From Tomocerus qinae (taxonomy: Eukaryota > Arthropoda > Collembola > Entomobryomorpha > Tomoceridae), in assembly GCA_020055645.1 (NCBI GenBank), contig CM034546.1, positions 7,688,001-7,752,000 on the forward strand: a DNA stretch of 64,000 nt. The letters run 5' to 3'. The position numbers and the translations under genes are program-made. The notes beneath the pieces are model-generated. The model saw only the letters and a program-made list of their open reading frames with translations. It was not told where the DNA came from and did not search any database. Numbering within the stretch: the first letter of the stretch is position 1; each line of letters starts with the position of its first letter. Below are positions 1-64,000 of the stretch, piece after piece.

Positions 1-257
1 GTTTAAAGCTTAAATGCCTTATTATAGTAATTAAAGTTATATATTCCGTATTCCACTGGTTGTATATAATTTTACTTACCTTAATTAAGGGAAAATAATA
101 TTTAAATTCAAGTAAGTAAATAAGGATAATTAAGATAAAATTATTATGTGAGCATAAAAGTACTAATGCAATGTCTAAAATTACTTTGTGTAATAGGTCT
201 ATGATCTCAGAAACACAATAAAGTCCATACAATACAATACAATATAATTTTACTTAC

Positions 258-357
258 CAGTTACATTATCTGCAAATTTCGGCACTGGGGCAGGGTGACA
301 CCACGCAGTGTTAATTATTAGCAATAAACTAGCAACGCAGAACAAAAATTTAGACAT
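258..357 (-). CDS. 5' exon of a secreted protein gene (partial, runs out of window)
   Basis: On the minus strand an ATG at 357 opens a 100-nt exon that ends in a consensus donor (G|GTAAGT, GT at 257-256). It encodes a short Met-Ser-Lys start, a hydrophobic core (FLFCVASLLLIINTAWC) and then a proline-rich mature start (HPAPVPKFADN). This is a classical signal peptide with likely cleavage after the Cys/His region. The exon ends in phase 1, so the rest of the gene must lie at lower coordinates. No recognisable acceptor and exon is visible in the 257 bases left of it, so the gene continues outside the window. A TATA box sits 83-90 bp upstream of the ATG. The family cannot be named from 33 residues. 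Confidence 0.6.
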
Positions 358-1802
358 TTTAAAGTCGTTAGTGAATTCGCGATTTCTGTTGATTGCCAAA
401 GAAATGTTCACTTTGAGTGTCAAACTGTTTGGTGTCGATTTATATATTGAACATCTGAAGTGCCTTCAAAACTGAAGCTCTTCAAAGATACTGAGTGACA
501 CAATACACACTAAATTAACAATTCGTTTGAAACAAGTCCATATGACTTTTCAGCAAAACTTTTGTTGATAACAGATAATATCACAAAACATCTTTAAGTA
601 GCAGTCAGTTTATATATTACCGAAATATATAAAATGACTGGATATTTAAATAACGAAGCTTTCAAGCTTCATAAAGAATTACACAACTTCAACATACAGT
701 TACGATCTTGATGTGCAGTGGTGTTATTATTAATACAAACAGTAATCACTGGTATACAGTACAATGTATAGCATAATTAATTGATAATAATAATAGATAA
801 TAAATTAAATTGTGACATGGCTGCACTGATAGTTTCATTTTTCATTAAACTTTCATTTCTACAGAACACACATTATCAAATTGAAGTAGTGGTCTCATCA
901 TATCATTATCAGTTTATAAATAACTCAAAGGTATTAAATTGTTTTCACTTATAATAATTGACATTCAATTGTGCTTCAATAAAAAACAGTCCTACTTTTT
1001 TGTGTTTAACCATGGTAATTTTTAATTTGATTAGTTTTATCTTTTAATTTTGAAAATATTTAAAACAGACTGGTTTTGATTATTGGTATCAAAAGTCAAA
1101 CCCCGACCTTTCTGAATTTTTATCCACCATCCATCTCTTGTCAGACGTTTCGGAAATTATATTATTGTTATTTGTGATAATAATGTTAAACTTATAACGC
1201 TGGAGTTATAATTAAATTTCATTAATTTTCCATTACTGCGAGTATGCCTAACCTAATAAAACCTACATCAACCTATTTATGTAAATGTATACTCACAGCG
1301 GAAAATCTACCTAGGTTTAACCTTCTTCCTACGGAATGAATTTTTAAGGATAGTAATGTGAGAATAATGGGCTGAGAATAATGATAGAGATGAGATGATA
1401 TAGTTTAGGTTTTATTAGGTTAGGCTTAGCCAAGTTATGAGATTGCAGGTGATTACTCTTAGTAAGTTTTGGTTGGATACTGTATAAACACAAAATGTGG
1501 TACTCAAAAGGTTAAAGCAAAGGTTGTAAGATGTAATGCAAATAATATGGTGATACGTGAAAATATATGGTAATGGGTAAAACAAAATCCCAATAGAACT
1601 AGAATACTGTAAGGTAATTTACTAGTACTTTTAATACAAATGAAGCTGAAAATCATTTTAAATGGGAATGGCATTTTCAAATTTCATTTCTAGTCTAAAA
1701 TAAAGGACAGAAATAGCTACATTAAAAAGAACGTAGAAAATAGTTTATTTTCACATCAACAAGTTTCGTGACTTTATAGTGTATATTGTAACATGCTTCA
1801 AT
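358..1802. other. Intergenic, no gene recognised
   Basis: Apart from the TATA box at 440-447 this is AT-rich DNA with short ORFs only. No tRNA, domain or terminal inverted repeat was recognised. Confidence 0.5.
440..447 (-). promoter_or_regulatory. TATA box of the 5'-exon gene at 258-357
   Basis: The minus strand reads TATATAAA here. It is spaced so that a start site about 30 bp downstream (near 410-415, where an initiator-like TCAAAGT occurs) leaves a short 5' UTR before the ATG at 357. The spacing supports it; there is no experimental evidence. Confidence 0.5.
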
Positions 1803-4055
1803 TTATTGTTTAAGGAGATTTTGAAGTGAAAAAGAGGGGATACAATGGATACAATAGTAAATTCCAGTTAATATTCTATTTACTGTGGTTCTTAGAATTC
1901 CCCAAAAGTCGCAAAACAATAACCACAATTTTCTTCTGAAATACACTAAAATTTCTGAAACAAACGCTATTGAGGATGGTAGGAGAATACATGCACCAAT
2001 AACAAATATTGTACCAATATTGGAATTAAGAAAAGTTAAAGGCCGAGGTGGACTTCTTAGCCAACATGTCCGGCATCTGGTAAAATTATGTGACTTAATG
2101 TTATCAATCCAGAAATCAAAAAGTCCAGATTGTTTCACAACGAACAAGTTTTGTCTCACACGTGCAGTAAGCATAGGAATTTTAGCAGTATTGATCACCA
2201 CATAAAATGATATTGGAATAATAGCATTTTCTTCCTGTCCATAATATAAAGTTTTAACTGGTTGAACTCCTCCGCTCTCAGGATTCCAATGTGAATCATT
2301 TAGAAATCGATGCATAGTAGACTTTGATACAATCATTGCAGAATTATTGCATTGTGAAATCCACCTGTAAGGACTAATGTAAGGAAATCCTGGAGGGAAT
2401 TGAAGTGTATTGAAAATTTTCATTACAAATCGTAACCTCGAAGTCAACTGTCGAAAAAAGAAGTCACCGTAATGCTCTAATTGATACGAATTAACAACTT
2501 TAAAAGTACGATGGAAATCATAGTCAAAAATGTTTTCTAATTTTCTATATTTCAAGTTCATGGTTTGCAAGGTTTCCAGAATTGTGGTTTCGTTGTACTC
2601 CTTAAAATGCCTACGTTTCATTTGTTTACCGTGTTCATAATGATACAATTGTAAAAATCGGAATTGTAGTATTCCTGATAATTGGAATGGTTCGAACTCA
2701 CTTGTTCCGTGCAAAGCACCGAAAGTGGAAATTTCAGATAGGTTTGCCAACTGTTCGAAAGATTCAATTTGCTTCACAGGACGTGGCTCAACTAAATCTG
2801 TAGTGACGATTCCTTTGTAGGCATTTGTTAACACAACAAACATTAGAAGAAAAGGGCCGATAACTAATTTGATCCAAGCTTTTTTATTAGCTTCTTCTGA
2901 TAGAGAATAACTGATTTCTAACAGATATGCATAGCAGATGAGTAGAAACGGGTCACTTTTATCTTCTTTGTAAAATGTGATCCCGTGAAGAAAGACGATG
3001 ACAAGCAAAACGGAAATGATAATACCAATCCAAGCATGAATTTGATAAGGTCTACTGTAGCCATAGAAGGAAAGACTTTCGTCTTCTAAAACAACACAAG
3101 ATATAAAATTGTAAGAATCTTCCGTTGTTGGAATTACTAGATTATGAGGTTTTCCATTAATTTCGGTGTCAAAAGTTTGCCGTTGAAAGTAAATGTCCAG
3201 AATTTGATTATAATGCGAAATGTCGCATTTTAACCAATATCCTATTGTGGAATTCGGGAAATTATGAAATATAATCGAAGTAATTACAACCGGCATTCCA
3301 TATTTTATATTGAAATTTTGGTTTGTTATATAGGCATCACGAAGCGGTGGCCCACAATAATCGGTATTATCATCTTCATAGTTTTTATCGATTATGATCG
3401 GCGATATTGTTTTTCCAATATTGCTATTCTTTATGAAGTATTCCATTGCCAATTGACGCATTTGTTTTTCATAGCAATTCAATCCTGTACATAATGATAT
3501 CATAGTATACGTATAAGAACCAAGAACATCTTCTTGTACTGGGCAAAAATAATAAACATCGTCATTTGCATCTGACCAAGATAAAATAAACCAAGGTCTA
3601 TGTATAATAAGACTATTTAAAGTCAATTTTGCTACATGCAAAACTTCTTGTTGGACAAGCTTCGCAAGAATGTAGACAGAAGAGTGTTCCGCAAAATTAT
3701 ACCACTTTATAGTGACACCTTCACTTAGAAACGTCCGATCCAAGTCAGTGAAATAACCAAAATCCACAAAATCCGATAATACAGTCATATTTACATTAAC
3801 AATTATATTAGCTAAGCACACCATTCGAACTTGCAGTTTCAAACTGATAAATTTGAGGTTTTCGCTGTTTGTTATTGCATGTGGAATGTCCATTTCTTGA
3901 AGCTGCAGATTTTGGATTTTTTCCTGTTCTGGGTAAACCTTAGATTGCTGGAGGACAACATTCACGTAACATTTCTTTTCGAAAAGCGCCACGTCATTTA
4001 TTTGCCACCCTGAGGATAAACCGATAATGAGAAACAAGACACCAAACGGGGCCAT
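1803..4055 (-). CDS. Divergent ionotropic receptor (IR), intact, intronless
   Basis: This is a single 750-codon reading frame starting at a true ATG with a signal peptide (residues 1-17, core FGVLFLIIGLSSGW). A long extracellular N-terminal part contains paired cysteines. A ligand-gated ion channel block follows: TM1 about 341-361 (AWIGIIISVLLVIVFLHG), a hydrophobic pore segment about 370-388, and TM about 395-415 running into NAYKGIVTTDLVEPRP. That last stretch matches the conserved IR/iGluR sequence after the pore helix leading to ligand-binding lobe S2. A last TM lies near residues 680-710, before a basic cytoplasmic tail. Arthropod IRs are chemosensory cation channels of dendritic membranes; a divergent IR usually needs a co-receptor. 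The length and topology fit, and no introns or lesions are seen. The closest relative is the adjacent 6250-8510 copy. The ligand is unknown. Confidence 0.8.
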   Translation of the reverse strand: MAPFGVLFLIIGLSSGWQINDVALFEKKCYVNVVLQQSKVYPEQEKIQNLQLQEMDIPHAITNSENLKFISLKLQVRMVCLANIIVNVNMTVLSDFVDFGYFTDLDRTFLSEGVTIKWYNFAEHSSVYILAKLVQQEVLHVAKLTLNSLIIHRPWFILSWSDANDDVYYFCPVQEDVLGSYTYTMISLCTGLNCYEKQMRQLAMEYFIKNSNIGKTISPIIIDKNYEDDNTDYCGPPLRDAYITNQNFNIKYGMPVVITSIIFHNFPNSTIGYWLKCDISHYNQILDIYFQRQTFDTEINGKPHNLVIPTTEDSYNFISCVVLEDESLSFYGYSRPYQIHAWIGIIISVLLVIVFLHGITFYKEDKSDPFLLICYAYLLEISYSLSEEANKKAWIKLVIGPFLLMFVVLTNAYKGIVTTDLVEPRPVKQIESFEQLANLSEISTFGALHGTSEFEPFQLSGILQFRFLQLYHYEHGKQMKRRHFKEYNETTILETLQTMNLKYRKLENIFDYDFHRTFKVVNSYQLEHYGDFFFRQLTSRLRFVMKIFNTLQFPPGFPYISPYRWISQCNNSAMIVSKSTMHRFLNDSHWNPESGGVQPVKTLYYGQEENAIIPISFYVVINTAKIPMLTARVRQNLFVVKQSGLFDFWIDNIKSHNFTRCRTCWLRSPPRPLTFLNSNIGTIFVIGACILLPSSIAFVSEILVYFRRKLWLLFCDFWGILRTTVNRILTGIYYCIHCIPSFSLQNLLKQ

Positions 4056-6249
4056 AATTTTGCTAGTTTATTGTTTATAATTTTGTCTTATAACCAGCAG
4101 TTCCCTTGTTTCGGGTTCAGCGGTGAATAGTAACGATGGTTATTATCAATAGACGTTAATACTACCGCTCCCTGTTTCATAAAACGTTTTGACAATGACA
4201 ATTATCAAAACGACAACGTGATTTCTTGACTTTTACTTTGAAAATCTCCAGATTTGATTATTTTTTGAGAGCAATAACTACGATTACTGACAAAATTGTC
4301 ACAAAGTCAAATAAAAATTGACAGAATTCAACTGCTGTCTTACACCTTCGTTTATGATTACTGTGTGTGAAATGTGGCTTTCTAATAGCAAACTTTTTCT
4401 AGAACAAATAGTACATAGAAAAGTTTGAAGCAAAATAATTCAAATATTTAATAATTATTAATTCCGATTTAGCGGTACTTTAACAACTACTCAAAATATA
4501 TTAATGAATACTTAAGTATTATATTTTTTGTTATTATTCGCATTTTGAACGTTAAAAAACAATGATAGTGCAACTTCCAAACCTCGGCTCGGGTTTAAAT
4601 TGAATAGAAGGTAGGAATTGAGAAGGGAATTATTCTGAGTAGATAATATTATATTCACATTCTGTGTGCAAAATTAGTCATCGTATTGGCAGTTTTAATA
4701 TACGGAATAGCCCTACTATCTGTGTTTGCCTTTCTCAAAGTATTTCGTGGAAACCAGTATGTATATTCTAACATTCGTGATACTTCTGTTTACCTGAGGT
4801 TTGCTACGTCGATGCTCATCGTCTTGTTCCGAATCAAAACAAGGTTTCTTAAATACCGGTATAAAGCATAATATGATATTGTAATTTTGAAATTATGCCT
4901 TATGAAAATGTAGAACTGTTTATCGCTTAGAAATTTGAAGTTATTTGAAATATGGCAGAAAATTATTAGAAACAGTTATAACCATCAGTATCTTGTTTTG
5001 AGAATGGAAACTGAAAAAATTACACCAGGTTTGATAGTTATATTTCTAATCTAATTACAATATAATAGATAGCTTCTAAAAATTGTTTAGGGGGTACTTG
5101 TGCATTCTAAATCACATTTGTAGAAAACATAACAGAGTTGTCATTTCGCATAATAGGTTTCACGATTTAAATATTAATCTTACTAATAATTGTAGGCATA
5201 TTTTCAATTATTAAATATTTTATAATAATTTAAAAGAAATGCTCCAAACATTTGGCTTCATTTTGTAAAAAAGTGTTTAGTAAAAATGTAATTATTTAAT
5301 CCATACATCATTTTCTTTCAAGTAATTTATCAAGAAATCCTGTTTGCATGATATTCGTCCTGATAGGAAAATATTATAATACTGTTATAGATGCCAACTA
5401 TCACATTGTACAAGAAAAGCCTTTTCTTTTGTGTGGAGGAGAATACAATGTAAAAGCCCCTGACATTTGTCCTTGTAATATATTATATATGTTCAGGACA
5501 TTTGACCTTGTTATATTATATATACATATTATTATATGACTATGACATTCCGGTTAGCTTATCTTGTATAAGTTGTCTGGCAAACACGCAATAGCTCCAT
5601 CGGTCAGAAACTCCACGGTGATGTGATGAGTATAAACACAATTGTTTGGGATATCTGCAAGTATAGAATTCGACATAATTGAAGGTAAAGGAAACACAAA
5701 TTCTATGGTTGACGGAGATTTAATATGAGGCTCCGGTACAGTGTCACAGAATAATTTTTACTCTAAATATCGCTATTGTCGTAAAGGTATGTTATGAGTA
5801 AGTAAGAAATAGATCCCAAGGGATTCAAGGTGCCGGTTCAGGGTAAGATGGGGGACTGCATTATGGAGATAAGGTACATAAAACAAAGATAAATGGAACA
5901 TTAGAGGCGACAATGCGAGCTGAGATTTATACTGTTTTTATTAATACTAGGTTGATCAGGATTTATTTATATAGGGAAAATGACCACATACCAGCAGAAG
6001 TTTTGATGATCATAATATAATATAGTGACATAACATAAAAAACAGAACTCTTTTATAAAAAAGGGGGCAAATAAACTAGTTACTTGCATACTATACTGAC
6101 TAATAGTTATTAATTATTAACCTAACAGGATATTGTTAATAAATCAGTACGGTGAGTATTTATATCACTTATCTCACAAGTAGCATTTATCTCACAACAA
6201 CAACTTTCTTGCATTTATTGCATATTTTGATATCATGTAGGACGCCTGC
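4056..6249. other. IR-A upstream region, left copy of a tandem duplication
   Basis: No gene is recognised. The stretch is clearly related to 8511-10210: for example TGATATTCGTCCTGATA near 5350 and 9745, and the GGCAAACACGCAATAGCTCC type block near 5580 and 9950. The duplicated unit is therefore IR gene plus about 1.6 kb of upstream DNA. The 61-codon ORF at 4686-4871 has a decayed counterpart at 9150-9330 with stops, so it is probably not coding. Confidence 0.6.
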
Positions 6250-8510
6250 TTATTGTTTAAGGAGTCTTTGAAAAGAAAAAGAGGGGATATAATGGATGCA
6301 ATAGTAAATTCCGGTGATTATTCTACTAACTGTGGTTCCTAAAATTGCCCAAAAGTCGCAAAACAATGACCACAATTTTCTTCTTAAATACACTATAATT
6401 TCTGAAACAAACGATATTGAGGATGGTAGGAGAATACACGCACCAATAACAAATATTGTACCAATATTGGAATTAAGAAAAGTTAAAGGCCGAGGTGGAC
6501 TTCTCAGCCAACATGTCCGGCATCTGATAAAATTATGTGACTTAATGTTATCAATCCAGAAATCAAAAAGGCCAGATTGTTTCACAACGAACAAGTTTTG
6601 TCTCACACGTGCAGTAAGCATAGGAATTTTAGCAGTGTTGATCACCACATAAAACGATATTGGAATAATAGAATTTTCTTCCTGTCCATAATATAAAGTT
6701 TTGACTGGCTGAACCCCTCCATTCTCAGGATTCCAATGTGAATCATTAAGAAATCGATGCACAGTAGACTTTGACACAATCATTGCAGAGTTATTACATT
6801 GCGAAATCCACTTGTAAGGACTAATGTAAGGAAATCCTGGAGGGAATTGAAGCGTATTGAAAATTTTTATTACAAATCGTAACGGCGAAGACAAATTACG
6901 TATTCTGTTACCATCGTAATAATGACGATACGAATTAGTTACTTTAAATATGTCGGCTAAATCATAGTCAAAAATGGTTTCTAATTTTCTGTATTTTAAA
7001 TTTATGGTTTGCAAGGCATCCAGAATTGTAGTTTGGTTGTACTCCTTAAAATGCTTAAATTTCATTTCTTTGTTACATATACGGTGATACACTATTAAAA
7101 GTGTTAATTGTACTAGTTCTGATAATTGGAAAGGTTCGAACTCATTTGTGTCTAGCAAAGCACCAAAAGTGGAAATTTCAGATAGGTTTGCTAACTGTTC
7201 AATAGATTCAATTTGCTTCACAGGTCGTGGCTCAACCAAATCTGTAGTGACGATTCCTTTATAGGCATTTGTTAATACAACAAACATTAGAAGAAAAGGG
7301 CCGATAACTAATTTGATCCAAGCTTTTTTATTACCTTCTTCTGATAGAGAATAACTGATTTCTAACAGATATGCATAACAGATGAGAAGAAATGGGCCGC
7401 TTTTATCTTTTTTGTAAAATGTTATCCCGTGAAGAACAACGATGACAAGCAAAACGGAAATGATAATACCAATCCAAGCATGAGTTTTATAAGGTCGAAT
7501 GTAGCCATAGAACGAAAGACTTTCGTCTTCTAAAACAACACACGAAATAAAATTGTAAGAATCTTCCGTTGTTGGAATTAGAATATGATAAGATTCTCCA
7601 TATTTGTAAATGTCGACATTTTCTACTTGAAAGTAAATGTCCAAAACTTTTTCATAATCTTGTGAATCTTGGCATAACCCATTCCAACACCCTATTGTTG
7701 AGTTCTGGAAATTATGAAATATAATCGAAGTAATTACAACCGGCATTCCATATTCTATATTGAAATTTTGGTTTGTTATATAGGCATCACGAAGCGGTGG
7801 TCCACAATAATCAGGTTGATCCTGCTCATTGCTATCGTCGTTTATTAAAGGTGACATTGTTTTTGCAATGTTGCTTTTAATTATGAAATTTCCCATCGCC
7901 ATTTGACGCATTTGTTTCTCATAGCAATTTATTCCTGAGCATAGAGATATAATGGACATTGCATACAAATATGAATCAGAACCATCTTCTTGTACTGGAC
8001 ACAAATAATACAAGTCGTCATTGTCACTTGACCAGGATAAAATAAACCAAGGTCTATGTATAATAAGACTATTTAAAATCGAATTAGCAAAATCCAAAAC
8101 ATCTTTTTGAACAAGCATCGCAAGCATGTAGACAGAAGAATGCTCCGCGAAGCTGTACCCCTTTAAATTGACACCTTCATATAAAAAATTCTTGTTCTTG
8201 TCAGTGAAATCCACAAATCTGGATAATGCAGTCAAATCAAATCAGCATTCACTACTATATTAATTAAGCACACCATTCGAACTTGAAGTTTCAAACTGAT
8301 AAATTTGCGATTTTTTATGTTTGTAATGGCGTGTGGAATGTCCACTTCTTGAAGCTGTAGATTTAGAACTTTTACCTGTTCTCGATAAACCTCAGATTGT
8401 TGGAGGACAACATTCAAAAAGCATTTCTTTTCCAAATGCGCCACATCTTTAATTTCCCATCCTGAGGACAGTCCAACAATGGGAAGGATAAAAATACAAA
8501 ACAGAATCAT
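6250..8510 (-). pseudogene. Divergent ionotropic receptor broken by a 5-bp duplication
   Basis: This is a close paralogue of the 1803-4055 receptor. The N-terminal part (8232-8510, ATG at 8510, signal peptide core FCIFILPIVGLSSGW) and the rest (6250-8235) are in different frames. At the junction the plus strand reads CAAATCAAAT (8233-8242), a perfect tandem copy of 5 bases. The intact paralogue has no such duplication. The extra 5 bases create a TGA and shift the frame. Downstream the channel block is fully open and highly similar: TM1 with HAWIGIIISVLLVIVVLHG, the WIKLVIGPFLLMFVV helix, NAYKGIVTTDLVEP, and the last TM with IGTIFVIGACILLPSSI. The lesion must be recent, may be polymorphic, or could be an assembly error. 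Without it the receptor would be about 750 residues. Confidence 0.75.
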
Positions 8511-10253
8511 ATTTGTTAGTCACTGTTTAATAGTTTATAAATATGTCTTATAAACGGTAGTTCCCTTGTTTTGGGTTCAGGAATGACTAGTATAGGTAGT
8601 TATTTATTACCTTTAGACTAAAACACTTCTGGGCTATAATTCATAAAACACTTGACAAATAAAATTGTCTACACTTCTAAATTTTTTTGGGTCTCCGTTT
8701 CATTAACATTATTTCGACAGTTGAAACCAACAGGCAACGAGATTTATTGACTTTCATACTTGGAAAATTTATTTAGAGAGATTTAATTTTTTGAGAGAAA
8801 GGACAAAGTCAAATCAAAATTGCTAGAGGGTACACATCTTTGTTTATGATTATTCCATGTAAATTCTGGCTTCCCAATAGTTCAATATTTTTTCTAGTAA
8901 ATATTATTTATACACAAAACAGTTTGAAGAAATTTAATTTAAATTCTAATTTTTCATAATTATTAACTACGATTTAGAATTTGTTTAACCACCACTTAAT
9001 ATATATTAATGAATACGTAAAATGAATAACGATGATTAATTTTGGTGTTTTAAACTTTAAAACACAATGTTGGCTAACTAATTCTCAATCCCACTTTTGG
9101 TTTGCACAGAAGTTAGAAATTGGGAAGGAAATAATACTAAGTAGATAGTAAGCCATCGTATTGATAATTTTACTAACAGTAGTAATACTATCCGTGTCTG
9201 TGTCTTGTCTTTATATTGTTCGCGTAAGTTTGCATGTCCTAAATAACTTTCGAGATATTTCTGTTTACTTAAAGTTTGCTCATCGCCTTATTCAGAATCA
9301 AAACAGGGTTCCAAAAAATTTTGGCGTAAAGTAAATGATCTAACGGTTTTGCAATTAATCCTGATGCTTTTTAAAATAAAGAACATTTTATGGCTTTAAT
9401 ATTATTTGAAATTAATATTAGTTGAAATAATGCAGAACAATTTTTAGAAACTATTTAGTAAAGTGTTTTAAAAATAAAAACTGTGACACCAGGTCTAATC
9501 GTTAATTTTCTTATACAATCACAATATAATGGACATTGTCATCAGAGTTCTATTTCAACAGGCTTTTTTACATTTTGCCTATCCACCCAAAAGGTAAAAT
9601 GAGTAAAAGGGTAAAAAGAGCAAAAAGTCTAAATCGTTGTTCTTTTACCCAAATAGATGTCGCATGGATGGCTCTTCAGCCAAAATGATCTTATTCAACT
9701 CATATATAATTTTCTTAAGTAATTGATGAAGAAATCCTGTTTACATGATATTCGTCCTGATAAGGATAAAATATAGAATACTGTAATATATACCAACTAC
9801 AACATTGTACAAGAAATTTTGTGTGGAGTAAAGCCGTGGACATTTGGTCTTGTTATTTATTTTATGTTCAAGATATTTGGCTTGACCCTGTTATATATTA
9901 TGCTTATGACATTGATATGACTGCTTATGACTTATCTTGTATAAATTTTCGGGCAAGCACGAAATAACTCGGTCATTCCACACAACCACGTATCCAGTAG
10001 GGGACAGGGGCGCAGCACTCCCCCCTTAAATCTGAGAAAAAGAGAGAAATTTTTCTAAAAAAGACAAAAAATGTCTTATTTTTGACATTTTTGGTTACGG
10101 CCTCCTTGCCCAAATTTCTGAATACGTGCCTGACTGCACAGACAGAAACTCCACAGTGATCTGCCCCAACACAGTTGTTCGGGCTATCTATAAGTTTAGC
10201 ATTTAACAAAATTTAAGATTTAAAAGTACTCTTTGCGTATATTAGCGTAGGGT
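8511..10253. other. IR-B upstream region, right copy of the tandem duplication
   Basis: It is homologous to 4056-5700 (see that entry) with many small indels. No coding region was recognised. The ORF at 9973-10209 is not conserved in the sister copy. Confidence 0.5.
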
Positions 10254-10395
10254 CAGGGTTGCGGTGGATGAAATAAAATGGATAGTTAAAACTGGACAAA
10301 ATCAATTTCTTCCTGGATAAAATTAATTTCGTCCATGGACAAAACTGGTTTCATCCAGAGCAATTTTCATTTCGTCCGAACAATATACAACCCTG
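10254..10395. mobile_element. hAT-like MITE, copy 1
   Basis: This 142-bp element has ends CAGGGTTG and CAACCCTG. Inside are repeats of the type AATTTCGTCCATGGACAAAA. It is a shorter relative of the element at 48552-48785, which has a perfect 8-bp target duplication. Here the flanks (CGTAGGGT and CTTAGAGG) match only loosely, as expected for an older insertion. No coding capacity. Confidence 0.7.
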
Positions 10396-10928
10396 CTTAG
10401 AGGGTGCTCATTTAGAAGTCCATTTCGGTGGGTATAATGACATCATACAACCATAATATGCCATGTACTAGGCCTTATGAAATTCAAGTGAACTGTGTCA
10501 ATTTTAATCTGTGCCCAAAATGGCCTTCAGTCAAAAATTCACATCGCGCAAATTATTGGTTTGTTTAAAACTTTTCATATTTTTTAATTTCAATTTTTTA
10601 GTGCTTATAACCAAATTTTATTTTATTTCACATTTCTGCTATATGTTTACGTATTTTAAGTACATTTACCAGAACATAATTATTTTGCTGATATTAAGCA
10701 CAATTTTGAAACAATATCTGAGCTTTGCTTATATTATTATGTGTTAGCCGTGTTTGGTTGTTGTAAAAAATAACTAATAATAATTTGTGAAGTTAGAATT
10801 TATTATTCAACAAATTATTCTTTATTTTCTAATTCATTTTTGATTGCAACCCATAAAAACATTAAAAAGGTAATGTATTTGCATCAATATAACACCTGAA
10901 AAATGACATTTAAATAGACTGAAATATT

Positions 10929-12239
10929 TCATGAAATCTGAAGTAAATGAATGGCTGGACGAGAATCTTGCGTGTATTGTTTGGCAGGACTTGAAAACAG
11001 ATCATTATTTACATCATAATATTCGGTGGGTTGGCAATCACTTTCAACGTTTATTTGATATTTATGGGAGTGATCTCTAACAAATATTTTTTTGAAAGAG
11101 TTAGTATTTGAACATGTATTAGCCTGCCACTTCTCTAATTCATCTAAGCTAATTTTAGCATAAACTTTGTATTTCATAATCGCGGTTGGTGGCATATTCC
11201 AATGATGAGCCAAATTAGCATAGTAGTTAACCGGATTGAGGAGAATGGGACCGCGATATTGTAATAAAAATGGTGGAATTTCAGATGTTTTGTAATAATC
11301 TTCAAAAATTATGTGCAAATGTTCAAAATCGGCTATCATGTTTAGAAATTTTTTGAACGCCAAGTAAAAATTATTTTCAGGGACACCTTCACAAGCTTTG
11401 ATTGCAATTAATTCCATTATAAATGACTTTCCATGAAAGTATTCTGTTAAATATATTTTCCCATTCCAATATTTAGCCAAACGAACAACTGAACGTACAA
11501 ATTCAGATTGTCGTTTCCCAAACGATACAGCCTCTTCAGATAATCCACTGTTGTAATAGTAATAATAAATAAAAGGATTTGAAAGTTTTTGAATCTTTAG
11601 AAAAGTTTCCTTGTAATTGCTTGAATTTGGTTTTTCATAGTTTGCAGTTGGAATTATATCAAATCTAATTTCCGAAACCTTTATTTTAATTAGCATTTCT
11701 GTGGTTCCCCTATATTTGTAGTTTTCAAATTTATCCGAATGTTTATTAACTATTTGTTGTAACTCGTGAATGACTTTCTGATGTGGTGGATCGATATTGT
11801 TTATGAAAACAACCACATCAAAATCCGAACTCTTATTTAGTGCTGTGCCCTTTCCGGCACTTCCAGCAATGACATATCTGTCGACTTTATAGTGACTTCT
11901 TTTTACAATTTTGAAAATTTGATTTGCAATTTTTCTTCCTTTTTGATAAAAATTATTTGTTGGTTTAATTTGTAAAGAAAAATGTTGTAGTAAATTGTTT
12001 ATTTCGCATTTTGAATTTGAATAAGATGATCTGGGTAAATCCTAGTGTAAGTAAATTATTTATATTATTATATATTAACAATAATCTTTCTATCAACAAT
12101 CAAATGCGCCAAATAATTTTGTTTAATAGCTATGAAAACATACCTCAGAAATATATTTCGAATCCATTCTTACATTTTGTCCAATCACATATTGTATAGC
12201 AGAAAAGCTATGAAGTATTAACAGTATTAAACGACGCAT
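10929..12239 (-). CDS. Secreted OAS-like nucleotidyltransferase 1 (two exons)
   Basis: Exon 1 (12144-12239, 32 codons) starts at an ATG, encodes a hydrophobic signal peptide (LILLILHSFSAIQYVIG) and ends GAG|GTATGT. Exon 2 (10929-12041) starts after TAG in phase 0; the total is 402 residues. Exon 2 carries the OAS-family core: GSAGKGTAL at about 92-100, the Mg-binding DFD at 105-107 followed by VVVFINN, the third Asp in RFDIIP at about 160, the SVVRLAKYW helix (Arg and Lys matching the RL-K-W substrate-binding helix of OAS), an MEL-IKACEGVPENNF block, and a C-terminal RGPILLNPVNYYANLAHHW matching the OAS RP-ILDP motif. OAS enzymes join ATP into 2'-5' oligoadenylates when bound to dsRNA; that activity here is inference. 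The signal exon implies the ER lumen or outside. The C-terminus is longer than in its relatives. Confidence 0.82.
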
Positions 12240-13616
12240 AGATTTTTGGTATTTTTGGAACTAATGAAAACAATTCTAACTTTTGCAACACAAAAGTCTT
12301 TTTGAAATAAGAAAATAATTTTTCCGAAAGTATATCCCTTAATGTATTGGCAGGACAAGCTTTTGTGCTAAAAACAATTCAATTATAACATTGGTGATTG
12401 CTACGAGGAAATTGTTTTACTTAGACTTTAATAATTTAAGTATTTGTATCTTATAGAATTGTCTATCATATGAAATACTTAACTGCATTATTATCTAATG
12501 AGTATATTATCATGCAAGAATACCAAATAAGAGCATTAATACAGCTTCGCGTTAATCGCTAAATGATTTTTTGTGATAGCTTTGTAGCAGTGGCAGAATT
12601 ATTTACCATTATTACAACAATTTATTCTAATATCTACACATTTTTATTTTTTGGCGATTTCAAATATTAGTTTCCCCATTGGAAATACCTTCTCAATATA
12701 CTTTTAACTGTCATGCAGACTTCATTTGCCGTAATGGCGTATTTTGAAGCAGCCAGCGGTTAAACTTAAGCCTAATAAGGTGAATATTGAGTGGGAAGTA
12801 GTCTAATATGACACTTCGCTACCGCTATCGTTAAGGTATTGTATAACTGACAAATTTACGTTTACCTCGATAGCAACGCTAATTACATCTACCCAAACTT
12901 ATTATTTACTTATCAACTTTATAATTTACTTACTGTGCGTGATCGTGAGTGAACTGTCCTTACACTTCTAATAGCCTGTTAAAACTCCCATTAATATTAT
13001 GGCCTTGAAATTATGATAAATAAATACCAATAATTGAAGGCATGGAATTTAAAATAAATAGCATTTTTCTAAATTACAAAAACAATATTCAATGAGTGAC
13101 GTAATGTGCATCAATCCCATTCATTAAATATATTAAAATTAACATTTAACTTAATAAAATTTTGATTAGGGGTGAATCCGTTGAATAAAAAGTGACACTC
13201 CCACTTTCTTTGAAAAATGAAATGTTTGAAATAAATAGGGTACTTGGCATTCATTTCAATAAATTTCGCGTGTTGCGCATGCGTGTACACATGCACATTG
13301 TATTTATTTCATTTAATTCATTTATTTCAATTATTTCAATTATTTCAATAATTTTATTAATTTTAAATATTTCGTTTTTCAAGAAAAATTCCTTGAAAGG
13401 AGAAATTAATGCCATGTATGAATTGGAGAGTTGGTGAGCTTTTTACACATCGAAAGTTACGGACCAATTTCCATTTGGCTTAAAACAACTCACCCTGAGT
13501 TATATTACGTTTTTATAGCTATTCTTTTAATAAAATAGACAATTAACAATGACAATAATGCATTATAGCATTTTATTGAAATTAACCTTGAAATAACTTT
13601 CACAATGCTTTAACTG
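12240..13616. other. Divergent promoter region between OAS-1 (-) and the knottin (+)
   Basis: This region between two divergent genes has a close counterpart at 22086-23290 in unit 2. It contains an alternating TTTCAATTATTTCAATTATT stretch near 13315-13360. The short ORFs are not conserved. Shared control of the two genes is possible but unproven. Confidence 0.5.
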
Positions 13617-13624
13617 TATAAATA
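13617..13624 (+). promoter_or_regulatory. TATA box of knottin gene 1
   Basis: TATAAATA lies 81 bp before the ATG at 13698. The same box is kept at 30193-30202 before the third copy (TATATAAATA) and is degraded to TATATAGA at about 23293 in the pseudogene copy. This pattern supports it as a working promoter element. Confidence 0.6.
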
Positions 13625-13697
13625 CCATCCCAAATGTGATTGTGACATCTGTAATCTGTAACTTATTCTGCTCTGCGCAAGTAAATTGATTTATAAA

Positions 13698-14487
13698 ATG
13701 TCAAGAAAAATTATTCTTTCAGTAATTGCTTACGCGTTGATTGCGATTCTTTGTGGTAACTGAATAACGAAAATAACTAATTTTAAGAAAATATTTACTA
13801 TAAAAATACTATAATGTTGTTTTTAATTTAATAATTATTTCTACATGTGGAATTTTGAAACTTTTATAAGGGTTAGGAAATAAAAATAATATTTGAAATG
13901 TTTTTAAATACGAATACGCTTTATATAAATTCAGTTAACACTTTTAAATTGATATTTATTAATATTTTCATTTATCCAACTGTGAAATCAAAATATTTGA
14001 GTAGGTTTTCGATCAAATGGATTATGCAATAATTCTGCAATTAAATATTATTTATTATAATCCCGTCAAAATGGTAGTTTTTATTATTATTCTTACAACA
14101 AAAAACATAGTACGGCTACGGCTTGGAAATTCTCCTATAACTTCTACTATTATAAGTAACTATTTACTCAATAATTTAAGTAAATTATTAAAAAAATAAA
14201 CTAGATTAACTATCAGTTCGAAATTATTGGCCTGTTGAATTTTAGATGGAACTACGTCGGAGCAAATGATAACATTTATAGAAGGGGATTCTGAAACAGG
14301 GAACTCTAAAGGGCATTATATTGAAAAACGTAGAGCAATTCCTCCTGTTTGGGAAAATGGTCGTTGCAAAACATATGGGGCGTGTTTTATTCAGCAAGAG
14401 TGCTGCAAAGGATACACTTGTAGAGATCGTGAAGGACATTTTTACAACCAATGTACAATGTGGGGACTACCCAGGTATTTCCACTAA
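13698..14487 (+). CDS. Small secreted cystine-knot (knottin) protein
   Basis: There are two exons. Exon 1 (13698-13755) encodes a 19-residue signal peptide ending in Cys plus one base, with donor G|GTAACT. Exon 2 (14246-14487) follows TTTAG and completes the codon in phase 1, giving 99 residues with TAA at 14485-14487. An acidic propeptide-like stretch leads to a KRR site (likely furin-type cleavage). A C-terminal domain follows with six cysteines spaced C-x5-C-x5-CC-x4-C-x10-C. This is the inhibitor cystine knot pattern shared by many arthropod antimicrobial peptides, channel-active peptides and protease inhibitors, so the specific role is not decided. AATAAA lies at 14572-14577. It is sandwiched between OAS-like genes 1 and 2, and the arrangement is duplicated at 20.8-28.4 kb. 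It falls below the usual ORF length because of the split. Confidence 0.75.
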
Positions 14488-14571
14488 TAACCAAAATAAT
14501 AATAAATATAGTTCCTTGACACTTTGGGTGTCCTGTCCTGTATACTTGTTCTCAGTATCTCAGTATTATCA

Positions 14572-14577
14572 AATAAA
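14572..14577 (+). terminator. Polyadenylation signal of knottin gene 1
   Basis: AATAAA lies 85 bp after the knottin stop codon; a second AATAAA follows at about 14623. Confidence 0.5.
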
Positions 14578-14929
14578 AGTACTAAGTACACTTTTGTATC
14601 AATTAATTTTATTGTATTTTGAATAAATCATTAATGTTGAAAAATTATTAGTATTATTGACAGAATGCTGTGTATAATAGTCCAGAACACTTTAGGGGGT
14701 GATTGAACATGCGACAAGGTTTTTGTTATGTATGAAAATACTGTTTATTAAATTTTGAGAATGTATGTTTTTTTTGGGAAATTAAGGGCCACCCTACCAC
14801 CATCCTTTTAAATACGTTCTTGACCGCATAAACACTAGTCTTGATAACCCATGCCGCAGTTAATTGTCCTGTCAATTAACGTTACGTGTGTGTATAGTTC
14901 ATTTCCTGGTAATAGCAGATTGTGAATAG

Positions 14930-15175
14930 AGTTACGATAATTCCCATTTCCCACACTACTTTGCTGGACGTCCGGAAAATGTGGGAAATTGTGTCAAATG
15001 GGAAATAGTAAGAAATATGGGAGATAAAGCCCAAAAATTTGAAGTTTGGCTCTATTTCCCACTATTTCCCACACTTCCCATTTTTTTCTACATTTTGATG
15101 CCATTATTTCCCAGTAGGAAATGGGAAACTTTCCGTTATTTGTGTTTCCCATGTGTAACCTTGATGAAAATGGGT
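14930..15175. repeat. GGGAAAT / ATTTCCC rich imperfect palindromic segment
   Basis: Blocks such as TTCCCATTTCCCACACT, TGGGAAATTGTG, CTATTTCCCACTATTTCCC and CCCAGTAGGAAATGGGAAAC occur in both orientations, so both strands show short ORFs here. A related, decayed block occurs at about 26970-27090 in the duplicated unit. It probably is an old palindromic element or low-complexity repeat and not coding. Confidence 0.45.
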
Positions 15176-15396
15176 ATACTTTATGGGTTTTCAACCACAA
15201 AGAAAATAATACACGATTGATAATATAAATAACGTCGCTGCTATCTTTTAAAACTAATTCAGTTTATTGCAACTTACAATGTGACATACAAATTGCATAT
15301 AAGCACAAAAATTGACGAAATTTGAAACCGCGACTTGAATATAGGTGCCACCGTTTATGGAAAATCTCTGAATTGGCGGGTTGGATGAACATGATG

Positions 15397-16670
15397 TTAT
15401 GCTGAATAATATTTCCCAGGATTCGAAAAATCATAATTCGCTGCATAATAATCGCTAGGTTGGCAATCGCTTTCAAAATGTATTTGATACGCGTGGGAAT
15501 AGTTCTTGATAAATGTATTTTTAAAGAATTTAGTATTAATACAAGAATCAACCTTCCACTTTTCTAGTTCGCCTAAGCTAATTTTAGCATTAACTTTATA
15601 TTTCATAATCGCTGATTGTGGCATATTCCAATGATGAACTATATTAGAATAGTAGTTAACCGGGTCCAAAATAATGGGACCGCGATATTGTAATAAGAAC
15701 TGTGGAATTTCAGATATTTTGTAATAATCTTCAAAAATTATGTGCAAATGTTCAAAATCGGCTATCATGTTTAAAAATTTCTTGAACGCCAAGTAAAAAT
15801 TATTTTCAGGGACACCTTCACAAGCTTTGATTGCAATTAATTCCATTATAAATGACCTTCCATGAAAGTATTCGGTTAAATATATTTTCCCATTCCAATA
15901 TTTAGCCAAACGCACAACTGAATGTACAAATGCAGATCGTCTTTTCCCAAATGATGCTGCTTCTGCAGATAATCCACTGTTGTAATGATAATAATAAACA
16001 AAAGGATTAGCAAGTTTTTGAATCTTTAGAAAAGTTTCCTTGTAATTGCTTGAATTTGGTTTTTTATAGTCTGCAGTTGGAATTATATCAAATCTAATTT
16101 CCGAAACCTTTATTTTAATTAGCATTCCTGTGGTTCCTCTATATTTATAGTTTTCAAATTTGTCGGAATTATTATTTAACACTTTTTTTATTTCCTGAAT
16201 GACTGTCGGATATGGTGGTTCGATATTGTTTATGAAAACAACAATATCAAAATCTGAACGGTTGCTCACGGCGGTGCCTTTTCCAAAACTTCCAGCAATA
16301 GTATATCTGTCGACGTCATAATGACTTCTTTTTAAAATCTTGTAAATCTTCTTCGCAATTTTCCTTCCTTTCAAGTAAATATCATTTGGCGGTTTAATTT
16401 GCAAACAAATATTTTCTAGTATTTTGTTTAACTCGCATTTTGCGCCTGAATTCTCATATGACGAGGACATTTTCCAGTGACAAGATTTAATCTACATTAA
16501 CGAAAATCTTATTATTACCCAGGTATTCACCAAATAGTTGATATTTTTTTATAAATGGTAGTAGGAAAACATACCTCAGAAGAATAATCGCATCCCACAT
16601 TTATATTAATAAGTGTCACTACGCATTGCAGTATCAAAAAAATGTTAAAACAGAGTATCGAACCTTTCAT
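15397..16670 (-). CDS. Secreted OAS-like nucleotidyltransferase 2 (two exons)
   Basis: Exon 1 (16575-16670, 32 codons) encodes a signal peptide with core LCFNIFLILQCVVTLI and ends GAG|GTATGT. Exon 2 (15397-16491) begins after TAG in phase 0, giving 396 residues. An internal ATG at 16470 could be taken as the start, but the open frame continues through it to the acceptor and the same two-exon layout recurs in all five paralogues. Visible motifs: GSFGKGTAV at about 99-107, DFD at 112-114, third Asp at about 167 (RFDIIP), VVRLAKYW with Arg226/Lys229, MEL with Glu249, and RGPIILDPVNYYSN. The last is close to the vertebrate OAS RPVILDP-D-P--N signature. Complete and probably active. It is most similar to OAS-like 4 in the duplicated unit. 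Confidence 0.85.
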
Positions 16671-17330
16671 ACTTACTCAGTGTTTTTATAAAAAATTTAA
16701 ATCTATTAACTTTTGCAACAAATTTTTTTTATAATTGAAGGAATTTTTCAAAACTGTAGTACAAGTCGGAATACTCTTTGTAAGTTCAAGTAGTAACTAT
16801 CGACTTAAACTTTATATATTTAAATTTAAACCATTATCTAATGCCTAATTGCGGAAAATCGTTAAAGTAATTGCCAGGAAACTCAAATTATTCAAGAAAA
16901 CAAGCTGATTCTCGCTGATTACTTTATAACGGGATATAAATTGACGACCTTTTTTAATACCGAGATTTAAATAAAATTGACATAATGCTTACATAACGGT
17001 ATGTAACCTTTATTTATGGGTTTAGTTTGTACGAAGATTAACATTATTATCTTGAAACAGGTGTTAAGCTAAAAGTGGTAAGCAAATGAATTGTTTATTT
17101 CAATAATGGTTGCTGCCATCGCTATTTAGCTCTAAGAGATAGAGGCATATTTTACTATAATCATAATCATTAGTACTATGTTTGTTAGCTTACTTGAATG
17201 CTTGCATATGTATGTCTAAAAATGTATCGCCAAATCAAATGCATGCAAACTCAATTCCTCTTTCCAATCGAGAATCAAGCTATATAGAATCGGACAAGAA
17301 ACATCTCACATAATTATATAAAGAATATTC
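16671..17330. other. OAS-2 upstream region
   Basis: It has clear sequence similarity to 28448-29085 upstream of OAS-like 4, including blocks around the 5' flank of exon 1. No gene or element was recognised. Confidence 0.5.
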
Positions 17331-17335
17331 AATAT

Positions 17336-18145
17336 TGTCAGATGGAATGTAAATTAGTAAGGGAGTTGGATGGTGAGGTAGAGTGAAGAAGGAGAGTCGT
17401 GCGCAGTTTCCTTTCGTGTCGAGCAGAGCGGTGGCATTGTATTCGAGTGTTGTCAGCTTTTAATGTATTAATATGTAAATCAAGCGAGCAGTTGTCGTAT
17501 GGGGAGCGCCATTTTTCTTTACTATTGTACTCTGTTCTTTTCGTGGTTAATTAGGAGAGCACAGCCGATTTGTGATCATTGTCTCTGGAGCTGTGGCTCG
17601 GGATTGATCTCTTAATTGTATTCTAGTTTTTGAGAAGTTTCTGTCTTTAGCTATTAAGTAATTTTGAGTTAGTGTGTAAGTCCGTTCGTATTACTGATTC
17701 AGCTTGCTAACTGTAGTGGTAATACGAACATTGTCACCAATACGAGGAGGAGTGGTCGTAAGCTGAATTTGTTAAGAGGACTTCACTCGGTATTGGGTAC
17801 TAATTGTAATTGTCGGTAAATTTGGTTCATTTACTATTATTTGGGAGTTTGGGATATGTTATTACTATTTATTTGAGTTGTATTTAAATTGATTAATTGT
17901 GTATGATTTATGAAGCATTATTATTTTGGGTGTCATTGAATACGGGTGATGAATTTATGTAATAATTGATTTATGTGGATAAATACCTTCATTATGAGTG
18001 CAATTGTCTGTATGTGTACTAATTGTCGTATTTTCGTCAACTTATAGATATATTAGCATACGAGGTAGGAGATTTGCTCGAGCGGTATATCATATAACGG
18101 CACCTAACATCTTCCAACTGCCTTCCGATTTGCTTTTACACTTAT
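17336..18145. mobile_element. About 810-bp insertion, possible solo LTR
   Basis: Comparison with the paralogous region around 29085-29110 shows that these 810 bp are absent there. The insertion is bounded by direct repeats AATAT (17331-17335 and 18146-18150). It starts TGTCAG and is richer in G+C than its surroundings. A 5-bp target duplication and a TGT start fit an LTR of a BEL/Pao or Ty3-type element, but the expected CA at the far end is not seen (it ends CTTAT), so the type is uncertain. No coding region. Confidence 0.45.
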
Positions 18146-18150
18146 AATAT

Positions 18151-19429
18151 CATTGTTACCATGTATAATATTATGTATTCCTATATCGCATGTATGTATA
18201 TGTAACTGTTGCATCGATTTTTGTATTTATAAGATTTGTAAACGAATACGTACACTACTATCTCGTTACTCTGCATTTTGCCAGTCTTCCAGATGTAGTT
18301 TTAAAATGTCATGTTCGAAAATCAGATTGGTGTAACATGATATTTTCCACATCTATAATTTCGGATAATTTCCGGTTGAATTCATCAGAATTAGTTAGAA
18401 CAACTGAATTATAACTATTACTTCCATACTAAGGCCGACTAAGGTGGAAAGACACTACTTTTACGTTACGTTTTATAAGCGCATACGAATTTATGTTATT
18501 AGTAACACGGCAATACTATGTACTACAGGTACTGTGATGGGCCAGTGGTATATACAGTATACAGTGTGTGATGAGTTATGCGGTCTTGAGTACGAATTCT
18601 TAAAATTCTACCATGCAGTAGAAGCAGAAAAAAATTTAAAAAATGGGTAGAAGAGTATACAAGCAGTATAAATTTTACTACTGAGGATATTCTACCGGAT
18701 CAAGCAGTAAAATTCTTAATTCTTTAGGGACGGCGTTTTAGTTTTCTTCAGCTGACAGGCGGAGCCAGTAGAAGGAAATTATGAGGCTAGACTTCTACTA
18801 GACTAGGCACTTTTTTCATTTAGTATTTCGTTGGGCTTCTATGAGAGTAAATTATGAGAGTGACTTCTACTAGACTCTTTTCATTTAGTATTTGGTTTGG
18901 CTAGATTTACAAGTAAAGGGCAATTTGAGTGTGCAACTTAATGACCCTGTACCGTGCCGTGGCGGCTCTAGGATTTGCGAGGCCCTGGGCAAAATATTCG
19001 CTTGAAGCCGTATAATAACAATTTACAAATATGCATTTACAAAATAAAGGTAATAAGGAAAGGAAAGTCTGTGTTCCGTGAACAGCCTGCTAACCGTTTA
19101 ATATGTTTTGATAGGATGACAAAAAAGTCTATTTATATTACCAAAATAAGATGCCTATTTCCAAAATAAGAACTAAACAGGGTTATAGGACTAAAAAAGT
19201 CATCGTTGATTTAGTTAAAAATTCAAACAAAGATTTTTGGCCTGTCAGCTATCTCAGGTATTTCATTTCTGACTACTCAAAATCATTTTCAGCCAGCTGA
19301 AATGGAACTCGGAAGACAGTATGAAACATATTATTATGCATTAATATTCAAAGATTTGACATTTTGACACTCCGCTTAGCTTTTATTTTATAAGTTCTCC
19401 GCCAAACATGCAATAACACCATCGGACAC
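18151..19429. other. Non-coding tail of unit 1
   Basis: It is homologous to about 29100-29810 up to about 18945, including the GTATATGTAACTGTTGCATC and GCATTTTGCCAGTCTTCC blocks. The short plus-strand ORFs here have stops and indels in the sister copy, so they are not considered genes. From 18950 to 19429 nothing is recognised. Confidence 0.5.
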
Positions 19430-19431
19430 TA

Positions 19432-19980
19432 CACACTTAGAAATCCAGTCAAAGTGGTTTAACGTTATTCACTTAATGTTAAAATTTAACATTAAATAAG
19501 GCACCTGCAATATTTTTTTAATGTAAGTTTTAACAGTAAATGTCCTGTAGGCAAAAGTCACGTTAATTTTATGTTAACCTGACATGACCATAACGTTAGT
19601 TGAGGTTAACAGTATGTCATGTCAAGTCACCTCAGCTAGATTTATCACCAGCGATAACCACCATAACATTTCATGTGGCGGTGTGGTTCAGTGTGTAGGG
19701 TGTCCGCCTGAGTAGTGCATGGAACTGGGATCGCTTCCTGGCTTCAATTTTTGCACCATCTAACATTAAATAATGTTATAATGACAGTATTCCCAACATG
19801 AGGCAATGTTAACTTTTAACATGATCCCATGTTAATTTTAACCACAAATACTGTTAAAATATTAACAGGATGTGGACAATGTTAATTTAACGCTAAATAA
19901 TGTGTAACCATCCCTACGTGATTTCTAAGGTGATATACTGTTAAATATAACAGTATATCAGCTTAGGATTTCTAAGTGTG
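19432..19980. mobile_element. 549-bp mariner-type MITE with TA target duplication
   Basis: Perfect inverted ends CACACTTAGAAATCC / GGATTTCTAAGTGTG are flanked by TA (19430-19431 and 19981-19982), the Tc1/mariner target duplication. Near the right end a second TGATTTCTAAG and the palindrome GATATACTGTTA / TAACAGTATATC occur. The interior is rich in TTAACATTAAATAA-type palindromes. The sequence into which it inserted is recognisable from the homologous stretches at about 5590-5620 and 9965-10150 (CATCGG... CTCCACGGTGATGTG). Non-coding. Confidence 0.75.
19675..19745 (+). repeat. tRNA-like (SINE head-like) segment inside the MITE
   Basis: GTGGTTCAGTGT (A-box-like, about 19683) is followed 30-40 bp later by GGGATCGCTTCC (B-box-like, about 19727). 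This spacing resembles the head of a tRNA-derived SINE. It does not fold as a complete tRNA by eye, so it is called a relic. Confidence 0.4.
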
Positions 19981-20829
19981 TAAGTCCACGGTGATGTGCA
20001 CTAATATATTTGTTCAATTAAGTCTAGTATACTTCGTAAGCTACTTAGAAGCAAAAAGTCAAAGAAATAAGATTTTCTCAGTTTAGCAGTGAAAAATGCA
20101 GAGGAAAACAGGATAAAATTTAAGTGAACCGTGATAATTTTTGCTAGTTTGGCGAAAATGGTCATCAGTTAAAAATTCATATCGGGTGAATTATTGGATT
20201 TTTAAAAATTTTCGTATTGTTTAATTCCAATTTTATTATTTTATGGTCTTCGTAACCAAATTTTTAGTGCCATATTTTATTTAACATTACTGCTATATAT
20301 TTTCGTATATTTTGCTGATTATAAGCACATTTTATAAAAAATATCTGAGCCTTGCTAATATGTGTTAGAGTGTATGATTGTTGTAAACACCTTTCCTTTT
20401 TATTAATAAAAATAGTAAGAATTAACAAAAATTAAGTAAGAGTTAAGTTATTAAACTTATTATTCTTTATATGTATATTTATTACAAGATATCAACACTC
20501 GTAAGGTGATTGTAAGATTTGGATGAAAGGTAAGACCTTTGAAAAAACATTTTTTAAAGAAAGTAATTAGTACATTATTCAGAGTCCGTTACATCTTCGA
20601 TTCTTGATTCCATTAGTTGTTGTTCTAATAGTTTAGTTTTTAATTTTTTCTTAAATATAGCTAAGGAGTGTGAAGTTCTAATTTCAAAATGGTAAACTAT
20701 ACCAGTACAAGAGAGATTGGTCCATTTGCTTCAATATAACATCCAAAAATTGACAATTAAATTACTGCAATATTACAAAAACTGTGAAATCTGCAGGATT
20801 TGAATGGTTGGAGGAGAATGCTGCGTCTA

Positions 20830-22085
20830 TCATTTGGAAGGACGTGAAAATAGATTTGCTGAATAATATTCGGTGGGCTGACAATCACTTTCAACATTTA
20901 TTTGATATTCACGAGAATAGTCATTAAAAAATCTTTTTTTGAAAAATTTGGTATTCAAACATGGATTAGCCTTCCACTTTTCTAGTTCATCTAAGCTAAT
21001 TTTAGCATTAGCTTTGTATGTCATAATCGCTGACTGTGACATATGCCAATGATGACCCAAATTTTGATAGTAATTAATCGGATTTAGGAGAATGGGGCCG
21101 CGATATTGTAATATGAAATGTGGAATTTCAGATATTTTGTAATAATCTTCAAATATGATGTACAAATGGTCAAAATCGGCCACCATGTTCAAAAATTTTC
21201 TGAACGCTAAGTAAAAATTATTTTCGGGGACACCTTCACAAGCCTTCATTGCAATAAATTCCATCATCAATGATCTTCCATTTAAGAATTCGGTGTAATA
21301 TATTTTCCCATTCCAATATTTAGCCAAACGAACAATTGAATGCACAAATGCAGATTGCCTTTTACCCAATGATACTGATTCTTCAGAAAATCCACTGTTG
21401 TAATGATAATTATGAATAAAAGGATTTGGAAAGCTTTTAATCTTTAGAAATGTTTCCTTGTAATTACTTGAATTTGGTTTGCTATAGTATCCAGTAGGAA
21501 TTATATCAAATCTTATTTCCGACACTGTTATTTTGAATAGTAAATCTGTGGTTCCCCTATATTTGTAGTTTTCAAATTCATCCGATTGTTTATTGACTAT
21601 TTGTTGTAACTCGTGAATGACTTTCTGATGTGGTGGATTAATATTGTTTATGAAAACAACCACATCAAAATCCGCACTCTTATTTACCGCTGTCAACTTT
21701 CCGACACTTCCAGCAATGATATATCCATAGACGTCATAGTGACTTTTTTTAACAATTTTAAATACTTGCTCTGCAATTTTTCTTCCTTTTTGATAAAAAT
21801 TATTTGATGGTTTTATTGACAAAGAAAAATTTTCTAGTATATTATTAATGTCACATTTTGAAGTTGAATCAGATGATTTGGATAAATCCTAGTGGAAAGA
21901 AATTACTTATATTAACAATAATATTTCCATCAACAATCAAACAGTGCACCAAATAAATTCTATTAATTGTAATACCTACAAAAACATACCTCAGAAATAT
22001 ATTTCGATTCCATGCTAATATTTAGTCCAATCACACAATGTAGAGCTAAAAAACTGTAAAGTACTAAATGTATTAAATGATGCAT
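20830..22085 (-). CDS. Secreted OAS-like nucleotidyltransferase 3 (altered P-loop)
   Basis: Exon 1 (21990-22085, 32 codons) has signal core LVLYSFLALHCVIGL and ends GAG|GTATGT. Exon 2 (20830-21888) starts after TAG in phase 0, giving 384 residues. It is the unit-2 counterpart of OAS-like 1. The DFD pair (105-107), third Asp (about 160, RFDIIP), IVRLAKYW, MEF-AMKACEGVPENNF and RGPILLNPINYYQN are present. The P-loop, however, reads GSVGKLTAV (about 92-100) where the other five have GKGTA, and Ala replaces the Ser before DFD. In OAS the GKG(T) turn packs the donor triphosphate, so activity may be weaker or changed. The open frame without stops suggests that the protein is still under constraint. 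Confidence 0.8.
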
Positions 22086-23364
22086 GGGTTTTTGGGAATT
22101 GTGGAGCTAATTAAAACAATTTTAACTTTTTCAAAATAAAAATCTCTTTCTAACAGGAAAATATTTTTCCGAAATTTTACTAGTACAGCTGATGTATAGT
22201 CAAGCTTTTGAGCTAAAAACAATTCAAGTATACAATTGTTACACAGAAATTGTTATACAGTAACTGTTAATATTTATATTTTATAGAATTGTCTATTACC
22301 TGAAATTTAGTTCTTATCTAATGAGAATTTTATCAATAATGCCGAAAAAGAGAATTAAAAGAGAATTAACGTTTTTCCGCGTTAATTGCTTTGTAACAGC
22401 TGAGAGCATAGAGGCAGAATTATTTACTATTATTAGAGCAATATTTATTATAATTACTAGACATTTTTTTTGGTAACTTCAAATACTATTAAATTTCCCA
22501 TTAAAAATAACTTCTCAATATACTTTTAATTTTCATGTAAATTTGTTTGACTTCATAGGTAAACGTATTTTGAAGCAGCGGTTATGTCTAATAATGGAAA
22601 TATTGAATGGCTAAGTAGTCTGTTTTGATAATGCCACGCTCCGCTATCGTTGAGGTATTGAAAAGCTGTAAAATTAGTCGTATAAGTTTCACTCATCAAC
22701 TTTATCATTTATATACCGCCCGTGACTAAACTGTACTTAAACGCTTAATAGCCCGTAAAAACTTCCATTAATATCAAATTATGATAAATGAATGCAAATC
22801 ATTAAAGGCATGGAATGTAGAATGAAATTTTCATGTCATGAATTACAAAAACAATGAAGGACATAATGTGCGCCAAGAGAGCTAGCATCCATTAAATGTA
22901 TCAAAATTGATTTAACTTAAATAGATTAGGTTTAGGTGTTAATCCGCTGAATAAAAAGTGGAGCAAGTTTAATTCCTGCGGCAAACGAAAATTGGATTAA
23001 AACTTCTTCCTTCCTTCAGGGACGGTCCACCGTGCAATCAACTGCCAACTTCCTTATTCATGCCCAATGTCTAGTACCTTTATTTCTAACTTCTGGTTTT
23101 TTGGACTTGCTTTCCTGAAAGTTACAGTTAAATTTCCATTTATCATTAAAAAAACTGACCCTGAACTACATTATTCTTTTATACTTCATCCACTCTTTTT
23201 ATAAAATGGGCAATTGTTATGCTGTAATGTCATTATTATATAGTATTCTATATTGTAATTAACCTCGCAAGTAAACTTTCGGAAAGACTAACTATATAGA
23301 CAGAATCCATAAATGAGATTATGACAATTGTAACACGTTCTGCGCAAATAAATTTACTTACAAA
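22086..23364. other. Divergent region between OAS-3 and the knottin pseudogene
   Basis: This is the duplicated counterpart of 12240-13616. It includes the decayed TATA box (about 23293). No gene was recognised. Confidence 0.5.
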
Positions 23365-23815
23365 ATGTCAAGGAAAGTTATCGTTTCAGTAGTTGCTTAC
23401 GTGTTTATTGCAGTTATTTGTGGTAATAGCTGATAACGAAAATAACTTTTATTATGCTATAATGTTATTTTTAATTTATTTATTTCTGCACATTATGTGA
23501 CATTTTTAATCTGTGTAATGTACGTGAAATAAAATATACATTTAAAATATTTTTTAAAGCGTATACGCTTTATGATTCGGTTTACATATAAATCGCTACT
23601 TATAAAAAACGTTTGCAGATATCCAACTGTGAAATCAAACTATTTTAACAGTTTTTCAATAAAATCGAATAAATATGCAGTAATTTTGTAATTAATATTT
23701 ATTTCAATTACTTTCTTTCACGACAAAAATGGTAGGTCTTATTAATGTTATTCTTACAACAAAACACAAAATACGATTTCTTTTGACTTGATTTTTATCC
23801 GATAAATACTATTAC

Positions 23816-24720
23816 TAGTAGTAGTAGTAGTAGGGTTTTATTTGCGCTTCCAGCGGGCTGTCGCCCATCACACAAAATAGTTACAGATATTCAAATTCAT
23901 ATGCCAATTATTACAAACACATTACAATAATCCAAGTATTCACTGTATTACAACTAACCAACAGCCAAAAATAGGTATAGCCTCACATAATGACAGAAAC
24001 CTGCACCGCTTACAGTCATAGACATGGGACAGGGAAGCACCGTCCTAGGGAAATCTTTAATTATACCACCAGTACACAAGAAAAAACCTAAAGCTCAGTT
24101 AGTACCAGAAATACATAAGATCAAGTAATATGCATAGATAGGTATATGTAAATAACCTTAATACAGAAGTTACGCCTATGCTCATGCATAAGCGGGTTCC
24201 AGAGTAGCTTTACGGAGACAGAATGTAAATTAGCCAATAATTTGATGAGTAGACTGTGCACAGAGTGATCGGCCCTTATACCTTGACGATGTTATTGATG
24301 CTACGCTGCTTGTTATCCTGCTGAATAGCTGGAACACTGATAGCGGAGAAGACAGTCGCAGGGCCAACATGAGAATGACTAGTAAGAAAAGCACTACTAA
24401 TCTGGTCGGTTGTAGTAGGCAGCACAGGTCTTCGAAGGCCGTCTTATCTTCTAATCTGCATACCGCCACTGTTCACGCCGCTGCCAGACCCAATTAGCAT
24501 CCATGGCCGTCCTCCGCGATAAGGAATTCCACTCCCAGCACAGAAAAAATGGTATTTCAGTGGGCTGCTTCACGCAAAAAACACCGAATTCGGACATTCT
24601 GTCCCACTTTCGTGCACTAAATTCCGTCCCGGGTGTACAGGCTTCTTCACTCTATGCACAGCACTACTTTTTAGGCAAAAATAGGCCCAAAAATAAGCCG
24701 AAAAATTTAAAAATATGAGG
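23816..24720 (-). mobile_element. Probable 5'-truncated non-LTR retrotransposon 3' end
   Basis: Read on the minus strand, the block ends GCGCAAATAAAACCC followed by a TAC/CTA triplet array (plus strand TAG repeats at about 23816-23834). An AATAAA signal followed directly by a short tandem tail is the usual 3' end of CR1/R1-type elements. The local G+C is higher than its surroundings. No reverse transcriptase domain was recognised in the 79-codon ORF at 24230-24469. The left limit is supported by the tail; the right limit is a guess. Confidence 0.45.
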
Positions 24721-24728
24721 ACCACGAC

Positions 24729-25244
24729 CAGGGTTACCAGGTATACTTAAATGGCAAGTATAATACTTAAATTGGGCCCTATACTTAAAGTACTTGCAAG
24801 TATTTTAAAATACTTAAATTATACTTAAATATACTTAAATCAGCAAAAATCGAAAACATTGAAATAACTTAAGTCCTTTAATATTAGAACACATTTTGTT
24901 ATCGTTCAGATACGTTTACAAATTGAAATTTTCTCGCGCTTCGCGCGAATTTAAGTATTTTTGGTTTCTAAATCCAGTTTAATAGTCAAAATTGTCTTCC
25001 AATTTCGAAGGAAATATATGAAGTAATATATAAGAATATTTATTTCAAGATACGTTATTTACTAATTTTTGCTTCTTTTTCATCAAAAAACATAAATTTA
25101 TTAGCTGCGCTCATATGATAGCGCTAAATACGGCTGTATGACATTTGAAAGCATTTACCAAGACGCGCCCGAAGGGCGCAGGTTGGTAAATGGCTATTGT
25201 TGGCCAGGATACTTAAATTCGTTGAAGAAAATCTGGTAACCCTG
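24729..25244. mobile_element. hAT-like MITE, 516 bp, with perfect 8-bp target duplication
   Basis: The inverted ends are CAGGGTTACCAG / CTGGTAACCCTG and the flanking direct repeats are ACCACGAC (24721-24728 and 25245-25252). A CAGGG start and an 8-bp duplication are typical of hAT elements. The left interior is a run of TATACTTAAAT repeats. It is nested in other repeat DNA within the intron of the knottin pseudogene. Confidence 0.8.
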
Positions 25245-26013
25245 ACCACGACAATGTCGTGTCCGTTCACTTCGGCAGCTACTCTGGAATCCAAATAAAA
25301 AATTAAAAATTTGAATTGAAAAAATTGCGAATTTCAAAATCGCTGGAGGTTGACCCGAATTTTTATGCATGGAATATCCGACCAAGCACAACAATAATAG
25401 TGTAAAAGTTAGTTTCTAAGAAACAAAAGGCAAGTTTCCGATTGATGATTTACTACAAGTAAGCTTTACACACTCACTATAAACTAACAACAATGCCATT
25501 GCTTTAGTACAAAATACATTTGCATTGTCATAGTAACGTTCGAATCACATTGCTCACTGCCTTTCATTTTGTTTTTGAAAATCATCGAATATTTTACAAT
25601 TAATACTATTACTATAAGTTTGTAAATTATATTGTTAGTAAATTATTGAAAAATATAAATTAGTCTAATTAATTGGTCTAAATCATTGGCCGGTTCAATT
25701 TTAAATGGAACGACGTCGGAGCAGATGAAAACATTTGTAGAAAGAAATTCTGAAGTAGGAAACTCTAATGGGCATTCTATTGAAAAATGAAGAGCGATTC
25801 CGCCCGTTTGGAAAAATTGACAATGTGGGGCGTGTTTTATTCAGCAAGAACGCTGCAAAGGATATACTTTTAGAGATCGTGCTGGACATTTTTACAACCA
25901 ATGTACAATGTGGGGGCTACCGACTACCGAGATATTTTCACTAATGAATAACATAACAATAAAAATAGTCCCTTGACACCTTGGGTGGCTGTCCTGTATA
26001 ATTTTCTACAGTA

Positions 26014-26722
26014 AAAGTAAAGTAAAGTAAAGTAAAGTAGAGCTCTTTAGTGTTTTTCAGGCTTTATGCCTATTACACAGAGCAGCCCCGGTATTTTTAT
26101 TTTAACTCTCATTTAACTGCTCTTCTGCCACCCCATGTGAGCCGACCCTATCCCCACACACACAATCAGAAGCGACAAGTCGAACCTAACATTTACGTTT
26201 GGGTATCAGTTACACTGACCAAGCACACAGGAGTGTCGACTCACACTATGACAGTCCAGCAGAGTTATATTATACGAAGCTATTTTACTTTTCTTTATTG
26301 GGGCTTGTTTGGCTATGTTGATACCGTGTGATAGTCAGATGCATCCACTGCGTAATCTAATTTCGACCAGGCTCCTTTCGGGAGTACACCTATTGACTAT
26401 CCACCCAGCCATATCAACTTTAAGACACCAAACTGATAAGTACTGACCCAAGATAGGTAAATGAGCAGGCCATAGCACAGTCATGACGATACATGCCGGT
26501 AATCACGAAAATACACCACAGGCCATACTCATCTACACTATTCCCAGGATTTGTACCCCAAGTTACCTCGATGTTAATGAGGCATTGCTTGGTAGGAAGG
26601 GACTTTATGCAGGTAACACATTAGGTAGATTTGAACCCATACAGGTCGATCTGAACCAGCTACTTTTTGCACAGCGGCACACAGAGTCAAGAGACTCTGT
26701 CATTTAACCACTTTGCCTCCCC
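26014..26722 (-). mobile_element. tRNA-derived retroposon with 15-bp target duplication
   Basis: It is flanked by TAATTTTCTACAGTA on both sides (25999-26013 and 26723-26737), a long duplication typical of LINE-mobilised insertions. On the minus strand it starts with a tRNA-like head (AGTGGTTAAATG A-box-like; GGTTCAGATCG and GGGTTCAAATC B-box-like). It ends in a TTTAC pentanucleotide array (plus strand GTAAA repeats at about 26011-26040). The ORFs inside have no recognised domain. The equivalent spot in unit 1 (about 14550) lacks it. Confidence 0.75.
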
Positions 26723-27178
26723 TAATTTTCTACAGTATTATAATAATAAAGAACTAAATATACTTTTGTATCGAATACCTTTATTTCACTTTCAATAAAT
26801 CAATAATGTTGAAAAATTATCAATATCATTGACAAAATACTATTCAAACAGTTTTAGGCTTAAATCAAGAAACCACTAGCAACGGGCGTAACCAGAATAC
26901 AAATTTAGGGGGTGCTTGAACATGCGACAAGATTTTTGTTATGTATAAAAATACTTTTTATTAATTTCTGGCGCTATTTGGCTCTATTTCCTACTATTTT
27001 TCACACTCTCTATTTCCCACTCCATTTCATTACCCTCATTTCCCAGTGGGTCCAGTTAGTGGTATTTCCCAGTCGAAACATTGAAAATGTTTAAAAAGTT
27101 GTGTTTTCGATTACAAGAAAATAATGAATTTGTAAAATGGAGTACCTTTTCTGTTCCCTGGATATAGTGCCGTGCCGA

Positions 27179-28447
27179 CTAATATTTCACAGGAATTGAA
27201 AAATTATAATTCGTTGCATAATATTCGCTAGGTTGGCAATCATTTTCAATATGTATTTGATACTGGCGGGAATAATCTTGGATAAATACATTTTTAAAAG
27301 ATACGGTATTCGAACATGGATTATCCTTCCACTTTTCTAGTTCGCCTAAGCTAATTTTAGCATTAACTTTATATTTCATAATCACTGATTGCGGCATATC
27401 CCAATGATGAGCCAAATTAGTATAGTAATTAGCCGGGGCAAGGACAATGGGACCACGATATTGTAATAAGAACTGTGGAATTTCAGATATTTTGTAATTA
27501 TCTTCAAATATGATGTACAGATGTTCAAAATCGGCCATCATGTTCAAAAATTTCTTGAACGCCAAATAAAAATTATTTTCAGGGACACCTTCACAAGCTT
27601 TGACTGCAATTAATTCCATCCTAAATGATCTTCCGTGGATGAATTCAAAAATATTTACTTTCTCATTCCAATATTTAGCCAAACGAACAACTGAATGTAT
27701 AAATGCAGATCGTCTTTTTCCAAATTCTGTAGATTCTTCAGTTAATCCACCGTTGTAAAGGTGATAATTACTTAGAGGATTTGCAAGTTTTTTAATCTTT
27801 TGAAATGTTTCCTTGTAATTGATTGACTTTGATTTGTTATAGTTTGCAGCTGGAATTATATCAAATTTCATTTTCGATGCTTTTATTTTCACTAGCATAT
27901 CTGTGGTTCCCCTATATTTGTACTTTTCAAATTTGTCGGAATCCTTATTTATTAAATGTTTTATTTCCTGAACGACTTTCAGAACTGGTGGCTCAATATT
28001 GTTTATGTAAACAACCACATCAATATCCGAACGGTTGCTCACCGCGGTGCCTTTTCCAAAACTTCCAGCAAAAGCATATCTTTCGACATCATAATGACTT
28101 CTTTTTATAATCTTATAAATCTTCTTCGCAATTTTCCTTCCTTTCAAGTAAATATCATTTGGGGGTTTAACTTGCAAAGAAATATTTTCTAGTTTTTTGT
28201 TTAACTCGCATTTTCCATTTGAGTTCTCATTTGACTTAGACGATGACATTTTACAGTGATCAGATGTAATCTATATTAACGAAAATCTTATTATTATCCA
28301 GGTATTCCCCAAATATTGTTCACTTTTTATAAATGGTAATAAAAAACATACCTCAGGAGAATAATCGGATCCCACATTTATATTAAAAAGTCCCACTACG
28401 TATTGCAGTATCAAAAAAATGTTAAAACAGAGTATTAAACCTTTCAT
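27179..28447 (-). CDS. Secreted OAS-like nucleotidyltransferase 4 (two exons)
   Basis: Exon 1 (28352-28447, 32 codons) has signal core LILCFNIFLILQYVVGL and ends GAG|GTATGT. Exon 2 (27179-28270) starts after TAG in phase 0, giving 395 residues. It is the unit-2 counterpart of OAS-like 2. Motifs: GSFGKGTAV at about 101-109, DID at 114-116 (the DxD with Ile in the middle), the third Asp in KFDIIP at about 169, VVRLAKYW, MELIAVKACEGVPENNF and RGPIVLAPANYYTN. In the last one the Asp of the ILDP motif is Ala, a small departure. The FGKGTAV P-loop is intact. The N-terminal linker after the signal is Ser/Asn-rich. Confidence 0.84.
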
Positions 28448-30192
28448 ACTTGTTTAGTATTTTATAAAAAATTTAGATCTGTTAACATCTAACACAATTT
28501 CTTACAATTGAATCACTTTTTCAAAACTATAGTGCAAGTCGGAACACTCTTTGTAAGTTTATAAGTGATAACTATCGACTTAAACTTTAAGTATTTAAAT
28601 TTTAAATTATCTAATGCCTAATTGTAGAAAATCGTTAAAGTAATTGCAGGAAACCCGAATTATTCAAGAAAACAACCTGCGTCTCGCTAATTACTTTATA
28701 ACGGGATACAAATTGACAACCTTTTTTAATACCGACAATCACATTAAAATTCCTATAATACTTACATAACCGTATGTAACCTTTATTTATAAGTTTAGTT
28801 GGTACGACGATTAACATTATTATCTTGAAACAGAGGTGTTGAGCTAAAAATGGTAAGCAAATGAATTGTTTATTTCAATAATGATTTCTACCATCGCTAT
28901 TTAGCTCTATGAGATAGAGATTTAAGACATCTTTTACTACAATCATAATCATTAGTACTTCGTAAGTGTATGTCTAAACGTATCGCCGAATCCAATGCTC
29001 ACAAGCTCAATTCCTCCTTCCAATGGAGAATCAGGCTATGTAGAATAAGTTATATTATTCCACATAAGTAAAGAGTAAAGTATTCAATAACATTATTGCT
29101 TTACCATGTATAAAATTATTTGTTCCTAAGTCGTATATGTATATGTAACTGTTGCATCGCATTTTGTATTTAAGATTTGTAAACGCATAAGGTGCGTACA
29201 TTATTATGTTGTAACTGCATTTTGCCAGTCTTCCAAATGTAGTTCGATGTTCGATGATGTTCGAAAATCAGGTTTATGTAATATGATTTTTCCACATCTA
29301 TAATTTCTGATAATTTCCTGTTTACATTCATCAGAATTGAACAACTTAATTATTACTTCGATACTAAGACAGAAACTCTTTCGTGTTTTATAAGCGCACG
29401 AATTTATATTATATTAGTAAATAGTAACACTCAATATATTATGCAATACCGTGTACTTACGGTGTAGGATTCTGATGCGCCTGTGGTATATACAGTGTGT
29501 GGTGAGTTGTACGGGTTTGAGTACAAACTCTACCATGCATTATGCAGTAGCAATAGAAAATAAATAAAGTGGGTAAGAGTGTAAGAGAGTATAGAAGCAG
29601 CATTAATTTTGCTACTGAGAATATTCAACCGGATCGACACAGTAAGATCCATTCTTCAGGAACGGCGTTTTAATTTTCTTCAGCTCTGACAAGCGAATGC
29701 AGGAGAAAGAAATTAAGAGGGTGACTTCTACTAGACTAAAGGCTCTTTTTTCATTTAGTATTTGGTTTTGCGAGATTTAGAGGCCAAAGGGAATTTGAGT
29801 TGGCGACTTGTCAAATTGTCTGACAGATTTTGGTATAACGGAAAATTCAACAAATGCGTTGATTGAAATGGATATAAAAATTACGTATATAACTTATACT
29901 AAAACCACTATTTCTGAAGTGAAATCAACACAGACAAGTTGACTTTTTTTCTTTGTGAAAACTCGAGCGAGGCCCCCAAAGCGCAAGGCCCTGGGAACCT
30001 CTCCCTGTCCATAACACGTGGAAAGATAAAGTTCCAATTAGCTGAAAACATTAGACCTTGAATTAAATCACTCTTTTCTACTTCAATTATTTTTTTAAAT
30101 TATTAAATAGGCAATTGTAATGCTTTAATGTCATTATTATTGCATTTTTTTGAAATTAAATTTGCAATAAACCTTCACAATGAATGACTAAC
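28448..30192. other. Non-coding tail of unit 2
   Basis: It is homologous to 16671-17335 plus 18151-18945 of unit 1 but lacks the 810-bp insertion. From about 30010 the sequence changes to a copy of the knottin promoter region (compare about 23115-23360). Confidence 0.55.
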
Positions 30193-30202
30193 TATATAAA
30201 TA
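30193..30202 (+). promoter_or_regulatory. TATA box of knottin copy 3
   Basis: TATATAAATA lies 63-72 bp before the ATG at 30265, in the same relative place as in knottin gene 1. Confidence 0.5.
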
Positions 30203-30264
30203 GAATCCATAAATGAGTATATGGTAATTGTATCTGATTCTGTGCAGATAAATTTACTTACAAA

Positions 30265-30322
30265 ATGTCAAGGAAAGTTATCGTTTCATTACTTGCTTAC
30301 GTGTTCATTGCAGTTATTTGCG
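30265..30322 (+). pseudogene. Orphan knottin signal-peptide exon (copy 3)
   Basis: This 58-nt exon encodes the same 19-residue signal peptide type as the copies at 13698 and 23365, with a donor G|GTAAAT in the same phase. No cysteine-rich second exon was found between here and 34 kb. The first downstream acceptor-like site (about 30480) leads quickly to a stop. It is therefore either a truncated duplicate or a donor exon for an unseen partner. Confidence 0.55.
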
Positions 30323-31739
30323 GTAAATAATACCAGATATCACTAACGTTACGAACATATTTATTTTATTATATTATTATTATACATTACTAAATCGAAG
30401 ATTATTAAAAAGCGTTTTCAGATATGTTTTCGAAATTGTTTTTATTACTGTGAAGCGTAACCTGCTGAATTTATCTTTAGTGCTAGATTTGCCCCTTAGC
30501 TGGAGCTGGGTTCACTAGTACTTGATAAACAGATATACAAATGAGATAAATTGGTCTAATGTGTACCCGTAGGACGATTTATTAACGCAAAACCCACTCC
30601 CACATGTGTAACGCAGGTGCTGACTGTAACACTTTTGAGTACCTCCTCCTCCCATCAACTGCACACGTAATATATTCATATACCTTAGAAGCAAAATGCG
30701 CAAGCCCAATTACTCTTAACCACCAATATGAGTCGTTTCATATTGTTATTATTATAACATCAAAATAATAATAGAAATTTACATCAGAAAGCTGAATGGT
30801 GATTGAATAGAAATGATTGGCGAAAGGAGAAATTTCGTAATGATCGTAATGTGCGTATTAAATAGCGTTTCAAAACTTCTAATCCAAATTGGTTCTGCTA
30901 TATCTACAATTTATTCAACATTTTTTAGTAGAGCTGGGTTTACTTTTTACTACTCTCTTGATTCCTTTGTGCCAGTTGAGACATCTTTTTGTAGGATTAA
31001 ATAACACTACTGGGAGCCACTATATAATTTATTCTTTAAAAATATGTATTCGTAAGTTTGTACTCATGGGATTTGTACGGTTTTCCAAAATCCCACGGGG
31101 AATCTTATTTTTTCTGATTTTAAAAGGGAGCTTTTTGGTAACTTTGTGGGAGTTTTTTCGAAAATAGAGTCTTTCATCTTTGTCATTCATTTTGGTGTAG
31201 GGAGTTCCTTTTGATCACGAAGTTGGGGCTGCTGCTGTGCTGCTAATTTTTCCAACAACTGTAGAAAATAAAAGTATCTTAATTTAAATATACTTTGTAT
31301 TTACATAGTTAACCAACCTAATGGGATGTTTTTGAAATTGTTTTTATTACCGTGATGGGTGGCCTGCTGAAATTCTTTTGAGTGCTAGATTTGCCCCTTA
31401 GCTGGGTTCACTATTTTCAATAAAGCTCAAGGCTCACATACAAAGGAATATGGCAGGCCAATGCCAAAAAAAATTGTTTAGTTTAAGATAAAAAGGGTTT
31501 TTTTTATTGTGCCAAGATCTTATGCATTGTCATACATAACAAATATTTTTAATGACTTGTCGTTGATCTGGTAAGGTAAGGCTGATTTAATTTTCAGTTT
31601 CTTCACAATTTTTAACATTTTTAGTAGAACAAAACTTTCCCCAACTTCAAATATTAAAATTTCAAACTTCTTTAGTCAACAAATACTCATAAAATTTCTT
31701 CCTCCGTTATTTCAAACTTGCAAATAGAAAACCCTTATT

Positions 31740-32115
31740 TACTATTTCTGCCATCGTTGTAATAACAAATAAAGCTTGTAGAGGTACGAACTTAGGCTGT
31801 TAATCTTAACTTCGTTAAATTATGTATATAGTCAACTTTCTTGTCCAACTGAGTGTGTTTGTGTAAGTTATACCCAATAACTTCTGCTTATAAGAAAAGC
31901 ATTTAATATTGAATAGACCTAATATTCGTTATGCGAATATTAAAATATCACTGATATATAGTGGTATTTTATATTGTGTTGTATTCACCTCAGGAATTAT
32001 CATTTCATGTTATAAAAAAGAATGCCAAGAAAAGCGGATTGACGTCAGCAAAGCCCTTCGTCTCTCAGTGTCAATCTATTTTTGCCAAAACACACTTAAA
32101 TATTTGATATGACTA
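31740..32115. repeat. Decayed copy of the 33.3-33.7 kb block
   Basis: It carries the same minus-strand motif (LDKKVDYIHNL) as 33375-33510, but with a stop after it and the downstream GT donor lost (GGCAGAAATAGTAAATAAGG). It also contains the GACGTCAGCAAAGC block near 32040, repeated at about 32980 and in altered form at 33665. Confidence 0.5.
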
Positions 32116-33374
32116 TGGCTCATGTATATGAACCACGACAGCTCTTAACTGGCACACGAATTTGCTAATGACGATAAGTAAAGTTTACTTGTGAAGAGAT
32201 AGCGGGCAGTTTATCGAGTCGAGACATTATCATGAATATTATTTTGGTAGAACCATTATAATACTTTCATTATCTTTGATCAGGTAGTTTAATACTTTCA
32301 TCTGAAATGACTGTCACTAAACTGTTAAACCATACCAGAATAATAAAATCTATCTCGTGAAGGTTTAATTTTACAATTTTATAGATATGGATTATTTATA
32401 AACAAATTGTAGATGCTTCAAGGCCTGATTTATATAGGTAAGTGACGGTTCAAATATCTAGACTAGGGTCAAAGCCGTGGTCTTTGTTCCAACTGGAATG
32501 ATAACAATGACTCTAATGTCTTCACACTAGCACAGACATTGCAGATAAATATTCTCACAAGGTCCTAGTCTCCTTAAAGAGCAGCAGCCATTATAAACTA
32601 TACTGCCTTTTTTATACAGATACTATTCTTGAATATATAGAATTAAAATTGACTCAATGAATCAAAATGACCTACTTCTATTCCTCGTAACAAATTCAAT
32701 TGCTCTAATCAGCTTTGATTCGAATTCTCTACTATTTAATATACGGTAATAATATTTTGTAAAATCATGATGCCGTTGTCAGATGCTATAGCCTAAAATA
32801 AAAGTTCCTGCATATTTAATGAACATTTGTGATAACATTGTATTCATGTATTAGTTTTATAGGTTAGTTAGTTTTTTTTAATTTTATTCCTTTCCAGTTT
32901 TACTCAGCTCATTTGTCTAGCACCAATAATCGATAAGGATAAAGTCAAGGTGGAAGTTATATCAAGAAAATAGGTTTGACGTCAGCAAAGACCTTCGCTT
33001 CCCTAAGACGAATTGAGCTGGGCCAGAACACCACTAAATTTATAATATAGCTTAAATACAAAGGAATATATCCGGTCAAAACAATCCCAAGTATTACCAA
33101 TTCTAACATAAAAGGTTATTTGGTTTAAGATAAACAGGGTTCTTTATTGCTTAAAGAACTTTTATGTATTTTTCATCCTTTACAAATATTTGTCGGTGAT
33201 CTGGTAAGGTAAAGCTGTTTTAATTTTCATTTTCAATTTGTTTACCCTTTTCAATATTTTTTTAGTATACCATAACTTTTTTTTACCTGCAAATATTAAA
33301 ATTGGTCAACAAATGTTCTTAAAATTTCTTCCTCCATTATTTCAAATGTGCAAATTAAATACCTACCTTTACCA

Positions 33375-33515
33375 TTTCCGCCATCGTTGTAATAATAAAT
33401 AAAGCCTGAAGAGGTACGAGCTGAGGCTTTTAATGTTAACTTCTTTAAATTATGTATGTAGTCAACTTTCTTGTCCAACCGGGTGTGTTTGAATAAGCTA
33501 TGCTTAATATCTCTT
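33375..33515 (-). other. Exon-like open segment of unknown family
   Basis: On the minus strand, after an acceptor-like TTTTTCATAG at about 33515, the frame is open through HTRLDKKVDYIHNLKKLTL and FIYYYNDGGNGK. It meets a good donor (AAAG|GTAGGT) at about 33372. The amino-acid sequence is better preserved than the DNA in the related copy at about 31750-31860, suggesting former coding. No family was recognised, and no neighbouring exon was found. Confidence 0.3.
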
Positions 33516-34334
33516 ACCTATGAAAAACACATTTAATAGTCATAATAATACTGATGCTAATGCTAAAATATCAGTTATATAAATTAGTAATGGTATTTAT
33601 ATTATGATACTGTATTGCGAATCATCATTACAATGTTGGAAGGTGGAAAGCCAAGAAAAACGGATTGACGTCCGCAAAATTGTTCGTCTCTCAGTGACTT
33701 TCCAAAACACGCTTAAATATTTGATATGACTAAGGTTTATATAGGTAAGAGAAACATGACAGCTATTTAGCAACTGCTATTAAAAACAAATAATTATAAG
33801 TAAGTTAATGTGTTCGTTCGTCTTTAGTTGAATTCATTGTTAGTGTTTGTACTTAACGGACATTTACAACTATTTGAATTTTGGCAATCACTATCAATTA
33901 GTGGACCAATTGAGTTAAGGCAACCATTCTGAATTGATTTATATTATACGGGGGAATCTTCTGTAATTATCTTTCCCTCTCCGCCTACAACATATGCACC
34001 TTTTACTATGCATTCCTGTCCCAAAGATTAATATTATTAGTTTTATCCTACTGTCTACATAATATTATTACTTAAAACTTAATTACTAAATGATGTTGCT
34101 ACATTATACTAAATACATTATATCAAATAATCCATGCACATGATTGACGATATTTGCAAACGCTTATAGACATTTACCTAATTAGTTGCATACAAGATCA
34201 ATACATGTCGGCTGTGTCGCGATGAATAATTGAGTATACCAAAGTGTTCTTATTAAAAGAAAACACGAAACATTTATTTATTCAGCCAAAGTATGATTGT
34301 AAGTATGTATATGTGGTAAACTAGGAGGGATAGG

Positions 34335-34735
34335 AGACTGGGAGGGATATAATGACTCTCCCAAACTAGACTGAGAGGGATTCATTTGATCATAATTATA
34401 TGATAATTACTAAACGGTAATAATTAGAGAGTTGATAATACATCACCATCGATTGAAACAAATCTAACTACTAATTATCGTAGATTTGAAATCTTATCAC
34501 GATCGGACATCCCAATCAAAAGATATTGCAATAAAAGCAAACTTGTAAAAAAATGAATTTTTGTAACACCTTTTGAATGAGATGGCCGATATTAATAAGA
34601 TTTCAAATCTGGGATAATTAGACTAGTTTTAATCGATGGAGATAATATCATTTCTCTAATTATTAACATTTAGTAATTATCATATAATTATGATCAAAGT
34701 CTTGTCTGAGAGAGCCATAATATCCCTCCCAGTCT
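34335..34735. mobile_element. 401-bp MITE with inverted ends AGACTGGGAGGGATAT
   Basis: The left end AGACTGGGAGGGATATAATG pairs with the right end (rc AGACTGGGAGGGATATTATG). Inner parts also pair (ATCATAATTATATGATAATTACTAAA with its complement near 34670-34700, and GATTTGAAATCTTAT with ATAAGATTTCAAATC). No clear target duplication was identified. Confidence 0.65.
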
Positions 34736-34801
34736 ACAACATATATGTATAGAAAAGTGTGATTACGTCCTAACGAAATGCAGGTTACCTACTAAAAGGT
34801 G

Positions 34802-36724
34802 TTAAAGTCGGTGTTTAAACCGGAAACACACACGAATTCCTCTTCGAATATCTTTAACCACGATTTTCAGTATGTTCAGAAGACTGATGACATGCATCTT
34901 CAGCATCAATCTGCAGTGCCACAGCCATTCCAGAAGAAATATGAAGAATGATCCAAGTAGAAAATATCCACAAACGAAGAATATTGCATGGATTTTCATA
35001 ACCAGACTAATAGGCAATGTCTGAGATTCTAAATATTTCAGTTGTGCATAGGATATCATATCTTTCAAGTTGTTTTTGAAATTATGTTGTTGCTTGAAAT
35101 GTTTTAGAAAGCCTTTCTCTTGCACGACTTGAAAATACGATCTGAATTTGTGGCGGTAGCAATTTTTGAATTTATAAGATCTTGGTACAGCGAGATCTGT
35201 TTCCTTAACAGTCATACAGGTTCCTTCAGAAGATACTTTAGATGGTAATAGGGGAATATCATAATGACTTTTATATTTAGGACACACTCGAAATAGTTTC
35301 ATTGAGAAGTTGGTCATCATTCTCCTGTTGAGTTCCCACACATCCATTTCATATGTTACATTGGGCTGCCAAACAAATCTGTAGACACTTGAATTCATCT
35401 TGTCAAGAATTTTATATTTGTCAAAAAATTCGGGTCGATTTTCATCGATATTCCGCCGCATGTTTGTTTGTTGAAACAGTTTGTATCCATTTTCCACGAG
35501 ATCTTTAAAATCCACAAATCGCTTTCTGTCTGGCTGAGCAATAATCTCGCTTGTTATCCACGTTTCATATAGATTGGCAATAACAAATCCCATTGACACA
35601 ATTATCAAATACAAAATGTTTCTCCTCTTATTTGAGACTTCTTGATACAAAAGGACGGCTATTGTGGATATAAAAATAAACTCTAATTTCTTATAGAAAG
35701 TAGAAATTCTAAAGCCTAAAACATAAAATGAAATGGGGAATAGGGAGAATATTAACCACCAGCAATAATCATCAAATGTATTTTGAATCAGAACTGTCAA
35801 AGAAGTGTAGAGCAATCGAGGGTTGGCTTCACAGTAATATGGAATCTGTTCTTCAAAGTATTCAATGAAAAAAGTTTCATACCATGTTCTAACATCATAT
35901 TCAACCAATGAGGATAACAACATCCTAATTTCTCCGCATCTACGGTGCTCTTTTTTTACATCCTTTGATCGCCGTCCATAAACTGCAGTGAAGTTTAATT
36001 TTTCAGCCATCAATTCAACAGCTCTCACTGTATTTTGGCAAATCCAATTTAAATGAAGAAATTTTTTCATTGAACGGAGCTTCATTTTACACTGTGGCAA
36101 TTTCTTAGGGCCATCAAAATAAAAATTCCCAAAATGGCCACCAATTTGAATGCCATGAAGACTTCCATGTAAAGTACTCCAAACTCTTTCCCATTCTTCT
36201 TCAGAGTCTTCTGTTTTAAGTGGATGAAGGGTTAACGACTGCCTGTAGAGAATTGGAGTGTACACCGAATATTGATTTTTGTCCTTCATTGCCAAAATAA
36301 AGAATGAACCCACCAAATTTTTAATGAGATGTGAGTGCCGATCAGGAATTATTGTTTTCAATTCATCTTGAACAACGACTATGATTCTTGAATCCAGTTG
36401 ATTTATTTCTTTCACAAAATATGAATGCAGAAATTTTACATAAGTGGGTGGTTCCATAAGAATATTTACACTGCACAAGGTTGTCAACAGAAATCGGGGA
36501 TTATAAATATATCTATTAAAGTTGAATATGCTATAATCTGATGTTGCCAATGTCCATGGCTGACTGTTTTGGTTCGACACAATAAACTCTGTCTCCCACT
36601 CGGATTTATAGAAAGTCACCATGTTAAAATCACAATTGCGGTAGAACGACAAATTTCGAAAGCAGTTGATTTTATTTATAATAATAGAAATTAAAAATAG
36701 TACAATTAAATACATGGTATACAT
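34802..36724 (-). CDS. Divergent ionotropic receptor of subfamily 2, intact
   Basis: This is an intronless 640-codon frame. The frame is open from 36748, but the first ATG is at 36724, which aligns with the start of the neighbouring paralogue. A signal peptide (MYLIVLFLISIIINKINC) is followed by the subfamily signature CFRNLSFY-NCDFNM and a roughly 300-residue extracellular part ending with EEQIPYYCEANP. TM1 then follows (CWWLIFSLFPISFYVLGF), a second hydrophobic segment (IFISTIAVLLYQEVSN) and TM (ILYLIIVSMGFVIANLYETW) running into ITSEIIAQPDRKRFVDFKDL. That last stretch matches the IR pattern leading to lobe S2. The last TM is IHAIFFVCGYFLLGSFFIFLL, before a basic tail. It is a chemosensory-type cation channel by family; ligand unknown. 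It is the only undamaged member of this subfamily here. Confidence 0.8.
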   Translation of the reverse strand: MYTMYLIVLFLISIIINKINCFRNLSFYRNCDFNMVTFYKSEWETEFIVSNQNSQPWTLATSDYSIFNFNRYIYNPRFLLTTLCSVNILMEPPTYVKFLHSYFVKEINQLDSRIIVVVQDELKTIIPDRHSHLIKNLVGSFFILAMKDKNQYSVYTPILYRQSLTLHPLKTEDSEEEWERVWSTLHGSLHGIQIGGHFGNFYFDGPKKLPQCKMKLRSMKKFLHLNWICQNTVRAVELMAEKLNFTAVYGRRSKDVKKEHRRCGEIRMLLSSLVEYDVRTWYETFFIEYFEEQIPYYCEANPRLLYTSLTVLIQNTFDDYCWWLIFSLFPISFYVLGFRISTFYKKLEFIFISTIAVLLYQEVSNKRRNILYLIIVSMGFVIANLYETWITSEIIAQPDRKRFVDFKDLVENGYKLFQQTNMRRNIDENRPEFFDKYKILDKMNSSVYRFVWQPNVTYEMDVWELNRRMMTNFSMKLFRVCPKYKSHYDIPLLPSKVSSEGTCMTVKETDLAVPRSYKFKNCYRHKFRSYFQVVQEKGFLKHFKQQHNFKNNLKDMISYAQLKYLESQTLPISLVMKIHAIFFVCGYFLLGSFFIFLLEWLWHCRLMLKMHVISLLNILKIVVKDIRRGIRVCFRFKHRL

Positions 36725-37749
36725 TTTAATAACACGAATTTTGATCACTTATATCTTCTCAAGTTAACGATTTCAAGTTAGAGAAAGAATGTTCAGTTTT
36801 AAATAACGTCGCACTTGATAGTGAGGCACCAACGAGGTAGTCAAGGCTGGTGGTTGATAGCAAAATAGCAACCAGCGATGACCAACTCTGTCAACTATAA
36901 CTTTTATCACTATACATAGTATTTATATTACAAGTATCTCTAATTGCCGTTAAAATTCTTTGAATTTTTTACTCTGCATGTGCATTTCATAATCAAAAGC
37001 TCAAATAATCATTCTTATAACGATCAATTACGTAGAAATCGTTTAGGATTTTTTTAAAGTTAGAATTTTACAAGTAAGAAGTAGAGAAATTTTGAAATAA
37101 TGTTCACTTATGTTTTCCTCTCTCACTGTCAATATGTACCTATGGAAAGAAAACACGAAACATTTATTTTTTCAGCAAAAGTTTGTTTGTATATGTGTAT
37201 GTAAAAGTAGCATTACGTGCAAAGAATACCCACAGACGAATACTAGAAAGTTCTCTATAATATTTTTTTGTATACAGCTGACATGGGTCCGACTTTCCTG
37301 TGTGTTTTATATTTTATATTGACTTCTGCTAGTTCTATCCTGATATATAACAGATAAAAAGCGTTTACCTTTACCAGAGGTAGGTATACAATATCAAGGA
37401 AAGAATGGTAAAGTGGCCAATGTATAGTAGTTTCAGTACATTTTTGCCACTACCTTAACTTTGATATAATATAATATCGATCTTAATGTAGGTATATAGG
37501 TTTGTCCTTTTTCTAAATTCAAATAAAGTGGATACACCTAATGTCATTAACTGTTTAAAAATGTAAAGTGTCCAATTTCCCATTTTGCAAGATGCATGAG
37601 GTCAAAGCAGGTCTCCAAAACAGCCGAAATTTCGACTTTAAGTAACATGTAATATTTTTTAAAGTATTAGGAAATTTGTAGTTAGTAGAATAAATAAATA
37701 CTACAAACGCTTAATGTTTTGGTCTTTTCGCTCTGAATATATTAAGACT
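36725..37749. other. Intergenic between IR-C and OAS-5
   Basis: AT-rich, with no gene or element recognised. The short ORF at 37110-37322 has no support. Confidence 0.5.
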
Positions 37750-39003
37750 CTAATTTATTGTGTAATATTCGCTAGCTTTACAATCTGTTTTAAAATTAAT
37801 TTTATACTCGGAAGAATAATCTTTACTAAATATATTTTCGAAGGATTTGGAATCAGCACAAGGATTGACTTTCCACTTTTCTAGTTCACTTAAGCTTATT
37901 TTAGCATTCGTTTTATACTGCACGACTGCTGACTCAGAAATACTCCAATGATGAGCCATATTAGCGTAGTAGTTGACAGGATTGAGAAGAATGGGACCAC
38001 GATATTGTAATAAAAATGGTGGAATTTCGGATATTTTATAATAATCTTCAAATATGATGTACAAATGTTCAAAATCGGCCATCATGTTCAGAAATTTCTT
38101 GAAAGCCAAGTAAAAATTATTTTCGGGGACATCTTCACAAGCTTTGATTGCAATCAATTCCATCCTAAATGATCTTCCGTGGGAGAATTCTGCAATATTT
38201 ATTTTCTCATTCCAATATTTAGCTAAACGAACCACAGAATGAACGAATGCCGATTGTTTTCTGCCAAAAGCTGCAGATTCTTCAGATAATCCACCGTTGT
38301 AAGGACAATAATATACAAAAGGATTTGAAAGTTTCTGAATCTTTAGAAACGTTTCTTTGTAATTGGTTGAATTTAGTTTCTTATAGTTAGCAGTAGGAAT
38401 TATATCGAATCTAATTTTTGATGCTTTTATTTTAATTAGCATTTCCGTGGTTCCCCTGTATTTGTAGTTTTCTAATTTATCCGAATTGTCATTTATTGTT
38501 TGTTGTAATTCGTCAATGACCTGCAGTAGTGGTGGCTCAATATTGTTTATGAAAACAACCACGTCAAAATCCGAACTGCCATTTAGCGCTGTACCTTTCC
38601 CAGCACTTCCCGCAATAACATATCTATTAACGTCATAGTGACTTCTTTTTAAAACTTTGTAAATCTGCTTAGCAATTTTTCTACCTTTTAGGTAAAAGTC
38701 ATTTGTTGGTCTAATTGACAAAGAAAAATTTTCTAGCATATTATTAATGTCACATTTTGAAGCTGAAGTGAACAATTTTGATGGCGATCCCTTCCATTGC
38801 AAATCTGTAATCTACAATACAAAAAAATATTTTTATGCATTCTTAATAGTGAAGAAACTTTTACCTAATTAACTAATATTTATGATAATGTGCCAAAAAC
38901 TTACCTCATGACAGTATTCTAATGTTCTACTGTTATTTCCTCCGGCTAAAACTTGTAGAACAAGAAAACTGTTAAACATAACCCCAAGTAACGGACCACT
39001 CAT
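37750..39003 (-). CDS. Secreted OAS-like nucleotidyltransferase 5 (two exons)
   Basis: Exon 1 (38905-39003, 33 codons) encodes a signal peptide (LLGVMFNSFLVLQVLAGG) followed by an N-glycosylation-type NNS and a Cys, ending GAG|GTAAGT. Exon 2 (37750-38811) follows TAG in phase 0, giving 386 residues. Visible: GSAGKGTAL at about 101-109, DFD at 114-116, third Asp at about 169 (RFDIIP), VVRLAKYW, MELIAIKACEDVPENNF (Asp replaces the usual Gly of ACEGV) and RGPILLNPVNYYAN. It stands apart from the duplicated unit, flanked by IR genes, and is intact. The reading frame from TTG at 38802 is only part of exon 2. Confidence 0.84.
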
Positions 39004-40410
39004 TTTTGGTATTTTTGACCTAATAATAAAAGTAGATTTTAAAACTTTGTAACACAGCGGGCAAACGAAACTTTAATACTGTTTAAAAAAGTAGTCACAT
39101 AAATCATTTTTGTGCCACAGAAATTAGGAAACTTTCAGTCCACTAAAGTGATTATTAAAAAGTCAATTTTCAATGGCATTACTTTAACATTTAAATTATT
39201 TATGGCAATAAACCTATTGTGAGAAGATCTTATGCTAATTTCGTACTATATTCATTCCAAAATTCATGGCCTCAGTTTTAAATGAAATGGAAATGTTACA
39301 CAGAAAAAATTTGATAACACGTTGTGCGTTAATTGCTACATCCTTGTACAGATTATGAAGTAAACGTGCAAATGATGAAAGTCGAAATTGTTATCACAAT
39401 ATTACAACTACTTACCGAATTGCCTTGGAACAGAGTTGTTCTTCAATGTTAGAAACTTGAGATGTTCGTGTGAATAATCTTTTTAGTGCGAGTATTGGAC
39501 GAAGTTCAGATTGTCCTTTGCAATAGGTAATTACCTACATAATGTATTGTAGTTAATGTAATGTTCGTTGTAATGGACGCGTTTCTATATTTAAGTGCAG
39601 CGGGCAGCTGTTAGCAAAGATAGATAAATAGAAGTGAAGGGAAATTTGTTAATATGACACTTATTGATGGTTATACGACTTGGGAAATTTACCTGTTTTA
39701 CCTTTTTTTCTTTTAACATTCTACCCTAATAACGAGGTTTTACCTACAGATACTGCAAGTTATAGTCATCAGCGGTATCATTTCCCTGTGAACTATAATT
39801 ATGGGCTCAACGTTAATGACCACCTTATTTTTAAAACTGTCATTAGCATTCTTGCCTTAAAAGTCTGGTTATAGATATATACGAATAAGCTTGACATTTC
39901 ATAAGTTAAAAAAGTATGCTATATCTATTTATGTTTTTCGTTTAGCTAACGGATGGGGAAAATATGCACGACTCGATTAACATGTTTTCATAAACTTAAA
40001 ACACAATATTTGTTACCAAAACACAAAATTCTGCACAAGATAATTTATTTCGGGGCAGCTTGAGAAAATGACATTAACTAGTTTAGTTCGGAGTTTAATG
40101 ATTAAAAGTTAATATAATTGCAATATTTTTGGATAAATTCGACTTGGATTTAAACCTCCAAATTCCATTTATCTACCGTTAACTATATGCATACAAAACA
40201 GTTAAAACTCTCAAATAAAGCTCAACCTGAGCATATATCATATGTATTTTTGGTATATTTATGTGTAGCTGGATATTATACAAACAAACAATTGAATATA
40301 CTATCACAAAATTTGCAGACAAATATCTAAACCATTAATAAGTAAATTTACATATTTTAAGGCATTATGTAATGTTTGTTAAAAGTTATGTAGCATTTTT
40401 AAAACAAATC
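39004..40410. other. Intergenic between OAS-5 and OAS-6
   Basis: No gene was recognised. The 64-codon ORF at 39680-39874 lacks a family match and paralogue support. Confidence 0.5.
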
Positions 40411-41662
40411 TTAATCTATTGTATAATATTCACTAGGACTGCAGACACTGTCCAAATTTATGTGAAAGTCGGAAGAATAGTCTTTATTAAAAATATTATC
40501 AAAGTATTGGGTATTGGCACAAGGGCTAACCTCCCACTTTTCTAGTTGATTTAAACTAATTTTAGCATTGATTTTGTACCTCAAAATTGCTGTCCTTGGA
40601 ATATTCCAATGATGAGCCAAATTAGAATAGTAACTGACAGGATCGAGAATAATAGGACCACGATATTGTAATAAGAAAGGTGGAATTTCAGATATTTTGT
40701 AGTAATCTTCAAAAATAATATTCAAATGTTCAAAATCTGCTAACATATTCAAAAATCTTTTAAAAGCTAAATAGACATTATTTTCGTGAACACCTTTACA
40801 AGCTTTTATGGCAATTAATTCCATCCTAAATGATCTTCCGTGAAAGTATTCAGGTAAATATAGCTTTGCATTCCAATATTTAGCCAAACGAACCACAGAA
40901 TGCACAAACGCTGATTGCTTTTTGCCAAATGCTGCAGCTTCTTCAGAAAATCCACCGTTATAACGATAATAATGTACAAAAGGATTGGCTATTTTCTTTA
41001 CTCTTTGTGAATTTTCCTCAAATTGGCTTGAATTTGAATTTTTATAATTGGCTGTGGGCATTATATCAAACTTGAAATTCGACACTTTAATTTTTATCAG
41101 CATTTCTGTAGTACTTCTGTATTTATAGTTTTCTAATTGGCCGGAAAACTTATTTATTGTGTGTTTTAGTTCTTGAATAACATGAAGATATGGTGGCTCA
41201 ATATTGTTTATAAAAACAATCACATCAAAATCAGAACCGTTATTTATGGCTGTTCCTTTTCCAGCACTTCCCGCAATTAAATACCGGTCTAAGTCATAGT
41301 GACTACTTTGTAGAATTTTGAAAATCTTTTTTGCAATGTGCTTTCCTTTCAGATAAAAATTATTTGGTGGTTTTATTTGTAGTGAAAACTTTTCCAGTAC
41401 ATTTCGAATGTCACAAGTTGAAGTTGAATCCCGAGTATTGAATGGTCTCGGTTTCCACTGCAACGATGGAATCTAAAATAATAAATGAATTATAAATCGC
41501 ATTCCACAATGATCTACTGTATTGTCAGAAAATAGTATCTATTTGAAATATGTAAGTAAAAAAACTTACCTTACAAAGACATTCGGATTCCTTAGTTTTA
41601 TTTACTCCCATTACACATTGCAGAACCAAACAAATATATAATTTAATTATTAGACTATTCAT
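40411..41662 (-). CDS. Secreted OAS-like nucleotidyltransferase 6 (two exons)
   Basis: Exon 1 (41570-41662, 31 codons) encodes a signal peptide (LIIKLYICLVLQCVMGV) and ends AAG|GTAAGT. Exon 2 (40411-41472) follows TAG in phase 0, giving 384 residues. It has GSAGKGTAI at about 99-107, DFD at 112-114, third Asp at about 167 (KFDIMP), VVRLAKYW, MELIAIKACKGVHENNV (a Glu-to-Lys change in ACEGV) and RGPIILDPVSYYSN. The last has the vertebrate-like ILDP. It is the most divergent of the six, but all catalytic positions are in place. Confidence 0.84.
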
Positions 41663-42784
41663 ATTTTTCCGTACAAGTTTTAGTAAATAATTTCGAAAAA
41701 TTTTGCAACGATGAAATTAATTTTAGGTAGATAAACTTAGGAAACTTCAACTTTATTATTTATATAGATTCTATGAGAGTCGCAAAAGTGGACTAGTGTC
41801 TGTCTAAAACTATTTACTTATTCTACGTTAAGTATTCAACTTTTACAACTTTACGTTTTGTCCTGTAAGCTAATTGTGGGAACCCTTATTTCACAGCAAA
41901 TTAAAAACAACTATTAACGGCATAGATTATCCTAAAACATATAATTAGCTTCATAAAAATTCGTCGTTTATTTTTTCCCTGATTGTCACGTAATAATGCT
42001 CGTAAAAAATTTAAATATTTCGGGCAGTTAAGCTAAAACTCTTAACATACATTTTACACAAAAGAGAAATTTTGTTAATATTGACGTGAAGCTGATTGCT
42101 ATACTGATCTACGATACTTTTATATTGTATTTATATAATGGTTATAATCCCCTGGTAATTACCAAACCATAGAGACACATTGCGTTAAGTGCTTTTATAA
42201 TACTCATCAACGGGAGGCAACAATCTTCAGGAAAGTTTACTTACTCACGTGCACCTATCTGTAATTACCCTATTCAAACATGCATGTCATTAGTATTAGC
42301 ACATCAATTATTACCTTGCGGAGCTAAGCTATTGTCAACGCTCCTAATAGTAGTCTGTCTGTCCGACATGTCGGTCTGCCTGACTATAGTCGAAGTTTTA
42401 AGAATGGCACTATTATTATAATGCTCATTTTTGATGTTATTTTTATATTTCTTATATACATGCGTTTGTTTATGATTGTTTGAGGCACAAACTTAAGCAA
42501 TGCAGAGTAGAAAATGAATACATTGTTTGTGTCCAAAAAAGTTCAATACAGAATGCAGAAAACAAAGACTGAAATATCCACATAAAATGAAGATGGTGTG
42601 AATTTTCATTCGTAAGTTGATGGGCAATGGCCGACTTTCTTCAAACTAAATTTCCTATTTGCAACGAACTGTATACTAGGCAGAAATATACTATTTGTGT
42701 AGTGGTCACTGCTCCAAATATTTAAAAATCCTTCCTCTTGCTATCTAGTAATCATAAAATTCATAAGACCAATTTGCTTCCATG
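41663..42784. other. Intergenic between OAS-6 and IR-D
   Basis: No gene or element was recognised. Confidence 0.5.
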
Positions 42785-45700
42785 TTAGTAATTTCTAACG
42801 AAGTGGATATTAACGTCGTCCGCCGGAAACACACGCGTAGTCCTGTTCAAACACCAGCTGTTTATAAAACAGAGAAGGTTATTTTTGTCGATCAATCTGG
42901 AGTGCCACAACCATTCCAGCAGAAGAGTGATGAATGATCCAAGTAGAAAGTATCCACAAACGAAGAAAATAGTGCGGATTTTCATGGTCAGGCTAATAGG
43001 CATTGTCTGAGATTCTTCATGTTTCAGTTTTGAATGGGATTTTATATTTTCCAAATAATTCATGTAGTCGTATTGTTCATTGAAATATTTTAAAAAACCT
43101 CTCTCTTGTATAAATTGAAGATATGATTTGAATTTATAACGGTAACAATCTCTGAATTTATAAGACATTGGAGTAGCAAAGTCTGTGTCCTTTACAGTTA
43201 CGCACATCCCGTCAGAAGATACTTTAGATGGTATTAAGGGCACAATGTATTGGCTTGACTTTCTATTGTGTGCACTAAATAGTTTCATTGAGAAGTTTGT
43301 CAACAATTTCCATGTAAATACCCAGAAATCCATATTATTATTAATCAGTATTGCATCGGATTGCCAATCAAATATGAAGACACTTGAATTCATTTTGTCC
43401 CGAATTTTATGTTTTTCAAAAAATTCGATTCCAAATTCGTAATCGTCCACATCCCGCCGTATGTCTTTCTCCAACAACATCTTATATCCATTTTCCACGA
43501 GATCTTTAAAGTCCACAAATTGTTTTCTGTCTGGCGGAGCAATAATCTCACTTGTTATCCACGTTTCATATTGGGTAGCAATAACAAATCCCATGGACAC
43601 AATTATCAAGTATAAAATGTTTCTTCTTTTATTGGAGACTTCCTGATATAAAAGGACGGCTATTGTGGATACAAAAATAAACTCTAATTTCTTGTAGAAA
43701 GTAGAAATTCTAAAGCCTAAGACATAAAATGAAATCGGGAATAGGGAGAATATCAGCCACCAGCAATAATCATCAAATGTATTTTGAATCGGTATTGGGA
43801 ATTTTCACATCTAAAGTTTTACATCCTGGGGTAGTGAAGTTTTACAACCAGCCACCGCAGTTTTACAACCAGCCACTGCAGTTTTACAACCACACACTGC
43901 AGTTTTACAACCAGCCACTGCAGTTTTACAACCAGCCACTGCAGTTATACATCCACAAACGACAGTTTTACAACCTTACAAATGTAATGAACTCAAAGTT
44001 TGGTAAAACCTAAATAAATGCTTAATAATTACATTAAGACTAAGTTTGGTTAATAGCCGAAGGAATGGTGTATTATGGTAAATGCTCCATTCAAATGTAA
44101 AAGGTAGGTAGAGATTATGATTGTATTTACATACAGTGAAATTAAATTTGTAGAAGAGAAATCGGAACTGAAGTGCAGTACAGTTTAGACATTTGACGCA
44201 AGCGGTAGCAGTTTTGTAAAAGTTTACAATGATCCTTCCTCAGACATCAGTCTTCAAGTTAGATTGAAAAATATTCAAAATTTAATACTGATTGACTCTC
44301 ATCAATGGAAAGCGGCTGCATCAGTATAGTATACGTAGACATAGATGATAGGTTGAAAAAGACCATGGCAACATACAATACAGTGGACATCGGAATTTAC
44401 TGCCGCTCAATTACTCATTTGCTAAAAAATCGCCACAAAAACAAAGGAAAAAAGAAATTCCCAGCAACAAATTCTACAACTAATGAAATATCCCCTGCTA
44501 AAGAGTCAGGCTACATATCGGAGAAAGAAAACATAAAACGTCGTATATTATAAGATTGAATTAACGTTTACATATTACTTATCCCATTTGACATTGACCA
44601 TGTTTAACCTTTTTCATTGACTGTTTTCTTTACTTTAAATGCATTAAACAACCTTTCAGCAATATAACCATATCACTTCGTCTTAATATAATTATTAAGC
44701 ATTTATTTAGGTTTTACCAAACTTTGAGTTCATTACATTTGCAAGGTTGTAAAACTGCCGTTTGTGGATGTATAACTGCAGTGGCTGGTTGTAAAACTGC
44801 GGTGGCTGGTTGTAAAACTGCAGTGTGTGGTTGTAAAACTGCAGTGGCTGGTTGTAAAACTGCGGTGGCTGGTTGTAAAACTTCACTACCCCAGGATGTA
44901 AAACTTTAGATGTGAAAATTCCTGGATCCTTTGAATCAGAACTGATAAAGGAATGTCGACGAATCGAGGGTTAGCCTCACAGTAATAAGGAATGTACTCT
45001 TCAAAGTACTCAATGAAAAGAGTTTTATACCATGGTACAATATAGGTTTCTGATAAAATGTCTAACAACCAAATCCTTCCACATCGACGATGTTCTTCTT
45101 TTAGATTTTCATATCGGATTGCATATATAGCAGTGAAGTTCAATCTTTCAGCCATCAATTCAACAGTTCTCACTGAATAAATACAATTTTCATTTTTTTT
45201 ATTAATTTTTACTATTGAGTAAATGCCCATTTTACATTCTGGAAATTTTCTAGAATTATCAAACGTAAAGAAGGCCCATAAGGCGCCAATTTGAATGCCG
45301 TGAAGATTTCCGTTTAAAATATTCCATATTCTTTCCCATTCTTCTTCGGACTTTTCTGCTTTAATTAGATGAAGAGTACTCTTCGCACTGTAGAGAATTG
45401 TCGTATAAATTGAATATTCGTTTCCGTCTTTCATCGCAATTATGAAGACTGGTAGCGCTGATTGTTGAATGAGGTTTAATTCCCATTCTGCATTCATCCA
45501 TTTCAATTCATCCCTGATGACGATTATAAATCTCGAAACGCGACGATTTATTTCTTTTCCAAAATGAATGACTGGAGTTTTTAAGTCAGGGTCTGGCTCC
45601 ATTAGAATATTTACAGTGCACAAACTTTTAGAGAGATCCCGTGGATTATCTTCATGACGACCGAAAAGAGTTTTATTATAGTCTGATGTTGACAAGGTCC

Positions 45701-45869
45701 ATGGTTGGCCATTTTGGTTCGACAAGATAAAATCTCTCTTCCATTCGGATTGATGGAAAGAAATCATGTTAAAATCACAATTACTATAAAACGACAAATT
45801 TCGAAAGCAATAGATGTTGTTTATACTAATAGAAATTAAAAATAATATAAATGGATAAATGGAATACAT
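42785..45869 (-). pseudogene. Subfamily-2 ionotropic receptor interrupted by a DNA transposon
   Basis: The 5' half (44938-45869; ATG at 45869, the open frame reaches 45878) encodes the signal peptide, the CFRNLSFYSNCDFNM signature and the extracellular part up to PLSVLIQ. The 3' half (42785-43782) resumes with NTFDDYCWWLIFSLFPISFY and continues through the channel block and last TM (FFVCGYFLLGSFITLLL). The 1139-bp element at 43791-44929 sits exactly between them with an 8-bp duplication. Both halves are otherwise open and in the same frame. The extreme C-terminal tail is unlike its paralogue, apparently through a small indel. The insertion is therefore recent and is the main lesion. Confidence 0.85.
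43791..44929. mobile_element. Non-autonomous DNA transposon with long inverted ends and 21-bp subterminal repeats
   Basis: It is flanked by TTTGAATC on both sides (43783-43790, 44930-44937), an 8-bp target duplication verified against the intact paralogue near 35790. The ends start GG and pair over about 250 bp. Each arm holds six to seven 21-bp repeats of the type GTTTTACAACCAGCCACTGCA. Centre 44050-44690 has one 82-codon ORF (44305-44553), Lys-rich, with no family recognised. An 8-bp duplication fits hAT or Merlin; the GG start favours Merlin, but without a transposase this is open. Confidence 0.85.
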
Positions 45870-45878
45870 TTTAAACAC

Positions 45879-47184
45879 TAATTATGATTTGTTATGTCTT
45901 CGGCTGTGATGATCCAAAGTAGAAAAAATTAATGTTCTGTTTTAAATAACGTTGCAAATGTTGTACATATCTAGCCTGTGAGGCACCAAGGAATTAGTGA
46001 AGGGTGGCGGCTGGCAGTGAAGAGCTCAATAGCAACCAGCGACTATCAAACATAATAACCTAAGGTTATTATAAATCATATACCATGAAAGTCCGAATAG
46101 TTCTCACTCACTCACTATGTAACATTCCCTATTATTCAGAGGAGTTTACTCCGATGTATGCGTTTACCCTTTCTGTCTGTCCGTCCTTATCCGTGATAAC
46201 TTTAGAACGGTTACACCTACACTACTCAAATTTTCAGGAAACAGTCTTGGGATAAAATGTAGGTCTGAGTTCGTATATCAGCAAAATCGGTCACATCCCC
46301 TGATTGGGGGAAAGGGTTGAAAATTTCAATCGGCGATAACTTTGCAACGGTTATACCTAAACTAATCAAACTTTCAGAAAGCAATATTGAGGTGAAAAGT
46401 AAGACCGAGTTCGTATGTGAGCAAGATCGGACACACCCCACAATGTTGACCCGTCGTGTAACGTTTTGGCCTAGGTAGAAAAACCTTAGAAGGCAGAGGG
46501 AGCTTAGCGCTGAAAGTAGTTACCCTACTAATGTTAAATTCCGAATTTGAAATCGCTATAACTGTAGCACCGCACGTCGTCGGTCCTTCTAACTTACAGA
46601 CATTGTCAATTTGGACAAGGCGATTCTAATGATGCAAAAATCATTGCGTTGCGGGGCTTTGACATATATCAAAAATCAATTCGAAAATCTAAGTAGGGAA
46701 TTACGTGGTTAAGCTAAAGCCCCGCCAGATAGCCTCTCATATTTAAATGTCCGCACAGCCCCTATTCAATGCATCTATGTGCACCCCCTGACCGGGGGTG
46801 GGGTTTGAAATAAACACGCAAACATTACCAATGCATTTTACAAGTGTCTGACAGTATAATATATTACTACTATAAAGCTAAGCGGCATGTATGCCTGTAT
46901 GCTAATTTCTGCGCTGTAAGCCACGCAGCAACAAACGCGCAAACATTACCAATGCATTTTACTAGTGTCTGACAGTATAAAGTTGTAGTGTGTACTGTAT
47001 TGACATCCGGCATATTCTGCGTGTAACTGGCAATATTGTTCGTTAGACGACATATGACCAAACAGTATTTTGAATTTTTATTTTACGTGAATTTAAGTTT
47101 TGATATCTCAGGATCAAAATAATAACTTAATGCAACCGGTATTAAAAATGTACTACCATTTATATAGATGACCATTAATAATAT
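45879..47184. repeat. Repeat-rich intergenic stretch
   Basis: There are two tandem copies of a unit of about 139 bp, at about 46196-46305 and 46335-46440 (ATAACTTTAGAACGGTTACACCT / ATAACTTTGCAACGGTTATACC). A 48-bp direct repeat at about 46812-46859 and 46931-46980 has the common core AACATTACCAATGCATTTTA. No gene was recognised. Confidence 0.6.
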
Positions 47185-48009
47185 TGAGTAAATACATAAG
47201 AGACCATGCAGGCTCGGAACAAAATGTCACAGCCAAAGTTGTTACTTTCAGACTTAAATCTACTTAGTGATATGAAAAAAACAACTTCAGGATTTTTTTT
47301 GAAAACCCGCCGATTTTAGGTTATGGCGGTTTTCCGCCTTATGCCGTTCATCTATGATTCATTTCTAAACTACTTGACCGATTTTCATGAAACCGGCGCC
47401 ATTCTGCTCGCAAACGCTTTCATCACATGGCCCCTTTTTTAGTTTTTCAATATTTTTTCAAAATTTTGAAAAATCTTTCGAAAAATTTCGAAAAAATTTT
47501 TTTTTGAACGTTTTCATTAGAATTACTATTAAAGGCGATAAAAACGCTAATTCTGACCAAAAATTCAATAATTAGGGTGTATATATCAAAAATAAAGTCA
47601 TTAAAATTAATGAATGAAAACCACTATTGAGTTTTTGGTCAGAACTACCGTTTTTATCGCATTTAATAATAGTTCTAATAAAAACGTTCAAAAAGTTTTT
47701 TTTTCGAAATTTTTCGAAATTTTTTTCAAAATTTTGAAAAAATATTGAAAAACTAAAAAAGGGGCCATGTGATGAAAGCGTTTGCGAGCAGAATGGCGCC
47801 GGTTTCATTAAAATCGGTCAAGTAGTTTAGAAATGAATCATAGATGAACGGCATAAGGCGGAAAACCGCCATAACCTAAAAACGGCGGGTTTTCAAAAAA
47901 AATCCTGAAATTGTTTTTTTCATATCACTAAGTAGATTAGAATCTGAAAGTAACAACTTTGGCTGTGACATTTTGTTCCGAGCCTGCATGGTCTCTTATG
48001 TATTTACTC
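47185..48009. mobile_element. Foldback element: near-perfect 390-bp inverted repeat
   Basis: The left arm (47185 to about 47578) and right arm (about 47615-48009) are near-perfect reverse complements, separated by about 40 bp. The outer ends are GAGTAAATACATAAGAGACC and its complement. The flanks share TATT, a possible 4-bp target duplication. The same peptide ORF appears on opposite strands (47387-47575 and 47572-47808), a by-product of the palindrome and not a gene. Confidence 0.75.
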
Positions 48010-48551
48010 TATTATGTTCGTCGTATTCGCATCGTACGCAAACTCCTCTGCTGTTATACCCGTTTTGCAACGGTTTATTCATATCTAGGCTGTTTACTTT
48101 TTAAAGGGGAGTACCGGGTTTCGCTGGACACATTGGCCTAGGTCAATTGAATTTTGAAAAAATCCCATGAAAATCAAATGCGACATGGGTGGGCCTGAGA
48201 TTCTTGGCGAAAATTGCTTAGTAACTGAATATTATGCAAATAATTTGTAGAATTATTTGTCTAAGATCCTCCATAATCCATAATATGATACTCCTCCGCT
48301 AATAATTCCAAGGTGATTAGAGTAAGAGTTTAGAGGAAGGATGTGCCATGGGTACATCAAGCCAGGTGGACCGTTAACAAGGTTTAATCCTTAATAGAGT
48401 GGCCCTTTAGAACAGGGTGTCTCACAACCCATGCGGGCCTTAGAAGAATGATGCTCTTAATGTTAATAGAATGGAAAACTGGTTAACAATCTAAAATTGT
48501 TTTCCTGTGCTGCCGCGAGCAACGAAGCACTTTAGCTAAGTCACTTTTCGA

Positions 48552-48785
48552 CAGGATTGCAGTGGATGAAATATGATGGATGATTAAAATTGGACATCAA
48601 TTTCTTCCAGAATAAAATTAATTTCGTCCAGGACAAAAGTGGAAATAATCAATTTCGCCCAGGACAAAAGTGGACACAATTAATTTCGTCCAGGACAAAA
48701 GTGGACACAATTAATTTCGTCCATAGACAAAACTAATTTCACCCAGGACAATTTTTATTTCTTCCGGACAATTATAATAACCCTG
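48552..48785. mobile_element. hAT-like MITE, copy 2, with perfect 8-bp target duplication
   Basis: The ends are CAGGATTG / AACCCTG and the flanks CTTTTCGA on both sides (48544-48551, 48786-48793). Inside, a 30-bp motif (AATTTCGTCCAGGACAAAAG) is repeated about four times, more than in copy 1 at 10254-10395. Non-coding. Confidence 0.8.
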
Positions 48786-48793
48786 CTTTTCGA

Positions 48794-49440
48794 GTATTCC
48801 CAAAGCGAGCATTTTCGAATCTTCTCGAGTATTTTCGAAAGTTTTCATGTATTTTCGAATCTTTTCGAGTATTTTCAGAAGTTTTCGAGTATTTTCGAAA
48901 GTTTTAGAGTATTTTTGAATCTTCTCGAGTATTTTCGAAAGTTTTTGAGTATTTTCGAAAGTTTTTGAGTATTTTCGAATCTTCTCGAGTATTTTCGAAA
49001 GTTTTCGAGTATTTTCGAATCTTCTCGAGTATTTTCGAATCTTCTCGAGTATTTTCGAAAGTTTTCGATTATTTTCAAATCTTCTCGAGTATTTTCGAAA
49101 GTTTTCGAGTATTTTCGAATCTTCTCAAGTATTTTCGAAAGTTTTCGAGTATTTTCGAATCTTCTCAAGTATTTTCGAAAGTTTTAGAGTATTTTCGAAT
49201 CTTTTCAAGTATTTTCGAAAGTTTTAGAGTATTTTCGAATCTTCTCAAGTATTTTCGAAAGTTTTAGAGTATTTTCGAATCTTCTCAAGTATTTTCGAAA
49301 GTTTTAGAGTATTTTCGAATCTTCTCAAGTATTTTCGAAAGTTTTAGTTCGAGTATTTTCGAAAGTTTTCGATTATTTTCGAAATTTTTCGATTATTTTC
49401 GAAATTTTTCGAGTATTTTTGAAAGTTTTCGATTATTTTT
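48794..49440. repeat. Minisatellite with 20-bp unit and 40-bp higher-order period
   Basis: Roughly 32 tandem units alternate between TCGAGTATTTTCGAAAGTTT and TCGAGTATTTTCGAATCTTC. Units at the right end are less regular. Long ORFs appear on both strands only because 20 bp repeated three times is a multiple of three. They are not genes. The neighbouring MITE has inserted at the left edge. Confidence 0.9.
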
Positions 49441-49720
49441 TCGCTAACGGCAATCTGGCTTGAAAAGGCATAATTGGAAATATTCGTTGAAACACGGGAA
49501 AATAGGTATTTGTATGGCAGACACATGACTTTTGTATGGGATAGCAAAAAATAGATAGCGTGAATTTGGCGGTTTATAAATGTGTTTCGGAAATTGAATA
49601 TGTATGGGAAGCGTCAGCTTCACTGTCATCAGTGTCACCGTCACTGCCAGAGCTCAGAGCATTGCATTCACTTCATCTACATGCCTAAATACCTAAATAG
49701 CCTGGCCATGACAGTTTCTA

Positions 49721-50874
49721 CAGGGTGACCAAAGATGAATGACTTACACTTTGGCCCTAAATAACGTTTGAACGGTATGACGTGGGTATGACATATTCAG
49801 AGGAGATAGATACCTATGGAAAGACCAAGCGATTACTTAGAAGTGAACTAAATATCAAAAAAATCACTAGAACTAGGTAAAAACTAGCTTGGACAAAAAA
49901 TAGATGATTTCGTACTCCCGTAAATGATTAAATGCCACTTTGATCTTTAATAACGTTTCAATTATTAGGTCCAGGTAACGAGGTCAGGTTAGATTAGAAA
50001 TGAGTTCTTCTAAACCCTAAATGTTTTAAGTGTAAAAATAAAAACACCTTCATCTGCAAAGTGACCCACAAAAAAGAGTAACGTTCAATTCGGATTTTTT
50101 GGGAAACAGAATAAAATCTGAATTTTGTAAGGAATGCAATATGAAAAGCTGAGAGCCGATTTTGGACAGTTTTTAGCTCGTCTGAATAAGGCAGCTTATA
50201 GAATCTCACAGTCCCTCATAAATCCTAATGGACGTGGTTAAATACGAATGTAAAATAACGAATAATCGTGGAATCTCACTGTCAGTCTGTCTATTTGATT
50301 TGTTTTTGAATCTGAACTGTCTGGGGAATGTTAGGCCATCCTTTTTTAAGGGACCTTGAATCTGAAAAGTTGAAACTTTTTAGCGATGACCGGCCCGGGA
50401 AGCAACCAAATTGGAAAAACAGTCGAAATACGAATCTAACTTTTCAGATTGCATTAATTACAAAATTCAGATTTTATTGTTTCCCAAAAATCCCGCACTG
50501 AACGTTAATCCTTTTTGTGGGTCATTTTCAGGAAGAAGGTCAAAGGTGTTTTATTTTTACAATTAAAAACATGGACTGGATTTTACTCAAAATCGTATGT
50601 TCTTTTATTTGCCGTCAACTTCGTTGACCTGAACTTAATACTTGAAACGTTATTAAAGATTAAAGTGGCATTTAGTCATTTACGGAAGTACGAATTCACC
50701 TATTTTTGTCCAAGCTACATTTTACCCAGTTCTAGTGATTTGTTATTATTGATATTTAGTTCACTTCTAAGTAATCGTTTAGTCTTTCCTTCGGTATCTA
50801 TCTCGTCTGAATAAGTTAACCGTTCGAAAGTTATTTACGGCCAAAGTGTATGTCATTCATCTTTGGCCACCCTG
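49721..50874. mobile_element. 1154-bp mariner-type foldback element with about 450-bp arms
   Basis: The ends are CAGGGTG / CACCCTG within TA (49719-49720, 50875-50876). The outer inverted repeat CAAAGATGAATGACTTACAC pairs with GTGTATGTCATTCATCTTTG. Homology between the arms continues inward through the GTGACCCACAAAAAAG / CTTTTTGTGGGTCATTT blocks to about 50185 and 50400. The arms have diverged by a few to ten percent, so the insertion is old. The ORFs at 49994-50209 and 50515-50814 are arm artefacts. Confidence 0.8.
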
Positions 50875-50876
50875 TA

Positions 50877-52134
50877 CTTGGGGCAGTATAACATTTGCAT
50901 CACTTTGCTGTTTAGGTTTCTACAGTTACCACGTTAACATACAAAAAATATCACATATCACATACCATACAAAGTGACACTATATTTATTGAAAAATCCC
51001 CCGTACAAAAGTCATGTGTGTGCCATACCTGTTAATTGGCAGCCTTGAAACACTAGAGGAGTCTTGGGGTGGTGGGACTTGTCCGCTGAAAGACCCAACC
51101 TGGTTACCTGGTATGCAATGGAGCATAGCAACCTTGACGTGTTTCGTGTACTGGTAATGTAGTACCACTACAAGCAAACGAAGTGCATATAGCAACGCAT
51201 ATGTACTCTATGCATTAGTACTTTAGGGCAAAATGTCATGAACTGTGGTATCACCCATTACAAATTGTGGTCTTTTTTTTAAAAAAAATTATATCTCATG
51301 AACAAGAAAAACACCATTTTTGAGACTCATTTAATGTGTTCAAAAACGGTTGTTCTAAATATCCTGAGATTTTGGGCTCTTTAAGTTCTTGCGCCCAGTG
51401 CGTTTTTTAAAGAAAAGTACATGAAAGTTAATTTTTGTATCTAACTACACGTTAAAAGAGACAGTGGTTTCAACCGAATATCTGCTAAACGAAAAAAACA
51501 CCATTTCCCAAATTTAAGTATGATATTAAGCACTAACTAAACTATGTGTCTTCAAAGTTTGGATGCTCTAACTTCTTGCGCCCAGTGTCAAATATTCACT
51601 TGTAATAATGTGCTCTTATACGGTACTCCCCTTTTGTCGTCTTATAGTCGATGATTACAATTTAATATGTATTCCGTCGTCTTATAGTTGATGCTTACAA
51701 ACAAATTAATTTGGATTTTGTCGGCTAATAGTTGATGGTTCCAAATTAATTTGCTTACTAACATTGTATTAATTTACTCCCTACTACTTACAATTTTTTA
51801 TCGCCTATATTATTATGGCTGTAAATCCAAGTGTGTTACATTTGTACCACATTGGATCTGCGATGTGCCATGCTAGCGCCGACTTCGTCGTAGTTTTTCC
51901 TCAATAAAAATTGAAGAATTGACAACATTATTTTGTAGATTTGACATCATCAGAGCTGTTTTTATCTTTAAACTTGTCTTTAAGCCCACATAGAACTTGA
52001 ATAGGAATAAGAAGATTAAAATTTTGGTTTTTTAAAAATTAAAGTGTTATTTTTAAAAGATGTTACCCAGGAAACAGATAGATTTATATATATAACAAAG
52101 CCAGAGAACAGGGATAATTTTGACATTCACGGTA
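50877..52134. repeat. Repeat-rich intergenic stretch with 3x tandem repeat
   Basis: Around 51636-51751 a unit of 40-50 bp beginning GTCGTCTTATAGTTGATG is repeated three times. The phrase CTTGCGCCCAGTG occurs at about 51390 and 51575. No gene was recognised. Confidence 0.5.
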
Positions 52135-53700
52135 TTATTGTCCATATAGGCAAAAGACCTTTAAGTCATTAAATATTTTCGTTTCGTGAGGTGCAGTAAT
52201 TTCGCTAGTTATCCAAGTTCCATAGAGAATAGTGATTGCAAATCCCGTGGCTGCTTCTACCAGGAACAGACTCCTTTTTCTAAACAACTTCTTGATCTGA
52301 AAGAACAGCTGCCAGGAGATCAAAATCCATTCTAGTTTCTTAACTGGGGAGAAATTTGTCTACATAAAACTAAAGTGAAAGTGAGAAAAGAGAGAAGATG
52401 AGGAGCCAGCAGGGAATATCAAATGTATTCTGAAACAACACAGACAACATATACAACATACAATATATGTCCGCAATATGGGGTACTGCACCTAAATATA
52501 ACATTGATATAATTACCAAGCTTGTAAGCCGATGTGGTCGATTTGTTTTAGGTCGTGATAAATTTGATACTGTAAAGCATGACATTTCTTTAAACTTAAA
52601 ATGGTTATTCCCATCATATCTGTATAAGTATGAGATACTAAAGGTTGCCTATACTGTCTATAATAATATATGCCCTCCATATTTTTCAAACTATTTGGAC
52701 TTTGCTAATGTAAATACTACTATAACACGTCAGAATACTTACACAACTCCAATATATCAAGGAAAATCACAATTATACAAAAAAACATGTCTATTCTCTG
52801 GTATCCTATTGTGGTTTACACTACCAAACGATATATCTAGTATTAATAATTTTGATACGTTTAAGAAAATGTTAAAACGGTACCTTCTTGAACAACAAAC
52901 AATTGAGTACACCTCAATTGACATTGACCTTAACTATTCATGTATTGATGATGTAGCTAGTGGGTTAATTTAATTACAACAACGTAATTTATTTATGTAA
53001 GTATTCTGATATTTATAATGGCCTCTATTGAGGGCGATATCTGTGCAGTCAAATAAATAAATAAAATAAATAAACAACGGGACGTCGTGAAAATCAAAAG
53101 ATGACTCGCAGTAGATAGGAACAGTTTCTTGTAAATGTTCTATAAATGTCGTTTTAACCCACAGGAAATTGTACAAACCCCCAGAATAGGTAACTAATAG
53201 GCTACATTGATGTAGCCAAAATGTTTAGTTAGATCCAGTAAAACTGTAAACTACAATAAAATCTAATCTGTCGGCCATTGTCGTTACTGCTGTGAAAGTA
53301 CAATGTTTTAATCCAATTTTCATCGCAGAATAGATAGAAAATTTGCGCATTTGCATTCTAGTGGTTTTGCTAAAATGATGTCGGGAAATCCCTGCCATGT
53401 AGATGCCACGAAGGTTTCCATTCAAATATAATACCAAACTTTTTCCTAATCAACATCCTTGATTTCTGTATCTGCAATGAACATTCTTAGTGTGTATAAA
53501 TCTCCTGTATTGAATGGTGAATGGCGTTATTGCTGACCAATACAAAAATCGGATTGGATAACTGAAACCTGAGATATGATTGCCACAAGTTTTGGACTGG
53601 TTTCAATTTTCTTCCTTCTTCCGTAGATAATTATGAATGTAGAATTACGTCTACTAACTTCTTATTGTGAAAGTGGAGGATCTTAATGTTTAATGTATCG
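52135..53700 (-). pseudogene. Degenerate subfamily-2 ionotropic receptor with retrotransposon insertion
   Basis: Fragments in order on the minus strand: a heavily decayed N-terminal part (about 53450-53700, recognisable IL-STEE remnants), 53225-53437 (LNGNLRGIYMAG and MADRLDFIVVYS, matching LNGNLHGIQIG and MAEKLNFTAIYA), and about 53072-53176 (TTFIEHLQETVPIYCES, matching TFFIEYLEEQIPYYCEA). After the inserted element come about 52370-52447 (LSVLFQNTFDIPCWLLIFSLF) and 52135-52323 (FAITILYGTWITSEITAP), which stops where lobe S2 should start. Several frameshifts and stops separate them and the C-terminal third is missing. It is an old, dead copy. Confidence 0.75.
52448..53073 (+). mobile_element. 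5'-truncated non-LTR retrotransposon (CR1/Jockey-like 3' end)
   Basis: The 168-codon ORF (52467-52973) matches the typical C-terminal region after the reverse transcriptase in such elements (LKWLFPSYLYKYEILKVAYT, NNICPPYFSNYLDF, WFTLPNDISS, FKKMLKRYLLEQ). A short 3' UTR ends in an AAATAAATAAATAAAAT tail at about 53050-53073. It lies within a receptor pseudogene, flanked by a short duplication (ACAAC). The catalytic domain is missing, so it is inactive. Confidence 0.75.
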
Positions 53701-54071
53701 ATAGAATCTTATGCAGGCCATTCGAATGCATAAAATTTTGTGATTTTACTTTTCAATTTTACTATTCGGAATGCATCTTAATGCCTTTTCATGCAATATA
53801 ATCATTTATAATTAATAATTTTAATAAATACATACTGTTATTGTAAGGAAATTAGAACTGCTCCTATGGACTACAGTCGATAGCTCCTATGGCTAAGCCA
53901 CAAGATTGAGCAGTACTTCTGTGGATTAGCGAGCACAACTTATATTGACATATATTATATCGTAATACGTAAGACATAAGGCTATACTATACATATAAAA
54001 AAATTAATATGCAATATGTTGCAATTCAATGACAACATCAGCCGCTGGAATTGGAAACACTCGAACTGGAT
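53701..54071. other. Intergenic
   Basis: No feature was recognised between the degenerate receptor and the next IR copy. Confidence 0.4.
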
Positions 54072-55963
54072 TCAGGAAATTTTCGGTAATGTTTTTAGTC
54101 TGTTGAAAATGCGTAAGAACATATTTGTAGTTTTCAACATTAGTTTACAGTGGCCAAAATGTTCAAGAAAAAGTGTAATAAAAGAACCAAGTAGGAAATA
54201 TCCAAATACGAAGAAGATGGTATGAATTTTCATGGTAAGACTTATAGGGACAGCCTGAGATTCTTGATATTTTTGTTTTGTATGGGATATTAAATCCGGT
54301 AAATCATACCTGAAATCCTTTTCTTGCCTAAAGTACGTCAAAAAACCTCTCTCTTGCATAAGTTGGAAATACGATTGGAATATGTATATCGATAACAATC
54401 TATGAATTCGTAAGAAAGCGGATAAGCAATATCTGTTTCCATTACAGTCATACAGTTTCCGTCTGAAGATATTTTAGATGGTATTTGAGGTACATAAAAG
54501 TCACTTCCTTGATTATCAATTAAATCACAAAGTTTCATTGAAAAGTTGGTCAATAGTTTCCATGTAAATTTCCAAGATGATACCATTTCTTCGTCATCAG
54601 AATAAAGTTGCCAATCAAAGATGTAAATACTCAAGTTCCTATTCTCCATAATCTTATATTTTTCAAAAACTTCAATTCGCGCTTCATCAATATCCCTTCT
54701 TGTATCTTTCTGCAACAACAATTTATATCCATTTTCCACGACGTCTTTAAAGTCTTCATATTGTTTTCTGTTTGGTGGTGCAATAATCTCGCTTGTTATC
54801 CACGTATCATATTGAATAGCAATTATAAATCCCATGGACACAATTATCAAATATAGAATGTTCCTGCCTTTATTGGAAACTTCCTGATTTAAAAGAACGG
54901 CTAAAGTGGAACTAAAAATAAAATTTAATTTCTTGTAAAAAGATGGAATTTTGAGACCCAAAGCATAAAATGAAATCGGGAATAGAGAGAATATCAGCCA
55001 CCAGCAATAATCATCAAATGTATTTTGAATCAGAACTGACAAAGGAGTGTAGAGGAATCTGGGATTGGCTTCACAGTAATATGGAATCTGTTCTTCAAGG
55101 TATTCAATAAAAAAGGTTTCAAACCATCTTATAGCATACGTATACCGTCTATTTGCCAACATCCTAATGAATCCACATTGGCGATGCTCTCCGTTTAGAA
55201 TTTTTTCATTCCGAGCATAAATTGCACTAAAGTTCAATTTTTCTGCCATTAATTCAACAGCCTTTACTGAGTTTTGACTACTATATTCTAACTTCATTGT
55301 TGAGTAGATTGTTTGCCTGCAAGTTGACATTTCTAAAGTTCCATCGAATCGAAATTCTCCATTCAAACTACCAATCTGGATGCCATGAAGATTTCCATTT
55401 AAAGCAATCCAAATCCTTTCCCAATCTTCCTCAGAGACTTCATTTTCAATCAGATGATGTATAGGTTCATTTTCATCATAGAGATTTATCGTGTAAACAG
55501 AATAATTGTTCCCACCTTGCATTGCTAAAATGAAGAGAGGGGTCACCAAATCGTTAACAATGTATCTTTGCCAAGCACGATTCATTTCTTTCAATTCATC
55601 TTCGATGACGATTACGAATCTTGAATCCAGACGATTTATTTCCTTTCCAAAATGTATAGCTAGATTTTGCGTAGTATAATTTGGCTCCATTAAAATATTT
55701 ACACTGCAAAAGATTTTTGAAAGATCCCGTGGATTATTTTGATGTCTTCCAAAGAGGTTTTTATCATAGTCTGATGTTGCCAAGGTCCAAGGTTGGCCAT
55801 TTTGATTCCACAATATAAACTCTGTCTGCCATTCGGATTCCGTAAAAGTAATCATGTTAAAATCACAATTACTATAAAATGACAAATTTCGAAAACAGTG
55901 GACGTTGTTGATTACGAAAATTATTACTGATATACATGAAAAATAATTTCTTTTAATATGCAT
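54072..55963 (-). pseudogene. Subfamily-2 ionotropic receptor broken by a 2-bp insertion
   Basis: The frame is open from ATG 55963 (signal peptide FSCISVIIFVINNVHC, then CFRNLSFYSNCDFNM) through the extracellular part, TM1 (YCWWLIFSLFPISFYALGL) and TM (ILYLIIVSMGFIIAIQYDTW) to lobe S2, ending DCYRY. There an extra TA (CGATATACATATT at about 54382-54392, minus strand) shifts the frame compared with two paralogues. The correct frame resumes as IFQSYFQLMQERGFLTYF and runs through the last TM (IFFVFGYFLLGSFITLFL) to 54072. A single small lesion, so it is recently dead, polymorphic or an assembly error. Confidence 0.8.
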
Positions 55964-57176
55964 TTTGCCTAATACTTTTTAAGCTTGGGTAAGACGTGAA
56001 GAAAATAATAATTGTAGTTAATATACCTTTTAAATATTATTCACTCCAATTTGACAACTTAAGATTCACTTTTCGTAAGATGTAATACCAGTAATAATAT
56101 GGGCTTCGATATCTACACACTCTAGGAAAAGAATCTCAACAATTTAGATTAGTATACATTATGCACTATCACCCAATCATACTAAATATGGAACAATATT
56201 GTTTTCGTACTATATTTCCTTTCCACTGGTATAAATAGAATGTTGTGACTTCGCTTTGTGTTGCTTTAAAATTTCTAAGGAACACACAATCATGTTCCGG
56301 ATATGTTTTTTTTTAAAGTTGAGACATCGCTGCCTCATTATAATGGGACAAGCCACATTATCATGACAGCTACAATGTTGCAAATCATTTTATTTTTATT
56401 TTTAAGTCCTCCAAAAACAGCTACCAATTATTTTCCATAAGAAATCTAGGGAGATTTCTTGTGTATTATAATATTAAATATCATAATATAACATTATCTT
56501 TCAAATAGTTACATGGCACATTCTCTTAAAATACGTGCATGCAGTTTTAGGCAATACATGACAAACAATGTCTGGGTAAATTATGTGGCTTTTGTTTGGA
56601 GGATGCATCCTCCAAACATCGGATGTGACCTGTCCAGCAAGGAACAGAGCGTAGAGGGGAATAGGAATGCAAAATAGTTTGCGTGTTGGCATTTTTAGAA
56701 ATGTGGAATGAAATTTGATTTAAATTATCTAAACATTTAAATACATATTTAGAGTTTTTGAATAAATAAATATCCCAGTCCTGGAAATAACTAAGCAAGT
56801 ACAAATACACAAACCTTTTCCCGATAGGCCAAATAGGCCTGTGCATAATTCAGAGTTGTCCTACACTTTTGTAGGAAATCCTGTACAAACACCTATTATA
56901 CTATTATTGCTATATACTATAAATTATATAGTATACTTATAACTTCCGATACCATAAATCTAGGCACTGATAGCCTTGCTGTCGCTTCATGTCTCAATAT
57001 AATACAGCTAGTTTGATCTATATAATTCTTACGACTCATTAGTATGTCAGCCCTTTCTTTCTGTATCGATTACGTTCCAATGTGGATCGAGTCATGCATT
57101 ATAAATTAGCGGAAGCCAAAAAGCTCAGCTACATTACAACATTTATAGCAGTACGTTTTACCTTCTCTACATCACT
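55964..57176. other. Intergenic
   Basis: No gene was recognised; the overlapping minus-strand ORFs at 56501-56846 have no recognisable domain. Confidence 0.45.
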
Positions 57177-57388
57177 CATGCTAGTTTCTGGCTCGGCGAG
57201 TCAGGCTGGCTCGATTTTTCAGCGAGCCGATTTGGATGATGTGGCTCGGCTCGCCCTTTATTTCCTTGTCCCGGCTCTTTCAAAACTTTTCCCGCAATTT
57301 TTATTTTAAACCTCGGCTCCTGCAATATTATTGGAGGCCATGCAGTCAGCAGTGGCTCGGTTCGGCTCGCTGACCTAAACTAGCATGT
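57177..57388. mobile_element. About 210-bp MITE-like palindromic element, G+C rich
   Basis: The inverted ends are CATGCTAGTTT and AAACTAGCATG, and inner GGCTCGGCGAG / CGGCTCGCTG blocks pair. The G+C is much higher than its flanks. Target duplication unclear. The plus-strand ORF at 57082-57309 crosses its boundary and is not accepted. Confidence 0.55.
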
Positions 57389-57856
57389 GTGCTCTACATA
57401 ATATAATTATGATACATAGAGTTGAATATTGAAAATTCAATTCCGATTATAGATTGATAACTAAATACATGATTGCTGCCGACCTAAGAAATTTCCGATA
57501 TTGTAATCACAGCGAATGCAAAAACTTGATTTAAACAGTAGATAATCTATGTATTAATCAAAAAACTATTTTGCATCTGAAATCAGGGCGCTTAATGTTT
57601 CTTTGATTATTTATCTTTTATGTTTATTTTGATTGTAATCTCTCCATACTTGATGTTGCCAATACACACGTACAGCATAAACCATGCACTCTACCCAATC
57701 CAATGTTTCGTGATCAACGATTGATGAGTACATTGTCTGAATTGAAGCAAAACCATTGTAAAAATAGAAAATAGAACGCACTTTGATTGGAGAATACTAT
57801 TAAGAAAAAGGTTATATGACTGCGAGAGGAATTGTGGTAGAGAACACATTTGGATA
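57389..57856. other. Intergenic
   Basis: No feature was recognised. Confidence 0.4.
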
Positions 57857-57862
57857 TTTATT
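57857..57862 (-). terminator. Polyadenylation signal of the CARD-TM gene
   Basis: Minus-strand AATAAA lies about 70 bp after the stop codon at 57932. Confidence 0.5.
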
Positions 57863-57931
57863 GCTATTAGTAGTATAGTAGAAGTAATTAAAACACGCAG
57901 TTTTTAGCAACATTTTAAAATTGCGATTTCT

Positions 57932-58490
57932 TTATACTCCATTTGTATATTTACTAACCAAATAAACGGTAGTAACAAAGACAATAAGGGAGCCAATAAC
58001 AATGGGAATAGTAAATAAAATTATCCTAATTTGCGTTTTCCTTTCTATTTTACGCTGCTGCATAGATTCTCTTTCTTTCGCCAGAAACAGCTCAATTTCG
58101 CAAGATCCATCGATGATGGAAGCACAGAACTCGTTTCCAGTTTTGTATTTCAATATATCAAGTACAAATTCTCCAATAAGTCCATATTCTTTGTTAAGTA
58201 GCAAAGCAAATAATTCAGATCCTCTTTCATTAATCGATTTAGTTGGAGATAACTAAAACAAGACATTTTATTGAAAAATAACTTTAGTAATAAGTATCTA
58301 TATATTGTCAGTTATTAAATCAACTTACCAGATCTTCCTTCTCTTCAAAGGTAATTACATTGGATTCCAAAAGATTGTAGATAACTGTGTCAACGTTTTT
58401 CAAGTTGTCATTTAACACAGAAAAGTTACTTTTAATTCTGTCCTTAAAGTTAATTGGCAATAAGGGAGATTTTTCGTGAGAAATATCCAT
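57932..58490 (-). CDS. Small CARD-like protein with C-terminal membrane anchor
   Basis: There are two exons. Exon 1 is 58329-58490, with ATG at 58490 in a good context (CAAAATGG) and a donor CTG|GTAAGT. Exon 2 is 57932-58252, starting after TTTTAG in phase 0. The product has 160 residues. Residues about 12-96 have the six-helix CARD pattern: a first helix with FKDRIKSNFSVLNDNL, the LLESNVITFEEKEDL turn (VLt-eE-e-i), a polar loop with SPTKSINERGSELFALLL, and a last helix with GEFVLDILKYKTGNEF. A charged linker (AKERESMQQRKIERK) leads to a 24-residue hydrophobic segment at 130-154 (IILFTIPIVIGSLIVFVTTV) and a six-residue tail, the layout of a tail-anchored protein. CARD plus C-terminal anchor is the minimal architecture of MAVS. 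Alternatives are a BCL2-like or death-domain adaptor. Both short exons look like noise alone. Confidence 0.6.
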
Positions 58491-59936
58491 TTTGAGTTTC
58501 AAAAGTGCACTGATGTTGCAGTTGCCTAATTAGATTGTGTTACTCCAGATTTACTTATTTGAATATGTAATTATTATTAATTTGTACTGTAATTATGTGT
58601 AAAATCTGTTAATATTACACAGCTATGATAGTTATTAAGTTTGTTATTTATGATTCACTATTACTTGGATTACATGTGGAAGTTCGCGGTGAATCTTTCA
58701 GATAATCAAGAAGCCTGTGTAAAATCAGTTTTGAAACGCAATGATGAAGACGTACAATTCTATACTAATAATTACATTACTAAATTAAATACATTGCGAT
58801 GTACCTTTAATCCGACAATGGTATTAAAGCACTTATAATTTATTGATATAAGATAAAATGTCTTATCACAATGAATAATTGCCACATGACGTCAATTACT
58901 CTTTAAGCCGACATAAAACGTCATGTCAAACAGATATCGTTTATGACATGTATTACATGTTTACTGTATAATTCAGGGTTAATTTCTTTATTTAGAAATA
59001 TCTGCATCGTTTCGCAGTAATATGTAAATGATGACAAATGAAACAGGGACTGGATTATTTACAAAATGCAGATAGGAAAGTACTTAACGTTTACATCATA
59101 AGGTCTGTATATACGTTGGCAATTCTTCAACACATAAATGTGTAAATATCAATAATTCCTTAATTACTACTGAGAATAATTCTAAACACAATGTCAATAT
59201 ATACAATATACAAACAATATAAATCTAAACCTATTAGATAAAATTTGGAATTTTATTCAATAATCAAATAACTGCATATGAGCAACTTTATTTTACATAC
59301 AATATGTAAAATTAATTTCCTCGAATAGCACAACAAATGCTTTGCTTACTGATAATGAACTACTTATTTCTGACCATAAGTTTATTAGTGCAAATAAGTA
59401 ACAGATTATGCAATATATCTACAAAATACATTTTGCACAACTTCCTTCAAAATAAATGTTTATGAAAATTGGATTGATTTTGGTATCGTGAATTTTAATT
59501 GAGATTCCAGTAGCGCTTTGAAAATTGTTTGTTACCTGAGGTTGGGTAAAGTTTGTTATTGTGTGATATATACCTAGGTTATGTTCAAGACACGACCAAC
59601 AACAGCTATAAATGAGACAACTCTTATTTATAGGTTAAAGTAAAAAAAATTCCATTTTCAGATTATTTCTATGTTAGTTTAATGTTTAATTCATCATTGT
59701 CATGTCTCAAACTAAATCCAAAAGATCAACTCGATTTGTAAGGAGTTTTCCTGATTAGAGGATTAACTGATAAAAATATGTTCCTACATATATATACAAA
59801 ATAATGTTTTATTAAATACCATCAGTTTAAATTTGTCATACATTGTTATAGAAGCACAAGGTCCAACATTACAATCTACAAATTAATTTTGAAACGATTA
59901 ATAATAATAAAAGCTTAATCATTAATCGGAATCGAA
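58491..59936. other. Upstream region of deacetylase 1, with left copy of a duplication
   Basis: Segment about 59280-59640 is related to about 62310-62640 upstream of deacetylase 2 (for example ACTTCCTTCAAAAT and TTGTTACCTGAGGTT blocks), so the duplication includes gene plus upstream DNA. The ORF at 58641-58838 has no support. Confidence 0.5.
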
Positions 59937-61089
59937 ATGTGGCCATTAAGTAAATATATTGTACTGTTGTGTTTCATTTGTGGGATAAAGTCAGAGATTG
60001 ATGTAAATCTTTTGGAAAATTCTAATGGAATTTTCACGGAATGTGTTAACCATGGAGAAATTGCATTGACCTTCGGTAAATAAATTATTTGTAGTGAATA
60101 AAGATAAAATTGAAGTTTTACTTGTAATTATCATTCTAGATGACGGACCAGCTCCCAGAACAGAGGCTGTATTGGATGTACTCAAAGATTTTGGTGTCAA
60201 AGCAACATTTTTTGTCAACGGTGACAACTACGAAAATATTACGGACCCAGTGGCGCAGAGAAAACTCAGGCGAATTATTAATGAAGTAAGTAATTGATAC
60301 TTTGGTTGAATTTTGAATGCAATTTAAGGAATCTTTAATCTAAATTTTACTTCAATGTCACTTTAAATATGAACTAGATTAAAATTGGACAATATTTGCC
60401 TATAACTTATATAAATCATTAGACTTAGATATATTTTGTGCCTGTTTATTTAATAAATTACGACTTCTAACAAAATTTATGTTAGATTCATATTTTATAA
60501 CATTATATAAAGCACTAATTATGAATTAATATTGAACGCTAATACAAAATCATATGAGTAAATGTGTTTGTCAATTATATTATATTGTATTTGTTAATTA
60601 TTTCTATAACACCCTTATTCCATTCTTTAATTAAATAATGATTTGCAGGGCCACCAAATAGGGAGTCACTGTTGGACCCATTTAAATCTAACTGATGACG
60701 TAAGTGAGGAAACAATTCGAAAACAAATGACCGATCTCGATGATAAGTTTCAAGAAATTCTTGGCTTTAGGACAAGAATAATGAGACCACCTTATGGAGA
60801 ATTAAACGAGACAGTTCGAGAGCTTCTTCACGATCAAATGGGATATTCTATTATAATGTGGAGCATCGACACATATGACTGGGAGAATCTAGAAAATGTT
60901 GACAAAAGCATGGAAGCTTATTACGAGGCAATGGAAGGAGCCTCCAGCCAAAATTCCAGTTTCATTGCTCTTCATCATGATACAGTTGTAGGAGGCACAG
61001 AACTGGCCACAAGAGCTATTAACTATGTCCGTGAAAAAGGATATTTGCCTGTTCTCATTGCTCGCTGTATTGGTGAAATCAGCAAATAA
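59937..61089 (+). CDS. Secreted polysaccharide (chitin) deacetylase 1, NodB type
   Basis: There are three exons: 59937-60075, 60140-60285 and 60649-61089. Donors are G|GTAAAT and GAA|GTAAGT, acceptors CTAG and GCAG; the product has 241 residues. A signal peptide (residues 1-18, YIVLLCFICGIKS) is followed directly by a single NodB domain (carbohydrate esterase 4) with all five motifs. TFDDGP at 45-50 has its second codon split by intron 1. H102-x3-H106 (SHCWTH) binds the metal. RPPYGELN is at about 141-148, DTYDW at about 169-173 and IALHHD at about 201-206. The enzyme removes N-acetyl groups from chitin or related polymers outside the cell. The GHQIGSHCWTHLNL wording resembles fungal/bacterial enzymes more than native insect CDAs, which also carry chitin-binding and LDLa domains. 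AATAAA overlaps the stop (61085-61090). Confidence 0.9.
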
Positions 61090-62718
61090 ATATTACTCTG
61101 ACTCCGAATTATTGTTTTAATTTATTTATTTAGGGACGAGATTTGTTATCCCGAATTTCCTTCTACATTAGTACCAATGGGATTTCAAAAATTAAATTGT
61201 AGGTAGCCGTGTTATGTCTGTAGAGTTCGTAATATACTTGTAACGTAAACTGTTTACTACACGCGTCTTTAAATATAATGCATTTTAAAGCATTGTGTTA
61301 AAGCTGCTTTTCAAATAGCATGGATTCAAATTAGCCCCTATAAATATATCCAGGTAGGTATAGGTAAATAGCATAAAATATTCAACGTACTTGATATAGG
61401 TATTTCAACACGATCGCAGCCAGTACATGCTAATTTCTTGTACTCTGTCCGACTTATCGACATAATACTTTTATCTTTACAATTTGATTTACCTTATCTC
61501 GTTGATTATTATTAATACTGAGTGATTTTGATGGCAATGAGTAAAATGTTACTTTGAACTTGGACACGTGGGGTTACACATTAATTTACTTTGGTACTCA
61601 AAACACGTTGCTCCTTTTGCTGTGGTTGTACAACTTATATGATGGCATGAATTTTCAGCGAATCTATGCCTGTTGTATGCATGCTTACAACATAATAATT
61701 GCAACATTTTCTCGTTTACACATCATTACCGGTTTTATCAACTTGTAATGGGTTTGATATCGGAGTACTAAAACACATGCTAATCTTGTTGTTAATAAAT
61801 TGTAATAGTTGAAACCGAGACAAGGCCATTGTCAATGTGACCATGCAAAAGCTAAATGACCGATATTAAATGTACCTAATGTGAGTACAAGTAATCAATG
61901 ATCCAATGTTTTATTAAAATTTCTGTATACAATAATACAATGCATTTATTTGATTGATTGATATTATTCAATATTGTTTGCAAAAGCTATGAGCCCGTGG
62001 TCAACGACATTTTAAGTTGGACCAAGATGTTCCAATTACAAGGTGAAGCCATACAGGGATTTTCCAAGTTTTTCCCCCAATTGGACTTCTACCCATCACC
62101 AAAGAAAACCACAAAGACTGTTAAGATGGTGGAAGATGGAAGAGAAACAAGTGGTACATTATATTTAATGTTTTGGCTATGCATCGAGACAAAAAATATG
62201 TAGTATCAATAATTTCATACTTACTCAATACCAATTATATTTGTCAATACTTATGTATTAGTTATGTTGAGAATTACACTCAATAATCAATTAATTGGTC
62301 AGCTTTATTGATTTACAATCTGGAAAATTAATTTCAATATAATGTCACAGAAGTATTTTGGTTTGCTGCTAATGAACTATTTATTTTTACGATATATTTT
62401 CCTCTTGCATATTAAAATGCTATTATTATGCAATATCTTGGTTGTAACTTCCTTCAAAATTACTGCAATTATGTATGGAAATTTCATAGAAGATTTTGAT
62501 GCCCTAAATTTTAATGGATTTCTTGGTAGCATTTCGAAAATTATTTGTTGCCTGAGGTTTGTAAAGTTTGTGATTGCACAGATCAAGGCGCGACCAAATA
62601 CAATTGGTAAACAAATTAGGACAATGCACATTTATAAATCATCAGTTGTTATATCCGAGTTTAAAAGTTTCAATATTAGAAGATGATCGTTGGTTAAAAT
62701 TTATTAAATCGAATCATA
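61090..62718. other. Intergenic between the two deacetylases
   Basis: From about 62310 it is the duplicated upstream region of deacetylase 2. A coding-like block with higher G+C lies at about 61975-62155 (separate entry). The rest shows nothing. Confidence 0.5.
61975..62155 (+). other. Coding-like orphan segment, family unknown
   Basis: The frame containing SYEPVVNDILSWTKMFQL and FFPQLDFYPSPKKTTKTV is open for about 60 codons with markedly higher G+C than the flanks. It ends next to a possible donor (AAGTG|GTACATT). It may be an exon of an unseen gene or a captured gene fragment. No counterpart is visible upstream of deacetylase 1. Confidence 0.3.
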
Positions 62719-63659
62719 ATGTCATTTGGTAAATATTTTCTCCTGGTGTGTTTCATTTGTGAGATTAAGTCAGACATTAATGTAAATCTTTGGGAAAGTT
62801 CTAAAGGGATTTTTGAAGAATGTGTTCACCCAGGAGAAATAGCTTTGACCTTTGGTAAATATTATTGTTCGTCTTAAATGAAAATCAAACTGGTGTTTAC
62901 TTATTACTGTTCTTCTAGATGACGGACCATCTCCTAGGACAGAAGCTGTTTTAGACGTGCTTAAAGATTTCGGCGTCAAAGCAACATTTTTTGTTAACGG
63001 AGACAACTACGAAAATATTACTGACCCAGCGCCACAAAGAATACTTAGGCGGATCGTTAATGAAGTAAGTAATTGACATTTTTTGGTGAACTGAGAATGC
63101 AAGTTATGGAAATAGCCATCAAATAGTTATTTCGATTATTTATGGTTTATTTTTATAACAATTATTCCTAAAATACTACGGTTCATATATTTCTTAATTA
63201 AATAATGAAAATATACAGGGTCATCAAATAGGGAGTCACTGTTGGACCCATTTACACCTAACTGATAATTTGAGCGAAGAGACGATTCGGAAACAAATGA
63301 CCGACCTTGATGATAAGTTTCAAGAAATTCTTGGCTTTAGGACAAGAATAATGAGACCACCTTATGGAGAGTTAAATGAGACAGTTCGAGAGCTTCTTCA
63401 CGATCAAATGGGCTATTCCATTATAATGTGGAGCATCGAAACAAATGATTGGGAGAATCTAGAAAGGATTGACAAAAGCATGGAAGCTTATTACGAGGCA
63501 ATGGAAGGAGCCTCAAGCCAAAATTCCAGTTTCATTGCTCTTCATCATGATACAGTTGTAGGAGGTACAGAATTGGCCACAAGAGCTATTGACTATGTCC
63601 GTGAAAAAGGATATTTGCCTGTTCTCATTGCTCGCTGTATTGGTGAAATCAACAAATAA
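62719..63659 (+). CDS. Secreted polysaccharide (chitin) deacetylase 2, NodB type
   Basis: This is a tandem duplicate of deacetylase 1 with the same three-exon layout: 62719-62854, 62919-63064 and 63219-63659, giving 240 residues. Signal peptide core is YFLLVCFICEIKS. Motifs: TFDDGPSPRT (44-53), H101-x3-H105, RPPYGELN at about 140-147, IALHHD at about 200-205. In motif 4 the first Asp is Glu (IETNDW where copy 1 has IDTYDW), a mild change that may affect substrate fit. Intron 2 is shorter (154 bp against 363 bp). Exon 3 is nearly identical in the two genes while introns differ more, suggesting constraint or gene conversion. AATAAA overlaps the stop. Confidence 0.9.
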
Positions 63660-64000
63660 AAAATAGTCTTGCTTTTGATTATTTCACAACAATTAATTTG
63701 TCACTTGGAAACGAGATTTCAATGATTAATAATTATCCGTCAACTTTTCGTCTAAATTACATAAAGTAGTTATTAAATGCTTCGCCCGAATATGATTAGT
63801 TTTTGCCCATGGTATTATACTTGAAATGCATATGCATGAAAACTCGGACTGTCTGAATTAAACATTAAATGAATTAGACCTTCATCCAGTAATGAAATAT
63901 ACCGTTAAAATATTTCAACATCTATTTCCATGATGTCCATGAACTATGTCATTTATTTTATAGCTAATTATAATCATGATCATGGATGGATGTTTGAATG
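63660..64000. other. Intergenic to the window end
   Basis: No feature was recognised. Confidence 0.4.

Follow-up and report, generated by a model that had tools for sequence, protein, structure and literature searches.

OAS and the other CD-NTases are regarded as cytosolic alarms. An OAS-type enzyme normally acts in the cell interior, and the vertebrate OAS forms have no signal peptide. The bacterial CBASS cyclase CdnC produces cyclic triadenylate. The prenylated p46 isoform of OAS1 is a case of an OAS moved to the endomembrane system, but the relevant section of PMC8357416 describes it as lipid-anchored on the cytosolic face and not lumenal. Vertebrate OAS1 has also been reported to be present and active outside cells (PMC7077331, citing Kristiansen 2010 and Thavachelvam 2015), in an account whose pertinent section mentions no signal peptide. 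ITPRIPL1, from another superfamily (cGLR/Mab21), is a relative with the NTase fold that enters the secretory route, a membrane-anchored type I protein and ligand of CD3e according to the excerpted text of PMC11357910. The preliminary description of the locus studied here, made before any literature search, knew of no secreted OAS clade. That stands for a clade with a signal peptide, of which no literature report was found among the matches listed, but not for extracellular OAS as such, given the account of OAS1 in PMC7077331.

Organization of the gene cluster

The window, meaning the whole 64,000-nucleotide stretch of arthropod DNA analysed, carries a tandem cluster of six genes on the minus strand (10929-41662), each made of a predicted signal-peptide exon, an intron and one catalytic exon:

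12144..12239, minus strand: gene A exon 1, predicted signal peptide (MRRLILLILHSFSAIQYVIG/QNVR...), hydrophobic core KD 2.25, donor AG/GTATG
10929..12041, minus strand: gene A exon 2, catalytic NTase and C-terminal extension, with DFD and FDIIP; OAS1_C 24.6 bits (on the shorter ORF 10929-11816)
16575..16670, minus strand: gene B exon 1, predicted signal peptide, spliced model
15397..16491, minus strand: gene B exon 2, catalytic NTase; OAS1_C 31.1 bits
21990..22085, minus strand: gene C exon 1, predicted signal peptide, spliced model
20830..21888, minus strand: gene C exon 2, catalytic NTase whose altered GS motif reads GSVGKLTA; OAS1_C 22.4 bits
28352..28447, minus strand: gene D exon 1, predicted signal peptide, spliced model
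27179..28270, minus strand: gene D exon 2, catalytic NTase; OAS1_C 30.4 bits, SMODS 27.1 bits
38905..39003, minus strand: gene E exon 1, predicted signal peptide, spliced model
37750..38811, minus strand: gene E exon 2, catalytic NTase; OAS1_C 26.7 bits
41570..41662, minus strand: gene F exon 1, predicted signal peptide, spliced model
40411..41472, minus strand: gene F exon 2, catalytic NTase; OAS1_C 28.1 bits

The splice models bear out the earlier proposal of six OAS-like genes, each with a phase-0 upstream exon of 31-33 codons (32, 32, 32, 32, 33 and 31 in genes A-F), and the two junctions it gave as examples, 38905 to 38811 and 41570 to 41472, are exact. The introns measure 81-102 bp and are all in phase 0, with AG/GTATG or AG/GTAAG donors and acceptors ending in AG. 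Upstream of the genes, the flanks compared in a promoter alignment are duplicated and can be aligned along their whole length. A tblastn search of the window with the six catalytic exons recovered these six and no seventh copy.

The catalytic exon

A match to OAS1_C (PF10421), with the Pfam cut-off of 19.9 bits, was taken as the mark of the OAS superfamily, a criterion set out in the pertinent section of Culbertson and Levin 2023 (PMC10732462). All six genes exceed this cut-off (22.4-31.1 bits), so that the proposed HMM check places them in the superfamily. The usual OAS trait of having no signal peptide and being cytosolic or nuclear, which is not a defining one, is absent, a signal exon being predicted in all six.

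As in vertebrate OAS1 and OAS2, the layout is GS...DxD...D followed by an R-L-x-K-x-W helix. The three catalytic Asp (DxD and the third Asp) are kept in every protein when aligned to OAS1/OAS2, and each has the RLAKYW helix. The shared OAS motifs listed in the preliminary description are thus found in general, but with exceptions: gene C reads GSVGKLTA and not GSxGKGTA, gene D has DIDVVVY, and gene F has FDIMP. What was called a P-loop there is the GS motif of the polymerase-beta type and not one of the Walker kind. Compared with vertebrate OAS1/OAS2, the cluster adds the signal exon, extensions at both termini and four cysteines common to its members, and it carries R/K-S-F/L at the OAS Q-Y position, resembling the K-S-F of CdnC.

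Two other assignments were rejected on the Pfam ranking. None of the six genes matches Mab21 (PF03281) with an E of 1 or less (the ORF of gene A being N-terminally short), which sets aside a Mab21/cGLR identity and separates the cluster from ITPRIPL1 as PMC11357910 describes it in the excerpted text. An eSMODS identity fails in that OAS1_C ranks above SMODS in all four genes with a SMODS match, the SMODS cut-off being reached by gene D only.

Exon 2 is subject to purifying selection (dN/dS 0.16-0.50 across 15 pairs). All six proteins carry an N-x-S sequon 3-4 residues ahead of their first catalytic Asp, and a glycan, if added there, could block catalysis. This sequon would suit a secreted pseudoenzyme or ligand, an exported fold that binds nucleic acid or a receptor with no catalysis, for which ITPRIPL1 offers a precedent. 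The change of GKG to GKL in gene C points the same way, as does the closest relative of the cluster, locus L007, in which the GS motif and both Asp of DxD are lost, so that activity appears dispensable in this lineage. A pure binder, however, would not need the three catalytic Asp and the RLAKYW helix, which are kept throughout alongside the constraint on exon 2, and we consider this explanation unlikely. Catalysis by the cluster proteins is a prediction. The 2'-5' product proposed in the preliminary description is presumptive: the linkage is not readable from sequence, and the best match among solved structures is CdnC.

The predicted signal exon

A mechanical scan for an ATG, a hydrophobic core and a phase-matched donor and acceptor directly before the catalytic exon retrieves a signal exon in 6/6 cluster genes, against 0/10 other relatives in the genome. 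The same scan is positive at 94 of 1500 positions drawn at random from the window and in 6 of 600 upstream sequences generated by a Markov-1 model. The six genes, being relatives, do not amount to six independent trials. When neutral drift of exon 1 is simulated, 8-24 of 1000 sequences stay ATG-led, open and hydrophobic at 65% nucleotide identity, and 56-147 of 1000 at 80%; the observed pairwise identities are 62-92%. The exon itself evolves fast (dN/dS 0.37-1.98, over few sites), the hydrophobic core of its peptides scores KD 2.05-3.03, and the aligned -1 site of the predicted signal peptide, judged by eye, is G, or T in gene B. The cluster proteins have neither a C-terminal KDEL-like signal nor a further strongly hydrophobic stretch, and the mature forms are basic (pI 8.8-9.3).

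These proteins could instead be cytosolic, working within the cell as other OAS do, with exon 1 unused or part of an alternative isoform. In genes B, D and E an in-frame Met precedes the catalytic motif in exon 2, making a start there possible, and 9/10 of the non-cluster relatives have, by eye, a signal-less Met start. But genes A, C and F have no Met before DxD in exon 2, exon 1 has stayed open and hydrophobic in all six against the drift expectation, and the invariant cysteines are confined to the cluster, all of which makes a cytosolic location quite improbable. The scan and drift controls, with the cysteines as an added argument, uphold the earlier claim of a conserved signal peptide and hence of entry into the secretory route. 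Secretion of the cluster proteins is well supported, export itself being a prediction.

Borrowing of the signal exon from another gene was also considered. A genome search with the signal peptide of gene B recovered that gene, gene D and a single weak match (E 0.29). Borrowing was rejected, since the sequence around this weak match shows no trace of a donor gene.

Relatives in the genome and shared cysteines

In the arthropod's own genome (334 Mb), ten further relatives are found beyond the cluster, and OAS-type loci number at least 14 (16 places). In two trees the cluster forms one clade (support 100/99) nested in the genome's own OAS-like family, which suggests that the signal exon was probably gained a single time. 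Four cysteines are invariant across the cluster and absent in 7/7 aligned paralogues, with gaps scored as absent, partly because these paralogues do not have the extensions. In gene E exon 2 numbering the four are C20, C225, C318 and C344. One of them, in a core column, may by eye also be present in L007, a locus lacking a signal exon.

Other searches of this genome found kinase-RNase L-type (KEN) genes in addition to IRE1, and a single weak row for the insect odorant-receptor family. A STING search gave no match, and its control search was equally silent.

Comparison with CdnC and OAS

Searched by sequence against solved structures, the cluster matches bacterial CdnC best (E 2.7e-13), then OAS (1.3e-11), and gene A scores 67 bits with CdnC vs 56 with OAS by BLAST. 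The E. coli CdnC/CBASS cyclases share the RLAKYW and KSFxxEL motifs, and the CBASS_cyclase_a profile (NF041116) is matched by all six genes (best E 1.3e-21; gene E 8.7e-18). These scores would fit a bacterial CBASS cyclase, unrelated to animal OAS, having been transferred independently into this animal, with the signal peptide added later. Against this, pairwise scores are mixed: gene B is nearly equal (61-62 bits with OAS1, 61-65 with CdnC), and for three relatives (L009, L011 and L014) OAS1 outscores CdnC. A profile of 13 of the genome's own paralogues puts OAS2 first (4.2e-33), ahead of CdnC (3.4e-23), and the family stands apart from 8 and 10 bacterial rows in two trees, whose lack of an outgroup limits what they say on a sister relation. 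Such a transfer is, on balance, very improbable. The cluster further differs from CdnC in falling far under the curated NCBIfam cut-off of 200 bits (61.5-75.7 bits for five genes and 52.6 for gene C in the genome scan), in having no CBASS partner (regulator or effector) recognised by Pfam in eight further ORFs of the window, and in consisting of animal genes with introns.

Recent capture from a sampled microbe was rejected as the leading reading. A tblastn search with gene E matched nothing in plasmids at E 1e-3 or in phages at E 1e-2. Pattern searches, using those of gene E on viral contigs and those of the family on prokaryote genomes, confirmed no relative, and the CdnC genes retrieved with a bacterial query are 19-23% identical to gene E across 37 aligned.

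An AlphaFold model built from the six cluster sequences reaches pTM 0.28 and pLDDT 42.5, and a second, from these six and 37 CdnC sequences, pTM 0.52 and pLDDT 54.6. With the second model, the four top Foldseek hits (E 5e-8 to 9e-8) are CdnC, ranked 1, 2 and 4, and OAS1, ranked 3. This lends weak support, since TM-scores are 0.31-0.38 and the model alignment already contained CdnC.

A model for the cluster

We favour, with a probability of about 0.6, secreted OAS-superfamily NTases that gained their signal and cysteines once, were then duplicated, and still join nucleotides as immune or host-interaction effectors. An ancestor in the genome's own, mostly signal-less OAS-like family would have acquired, a single time, the signal exon and the cysteine-bearing N- and C-terminal extensions, and tandem duplication of this ancestor would have produced the six genes. 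A cleavable signal peptide would take the proteins into the ER, where they would form disulfides as they fold before being exported. Joining of ATP-derived nucleotides would be retained outside the cytosol, in haemolymph or in the lumen of gut or gland. As effectors in immunity or host interaction, they would most likely bind nucleic acid and release an (oligo)adenylate product.

We know of no OAS or CdnC activator or product receptor outside the cytosol. That the clade produces (oligo)adenylate signals extracellularly or within the secretory lumen, giving this arthropod an extracellular nucleotide second messenger or nucleic-acid sensor made by an exported CD-NTase, is a more tentative idea that we hold with some doubt.

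An arthropod genome can carry at least 14 OAS-type loci. The six-gene cluster, with its apparently gained export signal and shared cysteines, may represent an enzyme type acting beyond the cell interior. If a whole group of paralogues has indeed been relocated to the secretory route while retaining its active site, this would point to extracellular nucleotide signalling or to a new use of the fold.

Gene structure and the signal-peptide exon

The six OAS-like genes, named A-F in order of increasing coordinate, lie on the minus strand, and a tblastn search of the window with their six exons hits these six places and no seventh. Spliced models bear out the proposal of the preliminary description that each gene has its own upstream exon, joined in phase 0, and give products of 384-402 aa:

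Exon 1, A-F: 93-99 bp, minus strand, signal-peptide exon
Intron, A-F: 81-102 bp, minus strand, donor AG/GTATG or AG/GTAAG, acceptor AG
Exon 2, A-F: 1059-1113 bp, minus strand, single catalytic exon, junction with exon 1 in phase 0

In all six genes exon 1 encodes an ATG start and a hydrophobic stretch. Across the six spliced proteins the best 11-residue Kyte-Doolittle mean is 2.05-3.03 in this stretch and 1.23-1.88 past residue 35. By eye, a cleavage-like site (V-x-G or A-G-G) lies at an aligned place in five of them, B having V-V-T. A mechanical two-exon scan recovers the signal exon in 6/6, against a background of 94/1500 random positions and 6/600 Markov-1 upstreams, in line with the earlier claim of a hydrophobic signal-peptide exon in every paralogue. 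The same scan finds no signal exon directly before the catalytic exon at the ten OAS-like loci elsewhere in the genome (0/10); it covers 1500 bp and detects only an exon that adjoins the catalytic exon in the spliced product, and a signal exon farther up would escape it. After simulated neutral drift, 8-24 of 1000 copies at 65% identity and 56-147 of 1000 at 80% are still ATG-led, open and hydrophobic. Genes A, C and F have their first exon-2 Met (positions 116, 208 and 124) downstream of the catalytic DxD and cannot produce the active site unless some upstream exon contributes; in B, D and E an exon-2 Met precedes the DxD. Signal peptides are often poorly constrained in residue sequence; dN/dS is 0.37-1.98 in exon 1 (few sites), whose residues are poorly constrained, and 0.16-0.50 in exon 2 (15 pairs). 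In our judgement, the probability that the cluster proteins enter the secretory route is about 0.85. Because KDEL-like C-terminal ends are absent from them, export is favoured over retention, and we judge it likely.

No report of a signal-peptide OAS clade was found in the open literature, covered partly through its best-ranked papers and exclusive of preprints and subscription papers. Extracellular OAS1 is reported to enter cells (PMC7077331), and the prenylated OAS1 p46 sits on endomembranes at their cytosolic face (PMC8357416). ITPRIPL1 is found at the cell surface (PMC11357910), and its group is placed in the second CD-NTase superfamily of animals (PMC10732462). None of the three is a signal-peptide OAS clade.

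Family assignment and relatives in the genome

The assignment to the OAS type withstands the HMM check, Pfam OAS1_C being above cut-off in 6/6 ORFs (22.4-31.1 bits), NTP_transf_2 in 3/6 and SMODS in D alone; Mab21 has no Pfam match in the six, the ORF of A being short at its N-terminus. By E-value, the strongest curated profiles are bacterial CBASS cyclases (NF041116, best 1.3e-21, with scores below the NCBIfam cut-off; PADLOC Cyclase, best 1.2e-20). Among solved structures, the best match of a cluster profile is E. coli CdnC (2.7e-13), ahead of OAS2 and OAS1; for a profile built from 13 own paralogues it is OAS2 (4.2e-33), followed by OAS1 (1.7e-23) and CdnC (3.4e-23). These rankings agree with published work in which the OAS superfamily of eukaryotes, identified through OAS1_C, falls within bacterial clade C (PMC10732462). 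Of the shared motifs listed in the preliminary description, GS, DxD and the third Asp are kept in 6/6, but GKG is altered to GKL in C. Ahead of the E-L motif the cluster proteins carry the residue pair S-F (S-L in C), which CdnC shares; OAS1 has Q-Y there.

The genome is that of an arthropod, with 114 Chitin_bind_4 rows; as the insect odorant-receptor family gives a single weak row, a winged insect is improbable. A search of the 334-Mb assembly (115 contigs, the window being positions 7688001-7752000 of contig C1) with gene E finds at least 16 places, the six of the cluster and ten elsewhere (L007-L016), as lower bounds, L015 and L016 being remote. Nine of the ten have a signal-less Met start by eye, L014 being the locus without an assigned start:

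L007: MGLKASKS
L008: MDNSMLN; the frame ahead of the Met is open and hydrophobic and lacks a Met
L009: MDNIDFS
L010: MEFQLNT, depending on the chosen splice site
L011: MPDAKYL, depending on the chosen splice site
L012: MESQVNT, depending on the chosen splice site
L013: MDTEAEI, depending on the chosen splice site
L015, L016: MGQxKSRK

L008 may have an upstream exon. The starts of L007 (MGLKASKS) and of L015 and L016 (MGQxKSRK) resemble N-myristoylation signals.

Two 28-row trees both recover the cluster as a single clade (100/99) within its own family (99/98 and 96/96), with L007 as its neighbour (96/92 and 98/93) and L008 next, with weaker support (83/77 and 91/90). The bacterial rows make up one group and the four vertebrate OAS rows another. 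Both trees, which are arbitrarily rooted and carry a long-branch warning, are read for membership of groups and not for sister relations between them. On the simplest reading, the common ancestor of the six genes gained the signal exon once.

Cysteines, catalysis and role

Four columns of a 13-row alignment are Cys in 6/6 cluster genes and 0/7 others, gaps being counted among the non-Cys. The core column holds a residue other than Cys in each of the seven. At the N-terminal column three differ and four are gapped because their first exons lie outside the alignment; by eye, these exons contain no Cys. The two C-terminal columns are gapped in 4/7 and 7/7, since those paralogues lack the extension. 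Outside this alignment, the Cys in KSC of L007 matches the core column by eye, so the core Cys may predate the signal exon. Invariant Cys gained together with a signal peptide would be the outcome expected of oxidative folding in the ER. Two predicted structure models are both weak.

The catalytic Asp are kept in 6/6 copies under purifying selection, which counts for catalysis. Counting against it, L007, the closest relative, has lost GS and DxD, and a glycan could block the active site at an N-x-S sequon found 3-4 residues ahead of DxD in 6/6 cluster genes and at the same place in 1/7 aligned others (L009). In our judgement, the cluster proteins are probably active nucleotidyltransferases; that they would make a 2'-5' product is doubtful. 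By analogy with the habit of the family, an immune or host-interaction role has about an even chance.

Other features of the window

1803-4055, 6250-8235, 34802-36748, 42785-43609, 44886-45878, 54338-55963, minus strand: divergent ionotropic-receptor-like ORFs, by eye
43838-43975, 44745-44882: a pair of oppositely oriented 21-bp tandem arrays, between two pieces of an apparently split receptor-like ORF
48806-49439: tandem array with 31.5 copies of a roughly 20-bp unit
60643-61089, 63270-63659, plus strand: polysaccharide deacetylase exon (PF01522), present twice at close range

Some receptor-like ORFs appear split or frameshifted, and two of the four scanned by Pfam give a sub-threshold Lig_chan match alone. 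The deacetylase copy at 60643-61089 has 30-33% identity to its five listed bacterial plasmid matches; an old transfer is a possible origin of these exons.

Kinase-KEN genes as possible partners

The genome has one IRE1-like gene (L128), which includes a membrane stretch. Five more loci have a Ribonuc_2-5A (KEN) domain of the RNase L/IRE1 type, on open frames in which a full or partial kinase domain is recognised by eye:

L129-L133: C1, 38.985, 10.965, 68.794, 68.394 and 3.162 Mb, Ribonuc_2-5A domain

Pfam finds kinase and Ribonuc_2-5A in both of the two loci scanned and no ankyrin repeat in either; for four of the five, the ORFs of at least 75 aa within roughly 8 kb upstream include, by eye, no ankyrin-like exon. 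L133 may have a membrane part, since its open frame holds a short hydrophobic run, with no Met ahead. About 620 bp upstream of one kinase-KEN gene lies an ORF for an NB-ARC STAND ATPase (positions 2497-4029 of locus L136, minus strand, 511 aa, 5.8e-11). The kinase-KEN proteins could be effectors for the cytosolic OAS-like proteins; nothing connects them with the putatively secreted six. With five KEN loci in addition to the IRE1-like gene, this arthropod may have an OAS-RNase L-like pathway.
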